In this document: one piece after another, positions 1 through 40,088 of the stretch
Position numbering within the stretch: position 1 is the first letter of the stretch
Layout: the number at the start of each line of letters is the position of its first letter
Origin: a virus
Strand: one strand, 5' to 3'
DNA length: 40,088 nucleotides
Virus record (IMG/VR): IMGVR_UViG_3300025873_000008
Coordinates: 1 to 40,088 of that record
The notes under the pieces: model-generated
What the model saw: only the letters and a program-made list of their open reading frames with translations
Databases searched by the model: none
Told to the model about the DNA's origin: nothing
Made by a program: the position numbers and the translations under genes

Positions 1-96
1 GCTATACTCTTTCTCTGTGTAAACATGTACACGTCCTTTCTTGTCTGTAATGCAATGCAAACCTGTTGCAAGCACCTTATGTTCTTTAATACTCAT
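1..96 (-). CDS. Small protein, 3' end outside window (partial)
   Basis: Leftward reading frame of 32 codons that runs off the left edge. It begins with ATG at base 96 and reads MSIKEHKVLATGLHC and onward without a stop. The ATG lies inside the end of the upstream 83-aa gene (ATGAGTATTAA, 11-bp overlap), which suggests translational coupling in a leftward operon. The visible part is basic and has no recognisable domain. Function unknown; the coupling is the main support that it is real. Confidence 0.6.
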   Translation of the reverse strand, partial: MSIKEHKVLATGLHCITDKKGRVHVYTEKEYS

Positions 97-337
97 GATC
101 GTAGTGTGTATTTAGTATTAATTTCTCTATCTCATCAATCTGACTACCACTTAGTAGTTCCATGATGTCTTGTCTACCACACTGAATCTTGTCTATATCA
201 AATTCAGCTGGTGCTCCTGGATAACCAGATAAGTCTGAGTTATACATTACCCTCTTTTCTTCAGGACTGTAACATCCTGTAACAAAGAGCACCACATCGT
301 AGTACTCTATGTCCCAAGTTTCTTCTTTGTGAGCCAT
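86..337 (-). CDS. Hypothetical acidic 83-aa protein
   Basis: Complete 83-aa leftward gene with an ATG start, two bases downstream of the 48-aa gene stop and overlapping the next gene by 11 bp. The protein is acidic and Asp/Glu/Tyr-rich, with no membrane segment. Residues 8-24 contain hydrophobic strands (DIEYYDVVLFVTG) followed by a PEEKR turn, giving an alpha/beta appearance. I do not recognise the family. The tight packing with other small leftward genes suggests an early, host-interaction operon, but no specific role can be assigned. Confidence 0.7.
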   Translation of the reverse strand: MAHKEETWDIEYYDVVLFVTGCYSPEEKRVMYNSDLSGYPGAPAEFDIDKIQCGRQDIMELLSGSQIDEIEKLILNTHYDHEY

Positions 338-339
338 GA

Positions 340-486
340 CTAATAACCTATTTGTTCTAGCTTATCATCATTAGCTTCCACTGTGTAAACACCTTGTGAT
401 ATGTTACACATAAATAACACTCCATAAAGAAGTGCAACCTTTCTAAACCTGTAAAACTGTACAGGTGTTAACTTAATTTTTCTCAT
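340..486 (-). CDS. Small single-pass membrane protein, 48 aa
   Basis: Leftward ATG at base 486 and TAG stop at 340-342, two bases before the next gene's ATG at 337. The protein starts with a basic stretch (MRKIKLTPVQFYRFRK), then one hydrophobic segment at about residues 17-30 (VALLYGVLFMCNIS), then an acidic polar tail. This is the layout of a signal anchor or a small inner-membrane protein. The tight spacing to its neighbour supports it as a real gene. Function unknown; small phage membrane peptides of this type often act on the host envelope early in infection, which is only inference here. Confidence 0.55.
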   Translation of the reverse strand: MRKIKLTPVQFYRFRKVALLYGVLFMCNISQGVYTVEANDDKLEQIGY

Positions 487-605
487 TGTTGTTGTATTTA
501 TTGATTAAACGTATTTATTAATATGCTTTGAAGCATAGAAGGCTGCGCTCATGCTCTCCTGCAGCGTTGGGTGATGCACCACCTGATTATTGCTTAATAG
601 CCATT
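487..605 (-). other. Gap with an open -1 frame and hairpins
   Basis: The 119 bp between the 44-aa and 48-aa leftward genes have no ATG-started gene of useful size. One frame, stopping at 505-507, stays open upstream into the 44-aa gene and reads like protein (ending FYASKHINKYV). Its only internal starts are GTG at 582 and ATG at 552. The stretch also holds inverted repeats: ATGCTT/AAGCAT at 523-536 and GCTGC/GCAGC around 542-565. It could be a very small GTG-started gene, a frameshifted extension of the upstream gene, or structured leader RNA. Confidence 0.3.
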
Positions 606-740
606 CTATGCCCAAAACATTTTGTATAAGAAGATAGTTATAACTAAACCCCAAAAGAGTATAGCTATAAGACAACCAATCTTCATGTTATTCTCATAAC
701 GCTTCTTAGAACGTCCTTGGTAATCAAAATCATCTTCCAT
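606..740 (-). CDS. Small single-pass membrane protein, 44 aa
   Basis: Leftward ATG at base 740 and TAG at 606-608. The N-terminus is acidic then basic (MEDDFDYQGRSKKRYENN). It is followed by a strongly hydrophobic segment at about residues 20-40 (IGCLIAILFWGLVITIFLY), a typical single transmembrane helix with positive residues on the N-terminal side. The start lies one base after the stop of the 29-aa gene, so the two are probably co-translated. If the stop were bypassed by a -1 shift at the TTTTGGG run near the end, the protein would gain about 36 residues. Confidence 0.6.
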   Translation of the reverse strand: MEDDFDYQGRSKKRYENNMKIGCLIAILFWGLVITIFLYKMFWA

Positions 741-741
741 A

Positions 742-831
742 TCATGTATATTTACCTAAGAAGTACATAACAACACATAGTATAGTGAGTATAAGTACTG
801 CTGTGTTGCATGTGTCATCATTTCTTTTCAT
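742..831 (-). CDS. Very small membrane peptide, 29 aa
   Basis: Leftward ATG at base 831, TGA at 742-744, one base before the next ATG. The peptide is a short polar head (MKRNDDTCNT) followed by a hydrophobic run at about residues 11-26 (AVLILTILCVVMYFLG). The size is below usual gene-calling limits. Support comes from the coupling to the following membrane-protein gene and from the clean membrane-segment pattern. It is the first gene of the leftward cluster, so the promoter should lie in 832-1133. Confidence 0.45.
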   Translation of the reverse strand: MKRNDDTCNTAVLILTILCVVMYFLGKYT

Positions 832-862
832 AATGTTACTTATCTTTAAATTAAAAACTCTC

Positions 863-881
863 ACAAGGTTGCAATCCTTGT
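863..881. other. 6-bp stem, 7-nt loop hairpin
   Basis: ACAAGG, loop TTGCAAT, CCTTGT: a perfect stem with a 7-base loop, 32 bp upstream of the first leftward gene and flanked on both sides by TTATCTTTAA. The loop has the shape of a tRNA anticodon loop on either strand, but no D-arm, T-arm or acceptor stem can be drawn around it. It is most likely a leader stem-loop. Confidence 0.5.
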
Positions 882-990
882 ATGTTGGTTATCTTTAAGC
901 CTGATGTCCATTAATTTTTAAGGCAAACACCTGCAATTGGATGAAAGTTTTATTTATTGCTATATATATTTATTATACATCTCGGTTTTT

Positions 991-1039
991 ATAAGGTGGT
1001 AAAAGGTGGTAAAAAGTGGATACTGTGAACACATCCACT
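991..1039. repeat. Three 10-bp iterons plus inverted repeat
   Basis: ATAAGGTGGT, AAAAGGTGGT and AAAAAGTGGA follow each other with an exact 10-bp period, so one DNA face carries the GGTGG core three times. The last unit enters an inverted repeat AGTGGAT (1015-1021) / ATCCACT (1033-1039) with an 11-base spacer. This looks like a cluster of protein-binding sites, for example a repressor operator or an origin-type iteron, upstream of the leftward small genes. Confidence 0.5.
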
Positions 1040-1133
1040 CTTACATACACACAAAAAGTTATGAAACATTTACCAAAATAAACTATTTTGTGCTTTAAAT
1101 GCCCACCCTTTTCTTTTATCCCACCCTATATAT

Positions 1134-1159
1134 AAAAGAGAGAGGTGTTACCCTCCCTC
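1134..1159 (-). terminator. Intrinsic terminator of leftward 129-aa gene
   Basis: On the minus strand GAGGGAGG, loop GTAACA, CCTCTCTC form an 8-bp stem with one G-T wobble, immediately followed by TTTTATATATA. It starts 17 bases after the stop of the 1177-1566 gene. There is no T-run on the plus-strand side, so it should work leftward only. Confidence 0.8.
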
Positions 1160-1176
1160 CTGAACTAATTGATTGC

Positions 1177-1566
1177 TTAGAAAGCAACCAACTCGCTTGG
1201 GTCAAACGTTGGTGCTTGGTATTCAGCAACCTCGTTAGTAACATTGAACTCGACAAGAGCACCACCACTTGGCATTGTTACAATGTTGATGATTTCGCCA
1301 TCAGGCGTAATTTGTTCAACGATTGGAAAGCCCTGCACTTGGCTGAGGGTAATTTCCTTAGCTCGTAAGCCCTTACTTACGTTAGAAGAACAAACCACTT
1401 GGGCACTTGTGCCATCAGCTTTCTTCATAATAATAACAACACGCTTGTCGTGATTGTTAAAGTTAGTTGGTAATAAACCAATTTTGCCACCAACACCTGT
1501 TAGTTCAGCAACAGTTCCTAATTCAGTTCTTTCGGTACGTTCGTACAATTTAAATTCTAAAGCCAT
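1177..1566 (-). CDS. Conserved-looking 129-aa protein, unknown function
   Basis: Leftward gene with an ATG start, an upstream leader and its own terminator, so it is probably monocistronic. The protein is rich in beta-prone residues and has no membrane segment: MALEFKLYERTERTEL, a Gly-rich turn (VGGKIGLLP), then alternating strands. A phage DNA-binding or small structural protein would fit the size, but I cannot name a family. Its separate transcription unit opposite the structural genes suggests a different expression time. All overlapping plus-strand frames look like shadows. Certain as a gene, uncertain in function. Confidence 0.75.
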   Translation of the reverse strand: MALEFKLYERTERTELGTVAELTGVGGKIGLLPTNFNNHDKRVVIIMKKADGTSAQVVCSSNVSKGLRAKEITLSQVQGFPIVEQITPDGEIINIVTMPSGGALVEFNVTNEVAEYQAPTFDPSELVAF

Positions 1567-1906
1567 TTTCTTTCTGTTTTTAATGTTAGACTTATTAATG
1601 AGGGGGGACTATCCCAACCCTGCTTTTTATGCGTGGGGTCTCTGTGGGGAGGGGTCTCTTCTCTTATGCACACGATGGGGTGGGCCCTTTTAGAAAAAAA
1701 AGTTTGCACAAAATTTGTAACGTATCAAAAAAATGTTATACCTTTGGTGGGTGGGTGGGCTTAGTTAATACCACTTATCGAGTCCCAAGAAAAGGAAAAA
1801 AGAAATGTTATACATAATATAGCATTGAAAAACAGAGAGATGTAGAACATTAAAATATTTATTGTATATTTGTAGTGTACATATGTATAATAAGAACAAC
1901 TAAATC
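1567..1906. other. Divergent control region, G-rich
   Basis: 340 bp between the leftward 129-aa gene and the rightward structural operon, with no convincing gene. In an AT-rich genome it stands out by guanine runs on the plus strand: six G at 1602-1607, four G at 1635-1638, 1646-1649, 1651-1654 and 1677-1680, and GGTGGGTGGGTGGG at 1746-1759. It also has direct repeats GGGGTCTCT (1635-1643, 1651-1659) and AAATGTTATAC (1731-1741, 1803-1813), and a near-palindrome ACAAAATTTGT (1709-1719). It probably carries both divergent promoters and regulator sites. Confidence 0.6.
1865..1872 (+). promoter_or_regulatory. Bacteroidota-type -7 box for rightward genes
   Basis: TATATTTG matches the TAnnTTTG -7 element of Bacteroidota primary-sigma promoters and lies 34 bp before the ATG at 1907. 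A good TTTG -33 box at the usual 19-21 bp distance is not visible, so an activator or a phage factor may help. The upstream AAATGTTATAC repeat could be its binding site. Confidence 0.45.
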
Positions 1907-2365
1907 ATGGAAGAAAGAAAGATAGTCATTCAAAAGCTACAGAAAAGCTTAAGTGATGAGTATGCTATAGCTCAAAAGTATTATTCTATACTATCAGCTA
2001 TAAACAATCTTGGTCTTACCAAACGTGAGATTGAGTTGGTAGCATTTACAGCTGTTAAGGGTACGATATCTTATGCCAATGCAAGAACACAATTTTGTGA
2101 CAAGTACAAAACAACAACAGCAACAATCAACAATATTGTATCTAAGCTTAAGAAGATAGGTATATTTGTAAAGGAGTCAGGTAAGGTGAAGGTCAATCCC
2201 ATCATCGTTTTAGACTTCAAAAAAAATTTAAACTTAGTAGTAAAGATAGCGCACTATGAAGAAACCGAAAGACATGACGCTCAGAGAGTGGATAGTGAGG
2301 AAGATGTCAACAAAGATGGTGATATCAGAAAGAGTGATAAACCAGGTGATAACACATCAGTTTGA
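1907..2365 (+). CDS. HTH (LuxR/GerE-like) DNA-binding protein
   Basis: First gene of the rightward structural block. Residues about 36-80 (LTKREIELVAFTA...TTTATINNIVSKLKKIG) resemble a GerE-type helix-turn-helix: the LTxRExE opening, then a recognition-like helix with repeated Thr and a following KLKK. A basic beta-wing-like part (ESGKVKVNPIIV) follows, then an acidic tail. This suggests a small transcriptional regulator, perhaps of late genes. The last 110 bases overlap the HU/IHF-like gene in another frame, and the tail after about residue 116 is low-complexity and may be loosely constrained. It sits in the place where crAss-like phages keep small regulators upstream of the terminase. Confidence 0.65.
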   Translation: MEERKIVIQKLQKSLSDEYAIAQKYYSILSAINNLGLTKREIELVAFTAVKGTISYANARTQFCDKYKTTTATINNIVSKLKKIGIFVKESGKVKVNPIIVLDFKKNLNLVVKIAHYEETERHDAQRVDSEEDVNKDGDIRKSDKPGDNTSV

Positions 2366-2621
2366 TGGTGTACATGATGCTTTAAAGACAAACAACAGTG
2401 TAGAGCTCTCTGGATTTGGTAAGTTTCTATTCAACAAGAAGAAAGCAAAGAAACATGTAAGTAAGCTTGAAGATATTAAACTTGGGTATGAGAAGATGAT
2501 AGCAGATGAGAATACCCCAGAAAAAAAATTAAATTACATAAAGAGTAAGCTTAGTAGACTAAACCTGACGTTAATGTCGTTAAAACCAAAATTAGATGAT
2601 AAAGATAAAGGAGATATATGA
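2256..2621 (+). CDS. HU/IHF-family DNA-binding protein
   Basis: The core VISERVINQVITHQFDGVHDAL...NNSVELSGFGKFLF corresponds to the helix-turn-helix dimer arm and first strands of the HU/IHF fold; the SGFGKF signature is diagnostic. After this the DNA-binding beta-arm seems shortened and is replaced by a Lys-rich helical tail (about residues 68-121). HU/IHF proteins bend DNA and assist packaging, site-specific recombination or transcription. crAss-like phages are known to carry one or two IHF-like genes near the terminase, which fits. ATG codons at 2256, 2274, 2304 and 2316 are in frame. I keep 2256 because the KKPKDMTLREWI part looks protein-like, but this gives a 110-bp overlap with the previous gene. 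Confidence 0.8.
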   Translation: MKKPKDMTLREWIVRKMSTKMVISERVINQVITHQFDGVHDALKTNNSVELSGFGKFLFNKKKAKKHVSKLEDIKLGYEKMIADENTPEKKLNYIKSKLSRLNLTLMSLKPKLDDKDKGDI

Positions 2622-2895
2622 AGGTTGGAGAAACAACATCCTACCTCCAGAGAAACTAAAGGAGCAGATAGCTGTGGTGAGTGCAGAACGCCTAGCAATA
2701 TGTAATGAATGTGAACATCATTCTAAGAATCACTCCACTGTACGACCAGATGCACACTGTATAAGTTGCGGTTGTACACTCTCTGCAAAGAGTAAATGTT
2801 TATCATGCTCTTGCCCTATAAACAAATGGAAAGCTGTATTAACAGATATTGAAGAACAAGAATATAAGAAACATGAAGCATCTAAGGCTAAATAA
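2596..2895 (+). CDS. Zinc-ribbon-like small protein
   Basis: 99-aa protein with a dense Cys/His cluster in residues about 36-76: CNECEHH, then CISCGC, then CLSCSCPINKW. The paired CxxC motifs suggest one or two zinc ribbons; the C-terminus is charged and helical. Such proteins are frequent in Bacteroidota phages beside the terminase, without a defined function. The ATG at 2596 overlaps the HU/IHF-like gene by 26 bp. Possible roles are nucleic-acid binding or packaging regulation, by inference only. Confidence 0.7.
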   Translation: MIKIKEIYEGWRNNILPPEKLKEQIAVVSAERLAICNECEHHSKNHSTVRPDAHCISCGCTLSAKSKCLSCSCPINKWKAVLTDIEEQEYKKHEASKAK

Positions 2896-3145
2896 AATAC
2901 CAGTAACATCACTCATCCATGTACTCACTCAGTTATATGAAGAAGGAGCAGATTTCATTGACATAGAAGGGGAACCAAGAGAGGATTCAGAAAATGATGT
3001 AATAAAAGTTACAGTTAGACCTGAATATTATGATGGTCAATCAGAAACAAAAGAAACAGATCCAGAATACTTACTTACAGAAGTTAAACCACCTGAAGAA
3101 GATATAAACCCTATATCTGATGAAGACATAAATGATCTGATATAA
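2873..3145 (+). CDS. Conserved acidic hypothetical protein, 90 aa
   Basis: I start at ATG 2873, because the longer frame would need TTG at 2849. The start overlaps the zinc-ribbon gene by 23 bp. The first 30 residues (HLRLNKIPVTSLIHVLTQLYEEGADFIDIEG) form a helix and strand pattern that I recall from crAss-like terminase neighbourhoods. The rest is highly acidic (about residues 35-90), with a DEDINDLI end. No catalytic motif is visible. Function unknown. Confidence 0.65.
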   Translation: MKHLRLNKIPVTSLIHVLTQLYEEGADFIDIEGEPREDSENDVIKVTVRPEYYDGQSETKETDPEYLLTEVKPPEEDINPISDEDINDLI

Positions 3146-3147
3146 AC

Positions 3148-3429
3148 ATGAGTGCAACATACTATCACAAAATAATTAAATTACTAGCAGAACTTAAAAG
3201 AGATCACCCTTCCTTGAGTTTAGGAAAACACTTAGCTACATCATTTGATGGACTAGAAACTAAGTATTTGTGGGGATTAACAGATAAAAACCTATATCAC
3301 ACATTACAGAAATATCAAATTAGTATAGATATGGACGTACCTCATGATGAGTCTGAGATAGATAAAATACTACGAGATGGTATGAGAATCAGTAATGTTC
3401 ATGAACTAAATGACGATGATGGATATTAA
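3148..3429 (+). CDS. Hypothetical protein, 93 aa
   Basis: Starts two bases after the previous stop. The N-terminal helix is amphipathic (YYHKIIKLLAELKRDHP), followed by a segment with SLGKHLATSFDG, and the C-terminus is acidic. The lengths and spacing are those of the compact pre-terminase cluster. No known domain is recognisable. Confidence 0.65.
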   Translation: MSATYYHKIIKLLAELKRDHPSLSLGKHLATSFDGLETKYLWGLTDKNLYHTLQKYQISIDMDVPHDESEIDKILRDGMRISNVHELNDDDGY

Positions 3430-3514
3430 TAGTGATCTCATCTTTATATATTGGGAAGATGGGTGGAACGAACAAAACATAAATGGCAAAAAAAACTACA
3501 TACATAAATGCTGA
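3416..3514 (+). CDS. Possible 32-aa overlapping small ORF
   Basis: An ATG-ATG start inside the end of the 93-aa gene opens a frame that spans the 53-bp gap before the next gene and ends within its start. The peptide (MMDINSDLIFIYWEDGWNEQ...) is acidic with several aromatics. It fills an otherwise empty gap in a tightly packed operon, which is the only support. It could equally be non-coding. Confidence 0.25.
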   Translation: MMDINSDLIFIYWEDGWNEQNINGKKNYIHKC

Positions 3515-3812
3515 ACTTGATTGGGCAGAACAACAACTTAGTTCTTGGAAAGAATATGTTGATGCTAATCCTCTTCATGAATTAGAAGATAGAGTTAAGT
3601 ACAAAGAAACTAAATCTGGTGGTGTGATACCTATGGTAGTTGCATCTATTGAAAGTCAAGGTAAGTTTGTACAAGACACTATGAAGAATTATTTAGCTCT
3701 TCTTGAACAAGTAGATAAACTACGTGAAAAAGAAGAAAAGAAAAAAGTGGAGACAAGGGGTGGTGCTCAATTAGGAGCAATGGCAGAAGACTTCTACAAG
3801 AACAGAAAGTAA
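3483..3812 (+). CDS. Candidate small terminase subunit (TerS-like position)
   Basis: 109-aa, mostly helical, charged protein that ends four bases before the terminase ATG. Residues about 8-35 form an amphipathic helix (AELDWAEQQLSSWKEYVDAN). Residues about 55-90 form a longer coiled-coil-like helix ending in a Lys/Glu cluster (REKEEKKK). Size, helix content, coiled coil and position match small terminase subunits, which recognise viral DNA and form rings feeding TerL. No helix-turn-helix is obvious, so this is inferred from position. Confidence 0.6.
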   Translation: MAKKTTYINAELDWAEQQLSSWKEYVDANPLHELEDRVKYKETKSGGVIPMVVASIESQGKFVQDTMKNYLALLEQVDKLREKEEKKKVETRGGAQLGAMAEDFYKNRK

Positions 3813-3815
3813 AAC

Positions 3816-5837
3816 ATGAAACTACACAGTGTAGATTATAAAGATTGGTTTATCAATCAAAAGCGTATTCCAGATGCAGATTCTGAAGAATACAGATCTT
3901 TCTTTAACTACCATAAAGAGTTATGTATGAATGGTTGTATGATGGATGGAGTATATATAAATCCATTCTTATACTGGCATTTAAACGTTTGGCACACAGA
4001 AGTAGATGTTATAGATGAGTATGGTAGAATTAACCAGAAGTATGCTAATCCACTACTTAGAGACAATGAATGGTTAGTTACAAATGAAATAGATAGAGCT
4101 AACAAAGAGAAAAAAGGACTTGTTATACTAGGAATCAGACGTTTTGCTAAGTCTGTAATTGAAGCAAGTTATATTGCACAAGGTGCTACATTTGATGAAA
4201 ACTCACAAAACATCATTGCAGGTCTTAATGCTCCTGATATCAAACTTATTACAGATAAGATAGATAAGGGACTTAACTTCTTACCTAAAGCGTGGAGATG
4301 GCAAAGGGTAGAAGATAACTGGAAGAATCAAGTAACACTTGGTATTAAGACTAGAGGTGGTGAACGTGTACCATTTTCACAGATCCTTATTCGTAACTTA
4401 GATGAAGGTAATAATGAAGAAGCTATTGCAGGTACAAAACCTCGTAGACTAATCATTGATGAAATTGGTAAAGGTAACTTCTTACGAGGTTTCCAAGCTG
4501 CTGTTCCTGGATTTACAACACCATTTGGGTGGGGATGTAGTCCTATTCTTACAGGAACAGGTGGAGACATGAAAAAATTCATGGATGCTAAAACTTTGAT
4601 GTTTGACGTAGATAATTTTAATTTTCTTACGTACAATAATGAAAAAGATGAGAAGCGTGTACATGGATTGTTTATTTCTCACAAGTATAGAATGGAAGCT
4701 AAGGAAGATTCTACACTAGGTGCGTTTTTAGATAAACCTAAGAGCTCTTTGCTACATGATGTACCTATGATGGTATCTAATGAAGAAAAGGCTACAGAAG
4801 TAACTAATACTAACTTAGAGCGTCTTAAGAAAGCAGGTGATAGATTAGCATATCTAAAAGAAAAGATGTACTACCCACAAGAGGTAGATGATATATTCTT
4901 AAATGAAGATACAAACATCTTTGATATAGAAGCAGCTAAACGTCAGAAGCATAGACTAATAGAAGGTGAAAGAACAGGAACTCCTGTTATATTATATGAT
5001 GATGGTGCTGGTGTAAAGCATGAATTTACAGACAAACGCCCTATTCTTAACTTTCCACTAAAACATACAGATTTAAAAGATGCTCCTGTAGTTATTTATG
5101 AATTTCCTGTAGATAATCCACCATATGGCCTATATGTTGCAGGTATTGACCCTTATAGACAGGGTAAATCAGCATATAGTTCATCATTAGGATCAGTATA
5201 CATATATAAACGTATGCATGCTATATCTGGTGAAAAATACCAAGATATGTTTGTAGCGAGCTATTGTGCACGTCCAGATAAGAAAGAAACCTGGGAAAAC
5301 CAAGCACGATACTTAATAAAATACTACAATGCTAGAGCATTGTGTGAAAATGATGAGATATCCTTTATAGATCACATGATAAGTAAAGGAGATGCTCAAT
5401 ATTTGGAAAGACAACCTACATGGTTGAAAGAAATAGTACCAAATACTACCGTAAGACGTGACTATGGTATACATAGATCATCAGAAAAGATTAGAGATTT
5501 CCTACATGGTTGTCTCAAGAAGTATACAGAAGAAATTGTACACTCTGAGACTAACGAAGATGGTGAGGTTATTTCTCAAACTAAAGGTATGGCTAAAGTG
5601 TTAGATCCTGTACTACTAGAAGAAATGATACAGTACAATGAATCAGGTAACTTTGACCGAATCATTGCAGCTGAGTTAGCAATTGCGCTAGCTATGAAAC
5701 TAGATCCTATTCTTGGAAAAGTAGGAGAGCAACAGGACATAAGATTAACATCTATGGTCAACCGAAACAAAAAAAATAAACTATTTACACAGTCCAGAGG
5801 ATTGTTTAATAGAAAGAAAAATAAACTTTTTTCATAA
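3816..5837 (+). CDS. terL: Terminase large subunit (TerL)
   Basis: ATP-driven DNA packaging motor with a C-terminal nuclease that cuts concatemers. The ATPase half shows a variant Walker A, GIRRFAKS (residues 106-113), a Walker B, RLIIDEI (211-217, with D215 and E216), and a coupling motif TGTGGD (246-251). The RNase H-like nuclease half begins with VAGIDPY (Asp445 as metal ligand) and continues with the acidic cluster ENDE (511-514); a further acidic site near the C-terminus is plausible. The 673-aa length is normal for crAss-like terminases. The C-terminal tail is basic (NRKKNK). The stop overlaps the portal start by one base (TAATG), so the two are translationally coupled. Confidence 0.95.
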   Translation: MKLHSVDYKDWFINQKRIPDADSEEYRSFFNYHKELCMNGCMMDGVYINPFLYWHLNVWHTEVDVIDEYGRINQKYANPLLRDNEWLVTNEIDRANKEKKGLVILGIRRFAKSVIEASYIAQGATFDENSQNIIAGLNAPDIKLITDKIDKGLNFLPKAWRWQRVEDNWKNQVTLGIKTRGGERVPFSQILIRNLDEGNNEEAIAGTKPRRLIIDEIGKGNFLRGFQAAVPGFTTPFGWGCSPILTGTGGDMKKFMDAKTLMFDVDNFNFLTYNNEKDEKRVHGLFISHKYRMEAKEDSTLGAFLDKPKSSLLHDVPMMVSNEEKATEVTNTNLERLKKAGDRLAYLKEKMYYPQEVDDIFLNEDTNIFDIEAAKRQKHRLIEGERTGTPVILYDDGAGVKHEFTDKRPILNFPLKHTDLKDAPVVIYEFPVDNPPYGLYVAGIDPYRQGKSAYSSSLGSVYIYKRMHAISGEKYQDMFVASYCARPDKKETWENQARYLIKYYNARALCENDEISFIDHMISKGDAQYLERQPTWLKEIVPNTTVRRDYGIHRSSEKIRDFLHGCLKKYTEEIVHSETNEDGEVISQTKGMAKVLDPVLLEEMIQYNESGNFDRIIAAELAIALAMKLDPILGKVGEQQDIRLTSMVNRNKKNKLFTQSRGLFNRKKNKLFS

Positions 5838-8422
5838 TGGCAATTATAAGATATACAAAAGAAGACAATATCAAGTATGCTTACCTAAACATATTTCCTG
5901 ACCAGTTTAAAACTGAGAAGCAGAAGAAAGATGATAGTTGGGTGAAGAATACTATGGATTACTTTGCAAACAAAGCATATACAGAATATGTAAAAAATAG
6001 AGATACGTTTGTAAAGAACTATGATCTCATGAAAGGAATATTAAGAAAAGAAGATTTCTTGATTGATGAGCCAGAGGTTAAAAGTTTTACAGACATGTTG
6101 GAGAAAGACATTGATCTTCCTGCATATGTAAAACACTATTCAATCATCACCACTCCTGTAAATGAACTAGTAGGTGAAATATCTAAACGTCCTGACACAT
6201 TTAGAGTTAAGGCATTTGATGATGATAGTCAAGCTCAAGAGTTACAGTTTAAGACAGATACATTACAAGCTTACGTAATTAATCAAGTTAAGCAACAAGT
6301 AATGGCAAAAGCTGCTATGTCTGGTCAAGAAGTATCTATGGAAGATATTCAGGCAATAACAATGGAGCAAGTAAAAGATCAGTTAGACAGTTATACATCT
6401 GTTGCTGAGAAGTGGGCTAATCACACACTTACATCAAATAAAGCAGACTTTAACATAAAAGAAATGTCAGAGGATGCTTTTAGAGATTTACTAATATCTG
6501 CAAGAGAGTTTTACCACATATATGAAGATAACTCTAAGCTTGGATTTAACATAGAGGTGGCTAATCCAAAGAACACTTGGTTTCTTACAACACCAGATAA
6601 AAAATATATATCAGACCCAACAGGAAGATCACAAGGAGCGTATGCTGCTGGTACTGTTGAGGTTATGGAAATCTCAGAAATCATTGAAGCTTTTCCAGAT
6701 CTAACTAAAGAAGAGATTGATCATTTAAGAAGTTCATTACAAGACTATGGACTAATTGATGTACAAGAATCAAATCTTGGTAATCCAAATGTTGATCCTG
6801 GAATAGATTCTATAAACTATGATACATATGATCCATTAATCTTACAAACACGTATGATTATTGAGTCAGAGATGAAAGAGAACAATGATGGCTTACAAGA
6901 CTTTTTAGGTCTTACATCTAATGTGTCTTCATTTGGATACAAATATGTTGTTATAAGAAGTTATTGGATATCTAAAAGAAAAATAGGTAAACTTACTTAT
7001 ACAGATGAATTAGGTAATGAGCAATCAACTCTTGTAGATGAAACATACAAGTCAGGTGATATGCCTACACAAATATCTCTAGAATGGGGATGGGTTAACC
7101 AATGGTACCAAGGAACTAAGATTGGTCCAGACATTTATCATGTTAAGCCATATAAACTTCTAAACTATTGCCCAATTATAGGTACTACGTATGAAGTAAA
7201 GAACACAGAGGCACGATCTCTAGTAGATCTAATGAAACCTTTCCAAGTTATTTATAACGTCTGTATGAATCAGTTATACAAGCTTCTAGAAAAAGAAGTT
7301 GGTAAGGTACAATTGATGTCACTTAGACATATTCCTGTTCCTAAAGATGGAGATGCACAAGATGCACTTGATATGTGGGAAATGGAAGCTCGTGAACGTG
7401 GTGTTGTGTTTGTTGATGATAGTCCAGAGAACTTGAAGAGTCCAAGCTCATTCAACCAGTTTACATCTCTGGATCTTACAAGAACACAAGAGATACAAGC
7501 TCGTTATACACTAGCTCAACAAATGAAGATAGAATGTTGGGAACTTATTGGTATGTCTAAACAGCGTATGGGCTCCATAGCTGCATCAGAAACAGCCACA
7601 GGTACACAAACAGCATTATCACAAAGTTACTCTCAGACAGAGCCTCTATTCATTGCTCATGAGTATGTAATGGGTCAACTTTATCAAGCTATTATTGATG
7701 CATCTTTATATGTTGAAAGTTCTAAACCAGAATCTACCCTGTCATATATAACAAACGAAGGAGAGTCTGCATTTGTTCAAGTGAATGGATCAGACTTGAA
7801 ACTTCGTGACTTAAAAGTGTTCTTAACCAATAGACCTGAAGATACTCAAATGTTTAATGAACTTAGACAGTTGTCTCAAGCTATTATTCAGAACGGTGGC
7901 ACACTTTATGATGTAATCGAACTGTATAGCACTAAGTCTATGAGAGACATGAAGAAAACTTTCAAAGATCTTAGAGATAGACAAGTTGAACAACAGCAAC
8001 AACAGATGGAGTTGCAACAAAAACAACAAGAGCAAGCTGGTCAGATTGCACAAGCTCAGATGCAAGAGGCTGCTAGAATGGCTCAAGAGAAACAAGCTAA
8101 CGAAAACTTACAAAACGAACTAGATCGTGTAAACAAGAAAGAGATTGCTATGATAAATGCAATGTCTAAAGAAGGTGGAGCAAGTGTTGATCTTGATGCT
8201 TCAGGTTCACCAGATGCATTAGAAATAGAAAAGTTAGCTGCACAGCAAACAAAAGCTCAAAAGGATTATGACAGCAAAATGGCTGATATAAATTCTAAAA
8301 ATACTTTAGCTCAGCAGAAATTACAGATTGAAAGAGAGAAAATAAAATTAGCTCGTGACAATCAAGCAAATGATCTTGCTGTTGCAAAAGAAAATGCAAA
8401 AGGTAGAAATAAGAAAAACTAA
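5837..8422 (+). CDS. Portal protein
   Basis: 861-aa protein directly after TerL, where the dodecameric portal sits in this gene order. The N-terminal two thirds have the aromatic-rich alpha/beta character of podoviral portals (WVKNTMDYFANKAYTEY, then a long wing region, then SKQRMGSIAASETATGT near residue 575). From about residue 713 it becomes Gln/Glu/Ala-rich with a long coiled coil (QQQQQMELQQKQQ), a barrel- or tail-like extension into the capsid. The C-terminus is basic. No membrane segment or enzyme motif. The 1-base overlap with terL and the following scaffold candidate support the assignment. Confidence 0.85.
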   Translation: MAIIRYTKEDNIKYAYLNIFPDQFKTEKQKKDDSWVKNTMDYFANKAYTEYVKNRDTFVKNYDLMKGILRKEDFLIDEPEVKSFTDMLEKDIDLPAYVKHYSIITTPVNELVGEISKRPDTFRVKAFDDDSQAQELQFKTDTLQAYVINQVKQQVMAKAAMSGQEVSMEDIQAITMEQVKDQLDSYTSVAEKWANHTLTSNKADFNIKEMSEDAFRDLLISAREFYHIYEDNSKLGFNIEVANPKNTWFLTTPDKKYISDPTGRSQGAYAAGTVEVMEISEIIEAFPDLTKEEIDHLRSSLQDYGLIDVQESNLGNPNVDPGIDSINYDTYDPLILQTRMIIESEMKENNDGLQDFLGLTSNVSSFGYKYVVIRSYWISKRKIGKLTYTDELGNEQSTLVDETYKSGDMPTQISLEWGWVNQWYQGTKIGPDIYHVKPYKLLNYCPIIGTTYEVKNTEARSLVDLMKPFQVIYNVCMNQLYKLLEKEVGKVQLMSLRHIPVPKDGDAQDALDMWEMEARERGVVFVDDSPENLKSPSSFNQFTSLDLTRTQEIQARYTLAQQMKIECWELIGMSKQRMGSIAASETATGTQTALSQSYSQTEPLFIAHEYVMGQLYQAIIDASLYVESSKPESTLSYITNEGESAFVQVNGSDLKLRDLKVFLTNRPEDTQMFNELRQLSQAIIQNGGTLYDVIELYSTKSMRDMKKTFKDLRDRQVEQQQQQMELQQKQQEQAGQIAQAQMQEAARMAQEKQANENLQNELDRVNKKEIAMINAMSKEGGASVDLDASGSPDALEIEKLAAQQTKAQKDYDSKMADINSKNTLAQQKLQIEREKIKLARDNQANDLAVAKENAKGRNKKN

Positions 8423-8496
8423 TTAATTAAATTAGGAGAGGGGAAAATATTAATGCTATATTATCCAAAAAAGTTATAAGAAAGGATGAAATATAC

Positions 8497-8527
8497 TTTG
8501 ATATTAGATACTCTTGACTTAGTTTTA
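8497..8527 (+). promoter_or_regulatory. Probable Bacteroidota promoter before scaffold/MCP genes
   Basis: TTTG at 8497-8500, a 19-bp spacer, then TAGTTTTA at 8520-8527, one mismatch from TAnnTTTG. The ATG follows at 8566. The 143-bp gap after the portal gene is otherwise empty, so an extra promoter boosting scaffold and capsid genes makes sense. Confidence 0.5.
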
Positions 8528-8565
8528 CATAAGTAAACCAAATACGTAACAAAATACAACTACAT

Positions 8566-9855
8566 ATGTCTGATAATTTAGATAAACTCGGTGATTTCGG
8601 TATTCAAGATACTGTTGAAGCTGGTGCAGGAGATACTCAATTGTTGAATGATCTACTTGCTCCAGAAACTGCTTCAGGTAATCCTGACGATGTTGAACCT
8701 ATAGTAAATGAAATAGATTCTCCAAAACAGGAAGTAAATAATGACCCTCCAAGAGGTAAAGATATTACACCACCAAAAAGTGTTGATGGTAAAACTGATG
8801 AAGAAAAACAATCAGGAGAATCTTTGATAGCTGACTTCTTAAGTGATTCAGAAGAAGAACAAGAAGAAGAAGTAAAAGAAGAAACAACTGTTGCAAAAAA
8901 GGAAACAGTTGAAGAAGAAAAAGTTGAAGAGTCTCAAGAAGAGGAACAAGAAGCTCAGGTAGATGGAAGTCAATTCACTGCATTAGCTAATGACTTGTTC
9001 AACTTAGGAGTCTTTACAAAAGAGAATGAGGAAGAAGAAGTATCAATAAATACTCCAGAAGAATTTCTAGAAAGATTTACTGCTGAAAAGAAAAAAGGAG
9101 CATCTGAGATAGTTCAAAACTTCATTGGTCAATTTGGAGAAGATTACCAACAGGCTTTTGAATCCATCTTTGTAAAAGGTGTAGATCCTAAAGAGTATTT
9201 CGGAACATACAATCAAATTGTAAGTTTTAGTGAAATGGACTTATCTAAAGAGAATAATCAAATATCAGTAATGAAACAAGCATTAGCTGATCAAGGATTT
9301 GAACCAGAAGACATAAGTAAAGAAATCGAGAGATTACAAAATTACGGTGATTTAGAAGCCGTATCTACAAGACATCATAAGGTGTTAGTAAAGAATGAAG
9401 CTAAAAAGCTTCAACAACTAGATAAAGAGGCTGAACAGGTTCAACAACAAAAAGTTGCTATTAAGAACCAATATATAAATAATGTTCAGACTATTTTAAC
9501 TGACAAGCTAAAAGAAAAAGAGTTTGATGGTATTCCAATCAATCCTAACTTAGCAAACGAACTACAAGACTTCCTATTAGTAGACAAGTGGAAAACTCCT
9601 GCTGGAGAAAATCTCACTGACTTTGATCGTGCTATCTTAGATTTGAAAAGACCTGAGAACCATGAACTGAAAGTGAAGGTGGGGCTTTTGATGAAGATAT
9701 TAGAAAAAGATCCTACCCTATCTACTATACAGAGAACTGGTGTGACTAAAAAGTCCAATCAGTTATTTGGGGAAGTAGCTAGGCAAGTAACTAGGAGCAA
9801 GTCAGCTTCTAAAGCTTCAAACAAAAAGACCAAACCTAATTCATGGTTTTTATAA
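8566..9855 (+). CDS. Putative scaffolding protein (acidic, pre-MCP)
   Basis: 429-aa protein between portal and major capsid genes. The first 130 residues are acidic and disordered (long Glu runs at about residues 95-130). The middle, about 140-330, is helical with a coiled-coil stretch (KKLQQLDKEAEQVQQQ). The end is strongly basic (RSKSASKASNKKTKP). Phage scaffolding proteins are typically acidic, helical and have a basic C-terminal capsid-binding segment, and they are encoded just before the capsid protein. No protease motif is visible. The assignment rests on charge pattern and position, not on a recognised family domain. Confidence 0.6.
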   Translation: MSDNLDKLGDFGIQDTVEAGAGDTQLLNDLLAPETASGNPDDVEPIVNEIDSPKQEVNNDPPRGKDITPPKSVDGKTDEEKQSGESLIADFLSDSEEEQEEEVKEETTVAKKETVEEEKVEESQEEEQEAQVDGSQFTALANDLFNLGVFTKENEEEEVSINTPEEFLERFTAEKKKGASEIVQNFIGQFGEDYQQAFESIFVKGVDPKEYFGTYNQIVSFSEMDLSKENNQISVMKQALADQGFEPEDISKEIERLQNYGDLEAVSTRHHKVLVKNEAKKLQQLDKEAEQVQQQKVAIKNQYINNVQTILTDKLKEKEFDGIPINPNLANELQDFLLVDKWKTPAGENLTDFDRAILDLKRPENHELKVKVGLLMKILEKDPTLSTIQRTGVTKKSNQLFGEVARQVTRSKSASKASNKKTKPNSWFL

Positions 9856-9881
9856 TAATTTAATAATTTAAAACGAATAAA

Positions 9882-11435
9882 ATGGCAATTCAAACAATCC
9901 CAGGTCTAACTGGTTTTACTTATGCACGAGTAGCTTCTATGGATAAGCGTGCTGTAGGAAAGCTAACAGACGCAAATCACTTAGAGTCTTTTCACTCTAC
10001 TGAGCCTGCGGACTATGATAAAAAGATTATCAGTCTGTATACTCAATCTTCATTGTACAGCAATGATTTCCTTGACATGATCAACAAGAGCACTCCTTAT
10101 TACATTGATAATAACAGTGACGCTTGGAAATGGAAAATCGCTGTACCTTACAAATTCCCAAAAATTATTGACATTCCTGATTCAACAGCTGCTATGGCTA
10201 AACCAGGTATCGATGGACAAGAGTTTACATTAGTAATTGACACTAACGAATTCTCTAAAAATGCTATCGTATCTGTAGGAACTCGTCAGTATGGACCACG
10301 TTTCTATGTAATTAAAGATCCACAGCCTTGGAATGCTGGATTCTTGTACACTTTTACATTAGTAAGTGACAATCCAACTGTAGATTTTGTAAGCTCCACT
10401 TTCTTATCTACTGGTGTCGAATTAGAACTAGTTGATGCTGCAATTGGAGAATTTGACCAAGATTTATTAGGACTTCCAAGATTAGGCGAAGAGATCACTA
10501 TGTTTGAATCATTAGGTTCTGCATATGGATACGAGCACAAAATTACTGAATGGGCTGATGACAAAATGTTACGTGACTCTTCAGGTAAAGCATTAGACAT
10601 CTTAGTATATGCTCCACAAAGACGTAATCAACTTCCTTTAACTCGTAATGATGTTAAGTGGGAGCCTTTCGTTGAGTTCTGGATGCGTAAGTCTATGTTA
10701 GAATTGAAAGTTAAGAGAATGATCTGGGCTAAGCCTGGAACAGTTAAGACTAACGGTTCTAAACAAGAATTAAAAAGAACTTCTGCTGGTGTATACCACA
10801 GAATGAGAAATAACGGAAACTTAGTACAATACAATAGAGGTGAGTTCTCTGCAAACTTGATTCGTTCAGTATTTGGAGACTTATTCTATAGACGAGTAGA
10901 CGTTAAAGATCGTAGAGTTAAAATGTACACTAATGAGGCTGGATTCGATGTATTCCAACAAGCTCTTAAAGATGATGCACTTAACTCTGGATTAACATTT
11001 ATGGCTGATTCTGGAAACAGATACTTACAAGGAGAAGGACAGTCTATCACTTATAACTTTGCATTTGATGCAATGGTTACTCGTGAGACTGGACGTGTAG
11101 AACTTGTTCACTTAAAAGAGTTAGATTTACCACAAACTAACTTAGAATTTGGACAAAACAAAAAGTCTACTCCTGTATTTATGGTATTTGATGTTTCTCC
11201 TCAGTCTGATGGATCAATGATCAACAACATCCGTGAGGTACGTATGAAGGGTGCACCTTCTATGACTTGGGGTTATATTGATGGAACTCGTCACCACTTA
11301 GGTTTTGCTAAGTCTCAAGGTATGAGCTCTGCTAATAAATTCCCAGGATACGAAATCTGGATGAAAGATCGTTGTGATGTATTCATCGAGGATTTATCTA
11401 GAACTGTACTTATCGAAGAGATTCCACAGTTCTAA
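9882..11435 (+). CDS. Major capsid protein (crAss-like)
   Basis: 517-aa protein that I recognise as the crAss-like major capsid family, expected to adopt the HK97 fold. Typical stretches include TPYYIDNNSDAWKWKI near residue 70, the W-rich VEFWMRKSMLELK near 265, and KFPGYEIWMKDRCDVF near the C-terminus. There is no obvious protease domain or delta domain. The codon choice looks more uniform (ACT, GGA, TTA, GTA) than in its neighbours, as expected for the most abundant protein. It is followed by an unusually structured 183-bp intergenic region. The leader is A-rich (AAAACGAATAAAATGG) without a Shine-Dalgarno motif. Confidence 0.9.
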   Translation: MAIQTIPGLTGFTYARVASMDKRAVGKLTDANHLESFHSTEPADYDKKIISLYTQSSLYSNDFLDMINKSTPYYIDNNSDAWKWKIAVPYKFPKIIDIPDSTAAMAKPGIDGQEFTLVIDTNEFSKNAIVSVGTRQYGPRFYVIKDPQPWNAGFLYTFTLVSDNPTVDFVSSTFLSTGVELELVDAAIGEFDQDLLGLPRLGEEITMFESLGSAYGYEHKITEWADDKMLRDSSGKALDILVYAPQRRNQLPLTRNDVKWEPFVEFWMRKSMLELKVKRMIWAKPGTVKTNGSKQELKRTSAGVYHRMRNNGNLVQYNRGEFSANLIRSVFGDLFYRRVDVKDRRVKMYTNEAGFDVFQQALKDDALNSGLTFMADSGNRYLQGEGQSITYNFAFDAMVTRETGRVELVHLKELDLPQTNLEFGQNKKSTPVFMVFDVSPQSDGSMINNIREVRMKGAPSMTWGYIDGTRHHLGFAKSQGMSSANKFPGYEIWMKDRCDVFIEDLSRTVLIEEIPQF

Positions 11436-11448
11436 AAAGAGATCTACG

Positions 11449-11580
11449 GTTGACTGTTCCCTAGTCAACTCTTTCTCAGAGAAGAGTCCCCTCATCCCAC
11501 ACTGTCCCTCCTCAGAGGGGACACCCTTCTCGACATAAGAATGCTGAATTAAGTTTCTACCTGTTCAATCAGAGCATTCT
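11449..11580 (+). terminator. Cluster of hairpins after the MCP gene
   Basis: Four successive stem-loops in 130 bp: GTTGACT/AGTCAAC (11449-11469), ACTCTT/AAGAGT (about 11468-11487), TGTCCC/GGGACA around the Cys-rich-looking CCTCAGAGG core (about 11503-11523), and AGAATGCT/AGCATTCT (11538-11545 with 11573-11580). None has a long T-run, so these may slow or partly end transcription, or protect the 3' end of the MCP mRNA. Confidence 0.55.
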
Positions 11581-11618
11581 ACAAAGTAAACCAATAACAT
11601 TATTAATTAAACTACATT

Positions 11619-12587
11619 ATGGGTAAAATAGGAAAAGTTTCTACTATCAAGAAACAATACAACAGTTCTCAATTGCAAACGATGGATAGTAATCTTGCTA
11701 ACATGGGGATGACAAGAATTCCTGGAACAGGAGTTTTTAAATATCCTTACAAAGAGTTAGACGGTAAGTACAGAACAGGGCTAGACCCTACTGCTGGATA
11801 CATTAAACGTATTCAAGATCCTACTGAAAAAGAACTAGAAATTGAGCGTGTTACAGAACTTAGAGATAAGTTACAAGCATCTTTAGGAGATATTGACTTA
11901 GGACCAAGAGCTAAATTCTGGAACTATGCATTATCTACAGGAGCAAATGATTCATTACATGTGCAACCTGTAAAACTTTTAGATGGAGATAACTTCTTTG
12001 ATTTGACTCAACCTCTTCAAGAGTTAGCTTTTGCATGGTTAAGAGTGCATCCAACAGTTGCATCTTCTTATCAAGCATGGGAAAGAGGTGAATTTCCTGC
12101 AGACACACAGTTCTATATTGTTAATGATGATATTGAAAATGCAATTGTCTACAAGAAAAAACAGCTTATTAACAAAGCTATTATCAAGTTTGACTCAATG
12201 AGTCCTGAGAAGAAGAAGAAAGTTGCAAGACTACTTGGACTTCCTGTAACTGATGAGACAAAAGAAGAAGTTGTATATAACCAAGTTGATAGTATGTTGA
12301 AACAATCTGAAGTTAAGTCTGGAAGCTTTAAAGGATTAAATCCTGTAGAAGTATTTAACAGATTTGCTGATATGAAAGAAAATTTACTCCATATTAAAGA
12401 TTTAATTAAACAAGCTATTCAACATTCAATCTACAGAGTTAAACCAAGTGGAAAAATCTATGAAGGTGAATACGAAGTAGCAATGGATGAAGAAGAATTA
12501 TTAAAGTATTTAGTAGATGAAGATCATCAAGAAGACTTAATAGTTCTAGAAAAAAAGTTGAAAACAAAGAAACTAGCTTCTGTATAA
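11619..12587 (+). CDS. Conserved crAss-like protein downstream of MCP
   Basis: 322-aa, mostly helical, charged protein. I recognise the family from crAss-like phages by segments such as GLDPTAGYIKRIQDP, AFAWLRVHPTVASSYQAWERGEFPADTQ and KKKKVARLLGLPV, but its role is not established to my knowledge. The conserved position right after the MCP suggests a head-completion or capsid-associated role. A Lys-rich C-terminus (LEKKLKTKKL) overlaps an inverted repeat at the stop codon. No enzyme motif is visible. Confidence 0.7.
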   Translation: MGKIGKVSTIKKQYNSSQLQTMDSNLANMGMTRIPGTGVFKYPYKELDGKYRTGLDPTAGYIKRIQDPTEKELEIERVTELRDKLQASLGDIDLGPRAKFWNYALSTGANDSLHVQPVKLLDGDNFFDLTQPLQELAFAWLRVHPTVASSYQAWERGEFPADTQFYIVNDDIENAIVYKKKQLINKAIIKFDSMSPEKKKKVARLLGLPVTDETKEEVVYNQVDSMLKQSEVKSGSFKGLNPVEVFNRFADMKENLLHIKDLIKQAIQHSIYRVKPSGKIYEGEYEVAMDEEELLKYLVDEDHQEDLIVLEKKLKTKKLASV

Positions 12588-12600
12588 GAGGCTAGTTTTA
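12570..12600 (+). terminator. Weak terminator-like hairpin at stop codon
   Basis: AAACTAGC (12570-12577) pairs with GCTAGTTT (12591-12598) around the UAA of the preceding gene, followed by TTAAAACTCTTTT. The stem is 8 bp with a 13-base loop, but the T-run is short, so it is probably leaky. The next gene starts only 15 bases further on. Confidence 0.45.
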
Positions 12601-12614
12601 AAACTCTTTTATAA

Positions 12615-13346
12615 ATGATACCAGTAGATAGTTTATTATACAAAATAGACCAAAAACTAAATAAACTATCAACTAACGAGCATCAACAAATTCAACTTGA
12701 AGACAAGATCTTAGCTTTGAATGAGGCTCAGATTAAGTTGATAAAACAAAAAGTTGATGGTTTTGCAATCCCTAACAAACTAGGGTTTGATGCTTTTAAA
12801 AAAAGGTACGAAGATTTACAAAATTTAGTTATAGATTTTACAAATCAACCACTACCTCTACAAGAAACTAATACCGAACTACATCAATGGGATGCTGATC
12901 TAACTTCACTAAAACCTGAATACATGTTTTATGTTGATAGTTATATATTGGCTGATAAAGGTAAATGCAAAGATCGTAAGATATGGATTAACAAGGATTT
13001 AAGTAAGCATGGAGACTTATCTCTATTACTTAATAATGATCACTACAAACCTAGCTTTGAGTATCAAGAAACGTTGAATGCAATATCATCTAACACTATT
13101 AGTATATATACTGATGGTACATTTACTCCCAAAGATATTTACATAATGTATATGAGATATCCTGTATATATTAACAAAACAGGTTATGTCATGATGGATG
13201 GAAATCCATCTACTAATCAAGATTGTGAGCTTGCTTCATATTTAGAAGATGAACTTTTAGATTTGACAGTTCAAAATCTTGCAATGTATACTGAAAACGC
13301 TAGTGCGGTGCAAAGTGCACAATTCAGAATACAAACTAATGAATAA
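12615..13346 (+). CDS. Putative head-tail connector/ring protein
   Basis: 243-aa protein with an N-terminal helical, Gln/Lys-rich part (DQKLNKLSTNEHQQIQLEDKI shape) and a C-terminal alpha/beta part. The segment IYIMYMRYPVYINKTGYV with an acidic helix (CELASYLEDELLDLTVQNLA) resembles the adaptor or ring proteins under the portal in crAss-like phages. Its place between head and tail genes supports this. I cannot see a definite domain match, and it could be another neck component. Confidence 0.55.
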   Translation: MIPVDSLLYKIDQKLNKLSTNEHQQIQLEDKILALNEAQIKLIKQKVDGFAIPNKLGFDAFKKRYEDLQNLVIDFTNQPLPLQETNTELHQWDADLTSLKPEYMFYVDSYILADKGKCKDRKIWINKDLSKHGDLSLLLNNDHYKPSFEYQETLNAISSNTISIYTDGTFTPKDIYIMYMRYPVYINKTGYVMMDGNPSTNQDCELASYLEDELLDLTVQNLAMYTENASAVQSAQFRIQTNE

Positions 13347-13376
13347 AATTATTTTTAACCTTTAAATCATAAAACA

Positions 13377-14519
13377 ATGGCTGATTTTTCATTAACCACG
13401 TTATTCGTGGTGCCAGTAGGGCAAACTGATGTCCCTAGCTCTGGTTCGACTCAAGATTTAACTGCTGGTGAAGTAGGAATCTTTGATCAAAATTATGCAA
13501 CTGTAACTGCTGCTGGTGGAGCAAACCCTGCTTCAGATGCAAAGTACATTTACATCGCTCAAGGTAGAGCAAACACTTATTTACAAGGATCTAAAAGATC
13601 TGACAAGATTAAAGGGTGCCCAACAGCTGGTGCTTCCTGCAATTCAAATGTAACAGAATGGTACAAAGTATCAGGTTGTGCTACTGCTGCTAATCAAATT
13701 ACTGATGTAACAGACTTCAAAGTACAATGTGGTGAAATCGTAACTTTAACATTACGTGCTCATTCTTCTTACATTGATACATTATACTTCAATGGATTTA
13801 CACGTTCTGTAACTGTAAATGCTCCATGTTGTGAGTGTGGTGGTGATGTATGTACTGACGTAGATACTAATGCGTTAATAAACTCTTTAATTGCTAAATT
13901 ACAACAACAAGCTCCTGGAGATAATCCAGACAACGTTTCTTTCAACAGTTTCTTTACTTTTGAAAATGTTGGTGGAACTACACTTAGAATCGAAGGTAAA
14001 CCATTAACTAAATATGGTCAACCTTGTGATGTTGCTGCATTCCCATTCGAGTATGACAGAATGTACTTCAGTACTTTTGTATACGATGGACCAGCTACAA
14101 CTGCTGATTTTATTGTTGCTGATGCTTGTAATATCGTTGCTAATTCTGCTGTAGTCCAAAAAGCATCTTATGCTTCTGGAGGATCTGAAGAATTCAAGCA
14201 ATTAGAAAAGAACTTCTACAGCTACCAAGCTGGATATTTAAAGTCACTATATAGAATGGGTGGCTACAATGAGAACTTTGAATCTTATGTGACTGATGGA
14301 GTTGTTTATGATAGCTACTACATTAGATTTAACCAATTAGATAAGGCAGCTTATCAATGGGGAGATTACATTCACCAAGACTCAACTGTAATCATTGCTG
14401 TTCCTAATGCTGATACAAGTGCTATTGCTTCTAAGATTGAGCCAATCCTAGAAGATGCTTTAGGACAAGTTTCTGATGACAACACTTGCATTACAACTAC
14501 AACTACTGCTGCTGCTTAA
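13377..14519 (+). CDS. Abundant virion structural protein (capsid or tail)
   Basis: 380-aa protein with two beta-rich parts. It begins with a polar, Ser/Thr/Gly-rich domain (MADFSLTTLFVVPVGQTDV), continues with SSYIDTLYFNGFTRSV and a Cys cluster PCCECGGDVC (about residues 150-158), then a larger domain of about 190-370, and ends CITTTTTAAA. Sequences of this type occur in many Bacteroidota phages as structural proteins, but the exact role (decoration, head fibre or tail tube-like) is not clear. It has uniform codon use like the MCP and is followed by the strongest terminator of the window, both signs of high expression. The short Thr run at its end links it to the poly-Thr proteins downstream. 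Confidence 0.65.
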   Translation: MADFSLTTLFVVPVGQTDVPSSGSTQDLTAGEVGIFDQNYATVTAAGGANPASDAKYIYIAQGRANTYLQGSKRSDKIKGCPTAGASCNSNVTEWYKVSGCATAANQITDVTDFKVQCGEIVTLTLRAHSSYIDTLYFNGFTRSVTVNAPCCECGGDVCTDVDTNALINSLIAKLQQQAPGDNPDNVSFNSFFTFENVGGTTLRIEGKPLTKYGQPCDVAAFPFEYDRMYFSTFVYDGPATTADFIVADACNIVANSAVVQKASYASGGSEEFKQLEKNFYSYQAGYLKSLYRMGGYNENFESYVTDGVVYDSYYIRFNQLDKAAYQWGDYIHQDSTVIIAVPNADTSAIASKIEPILEDALGQVSDDNTCITTTTTAAA

Positions 14520-14558
14520 ACAGCGTCAGAAGTAGGGATAGAACATTAACATAAACCT

Positions 14559-14607
14559 ATGCCAGAGGTGAGAGGATTTACACTCATATCCTCTGGCATT
14601 TTTTTTT
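14559..14607 (+). terminator. Strong intrinsic terminator
   Basis: ATGCCAGAGG (14559-14568) pairs perfectly with CCTCTGGCAT (14590-14599), with inner GAG/CTC pairing, followed directly by nine T (14599-14607). This is the best Rho-independent terminator in the window and closes the head-gene transcript 12 bp before the accessory cassette begins. Confidence 0.92.
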
Positions 14608-14618
14608 AAAACAATAGT

Positions 14619-15191
14619 ATGGCAGCCACATTACAATTAGATATTATAGTACCTCCTACCTATAGTACTCTATTGCTTGCTGTTACAGATGCATCTGTCT
14701 ATCCAGACAGTCCACCAATTGTATCAGCTCCAACAATTGAGATAGAAGTACCAAATTTTGGTAAACAGATATTACCTTTTCGACCATCAGAAACTAACAT
14801 CTTTGGATCAGACACTTTAGGAATAACTGAAGATGGCTGCAAACAAGCTTTACCTGATGGTATATATAAATTAAAATATTCAATAGCTCCAGCATATAAA
14901 AACTATGTTGAGAAGACTATTATGCGTGTTGACAAATTACAGGAGAAATTTGACAGTGCATTTTTAAAACTTGACTTGATGGAGTGCGATAGTGCTCTTA
15001 AAACTCAAGCTAGTGTAAATTTAAACACAATAAACTTTTTTATTCAAGGAGCAATTTCTTTAGCAAATAATTGTGCTGAACAAGATGCTCTTAAGTTATA
15101 TACAAAAGCAAGCGATATGCTTGATCAATTTATAAAAACCAATTGTGGTTGTACTGGTAATGGTAACAACTACATAATAAACTTTAGATAA
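14619..15191 (+). CDS. Conserved Bacteroidota-phage protein, unknown function
   Basis: 190-aa protein. Residues 1-110 look like a beta-sandwich (LQLDIIVPPTYSTLLLAV; IEIEVPNFGKQILPF; DGIYKLKYSIAP). The remainder is helical (KLQEKFDSAFLKLDLMECD; a TPR-like ALKLYTKASDMLDQF) and ends with two close Cys (NCGCTG). I have seen this arrangement in phages of Bacteroidota near tail genes but know no assigned role. A structural or assembly role is inferred from context. Confidence 0.6.
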   Translation: MAATLQLDIIVPPTYSTLLLAVTDASVYPDSPPIVSAPTIEIEVPNFGKQILPFRPSETNIFGSDTLGITEDGCKQALPDGIYKLKYSIAPAYKNYVEKTIMRVDKLQEKFDSAFLKLDLMECDSALKTQASVNLNTINFFIQGAISLANNCAEQDALKLYTKASDMLDQFIKTNCGCTGNGNNYIINFR

Positions 15192-15193
15192 AA

Positions 15194-15355
15194 ATGGCCC
15201 AGTGTGCAAATTGTGGTGCAAAAGTAGGATGTGGATGTCAGTTAACTAACGGTCTATGTGCTCATTGTAACGGTAATTCTAATAAGGAAGTAACAACATC
15301 AACTTATGTTAACACCCAGATTAACAAACTGTCAGGATTGTCACAAGATACCTGA
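15194..15355 (+). CDS. Small zinc-ribbon protein, 53 aa
   Basis: ATG two bases after the previous stop. The N-terminal half is almost entirely a Cys motif: QCANCGAKVGCGCQ, then LCAHC, giving CxxC-CxC-CxxC, which suits a small zinc ribbon. A Thr/Ser-rich tail follows. The end overlaps the vWA gene start by 50 bp in another frame, indicating coupled translation. Function unknown; possibly a chaperone-like or assembly factor for the Cys-rich N-terminal domain of the next protein. Confidence 0.6.
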   Translation: MAQCANCGAKVGCGCQLTNGLCAHCNGNSNKEVTTSTYVNTQINKLSGLSQDT

Positions 15356-17234
15356 TTTACTTAGACAGATAGATTGTAAGATAGCAGAGCTTGCTAACGG
15401 TGCATACAATAATGTTGTATTCATGTTAGGTGAATGTGTTCCTGCTGCTTCAATTGTTCAGTTACTAGCATATAAACGTATATTAACGTTTAAATACTGC
15501 AATCCCCATTATGGAGGATCTTTGTCTGTTAATGATATTGCTGGTAAAATTATCCGTTTAACATCTGGATGTGTTCCTAAATGTAACGAACCTACGGTAT
15601 GTGAAATAACAACATGCCCTATACCTATAGTACCAAACCCAACAACTACAACAACTACTACTTCTCCAATAATTTGTGACTTTAGTGGAAATATAATTTG
15701 TATTCCACCAACAACCACTACAACTACTACTACTATATTACCAGATTGTAGAGTTGAAGGATGTTTCCAAGTTAGAGAGATTCCACCTCCACCTCAGTGT
15801 GATACACCTTTTAATACAAATTTACCAGAAGGTTTCCCTGATGGTATAACAGGTAACGGTACAAAAGTATTATCTAATGGTGTTCAATTAACTACAACTT
15901 ATACAGGACCAACAATATCACCTACTTTATTAACAGATCCTGGAACAGAAGAATTGTGTGATGGAGTATTAGTTAATACATATAATGATACTGATAAGAC
16001 TCAGTTCCCTCTAGTAATAGGAGGATCTATAGTTTTAGAATTTGATCCACCTGTAGTTTCTGTAGCACTTGTTAGTACTGGATATGGATATAGTAGTTTC
16101 TTAGGTGAGACAGAAACTGTAACTGTAACATCTTTAGATCCTATTGTAGGTGAAACATTACTTAGCTGTAGCTTAAATGAAGCCACTGCTACTTATGAAA
16201 CAACTCAAGTTAATGAAAATCAAATTAACTTAACAGGTGTACAAATTAGTCCAAGTTTACAAAGTGGAATTACTGTTATTACACCAGAAGCAGGAGGTAT
16301 CTCTAGATTAGTATTAACTAACAATACAAGTCTTCCATTAGCTGGTGTAGTCTTTGATTTATATGCATGTGGTGGAGTTGCTCCAACAACTACAACTACT
16401 ACAACTGCCACTCCAGAAGACACTCCATGTACAGATGGATTGGATGTAGCATTTGTATTTGATTATACAGCATCAATGTATCCTATAGTTGAAAATGTAA
16501 AAGCAGGAATAGCAGGTATTGTAAATGCTATTTCTACTCAGTCAGGTGCTGGTGGATATAGATTATCTTTAGTAACTGCTGATGAGTATCAGAACAGCAA
16601 CTCTCTTTATCAAAATTGTGCAGATTACATAAATTTAGATTCTAGTCAAAAAATTATAAATGGTCCTACTCCAAGTGTAAATCCAGATTTTGTTTCATAT
16701 GATCTCTATCAAGTTATTACTGCTTGGGAAACCTTTAGTGACAATAATCAAGCAACCTTTAATCAACAACTTCAAAAATTAAATGGAGGAGCTGGAACTG
16801 GAGATGGTTGTGTTCGAATGGGTAATGGCGTTCTGGCTGCTGAACCTAGTGACTATGCAGCTAAATTAGTCACAGAATCAAATTTTGGAGGAGCATTTAG
16901 ACCAAATGTTGCAAAATATGTTATTATATTAACTGACCAATTTCCAGGAAGCACTAGAGATTTCTTTGACGTAGTTACTTGGCAAGGTATACAAAGTATG
17001 ATTACATATGCTCAGGCAAATGGAATTAAATATTTTGTTTTAGGTGAAGGTGTAGATCTAGTAGGAGGAAGTCCTTGTTGTTCTTCAGCTACTGTAGATG
17101 GCATATATCCATGGAGAGAATTAGCAGAACAAACTGGTGGAAGTTGGAGCAATGATGCAAGTTCACAAGAAATACAACAGCAGATAGTAGCTGGATGTAA
17201 TCCAACCACAACCACAACCACAAATCAAAACTAA
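15306..17234 (+). CDS. Virion protein with von Willebrand A domain
   Basis: 642-aa modular protein. (1) Residues 1-105: Cys-rich helical domain (TNCQDCHKIPDLLRQIDCKIAELANG). (2) Poly-Thr linkers around 115 and 138 flanking the small motif CDFSGNIIC. (3) Residues about 170-358: beta domain starting EGFPDGITGNGTK, duplicated in the next gene. (4) Thr linker. (5) vWA domain at about 380-635: AFVFDYTASM is a MIDAS variant (Asp386, Thr388, Ser390), and IILTDQFPG (Asp544) gives the later Asp. It ends with a Thr linker. vWA domains bind proteins through a divalent metal. In a phage tail cassette this suggests an adhesin or structural organiser. MIDAS-type metal binding is likely but unproven. Confidence 0.75.
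   Translation: MLTPRLTNCQDCHKIPDLLRQIDCKIAELANGAYNNVVFMLGECVPAASIVQLLAYKRILTFKYCNPHYGGSLSVNDIAGKIIRLTSGCVPKCNEPTVCEITTCPIPIVPNPTTTTTTTSPIICDFSGNIICIPPTTTTTTTTILPDCRVEGCFQVREIPPPPQCDTPFNTNLPEGFPDGITGNGTKVLSNGVQLTTTYTGPTISPTLLTDPGTEELCDGVLVNTYNDTDKTQFPLVIGGSIVLEFDPPVVSVALVSTGYGYSSFLGETETVTVTSLDPIVGETLLSCSLNEATATYETTQVNENQINLTGVQISPSLQSGITVITPEAGGISRLVLTNNTSLPLAGVVFDLYACGGVAPTTTTTTTATPEDTPCTDGLDVAFVFDYTASMYPIVENVKAGIAGIVNAISTQSGAGGYRLSLVTADEYQNSNSLYQNCADYINLDSSQKIINGPTPSVNPDFVSYDLYQVITAWETFSDNNQATFNQQLQKLNGGAGTGDGCVRMGNGVLAAEPSDYAAKLVTESNFGGAFRPNVAKYVIILTDQFPGSTRDFFDVVTWQGIQSMITYAQANGIKYFVLGEGVDLVGGSPCCSSATVDGIYPWRELAEQTGGSWSNDASSQEIQQQIVAGCNPTTTTTTNQN
15822..16380 (+). repeat. Duplicated beta domain, copy 1
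   Basis: Protein-level duplicate of 17793-18366. Both copies share EGFP..(I/V)TGNGTK.LSNGV.LTTT, then a (E/D)LCDG motif, LEFDPP / MEFDPP, an aromatic GYGYS / AWGYS turn, a YETTQV / YETIQI strand and a final LTN strand. DNA identity is partial, so the duplication is not recent. Confidence 0.85.
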
Positions 17235-17243
17235 GTAAAGAAG

Positions 17244-20200
17244 ATGATAATATTTATAACATTAAGTTTCGCAGGTGCAGAGTCAGGTCCTTTTGATCTG
17301 TACTCTGATGTTGATGGTTTCACTACACCATTTGCACAAAATGTAAGCAAGGCTGACCTTTTATTAGGTTATGAAGTCGTAGCTCCTGATGGAACAACAA
17401 CTGTTAGATTGTTAGATTTAGGTGCAGATTGTGCACCCTTTACAACAGATATATACAACTGTGCTACACCAAATTGTGATTTCTCTGGAGAGATTAATTG
17501 TATAATACCAGACTGTAACTTTAGTGGAACAATTGTTTGCCCTGCGCCAGAAACTACAACTACCACTACTACTGGATATCCAGGATTCTCACCATGTACT
17601 TGGTCAACTTATGGAGGTAACCCTGGAGAAATAGCTGTATACGACTTCAATACTAACTCATCAACTGTGGTGTTAGTGCCTAATGATTTTACAATCACTT
17701 CAGGAATAAATAGACCTATCTGTTCTACATCAAGTAAGTTATGGTTAGCTAGCTATCCTGCATCTTCTGCAGCTTGTGGTAATATTGATATAACTAATCC
17801 AGAAGGTTTTCCTAATGCTGTAACAGGAAATGGAACAAAAACATTATCTAATGGTGTAGTGTTAACTACAACATTTAATGGTCCTGATCCAATATATGAT
17901 TCAACACCAGGAACTTTTGACCTATGTGATGGATTTTACATAAATCAGACAAATACTAGTACAAGTGCAAGTTTCGCATTAAAAGTTAATGGAGAATTGA
18001 CTATGGAGTTTGATCCTCCTATAAACTGTATTCAATTTATATCTAGTGCATGGGGCTATAGTGGAGATCCAAGAACAGAAGGTGATATAGAGATTGTATC
18101 TGTAACCAGTGATTCTCCTATTAGAGGTGAGCAGATTATACAATGTGTTAGAGGTGATGATGAGCAAGACATTCCTACATACGAAACAATACAGATAAGT
18201 CCAAATCAAGTTAACATGCAAGCTTATCAGGAGTCTGGAAATGGGTCTTTTCAAGTTGGATCAACTAAAATTACAGCAGAAAACAATGGTATTTCAAAAT
18301 TAGCACTTACTAATATATCTCCAACAGATGTGAGGGGAGTAATTATTGATTTCTATGTAGGTGATTTCAATGTAAATAATGCTAGACCACCTGAACTTCA
18401 ATATATTAGAGAATGGGATATAGATACATCTGGTCCTACACCAACTCTATCTTTTGTTAGAGAAATATCTATTGATGTAGATAATCTATCTAGCAGAGGT
18501 ATATGGGGAAGTGAAATAACTGCAATAGCTACAACTGCTGATAATAATACGTTACTTGCAGGATTTGGTGCAAGAGATGATGGTGAAGCTAGTATGGGTG
18601 TTTACTCATGGGATATTTCTACATCTGGTAACATTCTACTAAATGAAAATAATAAAATAGATAAAGCAACTGTAAGTTTTGGTAATACGTATGGAATTAC
18701 AACAGAGCTTACAGGAATGTTTATTACTAATGATGACAATGTTATTCTTTCTGGTAGATACTATGAAAATGAATCACCTAATAATGCATCAAACCGTGTA
18801 AGACAATATGAAGGGTTAGACTTAAGTTCTTGGACATCATCATCACCTGTTATTAATTTACAACAGCGTGGTGTTCCTGAATTTACCAATGCGTGGACTA
18901 GTACAAGTAAAGCTATGCCTGTATGGGGTGTAAATGGATTATTACAGGTAATTCAACCAGAAACACTTCAAGTATATAACATTGATCAAACAGGACCATA
19001 CAATGCTACACTGTCAGGTACAGTGGCTGATGATACTGTTTGGATACATACATCAACTGGTTGTGCAAATGTTAATATTCAGTATGATGATTGTGAAGGA
19101 GCTACATGGATACCTGCATTAACTGAACAAAATGATGAAGGTGAGTGGGTGTATATAGGACCTGCTACTTTTACTTATTCAGGAATTCAGGTTACAGCTA
19201 GTGCTACTCAAAGTAATATGCAACTGAGGTCAGGAGATACTGTAGGAGGTATACCACAAGAAGGATGTAGTGGAATATCTAATCCACCTGCAAATAATGT
19301 ATTGAGAAGTATTAGAGGTTTTGATTTTACTATTACACTAACTTTTTCACAACCTGTTAATAATATTCCTATTAGAGCTGCTGTACTTAACTCTCAACCT
19401 GACTTAAGTGGTGGAGATGTTTATACGTTTGATACAAATACAGGAACACCTGATGTATCAATAAGTGTTGGATGTAATGTTCAAGTTCAAGGAAACACAA
19501 TAGGTGGAGGTGTACCAGATTATGATACAGAAGGTGATGGAGAATTTATTATAAGCTCTAGCACACCTTTTACAATTTTAACTATATCTGGTGATGCACC
19601 AACTGGAGGACCACTATTACTAGGTTGTCTAGATGTTGAAACTACTACTTGTACGTGGGCACGCCCTGCAAGAGGAACGAGTGGCGTTGATTCATTTTAT
19701 CGCTATAATCCACTTTCTAACCAATATCAATTTGTTGATCTTCCAGACAGTTTTGGTGCACCTCCAGAGAATATAATAGGCTCAGGTAGTTCACAAAATA
19801 TTATGTTCCAATATTTAACAAATAGTTCACTCGAAAAACTTAGTATAAAGAGATGGAACCTAAGCGACTTGTCTATTGTTGAAACCTCAGATCCTAACAA
19901 TGTAATAGATATAAGTTGGCCAGCTGATGAATATTTTCTAGCTTCAATAGTTTGTGTAGTGGATGATAATACTCTTCTGCTTAATTCTATTAATATAAAT
20001 AACAATCCAGGTACTGGTAAAATATATAAACTAGTAATAAATGAAGATGGTTCATATACATTGACCTTTTTATTTACTTTAGGAAGTGATAGATCTTATT
20101 GGGCATCTCCGATATTTTCAAATAATAAAATAATATATCAGAGAATGGATACTCAAGATGTTGCTGATCCACTTTATATAGTTCAAAGGGATTACACCAC

Positions 20201-20579
20201 CTTAGATATAGAACTTGAAATAAATATAACAGACATACAGATTGCAGGAACATCACCAGATGGATACTTTATCCAGACAAGTGCGCAATGGATGTTTGTT
20301 TATGAAGGTAAAATGTATATACTTGTAAGTGGTATTAAGTTATATGAAATAGATACAAATTTCCCTTACAATACTACATTAATAAATGACAACACAGCAT
20401 TCTTTGGCCCAGGAGAGTTTAATAATCAATATTTAAGAACTTGGAGTAATGCAGGTGAGTGTAATGGAAATTTATCTTTTATTCCATCAACAAGCCCAAC
20501 TACCACTACCACTACTACTGTTGACCCATCAGGACCTAGTACAATATGGATAAAGTTTGATCCTATAACACCAGCATAG
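17244..20579 (+). CDS. Large modular adhesin-like tail protein, 1111 aa
   Basis: Domains in order: FDLYSD-type module (residues 1-72); two short CxFSGxIxC motifs (about 76-100); poly-Thr linker; start of a propeller-like repeat region (about 112-170); the EGFP-type beta domain (about 180-374), which duplicates the one in the vWA protein; continuation of the propeller-like repeats (about 376-620, DISTSG / DLSSW / VYNIDQTG blades); a diverged beta domain (about 630-805); a second propeller-like region beginning CTWARP (about 808-1085); poly-Thr linker; short end. No catalytic motif. This reads as a receptor-binding or surface-display protein. The stop is TAG, followed two codons later by TAA. 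Beta-propeller is inferred from repeated short strand patterns and needs structure prediction. Confidence 0.65.
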   Translation: MIIFITLSFAGAESGPFDLYSDVDGFTTPFAQNVSKADLLLGYEVVAPDGTTTVRLLDLGADCAPFTTDIYNCATPNCDFSGEINCIIPDCNFSGTIVCPAPETTTTTTTGYPGFSPCTWSTYGGNPGEIAVYDFNTNSSTVVLVPNDFTITSGINRPICSTSSKLWLASYPASSAACGNIDITNPEGFPNAVTGNGTKTLSNGVVLTTTFNGPDPIYDSTPGTFDLCDGFYINQTNTSTSASFALKVNGELTMEFDPPINCIQFISSAWGYSGDPRTEGDIEIVSVTSDSPIRGEQIIQCVRGDDEQDIPTYETIQISPNQVNMQAYQESGNGSFQVGSTKITAENNGISKLALTNISPTDVRGVIIDFYVGDFNVNNARPPELQYIREWDIDTSGPTPTLSFVREISIDVDNLSSRGIWGSEITAIATTADNNTLLAGFGARDDGEASMGVYSWDISTSGNILLNENNKIDKATVSFGNTYGITTELTGMFITNDDNVILSGRYYENESPNNASNRVRQYEGLDLSSWTSSSPVINLQQRGVPEFTNAWTSTSKAMPVWGVNGLLQVIQPETLQVYNIDQTGPYNATLSGTVADDTVWIHTSTGCANVNIQYDDCEGATWIPALTEQNDEGEWVYIGPATFTYSGIQVTASATQSNMQLRSGDTVGGIPQEGCSGISNPPANNVLRSIRGFDFTITLTFSQPVNNIPIRAAVLNSQPDLSGGDVYTFDTNTGTPDVSISVGCNVQVQGNTIGGGVPDYDTEGDGEFIISSSTPFTILTISGDAPTGGPLLLGCLDVETTTCTWARPARGTSGVDSFYRYNPLSNQYQFVDLPDSFGAPPENIIGSGSSQNIMFQYLTNSSLEKLSIKRWNLSDLSIVETSDPNNVIDISWPADEYFLASIVCVVDDNTLLLNSININNNPGTGKIYKLVINEDGSYTLTFLFTLGSDRSYWASPIFSNNKIIYQRMDTQDVADPLYIVQRDYTTLDIELEINITDIQIAGTSPDGYFIQTSAQWMFVYEGKMYILVSGIKLYEIDTNFPYNTTLINDNTAFFGPGEFNNQYLRTWSNAGECNGNLSFIPSTSPTTTTTTTVDPSGPSTIWIKFDPITPA
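17793..18366 (+). repeat. Duplicated beta domain, copy 2
   Basis: Homologous at protein level to 15822-16380 but embedded inside a propeller-like region rather than next to a vWA domain. Starts PEGFPNAVTGNGTK and ends with IIDFYVGD, matching VVFDLYACG of copy 1. Confidence 0.85.
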
Positions 20580-20588
20580 ATATAAATT

Positions 20589-21911
20589 ATGAAAGTAACA
20601 CAAAAAATAAAAGATAAATTAAGAGAGGTTCGCAGATCAAATCCAGGTCTTACTTCTGTGTGGTATGGTTATAAATCATCTAATGGAGTTAGTACAGGAG
20701 AGTTAAGTGTTGTATGTGGTGTTGAAAAGAAAAAACCTCTTTCAGAATTGTCTGATGATGAGATTATACCAACTGAAGTGAAAGTTGGAAGTCAGTCTAT
20801 TAAAACAGATATTGTGGAAATAGGTAAACCAGAGCTACTAGGTACTTGTAATTCTGCATGTGGTCAAAACGCAGGATCAGCATCAATACCTAACAGATCA
20901 TATACAAGACCTGTTAAAGGTGGTATATCTATAAGTAGTAACAATACTAACACAAGTGTAGGTACATTTGGATTAGTTGTAAAAGATGTTGCTACAGGAG
21001 CAATATTAGGACTCAGTAATAATCATGTTACAATTGCAGATGCATTTTATACAGACTCTAGAGATTTATCTGGAGTGATACAAAATGATTATGATCCAAC
21101 AAATAACATATATCAAGGAACTGAAGGAACTGTTGCTGGAGGAAGTTGGGCAGAATACTTCACCTCAGCAAATATAATTGGAAGAGGTGTGAGATATGTT
21201 CCTGTTCACCCACAGAGTTCAGGATTAGTAAATAATGTAGATGCTGCATTATTCTCATTAAAATCTAATGTTATAAGTCTTTTTGAAAGTTGGAAGCAAG
21301 TAGGACTAGATTCAGTTATAACAAGTAATCTACCTTTTGCTACAACTTCGGAAATAGATAATGCTCTTACAAGTAATCCAGAATTATATAGTTCAGGAAG
21401 AACAACAGGTCCTAAAGGTGGAGCTAGTTGCCCCATGAGAATTTTTACAACAACAGGAGGATTTCCTATTTCATATAAAAGACAAGGAGTATCTACTCTT
21501 ATTGAAATGGAAGATATTATAGGATATTTTAAACCTACTTTAGAAGATCCTACATCACAAGATCCAAGTGAGCTTTGTTGTAACCCAGTAAGGGGTGGAG
21601 ATTCAGGATCTGCTTTAATTGCTAATATAGGAGGAACTATAAAAGTAATTGGACTAGTTTTTGCTGGAGGTGGTTCATCATGTGACGGTGGACCTAATTC
21701 ATATCAAGTTGGATGGGCTTGTAGAATAGATGAAGTAGCTAACCAATTAGGAATTACTAGCCTTGATGCAGGTGATTTATTTACTGTTGTAAATGAAAAC
21801 TCAATAGAGTACGTAACTGAACTTGGAGGAAGTGATCAAATAAATAAAGAATGTGATGGAGCAACTTATTGGCAAGTTGGTCTAACAGATACATTAAATA
21901 ACCCTTGTTAA
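20589..21911 (+). CDS. Trypsin-like serine protease, virion-associated
   Basis: 440-aa protein with a chymotrypsin-type catalytic triad: His146 in LGLSNNHVT, Asp218 in NNVDAALFSL and Ser339 in GGDSGSAL, in the correct order, with an oxyanion-type GG before the DSG. The first 70 residues are basic and helical (KVTQKIKDKLREVRR), then a Cys pair, then a Ser/Thr-rich stretch. There is no signal peptide, and the gene lies between the adhesin and the tail-collar protein, so the enzyme is probably carried on the virion. It may process tail proteins or degrade host surface proteins. The Asp region fits trypsin-like domains of bacteria and phages rather than HK97-type prohead proteases. Substrate unknown. 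Confidence 0.8.
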   Translation: MKVTQKIKDKLREVRRSNPGLTSVWYGYKSSNGVSTGELSVVCGVEKKKPLSELSDDEIIPTEVKVGSQSIKTDIVEIGKPELLGTCNSACGQNAGSASIPNRSYTRPVKGGISISSNNTNTSVGTFGLVVKDVATGAILGLSNNHVTIADAFYTDSRDLSGVIQNDYDPTNNIYQGTEGTVAGGSWAEYFTSANIIGRGVRYVPVHPQSSGLVNNVDAALFSLKSNVISLFESWKQVGLDSVITSNLPFATTSEIDNALTSNPELYSSGRTTGPKGGASCPMRIFTTTGGFPISYKRQGVSTLIEMEDIIGYFKPTLEDPTSQDPSELCCNPVRGGDSGSALIANIGGTIKVIGLVFAGGGSSCDGGPNSYQVGWACRIDEVANQLGITSLDAGDLFTVVNENSIEYVTELGGSDQINKECDGATYWQVGLTDTLNNPC

Positions 21912-21924
21912 AATATAAAATACC

Positions 21925-23031
21925 ATGTCAAATAATTGCTCAAATTGCTATAACGGATGTACTGAGATAACCTCAGACAAATGCGTTAAATATACAGGGG
22001 TAGATGTCCCTGTTCTAGGAATAAAAAATGGAGACTCTCTATCTTATGTAGAGCAGTCATTAATAGGTTTTCTAACCTCATCGCTTGATGGTACAGGAAT
22101 ATTTCCTGTAATACCACAGACAGATATATGTCCAAGTTTACAAGCAGAACTAGACAATTGTAATCCCCTTTCATTAAATAACTACTTAACAGGAATCGTA
22201 AAGTTTTTATGTAGTTTAGAAGAACAAATTTCAGGAGGAGGAGGCTCAGGAGGAGATTCACAAGACTATGACCTAGATTGTATAGATTTACCAGTAGGTT
22301 CAGATCCAAGTGATACACAAGTAGTGCTACAATCTGTAATATACCAAGTTTGTACACTAGTTGATCAACTTAATGGTTTTATAAATTTTGTTGAAAACAC
22401 TTATGTTAGAATTTCAGATATAAATACGTATATTGAAAACTATATACAAAATGATCCAGGTCAACAACTTATTGCTAATAGAATGGTTCCTTATTCAATT
22501 GTTGCTGCTACTGGAGGTACTGCATTTCTTAATAACTTTGATGCTTCTGGAGCAGGTATAGGTGATTGGGTAAGTATATATTTATGTAATGGTGAAAATG
22601 GAACCCCTGATTTAAGAGGTAGAGTGCTAGTTGGAACTAGTGATGGAAGCATGAGTGGTGGACAAATGGACACAGCTGTAGATCCTGCTGAACCTGATAA
22701 CCCAACTTATACAATATCAACTCCAGTAGGTAGTAACGGTATAGTTTTGAGTCAAGGACAAATTCCTTCACATACACACGCTGTTACTATTGGACCATCA
22801 ACACCTACAATAACCCCTACAGGGTGGGCAGCAGGACCTTACATTGGTGATAGCATACCAGGTGGTGGAGGATTTGATGGTGGAAGTAATGCCTTTAGAC
22901 AAAGACAGTTTAATGCAGACCCTCTTCCTCCACATACACATACTGTTACTCTTAATCCTACAGGTGGTGGACAATCTCACGAGAACTATCAACCTGGACG
23001 TGGAGTATATTATATAATTTACATACCTTAA
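21925..23031 (+). CDS. Tail-collar receptor-binding fibre protein
   Basis: 368-aa protein. The N-terminus (CSNCYNGCTEITSDKCVKYTG...LGIKNGDSL) is an attachment motif that I recall from many Bacteroidota-phage fibres. The middle is a Gly/Ser linker and a helical part with predicted trimerisation (about 130-180). The C-terminal half is tail-collar-like: APYSIVAATGGT-type start, GRVLVG, DLRGR, and two HxH motifs (H283/H285 in SHTHAV; H337/H339 in PHTHTV), ending with GVYYIIYIP. HxH pairs in T4-type fibre tips bind metal in a trimer. The protein is probably the distal receptor-binding fibre or spike. Confidence 0.8.
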   Translation: MSNNCSNCYNGCTEITSDKCVKYTGVDVPVLGIKNGDSLSYVEQSLIGFLTSSLDGTGIFPVIPQTDICPSLQAELDNCNPLSLNNYLTGIVKFLCSLEEQISGGGGSGGDSQDYDLDCIDLPVGSDPSDTQVVLQSVIYQVCTLVDQLNGFINFVENTYVRISDINTYIENYIQNDPGQQLIANRMVPYSIVAATGGTAFLNNFDASGAGIGDWVSIYLCNGENGTPDLRGRVLVGTSDGSMSGGQMDTAVDPAEPDNPTYTISTPVGSNGIVLSQGQIPSHTHAVTIGPSTPTITPTGWAAGPYIGDSIPGGGGFDGGSNAFRQRQFNADPLPPHTHTVTLNPTGGGQSHENYQPGRGVYYIIYIP

Positions 23032-23042
23032 AACAAAATAAA

Positions 23043-23369
23043 ATGGCATACCTACCTGTAAACCCTTGCTGCACTGATGTAGTTTTAAATAACCCTTGTG
23101 GATGCACAAGTACATGTAATGAATGTACTAACTCCTGTGGAACAAATGGTACTGTATCGAGCACAGTTGTGTACGATGGTCCAACTCTTCCAGGATCTGG
23201 TGTGGAAGCTTGTGATACAATCAATGTAGCATTATCAAAAATAGACTCTGTTCTTGTCGAGTTAAAAAATCAAGTTGCAACTAACACTAGTGACATTGCT
23301 TCTATTAAAGAACAGATAATAAACATTAACTCACAAATAACAAACATTAATAATAACTGTTGTTCATAA
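23043..23369 (+). CDS. Coiled-coil fibre/trimerisation protein, 108 aa
   Basis: Begins with a Cys-rich head (NPCCTDVVLNNPCGCTSTC...). It continues with VVYDGPTLPGSGVEACDTI, a motif shared with Bacteroidota-phage fibre proteins, and ends in a heptad coiled coil (VALSKIDSVLVELKNQV; IKEQIININSQITNINNN) terminating in CC. A short trimeric stalk protein fits best. The stop overlaps the next start by one base. Confidence 0.65.
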   Translation: MAYLPVNPCCTDVVLNNPCGCTSTCNECTNSCGTNGTVSSTVVYDGPTLPGSGVEACDTINVALSKIDSVLVELKNQVATNTSDIASIKEQIININSQITNINNNCCS

Positions 23370-23620
23370 TGATGACCGTACTACTAACCATATCTCAAAT
23401 GGGATCTGATACCTTTGCATTTGACTTATACTCAGATGTAGATAATTTCACTACGCCTTTTGAAACAGATGTATCAGGCACTGACTTGTTAAATGGATAC
23501 ACTAGTTCTCTAGTTCCAGATTACACAAACATTGTACGAGTGCAGTCTATAGGCAAGTGCGTCAATTATTTGGATATAGTTTTAGAAAATATAACAACAA
23601 CAACAACTTTAATACCTTAA
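23369..23620 (+). CDS. FDLYSD-type module protein, stand-alone
   Basis: I start at ATG 23369, which overlaps the previous stop (TAATG); the longer frame would need TTG. The 83-aa protein is essentially one copy of the recurrent module: strand MTVLLTISQMG, then FDLYSDVDNFTTPFETDVSG, DLLNGY, and VRVQSIGKC, followed by a short strand and a poly-Thr end (ITTTTTLIP). There is no cargo domain after the Thr run. See the findings for the family. Confidence 0.75.
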   Translation: MMTVLLTISQMGSDTFAFDLYSDVDNFTTPFETDVSGTDLLNGYTSSLVPDYTNIVRVQSIGKCVNYLDIVLENITTTTTLIP

Positions 23621-23623
23621 ACC

Positions 23624-24886
23624 ATGTTAATACAAATAACCATAACCATTCCACCTGGAGGCGCTGCTGGACCTTTTGACTTATATTCAGATGCGGACGG
23701 ATTCACAACTCCATTTGAAACACAAGTCCCAGCTGTAGATTTAGTAGCTGGATATACAGTTACACTTCCTATGGGAGCAACGATTATACGAGTTTGCTCT
23801 GTTGGTACATGTGAAAATTGTATTGACTTACCAACTAATTGTCCAACTACTACAACAACAACTGTTGCACCTACCACCACAACAACAACAACGGTAGCTA
23901 CAACAACCACAAGTACAACAGTAGCTCCGACAACTACCACAACAACAACTGCAGCTACTACTACAACAACTACTACTGTGGCACCAACAACAACAACCAC
24001 TACCACAGCAGCTACTACAACTACAACAACCACTGCACCAACAACAACCACAACTACTACAGGAACTCCTGAGAAGTTAGGTTGGGAACTTACAACTACT
24101 ACACCTTCTGAAATATTTCAGGTAGGCATGCAAATACTTGTAAACGATGTTGTTCAAGTTCAGGAAAGTATTGATGCATCTAATTACCCATTATCAGGAG
24201 AGATTCTAGTTGGTACAGGAGCAGTAGTAAAAGTAATAGTTACAAATCAAAAGACTGGAATACATACTTTCCAAAACAGAGCAACGTTACAAGGTCTTGG
24301 GTCACCAGCTGTAATATTAAGTGATACTCAATCTGCAACTAATTCACTTGTTTCAGATGTATCGTTTACTAAAGGTGGACTTACAGAAGATCTTGAGGTT
24401 ATTGGTAATATTATAGTAAACACAACAACTACTAGTACCACATCATCAACAACAACTACTACTACAACAGCAGCACCAACAACCACTACTACTACGAGTA
24501 GTGCTGTAGGAGCTTGTGATTTAGGTACTATAACAGCAACTGCACCTTCTCAAACAACAACGACTAGTTCAACAGCAGCTACAACTACCACCACTACTAC
24601 AGTGGGTGGGTTGACACAAGGATTGTTGAGTCCATTCGGACAAACAAGTTCTACTTCTGCATGTGCTCAAAACCTAACACTAGATATTTGGGTGTCCAAC
24701 GTTAATGCAAGTAATGCACCAACTAGTAGCTCTATCTTTTATCAGAATGCACAAGGAACTAGTATTTTCCAAGGTAATACTTCACAACCTTGGCATGCTT
24801 TTGAAGTATCAGGTAGTTCACGATTTGCAATGGAAATATCTACAAGTGGTCAAGTTGATTCATCTGTTGATATATGTACAATTTAA
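23624..24886 (+). CDS. FDLYSD module plus mucin-like poly-Thr and beta domains
   Basis: 420-aa protein: module (residues 1-72, GPFDLYSDADGFTTPFE); mucin-like Thr region (about 74-146); beta domain 1 (about 148-265, KLGWELTTTTPSEIFQVG...); Thr/Ser linkers around 266-330 broken by a short CDLGTITA motif; C-terminal beta domain (about 330-420). The last part contains Ser/Thr/Asn-rich strands and two Cys. The plan is stalk plus globular head, as in surface adhesins. The poly-Thr DNA uses mixed ACA, ACT and ACC codons, so selection acts on the protein rather than on a DNA repeat. Confidence 0.7.
   Translation: MLIQITITIPPGGAAGPFDLYSDADGFTTPFETQVPAVDLVAGYTVTLPMGATIIRVCSVGTCENCIDLPTNCPTTTTTTVAPTTTTTTTVATTTTSTTVAPTTTTTTTAATTTTTTTVAPTTTTTTTAATTTTTTTAPTTTTTTTGTPEKLGWELTTTTPSEIFQVGMQILVNDVVQVQESIDASNYPLSGEILVGTGAVVKVIVTNQKTGIHTFQNRATLQGLGSPAVILSDTQSATNSLVSDVSFTKGGLTEDLEVIGNIIVNTTTTSTTSSTTTTTTTAAPTTTTTTSSAVGACDLGTITATAPSQTTTTSSTAATTTTTTTVGGLTQGLLSPFGQTSSTSACAQNLTLDIWVSNVNASNAPTSSSIFYQNAQGTSIFQGNTSQPWHAFEVSGSSRFAMEISTSGQVDSSVDICTI
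23846..24061 (+). repeat. Mucin-like poly-threonine repeat
   Basis: 72 codons, about four fifths Thr, arranged as runs of six or seven Thr separated by VAP, VA or AA, giving a period of about 16-17 residues. The plus strand is almost free of G. On the minus strand this creates misleading Val-rich frames. Confidence 0.9.
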
Positions 24887-24912
24887 TTTATAAATCTTAA
24901 AAACAATATAAT

Positions 24913-25149
24913 ATGGCTTTTACCGTAAATGTAAAAATAACAGCACCATACGGAGCTAATTCAGGACCTGTCGATATATATGAAAATAGTGATCTTTTCA
25001 CCACTCCTGTGGCAACTGGTGTTTCAATGTCATCTCTTATAGCACCAGCTGGTGTTGATGTAGGAGTAAATCAAAATACAACAATTCTAAAAGTTCAAAA
25101 CACTGGAACGTGTACAAACTCTGAGAATGTTGCAATCATATTTTCATAA
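24913..25149 (+). CDS. FDLYSD-type module protein, diverged, stand-alone
   Basis: 78-aa protein aligned with the other modules: strand FTVNVKITAPYGANSG, then GPVDIYENSDLFTTPVATGVS, then a longer loop, ILKVQNTGTC, and a last strand VAIIF. It lacks the LL.GY part, replaced by a Gly/Val-rich loop. It lies between two related genes, suggesting tandem duplication. Confidence 0.7.
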   Translation: MAFTVNVKITAPYGANSGPVDIYENSDLFTTPVATGVSMSSLIAPAGVDVGVNQNTTILKVQNTGTCTNSENVAIIFS

Positions 25150-25155
25150 TACAAT

Positions 25156-25383
25156 ATGACAGCTTTAATAAAAATAGACACAATAGGTGAAGATCTTCAC
25201 TTGTTTAATCTCTACTCAGACATAAATAACTTTACAGCTCCATTTGCAACAAATGTAACTAGAGATGAGTTGTTAGGTAAGGATAAAATAGATGGTTATC
25301 CAACTGATCAGATACCTGATTTAGCAACAGTTATTAGAGTTATGGCAATTGATGAAGGGATATTCCTAGATATTAATGTATAA
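25156..25383 (+). CDS. FDLYSD-type module protein, stand-alone
   Basis: 75-aa protein with FNLYSDINNFTAPFATNVTRDELLG and VIRVMAIDEG, a further module copy without the terminal Cys. It is the last gene of the accessory cassette and is followed at once by a double hairpin terminator. Four module genes stand in a row from 23369 to 25383. Confidence 0.75.
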   Translation: MTALIKIDTIGEDLHLFNLYSDINNFTAPFATNVTRDELLGKDKIDGYPTDQIPDLATVIRVMAIDEGIFLDINV

Positions 25384-25384
25384 A

Positions 25385-25448
25385 AAGTCTTGTTTTGTTG
25401 GTTTTACAAGGCTTCTCCTAGGGTTATTAGTAGCCCTAGGAGTTTTTA
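25385..25448 (+). terminator. Double hairpin intrinsic terminator
   Basis: First hairpin AAGTCTTG (25385-25392) / CAAGGCTT (25407-25414), then CTCCTAGGG (25415-25423) / CCCTAGGAG (25434-25442) with TTTTT following. The second is a classic terminator. It ends the accessory cassette. Confidence 0.9.
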
Positions 25449-25495
25449 TTTATAACTAAATTGATTATAAATAATAACCTGGTTTAGTAAATTTA

Positions 25496-25528
25496 TTTGT
25501 AATATCCAAAATAAATTTTATATCTTTA
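25496..25528 (+). promoter_or_regulatory. Bacteroidota-type promoter for the neck/tail operon
   Basis: TTTG (25496-25499), a 21-bp spacer and TATCTTTA (25521-25528), one mismatch from TAnnTTTG. It lies 28 bp before the ATG at 25557, directly after the terminator, which makes a new transcription unit likely. Confidence 0.6.
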
Positions 25529-25556
25529 CAATATTTTTTAACTAAAGCACAATTAA

Positions 25557-26795
25557 ATGTCGTACAATGAGAAACTACTCAGACAGCTAGAGGGACTACT
25601 GGGCTGGAAGAAAAGTAAAAAGTTTTATGCTGAAAAGCTGAACATAACAGAAGATGAAGTAGATGAATTAATTAAGGAGATCAGAAGTAGAGAGAAAGAT
25701 GAAGGAGAGGTATTCTTAAAAACATCAAACGATTCAACAACCTTTGAATCACTAAAGAAGGTTAACAATGAGAAGGGAACTATAGAGAGTACAATCACTC
25801 TTGATTATGAACCCAAAGACCACCTAGAGCTAGCAAAGCTTCACAAAATAGACCTAGACAAATACATAATTACAAACTACTGGTCTAAAGTACTTCCAAG
25901 CGGAAAGTTTACTTCCTCAGTATTTTCAAAGAGGAAGACACCAAAAGATTACACAGCTGAGGATTTCAGCAAGTTTTTAGAGAACTATAAATCAAACTAC
26001 ATTCCAATCCCCTCACCACAGAAAAGTGGTAAAGATTTTGCAGATGTTGAGTTATCTCTATCTGATTATCACTTAGCAAAGCGATATGTTGATGGTGATA
26101 ACAACCCTGCAGTGAGAGTAAGAAGATTTTTCGAAGTGGCTCAAAAGTTGATGCATAAAGTAAAATCTGTTTATGATATAGATAAGGTGGTATTTCCAAT
26201 ATCTAATGACTTTTTTCATACAGATAACTACCAAAATTCAACAACAAACGGAACACCACAAGATACCATATTAGATTATTCTTCTGAGTATGAACTAGGT
26301 TTTGCAATACTTGTAGATACTATCAAGATGTTAAAAGCAAACTCTAATCATGTAGAAGTTATATTAGTCCAGGGTAATCATGATAGAACAAAGTCTTTCT
26401 ACCTAGCACACGCATTAGATATATACTTTACAGATGAAAAGAATGTAAGTTTTATAAGAGATGAAGGATTAATAAAAGCAACTGTAGTTGGTGAAACATT
26501 TATAGGTTACCATCATGGGAACTGTAAGATAGATCAACTACCACTATTATTTGCCACTCATCCAAAATATGCATCCATGTTTGGTGATGCTAAATACAGA
26601 GAAGTCCATACAGGTGATAAACATCACTACATGGCTAAAGAAATAAAAGGGGTTAGAATACAACAAATGCCTAGTTTGTCTGGTACAGATAGATGGCATA
26701 AAGATAACAACTTTGTACATAGTGTACGAGCTGCTCTTGCTTTAGTCTATGATAATGAGCATGGTAAGGTGGCTGAATTTGAAGAAAGAATATAA
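25557..26795 (+). CDS. Calcineurin-like metallophosphoesterase
   Basis: 412-aa protein. Residues about 12-45 form a small helix-turn-helix-like part (WKKSKKFYAEKLNITEDEVDELIKEI). The catalytic part at about 160-400 has the metallophosphoesterase motif set: SDYH (DxH), NDFFHTD (second acidic site), GNHD (273-276), GYHHGN, and HTGDKHH in place of GHxH. Members include SbcD-type nucleases and diverse phosphatases. Related genes sit near tail or neck genes in crAss-like phages. The target could be DNA or a nucleotide; the N-terminal HTH part favours nucleic acid. It begins the neck/tail transcription unit, three bases before the next gene. Confidence 0.8.
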   Translation: MSYNEKLLRQLEGLLGWKKSKKFYAEKLNITEDEVDELIKEIRSREKDEGEVFLKTSNDSTTFESLKKVNNEKGTIESTITLDYEPKDHLELAKLHKIDLDKYIITNYWSKVLPSGKFTSSVFSKRKTPKDYTAEDFSKFLENYKSNYIPIPSPQKSGKDFADVELSLSDYHLAKRYVDGDNNPAVRVRRFFEVAQKLMHKVKSVYDIDKVVFPISNDFFHTDNYQNSTTNGTPQDTILDYSSEYELGFAILVDTIKMLKANSNHVEVILVQGNHDRTKSFYLAHALDIYFTDEKNVSFIRDEGLIKATVVGETFIGYHHGNCKIDQLPLLFATHPKYASMFGDAKYREVHTGDKHHYMAKEIKGVRIQQMPSLSGTDRWHKDNNFVHSVRAALALVYDNEHGKVAEFEERI

Positions 26796-26797
26796 TT

Positions 26798-27523
26798 ATG
26801 GCAACATTAAGAAAATTGGTTTCAGATGTGCGATCTACGCATAAGATTTTATCAACTGATGCACTTATTACAGACAGAGCAATTGCTTCTGAAATAAGAA
26901 ATAATGCCTTGACGTTAATCAAAAGAGAAACCAATGTAAGGAAGTTATGGGCTAGCGATACCCTGTTTACTACCATTCCTTGTTTAGAGATGGTAGAAGT
27001 TCCTATTTCAGAATGTTGTGAATATGCTGACCCTTGTACTGTAGCAAGAACTAAATTTAAACTACCTAGAATATCAGAAGGTAACTATCAATATGTAATT
27101 CAAGGTGTTTACTCCATAAACGCTATGGGAGGGAAAGGTACTAAACTAAAAGAAATAACAATAAACAGATATCTAAATATACTGAAACTTAGAATAATTA
27201 AAAAGGACAGTTATTTTTGGATATCTAATGGTTACTTATATGTGAGTAACCCATTATTAAAATCAATAAGGTTGGCAGCATTATTTGAAGAAGATGTGCC
27301 TAATGAAATAATGTATCCAGATTGTGATTGTGGCACAAATTATTCTGTAGAGGATCTATGTAAGAACCCACTGGATAAAGAATATGCACTTCCTGGATAC
27401 TTAGAGCAACAAGTCCTTGCAATGACTTCTACAAAACTTTTATCTACATATTTTCAAATTAAGACAGATATGAGTAACGAAGGAATAGATGGACAAGCAC
27501 CAAACGCCCAGCCTACAAATTAA
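26798..27523 (+). CDS. Putative neck/tail tube protein (P22 gp4-like region)
   Basis: 241-aa protein. The N-terminal 60 residues are helical (LRKLVSDVRSTHKILSTDALITDRAIASEI), followed by a beta-rich domain with Cys motifs (CCEYADPC; DCDCG). In crAss-like phages a gene of this size and position encodes a neck ring or tail-tube-type protein joining portal and tail. The C-terminal helix (YLEQQVLAMTSTKLLSTY) may interact with the portal or the next ring. A family name is not certain. Confidence 0.55.
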   Translation: MATLRKLVSDVRSTHKILSTDALITDRAIASEIRNNALTLIKRETNVRKLWASDTLFTTIPCLEMVEVPISECCEYADPCTVARTKFKLPRISEGNYQYVIQGVYSINAMGGKGTKLKEITINRYLNILKLRIIKKDSYFWISNGYLYVSNPLLKSIRLAALFEEDVPNEIMYPDCDCGTNYSVEDLCKNPLDKEYALPGYLEQQVLAMTSTKLLSTYFQIKTDMSNEGIDGQAPNAQPTN

Positions 27524-27529
27524 TAACAA

Positions 27530-28009
27530 ATGGCTAGAGTCTCTGTTGATTGGAGAAGTGCAAGTAAAGATAACTACAATGATTTCTGTAAGAAACACCC
27601 TTTGGTGAATCTGTCTTTTGATGAGTGGAGAAATATATTGTATCAGTATAATGATGCATTTAAACACTATATATTAGAAACAGGAAAGAAAGAAAAGTTA
27701 GTAGGTAGCCTTGGACAATTTTCTATAAACAAAAAGAAAAGAAGAAGAGTGAAAGGTGTAGATGGTAAAGAGTTTGTCAACTTACCTATTGACTGGCAGA
27801 AAACTAAAGAGAAAGGAAAAGTTATATATAACTTTAACTATCACACAGAAGGATACTTCTTTGGGTGGATGTGGTTTAAAGAGAGCGCTAGATTTAGAAA
27901 CTCTGAATTATGGTACTTTAAACCCTCAAGAATTACCTCAAGATTATTATCACACTATATAAAAACTGACGATAAATACCAACACATGTATCATGAATGG
28001 AAAAAATAA
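27530..28009 (+). CDS. Conserved basic protein of tail operon
   Basis: 159-aa protein with a very basic patch INKKKRRRVK (about residues 66-75) and conserved aromatic strands (IDWQKT, NYHTEGYFFGWMWF). I recognise it as a protein that recurs in crAss-like tail operons, but no function is known to me. The basic patch suggests interaction with DNA or with an acidic partner in the neck. It starts six bases after the previous stop and ends three bases before the next start. Confidence 0.6.
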   Translation: MARVSVDWRSASKDNYNDFCKKHPLVNLSFDEWRNILYQYNDAFKHYILETGKKEKLVGSLGQFSINKKKRRRVKGVDGKEFVNLPIDWQKTKEKGKVIYNFNYHTEGYFFGWMWFKESARFRNSELWYFKPSRITSRLLSHYIKTDDKYQHMYHEWKK

Positions 28010-28012
28010 ATT

Positions 28013-28987
28013 ATGTCGTACTACTATAAATACAATTTTATTTCCCCAGAGCCTATATACGCTACTGTAAAAGAAGAACTCAAAAGTTACTTTGATACAG
28101 GTGCTGTAGATGATTTGCTCTTCCCTACCTATCTAGACAAGTGTCTAAGAAAGCTAGGCAGAACTACTTATGTAATAAGTGAACAAGTGTTGTTTATTGA
28201 AGATTTTCAAGCAAGATTACCAGATAACTTTCATGCTGTTAGAGAAGCTTGGATGTGTGCTGAGATACCAGGAAATCCTTATCCTTCAGCTACATCATTC
28301 TACTCACAAGCAGCTAATGCAACAACTATACAAATATCTCCATTAACTATAGGAGGAACTCCTTGTAATAATCCTAGCTGTCAACATCCAAGTTGTGATG
28401 GTACATGTATGCCTGAATTAGTTCAAGCAGTGTATAAAACAAACAACGAGATAGCTAGATCATATAGACATAGTTATTTACTAAGACCAGGTAACATTTC
28501 TACAAGAAAACAATGTGATGTAAGTTACAGAAATGACTGGAACAACTTTGCACCACCTGTAAGAGAGTTTACTCCTGGATCTGCAACCTATGATTCATTT
28601 GATATTAGAGATAATAAGTTTGTAACTAATTTTAGAAATGGCGTAGTTCACTTAATGTTTTATGCTACAGAATATGATACAACAGGAAATCAATTGGTTC
28701 CTGATAACTATCGTATAGCAGAGTATGTTGAATCGTTTCTTAAGTTCAAAGTTTTTGAAACATTAACTAATCAAACAAATGATGAAACTTTCAATCAACT
28801 TCAACAAAAGCTGGCTTATTATAAGCAAGAATATAATGAGAAGTATATAGAAGCAGAGATTGAAATTAAAAAACAAACTCCTTGGGAGAAACAAAGGAGG
28901 ATAAAAAAAGACTTGAACAGGTTCAACAAGTATGAACTTCCAACTCGTACAAATAGATACGGTACAAGAAGAAGACGCAATAATTAA
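28013..28987 (+). CDS. Putative head-tail adaptor/ring protein (crAss-like)
   Basis: 324-aa protein with the signatures YYYKYNFISPEPIYATVKEELKS (residues 3-25, I shorten it in mind to SPEPIY), LFPTYLDKCLRKLG, LPDNFHAVREAW and LLRPGNISTRK, known to me from crAss-like neck genes. A Cys-rich insertion at about residues 120-142 (CNNPSCQHPSCDGTC) could bind zinc. The C-terminal third is a Lys/Arg/Gln coiled-coil-type tail ending RRRRNN. It probably joins the tail barrel to the portal. Confidence 0.65.
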   Translation: MSYYYKYNFISPEPIYATVKEELKSYFDTGAVDDLLFPTYLDKCLRKLGRTTYVISEQVLFIEDFQARLPDNFHAVREAWMCAEIPGNPYPSATSFYSQAANATTIQISPLTIGGTPCNNPSCQHPSCDGTCMPELVQAVYKTNNEIARSYRHSYLLRPGNISTRKQCDVSYRNDWNNFAPPVREFTPGSATYDSFDIRDNKFVTNFRNGVVHLMFYATEYDTTGNQLVPDNYRIAEYVESFLKFKVFETLTNQTNDETFNQLQQKLAYYKQEYNEKYIEAEIEIKKQTPWEKQRRIKKDLNRFNKYELPTRTNRYGTRRRRNN

Positions 28988-28992
28988 GAATT

Positions 28993-31900
28993 ATGGCTAA
29001 ACAGCAATCAAAAAAAGATTCTGACAAAACAAAGAAGCAGGGTAACATTAGATTAAATGCAGGTGTTGCTAGGACAGGATTAAACCTAGACAGCTCTATT
29101 AATCAAGTTGGTCCTGGAAGGCTTACGTATGCTTTAAATGCTGCTGTAGAAAACTTTGACTCTAGTTCTGTAAACTATCAGAATGAGCCAGGTAATGAGT
29201 TGTGCTTAGATTTTCCTGCAGGATATAAGCTCATTGGTTCTCATTTTATTCCTGAGAAACGTAAGAATATATTCTTTTTAGCCAACCCAAGTACAGGAGG
29301 TAGCGAGATTGGATTTATGGACAATAATGATTGTCAATATCAAACACTTGTAAATGCTCCTTGTCTTAACTTTGATGTAAATCATCCAATCCCTAAAGTT
29401 GTACATAGAATAACAAACTGTACAACAGAACTCTACTGGACAGATGGAGTTAATCCTAGAAGATATTTAGACATAGAAAATATCCCTTATGTAATTAATC
29501 TAACATCAGAGGGAAGTATTTGTAATTCTACAGAAACTGATCAGCTCGATTGTAATCAGCTTAAAATTCAACCTAACTTTGAAATACCTCAATTAATGAT
29601 CACTCAGATCAGAACTATAGGTAATTTAAAAGCAGGTACATACCAGTTTGCAATTCAATACTCAGACGCAAGTGGTAACGAACTTACTTCATTCTATTCT
29701 GTAACTAACCCTTTACCTATTGCTGATGAGTTTACAACAACAGTAAACTTTGATTATCCAGTGGGAAAATCTATTGTTGTAGGTATATCTAATTTAGATT
29801 TATCAGGACAGTTTGAATATTACAACTTAGCCGTAATAAAAACTATAAATAACATAACTTCAGTTGAAATTGTTGGTACATATAGTATTGAAGATTCTAC
29901 AAGAGAAGTAACTTATACAGGAGGAGATCAGTCACCTATACAACTTTCCATATCAGATATATTTGAAAAGTTTCCATATTATGATATTGCACAAGATGTT
30001 ACAGCTGTACAAGATGTTCTTGTTTGGGACAATCTTACATCTATTGATAGGATTAACTATCAGTCAATCGCAAATCAAATAACACTTGGTTGGGAGACAT
30101 ACAGAATACCAGCAGATGAAAATTATGCAGATGAATTAAATGCTGTAAATCTTCGTGGATACATGCGTGATGAAGTGTATGCATTTGAAATTGTATTTTT
30201 ATTGAAGAATGGTAAACAGACAGATGGTTTCCACATTCCAGGAAGAGAAAGGGGTGCTAACGAAGCTTATCCTGATGTAGCTGATTCAGGAATTAATCAA
30301 AATAACGATTTTATTGGAGACCCTGACTACTATGCTGGTGATGTAGGATTTAAACCTTGGTGGAAAATATATAATACAGCTTCTGTAACAGGACCTTCTG
30401 TTGGTCAATCTAATGATGCAAACTATAAAGGACCATGGGAATACGGTGAGTTTGCATACTGGGAATCAACAGAAACATATCCTTGTGAACCAGATGTGTG
30501 GGGAGATTTATCTGAACAACCTATTAGACATCACAAGTTTCCAGATGTAGCAGTAAGTCCTATTATAGAAAACGGACCAATAGTGTATGACAATGATAAA
30601 ATTGTACCTACAATGCAGAACGATGCTGTGTTTCCTATTGGTGTACGATTAGATAATTCGCAGGTGCATACATTGATACAAAATTCTGGATTAACACAAG
30701 ATCAGAAAGATGATATTGTTGCCTACAAGATTGTAAGAGCTGACAGAGGAACAAACAAATCTATAGTAGCAAAAGGTATACTTAGAAATGTAAACAAGTA
30801 TACTAGAGATGAAGAAGACTACTACTACCCTAACTATCCATATAATGACCTATCTTCAGACCCATATGTGTTAGCAAACAATAATGCATGGAGTGCTGAC
30901 TCTGAAGCATACTTGGTGTATTTACCAGAAGCTGAACCAGATACAAGTACTTTTCTTGCAATAATACAAGGACTTGAAGTAACAGTAAATGAAAATCAGG
31001 GTGTATTTGAGTATACTAGTGCACTTAATGGTAAAGTGACACAAGCAGTTATAGACTTAGATGAAGTTGTTGAAATCTGTTCATTAACAAGACCTGTTCC
31101 ACTTTTAGGTAAGATGGTAATTGGTCCTGGTAATTATGATGTATGGAGAGTATTTACTGATAATACGCTTACTTCATGTGGACACAGAATACGTTGGTTT
31201 GATCCATTCACTGATTGGAATGATACACCTTACGTTAATGGGGTATTTAGAACACAATATATGTTTGATAATGGAGCGTTAGGTACTTCAAAGAAATATA
31301 CAGTTATTACTGAAGTGGGAGCACCAGAACCAGACGTAACATATTGTGGTAGAGTTTGGGCTGGACCTCTTGGTTGGCTAGATTGTTGTAGACCTAGACA
31401 GACATTAATGCCAGAGGAAGTGTTTGATCCTGGAGAAGTTGAAAATCCTCCAGGGGTTAAAAAAGGTTCTGATTATGAAGGAGATAGTACAAGTAATAAT
31501 GGGTGGTATGGAAGAAGAACAAAAAGTAGAAGATCGTCTTTAGGCTGTAAAGATGAAAAACCTCAACCTTCAATTGAAGAACAAGAAGATGGAGAGATTA
31601 CATACAGACAAGTATTTAATTCACCAGAAACATCTTTTGGTCAACCATTCTTAGGAAGTGTATTAAAGCTTGAGAGTGTAATGTTCGGTGGTGGAAAAGC
31701 TCACTGGGTACAAGTTAAAGATAATGCTAACTATAAACTTCTTTCTAAAGAAGCTCAGCAAGATGCATTAGATAGTTCAAAAAAGATGGCTGATTTATCA
31801 AATCCACAAAGTCTTGGTGTAATGTTTACAGCATATCAAGCATATCTAACTATCTACATAAATGGTATTACAAGAAAGAACTATGCAATGTCGTTTAATT

Positions 31901-34900
31901 CTAGAGCTAACTATGATTATTCTTTTGATGTAGGTAATAACATAAATGGAGGAATTAAACAAAGGGATATAGATTTAACTAGATACTTGATACCAGGTGT
32001 ACAATCGTTAGGTCCTAAAGAAGAGTATTCTATAAATAACTGGAACAGAGAGACTTCTGTGTTTATAAAAACATTGGAGGAAAGAGAATTACCTAGTAGT
32101 AATACAGTGTCTGTTCCCCCTTTACCTTTTCCAAGTCAAACACCTAGTTTACTTAGTGGAGGGGAGCCACTTATAGAAGATAAATCTAGATTTACAATAG
32201 GTAATAAAGGTGCATGTGCTACTCCTGAAAAAGAACAAGATCTTACAGTAGTATCATACTATGCATCTATGAAAAACATTTTTCCAAATCAATATGGACA
32301 AATGTATTCATATACTACTATTGACACAGGATACCAAGCACTTATAGAAGACACAGGAACTTCTACAATATTTGGTGGGGATACATTTATTTCTAGATTT
32401 GCATTTAAAACAAAGCTTCCATACTTTATAGATAATAGAGTGGGTGCTCCAGATGATAGTGATATATTTTACGATGAGATTGGTAATATTGGATACCCAA
32501 GATATTGGCACTCTGCAAGATCTATATTAGAAGATTATGATTTAGAAGATGGTGGTAGTACAACTCCTGTAAGAAACTTAATTTCATACAAGGCACACAA
32601 CTTTGATTGTCCTAATGATCCATCTACTATAGAACCAGGAGGAGGATCATATAGAACTTTCTATGATGGATATATGTATTTATTTGCATATGGTATTCCA
32701 AACTTCTATTGTGAAACTACATACAACACAGACTTACGACAAGCATTTAATAATAAAGAAGGGGACTTCTGGCCTCATGTAAGTTCTGGTATTCCTGATG
32801 ATTGGTTACAAGAAACAAACGTACCTATTGCGCAGGATAACACATATTATTATAATGTAACATATTCTAAACAGAATAAAGAAAATGTATTCTCACATCT
32901 ACCTCCAGATTGGAAAGATGACTTATGTTACACAGTGTTTCCATTTAGAGCTATTTATTCAGATGCAGCTATAACAACTGCTGACTCTAGAGTTAATAAC
33001 TGGTTAGTTTACAGAGCATTATCGTTCCATGATTTCCCACAGAACTATGGAAACCTTACATCATTGGATGGTATTCAAAACAAAGCAATACTTGCACGAT
33101 TTGAGAACAAGTCATTATTATATAACAACCTTCTCACAATTGATACAAGTAATCCACAAGCTGCATATATTGGTAACCCAAGACTATTTGATAGTTCTCC
33201 ACCAATTGACTTTGCTGAAACAGATTTAGGATATGTAGGAAGCCAGAATAAATTCTTACTAAAAATACCTCAAGGTCAAATCACTGTAGATGCTAAGAGA
33301 GGACAAGTGTTCTTAGTTTCAGGAACTAAAGTTCAAGATCTTACAGCATTTGGTTCTGGTGTAAATAGGTTCATGGCAGATCACTTACCGTTTGAAATAT
33401 TACAATACTTCCCAAATGTACCTACAGACAACCATTTCAATGGTATAGGACTACATGGTGTCTATGATAGTAAGTTTGAAAGAGTAATTATTACCAAGCG
33501 TGATTATATCCCTCTTCGTAATGATATTAAATATGATGAAGATACAGGAGAGTTCTACATTGAAGGAACAGCAGCTCCTCTTTTTGCACAAGCAGATCCA
33601 ACATCACGTTTACCACAAGTTTGTACTTTATATAAAAGTCAACCATTTGACGATACTATAAATATACAATATGTTCCTTGTGGAGAAGATTATGTAGAAA
33701 CTATTTTACTTGAATGTGGTTCTACAATTTGTCAAGGTATTGAAATATGTGCTCGTCAAATAGTATATAGTAATATAAGTCTTATAGTGCAGGGTGCTTG
33801 TGGAGACACAACAACAACTACAACAACTAATGGTACTACTACAACTAGTACTACAATAAGAAAAACTACTACTACTACAACAACAGTACAAGTAACAACT
33901 ACTACTACAACTGCAAAAAGTGACCCTCCAAGACACATAGTGTATCTTGAAGATGAAAAATACTTCTGTAATAAATCTTGGACAATTTCTTTTGACTTTA
34001 ACACAAAGAGTTGGATATCTTTTCATTCATATATTCCAAACTTCTACATAGGAGAGAATAACTTCTTCTATTCAGGAGTAAATGGATGTTGTACAAGTGA
34101 TGGTTTTGGAAATCTTGAAGTTATAGCAGGTGAGTTATTACCTCCTACTTTACCAACCACTACCACCACTACTACAAAAACAACACTATTTCCAACTACA
34201 ACAACTACTAGTACATTTAGAGATTTAGTAATAGAGGGTGGTGAAGTTACACCTACTTTTTGTGAACTTACTGGTGGTACAGGAATAATAACAATAACTA
34301 CTACTACAACAGCTCCATGCTACACTCCGTCAGAGAATTCAATAACTGATAGTTTTTTAGAAGGATATCAAATAGTTGGAGGATCTCCAACAATTAGTAC
34401 AGGCTCATCACAAGATGCGTGTAGAGCAATGAATTTAATATCTCCAAATGTATTAGGAATTTATATACAAGTTTCTTATGATAGTTATGATATAGGTGAA
34501 GCAGTATATGTTTGGGATCCAATAGCTCCATATTGTGAAGGTCTTTCAGAAGGTTGGTATTCTAATACAGAAAATACCGATAGTGTCTTTTATGTAGCTT
34601 CTAATTCTAGAATTGAACAAATAGAATATTGTGATTCCTGTTTAAGTACAACTACTACTATAGCTCCTCCACCAGAACTAGATGAATGTTGTGGATTTAT
34701 TTCAGTAACCCCTGAAGGTTTATACGTAAGTGGAGGTTCTGAAGACTCTACTTCACAAGATGGTTATGTAAATGTTCCAGGATTTGTATACTCAGCAACA
34801 ACAGGTGTTGCTTTTACGTCAAGTAAGTTATGGACTATAGATACAGACATAAAAGAATGGGACATTACACTTTCTCCATTTACAGCAACATTCAATAGAG

Positions 34901-35649
34901 ATATAACATATGGAGAAACTCCAAGTGTTGCAGGTAACATTGCACTAAGTGATACAGTATTATTAGGTGTAAATTCTACTACAGCTCCACAGAAGATTCT
35001 AGAAATAGATATTACAGCAAATACAGCTGTAGTAAATGTACAATTTGAAATACAACTAAATAGAGTTGTCGAAAGTAATTTATTATACACTAAAGAAAAT
35101 AAGTTAGTTTTAATATCTAAAGACGGACTAGACTACTACATTACACAATTTGATTACTCTAGTGGTAATGTTGAATTAGATGTAAGTCTTGGACAGCTCA
35201 CTGGACGCATTATGTTATTTGAATGTGATTGTATAATTAAAGTTTTAATTGATAGTATATTATATATATTTGACCCAATCCAAGGGCTTGTTAATGTAAC
35301 TGAAACAGATCCTAATTTTCCTCCACCAAATGCAAGTCCTATAGATTTTAAAACACTTAGCCAATCAGCAGCATATCTAAATTGTGGAATTGAAAATACA
35401 ACCACAACAAGTACTAGCACATCTACTACAACTAGCACTACTACAATTTCACCAACTTGCTATGAGTATGAAGTAAGTGGACCAATAGCAACATACTATA
35501 CAGATTGTTTTGGTCAGCAACAAGTAATAAGTTTAGGTAGTGGACAAACACAAATAGTATGTGCAGGTCTAGGAATAATAGGTGCAACATTAATAGGACC
35601 ATGTCCAGATTATACAACGACAACTAGTACTACTAATCCCCCAGTTTAA
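28993..35649 (+). CDS. Tail muzzle/stabilisation protein with added modules
   Basis: 2218-aa protein. The core at residues 1-1605 is recognisable as the crAss-like tail 'muzzle' or P22 gp10-like stabilisation protein (TGLNLDSSINQVGPGRLTY; LIGSHFIPEKRKNIFFL). A poly-Thr linker (about 1606-1640) is followed by another core segment (KSWTISFDFNTKSWISFHS, about 1660-1710). Then come added modules: Thr linker; short motif; a domain with CYTPSENSITD...GWYS (about 1775-1885); a propeller-like domain CCGFISVTP...(about 1892-2110); Thr linker; a small CYEYEVSGP domain (about 2148-2205). The terminal part of the usual muzzle is missing here and is found in the next gene. Muzzle proteins form the tail-end assembly through which DNA leaves. 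Confidence 0.75.
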   Translation: MAKQQSKKDSDKTKKQGNIRLNAGVARTGLNLDSSINQVGPGRLTYALNAAVENFDSSSVNYQNEPGNELCLDFPAGYKLIGSHFIPEKRKNIFFLANPSTGGSEIGFMDNNDCQYQTLVNAPCLNFDVNHPIPKVVHRITNCTTELYWTDGVNPRRYLDIENIPYVINLTSEGSICNSTETDQLDCNQLKIQPNFEIPQLMITQIRTIGNLKAGTYQFAIQYSDASGNELTSFYSVTNPLPIADEFTTTVNFDYPVGKSIVVGISNLDLSGQFEYYNLAVIKTINNITSVEIVGTYSIEDSTREVTYTGGDQSPIQLSISDIFEKFPYYDIAQDVTAVQDVLVWDNLTSIDRINYQSIANQITLGWETYRIPADENYADELNAVNLRGYMRDEVYAFEIVFLLKNGKQTDGFHIPGRERGANEAYPDVADSGINQNNDFIGDPDYYAGDVGFKPWWKIYNTASVTGPSVGQSNDANYKGPWEYGEFAYWESTETYPCEPDVWGDLSEQPIRHHKFPDVAVSPIIENGPIVYDNDKIVPTMQNDAVFPIGVRLDNSQVHTLIQNSGLTQDQKDDIVAYKIVRADRGTNKSIVAKGILRNVNKYTRDEEDYYYPNYPYNDLSSDPYVLANNNAWSADSEAYLVYLPEAEPDTSTFLAIIQGLEVTVNENQGVFEYTSALNGKVTQAVIDLDEVVEICSLTRPVPLLGKMVIGPGNYDVWRVFTDNTLTSCGHRIRWFDPFTDWNDTPYVNGVFRTQYMFDNGALGTSKKYTVITEVGAPEPDVTYCGRVWAGPLGWLDCCRPRQTLMPEEVFDPGEVENPPGVKKGSDYEGDSTSNNGWYGRRTKSRRSSLGCKDEKPQPSIEEQEDGEITYRQVFNSPETSFGQPFLGSVLKLESVMFGGGKAHWVQVKDNANYKLLSKEAQQDALDSSKKMADLSNPQSLGVMFTAYQAYLTIYINGITRKNYAMSFNSRANYDYSFDVGNNINGGIKQRDIDLTRYLIPGVQSLGPKEEYSINNWNRETSVFIKTLEERELPSSNTVSVPPLPFPSQTPSLLSGGEPLIEDKSRFTIGNKGACATPEKEQDLTVVSYYASMKNIFPNQYGQMYSYTTIDTGYQALIEDTGTSTIFGGDTFISRFAFKTKLPYFIDNRVGAPDDSDIFYDEIGNIGYPRYWHSARSILEDYDLEDGGSTTPVRNLISYKAHNFDCPNDPSTIEPGGGSYRTFYDGYMYLFAYGIPNFYCETTYNTDLRQAFNNKEGDFWPHVSSGIPDDWLQETNVPIAQDNTYYYNVTYSKQNKENVFSHLPPDWKDDLCYTVFPFRAIYSDAAITTADSRVNNWLVYRALSFHDFPQNYGNLTSLDGIQNKAILARFENKSLLYNNLLTIDTSNPQAAYIGNPRLFDSSPPIDFAETDLGYVGSQNKFLLKIPQGQITVDAKRGQVFLVSGTKVQDLTAFGSGVNRFMADHLPFEILQYFPNVPTDNHFNGIGLHGVYDSKFERVIITKRDYIPLRNDIKYDEDTGEFYIEGTAAPLFAQADPTSRLPQVCTLYKSQPFDDTINIQYVPCGEDYVETILLECGSTICQGIEICARQIVYSNISLIVQGACGDTTTTTTTNGTTTTSTTIRKTTTTTTTVQVTTTTTTAKSDPPRHIVYLEDEKYFCNKSWTISFDFNTKSWISFHSYIPNFYIGENNFFYSGVNGCCTSDGFGNLEVIAGELLPPTLPTTTTTTTKTTLFPTTTTTSTFRDLVIEGGEVTPTFCELTGGTGIITITTTTTAPCYTPSENSITDSFLEGYQIVGGSPTISTGSSQDACRAMNLISPNVLGIYIQVSYDSYDIGEAVYVWDPIAPYCEGLSEGWYSNTENTDSVFYVASNSRIEQIEYCDSCLSTTTTIAPPPELDECCGFISVTPEGLYVSGGSEDSTSQDGYVNVPGFVYSATTGVAFTSSKLWTIDTDIKEWDITLSPFTATFNRDITYGETPSVAGNIALSDTVLLGVNSTTAPQKILEIDITANTAVVNVQFEIQLNRVVESNLLYTKENKLVLISKDGLDYYITQFDYSSGNVELDVSLGQLTGRIMLFECDCIIKVLIDSILYIFDPIQGLVNVTETDPNFPPPNASPIDFKTLSQSAAYLNCGIENTTTTSTSTSTTTSTTTISPTCYEYEVSGPIATYYTDCFGQQQVISLGSGQTQIVCAGLGIIGATLIGPCPDYTTTTSTTNPPV
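33808..33912 (+). repeat. Poly-threonine linker inside muzzle protein
   Basis: 35 codons, mostly Thr (TTTTTTNGTTTTSTT, then TTTTTTTVQVTTTTTTA), separating the muzzle core from the next conserved segment. Further Thr linkers in this gene lie near 34156-34216, 34289-34311, 34645-34660, 35398-35448 and 35617-35634. Confidence 0.85.
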
Positions 35650-35650
35650 T

Positions 35651-36514
35651 ATGAAAACAATAGTAATAAAATTAACTTTTTCTGGACCAAACGCAGGCCC
35701 ATTTGACATACTTGATCCATCAGGAGGTGTGTTATTAGAGGGTGTGAGCAGAGAGGATTTGATAAATGGAATTACTGTTGAAGTTGATGATATTATTCAA
35801 TCAATTATAATTAGATCAAACGGAGATTGTAAATTTGAAAAATTTGTACAACTTGTAGATATTCCTATAGATGAATATCAGGAAGCTAAATATGCTCAAG
35901 ATACTACAGGATGTTTGTGGACACATCTAAAGAATCCACAGATATATAATTATTACTATGGTAATATTGAACCCTACATTATAGAATACCCATTTGCTTA
36001 TAAATATAACGATGAGATACTTCAGAATGTAAAAGACTATAGTAAAGTGTATAGATACTTACCTTCAACAGCTGGAGCTTTTGATAGTAATAGAAAGGTA
36101 CAAATAGATGATAAATGGTTTAACAAGGCTGTATTATATAATGGCCAACAATCTACAGGATTGTTAGAACTTGTTCCTAAGCCAGAAAATAATCTGTCAG
36201 CATATATGCAATATCCTATATTAAATAATGACAGTAAGACTATTACATTCACCAAAAGTGATAACTTTTATCAGTATAATACATTCTGGGCATTACAGAA
36301 AGATGAGCAGATACCATTATTTAATACATCTTGTGAATCTCTTTCTATTGATAAAGTTATAAATCAATCTAATATGGATTATGGTCCTAAATCATTTGGT
36401 AAGTCAACCCTTAGAGCTAAAAACTTAAAGGTGAGACATATACTTGATGACTCATCAACAACACACATTATAAGTCAGTTTATTGTAACACCATCACAAA
36501 TATCATATAAGTAA
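35651..36514 (+). CDS. FDLYSD-type module fused to muzzle C-terminal domain
   Basis: 287-aa protein starting one base after the muzzle gene stop. Residues 1-70 are a diverged module copy (GPNAGPFDILDPSGGVLLEGVSREDL). Residues about 85-287 match what I know as the last segment of crAss-like muzzle proteins (YYYGNIEPYIIEYPFAYKYN; FNKAVLYNGQQSTG; YMQYPILNNDSKTI; NFYQYNTFWALQKDEQIP; LKVRHILDDSS). So the usual single muzzle chain seems cut in two here, and the second half has gained the module at its N-terminus. The stop overlaps the next start by one base. The protein is probably part of the same tail structure. Confidence 0.7.
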   Translation: MKTIVIKLTFSGPNAGPFDILDPSGGVLLEGVSREDLINGITVEVDDIIQSIIIRSNGDCKFEKFVQLVDIPIDEYQEAKYAQDTTGCLWTHLKNPQIYNYYYGNIEPYIIEYPFAYKYNDEILQNVKDYSKVYRYLPSTAGAFDSNRKVQIDDKWFNKAVLYNGQQSTGLLELVPKPENNLSAYMQYPILNNDSKTITFTKSDNFYQYNTFWALQKDEQIPLFNTSCESLSIDKVINQSNMDYGPKSFGKSTLRAKNLKVRHILDDSSTTHIISQFIVTPSQISYK

Positions 36515-39186
36515 TGGCAAAAGGTTTAACAGCACATAAAGCAAAGAAGATACTCGAAGATGGAACAGTTCGAGGTAAAGCGCTTACAGAGAAACAAAAG
36601 AAGTTCTTTGGAGCTGTTGCTGGTGGTGCTACGCCTTTAAAAAAACTGAACGGTGGTTGGTTAGATAAGTTTGCTATGGGAGGAAGTCTTCCTGGTGCGT
36701 CTGGTATGATGTATGCACGTACGTCTGGAACATCTCCTGAAGAACCTAAGAAAGCTCAGGATGGAACAGTGATGTATGGTACACCTGAATATGAAGCTGC
36801 ATATAGAGAAGGTAGATTTGCTGATGTACCTAATCCATTAGATGAGATAGTTATTACAGCAGGTGTAGACTATGAGAAATATCCTTTGTATGATAAACTC
36901 TCTGCACAGCAGAAAGAGTATTTTAATGATCCAGGACCAATTGGTAGAGGTGTAAGAAGAGCTGCTCAAACAGATAGAGGGCTAGCTGAAGACACCAGAG
37001 ATATGGTAACAGGTATGTTAGTAAAACAACCCTTATCTGCATTACAAGTTCCTCAATCACTCATGGTGGAGGGTATAGAAGCATTAAGAGGTAGAGATTC
37101 TAACTTTTTAAATGCACTTACATATGATACACAGAGAACACCATCTCAAGTATTAAACATTCAGAATCCAGTTGGAGCAATTGCTCTTGATATAGTAACA
37201 GATCCCACAACATACATAGGTGCAGGTTTGTTTAAAAAACCTCTTATGGCACCTTTTACGAATGCATTGAAATCCAAACCAAACATGTACTATAGAGGTC
37301 TTGGACAATCTGGACTAGATGACGCTTTAACAAGTGGTGTATTGAGAGCAAAACCTGCAGATCAAATTGCTCCAGCAATGGTTGGTCCATTTGACATGGC
37401 AAAAAGATTTAATAATTTATATGTTTCTCCACGTCTTAATGTAGCTAATCAATACGGTAAGGGAGTTGTTGCTGAAATTCCTTCAGATGCTTCAAAGTTT
37501 TTTAGAAGATATAAAGGTTCTGATTGGAGTATGGCTACCAATCAAAACATACCTATAGACCAAGTAAATTTATATAAGAAGAATATATTTGGAAACTATA
37601 GACCAGTAGATGCAAGTGTTGATGCAGCAGCACCTTCACTAAGAAAATCACTTCTAAATGATTTTAATTCAATTGAAAAAGTAGCAGCTAATCTTACTAA
37701 CCCTTTGTCAGACACTAGAGTGGGTTTGACACAACTTAAAGAAATAGTAAAAGGAGGAAAATTCAAATCGCTATTTAGAGGATATAATCAAAATCCTGTT
37801 AATGAAGCTGCAGACTTTACTAAAAGTTGGATGTCAGCTCCAGGATTTAGAACAAGGTTTGATGACTTTACGTTTCAGTTTAATGATCCTGCACTAACTA
37901 GGCAACTTCGTAATAATCAAAATTTATATAACTCATCACTTGAACAATTAAAAAGAAAACAACCAGAGCTATTTACAGCAAGTGGAGAACTAGCTATGCC
38001 TTTGTCTTATATTGAGAAAACTTTTCCAAGACTTGCTGATGATGCAATGGTGTTAAGAAGGTTAAAAGACCAGATGGTTGAAGGAGCTAAAAAGATAAAC
38101 TACGCTAATAATGCTAGAATGAATGCAGATCAACTAGAAGCAACAGGAAGGTTTACTAAAGTGATGACTCCTACAAGTGCTGATGATATAAAATATTTTG
38201 CTGATAATCCTAATACATTAGGGTTCTTTAGAGCTTCAGAAAATAGAGCACTTATTTCTCTTCCTAGGTTTGAATCAGCTTATCCGAATTTATCCCAAAG
38301 AAATTGGAGACTTGGAAGAACTGTTGCGCATGAAAACAAACATGCAATGGATGCTGGTGCAAGAGCTACCAAACCTGAGTATGCTAGAACAATTCAATCT
38401 GCTGTTCCTCAAGTGACGGATGACTATGCTAAGGTGCTAACAGGATCTAATAAAAAGAGCATCGAAAAGGTTTATGGAAACATAAAGAACTTAGGAGATG
38501 ATACAGCAGAAACAATAGAATATCTATCTAGACCACAAGAAGTTGCTGCAAGGATAGATGAACTAAGAATGGACTACATACCTAAAAAGTTTTGGGGAAC
38601 AGAGAAACAATATGAAGTTTCTGATGATTTGATAAAAAAAATAATATCAGACGGTAAGGCAGGTAAAACCTCAGTAAGTCCACGATTCTTTAAAATGATA
38701 AAAGATAAAGAAGCATTTAAGAATCTATTTAAAGTTCTACCTGCAGTAGCAGCTCCTATTGCTATTGGTGCACCACAAATGAAAAATGGTGGAAGATGCT
38801 GGCCAGGATATAAAGCAGTTGCTGGTAAAACACCTTTTAGTAAGGGTAGTTGTCAGAAGGCTCAAGATGGTGGATGGCTAGATAAGTTTCAAGAAGGTGG
38901 TGTGATAGAAGATAATAGAGGACAATTAGCATATCCAGGAGAGGTAACTAAAATCAATTCCAACAATATAACAATGAAGGGTGTTAACTACCCTGTACTT
39001 GGAGTATCTGACGCTGGTGATATAAAGGTGATGCAACCAGGAGAAGATTACAAGTTTAAAGGAAACAGCGTTACAGAGTTTCCTATGGCCAGAGATGGAA
39101 AATCTTTGGTAGAGTTAAACCAATTGACTAACTTTACAAACTATAACACCCCACAACCAGGCGGCTGGTTAGACAAATACCACTAA
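36514..39186 (+). CDS. Polyvalent internal virion protein with metallopeptidase motif
   Basis: 890-aa protein. The N-terminus (TAHKAKKILEDGTVRGK; TEKQKKFFGAVAGG) is typical of crAss-like internal proteins. GGWLDKF occurs at about residues 47-53 and 786-792, and GGWLDKY at the extreme end. At about 258-365 a stretch YYRGLGQSGLDDALTSG...YVSPRLNVANQYG...VVAEIP resembles an ADP-ribosyltransferase-like fold. At 600-690 lies a zincin motif: VAHENKHAMDAG (HExxH at 606-610), with downstream glutamates E669 and E676 in EYLSRPQEVAAR as third-ligand candidates. A C-terminal part repeats GG-K-rich tags. Phage polyvalent proteins enter the host with DNA and modify host targets. Both enzymatic activities are predicted from motifs only. 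Confidence 0.65.
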   Translation: MAKGLTAHKAKKILEDGTVRGKALTEKQKKFFGAVAGGATPLKKLNGGWLDKFAMGGSLPGASGMMYARTSGTSPEEPKKAQDGTVMYGTPEYEAAYREGRFADVPNPLDEIVITAGVDYEKYPLYDKLSAQQKEYFNDPGPIGRGVRRAAQTDRGLAEDTRDMVTGMLVKQPLSALQVPQSLMVEGIEALRGRDSNFLNALTYDTQRTPSQVLNIQNPVGAIALDIVTDPTTYIGAGLFKKPLMAPFTNALKSKPNMYYRGLGQSGLDDALTSGVLRAKPADQIAPAMVGPFDMAKRFNNLYVSPRLNVANQYGKGVVAEIPSDASKFFRRYKGSDWSMATNQNIPIDQVNLYKKNIFGNYRPVDASVDAAAPSLRKSLLNDFNSIEKVAANLTNPLSDTRVGLTQLKEIVKGGKFKSLFRGYNQNPVNEAADFTKSWMSAPGFRTRFDDFTFQFNDPALTRQLRNNQNLYNSSLEQLKRKQPELFTASGELAMPLSYIEKTFPRLADDAMVLRRLKDQMVEGAKKINYANNARMNADQLEATGRFTKVMTPTSADDIKYFADNPNTLGFFRASENRALISLPRFESAYPNLSQRNWRLGRTVAHENKHAMDAGARATKPEYARTIQSAVPQVTDDYAKVLTGSNKKSIEKVYGNIKNLGDDTAETIEYLSRPQEVAARIDELRMDYIPKKFWGTEKQYEVSDDLIKKIISDGKAGKTSVSPRFFKMIKDKEAFKNLFKVLPAVAAPIAIGAPQMKNGGRCWPGYKAVAGKTPFSKGSCQKAQDGGWLDKFQEGGVIEDNRGQLAYPGEVTKINSNNITMKGVNYPVLGVSDAGDIKVMQPGEDYKFKGNSVTEFPMARDGKSLVELNQLTNFTNYNTPQPGGWLDKYH

Positions 39187-39187
39187 T

Positions 39188-40088
39188 ATGAAAGCTGAAT
39201 TTTTAAAGATAGCAGGCGTTAAGTCTGAAGCAGAGTTTTACAAGAAGTTTCCTAATGAGGAAGCCTTTATGAAAAAGCACGGAAAAGCTGTAAAGAAACT
39301 TATGGCTAAGAAGGCTAATATAGGAGCTATGATTCCAAACATAAAAACACCTAAAGGTAACCGCCCACCCACTCGTATAGATGAGGCTTTCTTATTTGAT
39401 ACAGTGGCAAAACAAATGGGTCAAAAGAGTTATGATGAAACAATAGAAGATATGAAAGATCAGGCTTATCTTTCAGCAAGCCAGGAACAACAGGGTGATG
39501 ATTCTGGTGGTGGATTGATGAGTATGTTAAATAGTGCTCTTGGTGAAGGTGGACTAGAAGGTCTAATATCTGGTGGTGGTATTGGTGGTGGTCAAGGTGG
39601 AAGTAGTGCATCAGATATTATGGGCTCTCTTCCTATGAAAAAGGGTGGTAAGGTTAAAAAGTTTGAACCTCACATGATGTATGATCCTAAAACTGGTAAG
39701 GGGTATAAAGCTAATAAGTTAGAGGATCATTTAAAAATGGAGAAGTTAGGATATACACACGAAGTGCCCAAAGGTCAAGATGGAATAGGTACTCCTCAGT
39801 TTGATTTTGATTTAGGAGATTCTGGACCATCTAGAATGGGTAGATATAATCCTGACGGAAGTCCTGAATCATTCTTACAAGGAGCTCAAAGAATATACAA
39901 TTCTAAAGCGGTGCAAGACTTTGGTATTCCTATTGTTAGTGATGTAATATCTATTAAGGAGCAACTCAAAGCACAAAAAGAAACATTAGCTAGAGCTAAA
40001 CAAAACAGAATGTTAAGTGAGCTTACACTTGATGCAGCTAAATCAGAACCTGAAAAAATAGAACGTGAATATGTACGACCTGAAGATG
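39188..40088 (+). CDS. Internal virion protein, 3' end outside window (partial)
   Basis: ATG two bases after the preceding stop; 300 codons without a stop to the window edge. The start KAEFLKIAGVKSEAEFYKKF and the following EEAFMKKHGKAVKK are of the type found at the N-terminus of crAss-like internal (cargo) proteins. After a Gly/Ser-rich section (about 115-145) comes SLPMKKGGKVKKFEP, a tag-like motif comparable to GGWLDKF, then TGKGYKANKLEDHLK and a helical Lys/Glu part. Probably packaged inside the capsid and ejected with DNA. Enzyme motifs may lie beyond the window. Confidence 0.65.
   Translation, partial: MKAEFLKIAGVKSEAEFYKKFPNEEAFMKKHGKAVKKLMAKKANIGAMIPNIKTPKGNRPPTRIDEAFLFDTVAKQMGQKSYDETIEDMKDQAYLSASQEQQGDDSGGGLMSMLNSALGEGGLEGLISGGGIGGGQGGSSASDIMGSLPMKKGGKVKKFEPHMMYDPKTGKGYKANKLEDHLKMEKLGYTHEVPKGQDGIGTPQFDFDLGDSGPSRMGRYNPDGSPESFLQGAQRIYNSKAVQDFGIPIVSDVISIKEQLKAQKETLARAKQNRMLSELTLDAAKSEPEKIEREYVRPED

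Follow-up and report, generated by a model that had tools for sequence, protein, structure and literature searches.

In the DNA analysed here (the window, i.e., the 40,088 nucleotides at positions 1 to 40,088 of the IMG/VR virus record IMGVR_UViG_3300025873_000008) the muzzle is encoded by two genes, and the place at which it is split is the place at which a copy of a ~70-residue module was added; this we consider the most informative fact concerning the module. The reading that we favor, with somewhat better than even confidence, is that the module represents an Ig-like N-terminal anchor by which tail appendages of an uncultured crAss-like lineage are held on the virion and that the muzzle captured it on one occasion. 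It probably serves attachment, allowing the virus to swap its surface-binding pieces. The module constitutes a previously undescribed domain family; the principle behind its arrangement is already known.

A first-pass annotation had reported that six ORFs begin with the same module, and all six are indeed present, on the plus strand, each opening with a homologous copy. Copy 1 (17244–17438) is the N-terminus of a 1111-aa protein (17244–20579) and copy 3 (23624–23836) that of a 420-aa poly-Thr protein (23624–24886). Copy 2 (23369–23620) stands alone with a short poly-Thr tail; its gene has two in-frame Met codons, the start probably being at 23372, as in the relatives, with 23369 as a possible alternative. 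Copies 4 (24913–25149; 78 aa) and 5 (25156–25383; 75 aa, devoid of the conserved Cys) also stand alone, and copy 6 (35651–35866) is the N-terminus of the 287-aa C-terminal piece of the muzzle (C-piece). Thus, both the coexistence among tail genes of stand-alone and fused forms with varied cargo and the presence of a copy on the C-terminal piece of the muzzle are borne out in the window; the annotation is silent on the split of the muzzle.

The similarity between the copies is significant in 14 of the 15 pairs (phmmer E ≤ 7e-4 with the N-terminal 85-mers, the target set being the six sequences), the sole failing pair being 25156 and 35651 (E ~0.6); the 23624 copy, used as a single query, detects five of the six copies, missing that of the muzzle, and a profile built from the related copies retrieves all six with E between 8e-31 and 2e-21. 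The common motif that had been proposed fared less well than the homology: the latter holds for all six modules, whereas the literal motif is absent from some of them, 24913 having PVDIYENSD and FTTPV, 25156 having LFNLYSD and FTAPF without the GxC, and the muzzle copy (35651) being entirely devoid of FTTPF. Comparison of the modules with those of two close relatives gave, in 11 cases, dN/dS values from 0 to 0.63, rough figures based on few substitutions, and the protein reading of the modules is therefore real; the antisense Val-rich ORFs of the region can be read as the complement of poly-Thr codons.

The earlier remark that no named family is known for the module is upheld by sequence searches of Pfam, PHROG, NCBIfam and PDB, none of which yielded a significant match. 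Searched with Pfam, PHROGs and NCBIfam, 51 members gave scattered matches to one to four members each (best E 0.013), and neither Pfam nor PHROG matched any of the six window proteins within the module. The only PDB sequence-profile match, silk fibroin (E 0.4), was treated as due to chance. The AlphaFold2 model of the module is a compact Ig-like β-sandwich, nearly all beta (pLDDT 94.4, pTM 0.82), for which Foldseek found nothing in the PDB at E ≤ 0.001 and for which the best VIA match has a Z of 6.2 over 67 residues at 2.3 Å, many Ig/FN3 rows being tied and all Z values being below 8. In BFVD, on the other hand, five predicted structures of Virus NIOZ-UU157 match the module with E from 4e-7 to 2e-4; these proteins (A0A7S9SU94, A0A7S9XH99, A0A7S9STY0, A0A7S9SU37 and A0A7S9XFL2), labelled uncharacterized, have lengths (77, 417, 939, 287 and 77 aa) resembling those of the module set of the window. 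Neither the domain nor the split muzzle is described in the literature consulted, which lies mostly outside subscription journals and includes passages of PMC10172136, PMC10136315 and PMC12386605.

The profile gave 254 module matches (193 distinct copies, the remainder being repeats from overlapping loci) in 161 of 164 related IMG/VR loci, not counting five pieces of the window itself (L001–L005); the three loci without a match are named outgroups (L166–L168). Of the distinct copies, 192 have an intact start; 190 of these open with a Met and the other two are truncated by the end of the locus, and no ORF of the related loci contains two modules. A Met count over all 254 matches omitted 4 whose profile start is late. 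The copy adjoining the exonuclease gene sits within a block of tail genes in all 12 of the regions listed, out of 21. In a tree of 74 copies (7 of 81 region matches were dropped by a length filter) the labels "stand-alone" and "fused" require 8–9 changes, at least 3–4 of them forced by well supported branches; the copy L186_19712, labelled stand-alone, belongs to a muzzle piece truncated where the region ends. Bacterial and archaeal genomes, scanned twice, and plasmids yielded no relative, and a phage collection gave one short weak match (E 0.5) and none with another copy, these being weak searches that relied on single queries or a handful of short peptide patterns.

What follows the module is exchanged: the cargo, joined through poly-Thr, is also found with other N-terminal anchors. 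In the 17244 protein a poly-Thr linker is followed by beta-rich domains, and a cargo domain of ~185 aa is shared, at E 2e-41, with the product of gene 15306 (15306–17234, plus strand), which carries a different anchor (residues 1 to ~108, MLTPRLTNC) and poly-Thr-linked cargo that includes a vWA-like domain. Likewise, adjacent genes of one related locus (L186) carry the same cargo behind different anchors (E 1e-50). A third anchor family occupies 21925–23369 (plus strand) with a tail-fibre-like protein of 368 aa (21925–23031) and a stand-alone protein of 108 aa (23043–23369). Tail-fibre-like proteins with a Gp10_C-like end (21925 in the window; 5724–6803 in the outgroup contig L193) represent a neighboring N-terminal anchor family of the same cluster; no ORF of the 21 regions scanned combines them with the module. 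Comparison of the two fused window genes with two relatives gives 99–100% identity for the module vs. 79–91% elsewhere; in 17244 the first 72 residues are 100% and 99% identical, the remainder 91% and 79%, and dN/dS is 0–0.15 for the modules of the two fused genes as opposed to 0.55 for the 17244 cargo. Against the reading preferred here, the same gradient is displayed by the neighboring gene 21925 with its other anchor, the start being 100% and 93% identical compared with 87% and 84% beyond. As judged from the sequences, the N-terminal position together with the exchange of the same cargo would be the behavior expected of a docking module, so that the earlier proposal of such a module is supported in part.

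The N-terminal piece of the muzzle (N-piece; 28993–35649, plus strand) matches PF25731 with 122 bits (cut-off 27). The muzzle part proper comprises its residues 1 to ~1707, including a poly-Thr insert at ~1535–1653, and its last ~511 residues consist of poly-Thr-linked extra domains that end at the split. A single base separates its stop from the ATG of the second gene, whose residues ~84–287 (35900–36514, plus strand) share homology with the end of muzzles that are single chains. Both pieces match one PHROG of 1783 positions, near its two ends; the C-piece alone matches phrog_15100 and the ends of outgroup muzzles and has no match in Pfam. In its model nearly everything beyond the blocks of residues 1–80, which score 82–95, is below 50, the C-terminal domain being of low confidence with 28 sequences, whose low diversity is perhaps the sole cause.

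The alignment with the nearest single-chain muzzle, available from one contig only (L193), locates the addition. Residues 1434–1493 of this 1683-aa protein align to residues 1648–1707 of the N-piece and residues 1490–1683 to residues 90–287 of the C-piece, so that the intervening sequence of the window is extra. Further scans for single-chain relatives gave none with Lbo-JY46 and L193 itself only with L193. The muzzle is a single ORF in 7 of the 7 outgroups in which it was found (L191–L193, L195, Lbo-JY46, FpV4 and csAssE-Sib), a count that omits 76 of 80 exonuclease-found loci as well as crAss001 (no muzzle match); the FpV4 ORF is one chain although the middle profile missed FpV4. No module was detected at E ≤ 10 in these seven outgroup records and crAss001, while the control G001 was detected. 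Derivation of the module from two small proteins found at the matching site of L193 was rejected (hhalign probability < 1%, single sequences).

The lineage of the window has its muzzle split at one point, the N-piece ending in a poly-Thr cargo tail and the C-piece starting with the module. With 3 of 78 distinct C-pieces skipped for being too close to the locus start, 74 of 75 are preceded by an ORF ending −1 to 37 nt before the ATG, none being found for the remaining one; nine of the 75 (TTTT being counted across the entire ORF) are without the marker motif, six of these being the clade in which a module gene intervenes, and a third muzzle piece is present in 18 of 66 cases. In the tree of 74 copies those of the muzzle share one side of a branch with 100/100 support, and they have a single origin within the sample and one split point. 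That the two pieces are joined by readthrough, frameshifting or stop-codon recoding is disfavored because the C-piece of the window is in a different frame from the N-piece and because 11 different distances from the preceding gene, covering all three frames, are observed (in six cases the preceding gene being a module gene rather than the N-piece).

These data suggest a sequence of events in which the first ~70 residues would hold the protein on the virion and a poly-Thr linker would present an exchangeable, probably adhesive C-terminal domain, the stand-alone copies possibly occupying or capping the same kind of site free of cargo. Once in the lineage, a piece of the type "cargo – stop – start – module" would have landed in a loop towards the end of the muzzle gene, splitting the muzzle so that the new C-terminus of the N-piece would display poly-Thr cargo on the tail tip and the new N-terminus of the C-piece would bear the module; both pieces would then have to reassemble in the virion, and docking may take place at or beside the muzzle. 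More tentatively, it can be envisaged, as a possibility short of a probability, that the muzzle broken by the cassette, in its two- or three-piece form, serves modular display, each subunit offering one free end with swappable adhesin domains and one module that docks further module-bearing adhesins.

A related, somewhat unlikely alternative is that docking is homotypic, the muzzle modules being sockets into which other module proteins are plugged and the muzzle a platform for swappable adhesins at the tail tip. Two observations favor this alternative and the preferred reading alike. At least two modules are found in 45 of 45 long records searched, one of them in an ORF of 287–320 aa, the size expected of the muzzle C-piece; having been retrieved through the module or a muzzle piece, however, these records contain the first copy by selection, and only the second is informative. 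Furthermore, one clade encodes another module right between the two muzzle genes (L142, L144, L146 and L160, where it is distinct from the gene preceding the exonuclease), and in L124 and L162 a module gene lies directly ahead of the C-piece. Shared ancestry, however, would equally yield such pairing, and, against both readings, coevolution between the muzzle and other modules does not exceed the background (partial Mantel test on 23 loci, partial r 0.04, with 706 of 2000 permutations as high), so that direct module–module contact is unsupported. Also against the preferred reading, direct matches of the module cargo to muzzle tails are few (4 alignment rows as opposed to 49 with other genes); the orthologues of the hub and auxiliary capsid proteins of crAss001 (gp36, gp38 and gp39) were not assignable by profile.

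Ig-like domains of phages also act as plain surface decorations, and the modules, the stand-alone ones included, might bind glycans or ligands directly, their N-terminal place reflecting gene history. The predicted Ig/FN3-like fold and the higher variability of the stand-alone window copies (83–92% identity as opposed to 99–100% for the fused ones) agree with this reading, yet we regard it as unlikely, for every copy that can be judged is N-terminal and never one of two in an ORF, other N-terminal families bear the same cargo, and conservation within the two fused window genes is highest in the module. The restriction to the N-terminus and the compact, seemingly autonomous domain predicted by the model would also suit an aid to co-translational folding or oligomerization, with no fixed site on the virion and possibly removed later; this is rendered improbable by the 25 of 74 tree copies (one being a muzzle copy truncated by the region end) followed by fewer than 45 residues and hence lacking a client domain. 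Finally, the top Foldseek PDB row, 8gl8_D (E 0.8, TMq 0.50), is a 75-residue chain of a type 9 secretion complex, read from the entry title as the RemZ sorting domain, and both the mirolase CTD (8qb1_C) and 8gl6_D are among the best 12 rows, as if the module derived from the C-terminal sorting domain of the host and engaged its T9SS. We give this very little credence in view of the Foldseek E-values near 1, a VIA Z of 5.8 tied with fibronectin and pectate lyase domains, the absence of any TIGR04183 match among 51 members even with E values up to 10 and the N-terminal rather than C-terminal location of the module.

The module provides a searchable N-terminal domain for a large group of uncultured crAss-like phages, in which the tail proteins have no other annotation, and would thereby be a handle on their attachment to the host. 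The split muzzle, in turn, is a natural experiment that reveals a site at which the chain tolerates a break and illustrates how a gatekeeper protein of the tail tip may turn into a platform for exchangeable parts.

Compared with the muzzle of crAss001, gp44 (Crassvirus muzzle, PF25731), which is one chain, that of the window is made by two genes, whose products bear poly-Thr cargo on one new end and a predicted Ig-like module on the other. Phage receptor-binding proteins have N-terminal anchors, and the module resembles these, as known here from sequences, in that the N-terminus is conserved, the C-terminus exchangeable and the gene neighborhood that of the tail. In crAss001, the N-termini of head and tail fibres are described as binding to hexon pockets or to the tail hub through residues 1–26, 1–38 or 1–58 (PMC10172136). 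Unlike these N-terminal stretches, the module is a ~70-residue, predicted autonomous Ig-like domain, found on several proteins and on the muzzle, and also alone.

The window, which is an entire virus record of 40,088 bases, carries a crAss-like gene set: terminase (3816), portal (5837), major head protein (9882), a ring protein with a weak match (12615), clustered poly-Thr proteins (15306–25383), a DNA-repair-type exonuclease (25557–26795), ring-type proteins (26798 and 28013) and the muzzle (28993). The nearest named phages, as judged from the head protein, are the Leptolyngbya phage Lbo-JY46 (26% identity) and Flavobacterium psychrophilum phages (23%), and with identities as low as these the window has no close named relative in the collection compared. 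Lbo-JY46 (PP438436.1) is listed as a cyanobacterial phage and encodes a muzzle, a head protein and ring proteins of the crAss-like type; speculatively, its real host may be a co-cultured bacterium. The exonuclease is embedded among tail genes in the window, in the relatives listed and in Lbo-JY46. Within the fibre cluster, the product of 20589–21911 is similar to a protease family in PHROG (E 9e-18) and contains a GGDSGSAL stretch of the kind found in trypsin-like serine proteases; similar ORFs are present in some relatives' regions. The poly-Thr tail protein 15306–17234 includes a domain resembling vWA (match to Pfam VWA at E 4.8e-4, below the cut-off) with a DYTASM stretch similar to a metal-binding site.

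The claim of the first-pass annotation that six genes (17244, 23369, 23624, 24913, 25156 and 35651) share an N-terminal module was confirmed, these ~70-residue domains being homologous. Relatives are found in IMG/VR both for the muzzle piece (404) and for the stand-alone type, which lacks cargo (at least 558), and the best 80 of each were kept for analysis. Profile search of 164 loci gave 254 module matches (193 distinct, owing to overlap of loci) in 161 of them, the sole loci without a match being three named outgroup phages. The module is restricted to the N-terminus: 190 of 192 distinct intact-start copies begin at Met, the remaining two being truncated by the locus end, and no ORF among the 164 loci profiled contains two modules. 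From an alignment of 51 members AlphaFold2 predicts a compact fold made almost entirely of beta strands (pLDDT 94.4, pTM 0.82), which would be placed among the Ig-like/fibronectin-like sandwiches, without a distinctive relative (best Foldseek E 0.8; best structure-comparison Z 6.2). Among predicted viral structures the model clearly matches only five proteins of Virus NIOZ-UU157 (E 4e-7 to 2e-4; next row, E 0.04), a protein of which appears as a best hit in PMC10537231.

Cargo is exchanged behind this domain. In the two fused window genes residues 1–72 are 99–100% identical to those of close relatives and the remainder 79–91%; a similar gradient in the fibre-like neighbour 21925 (100% and 93% vs 87% and 84%) indicates a property typical of the cluster and not specific to the module. 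Stand-alone copies are more variable (83–92% identity to relatives), with dN/dS of up to 0.60, and in the muzzle copy dN/dS is as high as 0.63. In a tree built from 74 copies (21 regions) the label switches between stand-alone and fused 8–9 times, at least 3–4 of these changes being forced by well supported branches. Module genes share cargo pieces, set apart by poly-Thr, with muzzle tails and with genes that have a different N-terminus; a stretch of ~185 residues in 17244 is present again in 15306 (E 2e-41). Direct matches of module cargo are few for muzzle tails, 4 alignment rows vs 49 for other genes. The same cluster holds two more N-terminal families, one beginning MLTPRLTNC (16 copies), the other with CGC...YDGP.LPC...CDTLN...KID (72 domain hits, 52 with Met near the start, some ORFs being matched twice); no ORF combining two anchor types was found.

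All 45 long records searched with the profile have at least two module copies, of which one is in a 287–320-residue ORF, the length expected of the muzzle piece. The 19 muzzle copies of the tree all fall to the same side of a branch with 100/100 support, which indicates that, within the sample, the muzzle acquired the module once. Another copy lies directly ahead of the exonuclease gene in 12/12 regions listed. In four loci (L142, L144, L146 and L160) the other copy is instead found between the muzzle genes, the spot ahead of the exonuclease being held by a gene resembling a third anchor family, that of window genes 21925 and 23043; the L144 and L146 records have these two copies only. Relocated, yet still present, the other copy indicates that the pair is maintained despite the move of one gene. 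An attractive explanation would be a homotypic platform at the tip of the tail, but the coevolution test does not support it, a partial Mantel test over 23 loci having revealed no extra coevolution between muzzle copy and other copy.

The best-supported reading is that the module would be an N-terminal anchor holding tail appendages whose poly-Thr-linked cargo can be swapped, and that the muzzle probably captured it along with a break in its own chain. The module proteins would then be present in virions, attached to a binding partner, and some may be adhesive. According to a review (PMC10136315), Ig-like and crass domains of the muzzle itself might dock the particle to the cell surface; adhesins added at the tail tip would therefore be well placed. 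The docking role proposed in the first-pass annotation is plausible, though unproven, and the firmer result is the split muzzle. Neither it nor the module domain is described in the accessible text of the crAss-like muzzle/tail and receptor-binding literature searched.

The two muzzle genes encode an N-piece (28993–35649) and a C-piece (35651–36514), the latter starting with the module. The muzzle of the closest outgroup, L193 (85,557-base record), matches the N-piece at 42–58% and the C-piece at 53%, its residues 1434–1493 corresponding to N-piece 1648–1707 and 1490–1683 to C-piece 90–287. The window has, at the split point, ~511 extra N-piece residues ending in poly-Thr, followed by a stop, one base, ATG and the module. 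L193 possesses both other anchor families and lacks the module; in place of the module cluster (L193:8715–9543) it encodes two small proteins of 192 and 80 aa, FN3-like by eye, whose sequence similarity to the module is not detectable. The insertion point is single. For 66 of 75 distinct C-pieces a marker motif was located in the preceding ORF; these 66 ORFs extend 258–602 residues beyond the motif and all contain TTTT. In 18/66 a separate gene carries the motif close to its start, giving a three-piece muzzle. Such three-gene loci (L188:13176–19282, reverse-strand coordinates, and 17 others) have their second break at the site of the window poly-Thr insert (N-piece ~1535–1653).

The pieces presumably reassemble. 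AlphaFold2 applied to the C-piece folded the module and left the remainder, taken alone, unfolded, which would fit a segment needing the N-piece; the shallowness of the alignment could equally be the reason.

Seven outgroup muzzles (Lbo-JY46, FpV4, csAssE-Sib, L191, L192, L193 and L195) are all single ORFs, and the module is absent at E <= 10 from these seven records and crAss001; G001, a module-bearing record included as positive control in the search of the four IMG/VR outgroups, was matched. Since FpV4 1731–1840 aligns with 1202–1303 of gp44, the crAss001 muzzle protein (E 7e-6), the split point, only roughly mapped, would fall in gp44 beyond the IG2/crass insertion, whose last residue is 1021 (PMC10172136). 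The same paper presents the crAss001 muzzle structure as one chain, and the protein is the product of a single gene. Thus, whereas crAss001 and the seven outgroups have their muzzle in one chain, the lineage of the window distributes it over two genes and, in some loci, three.
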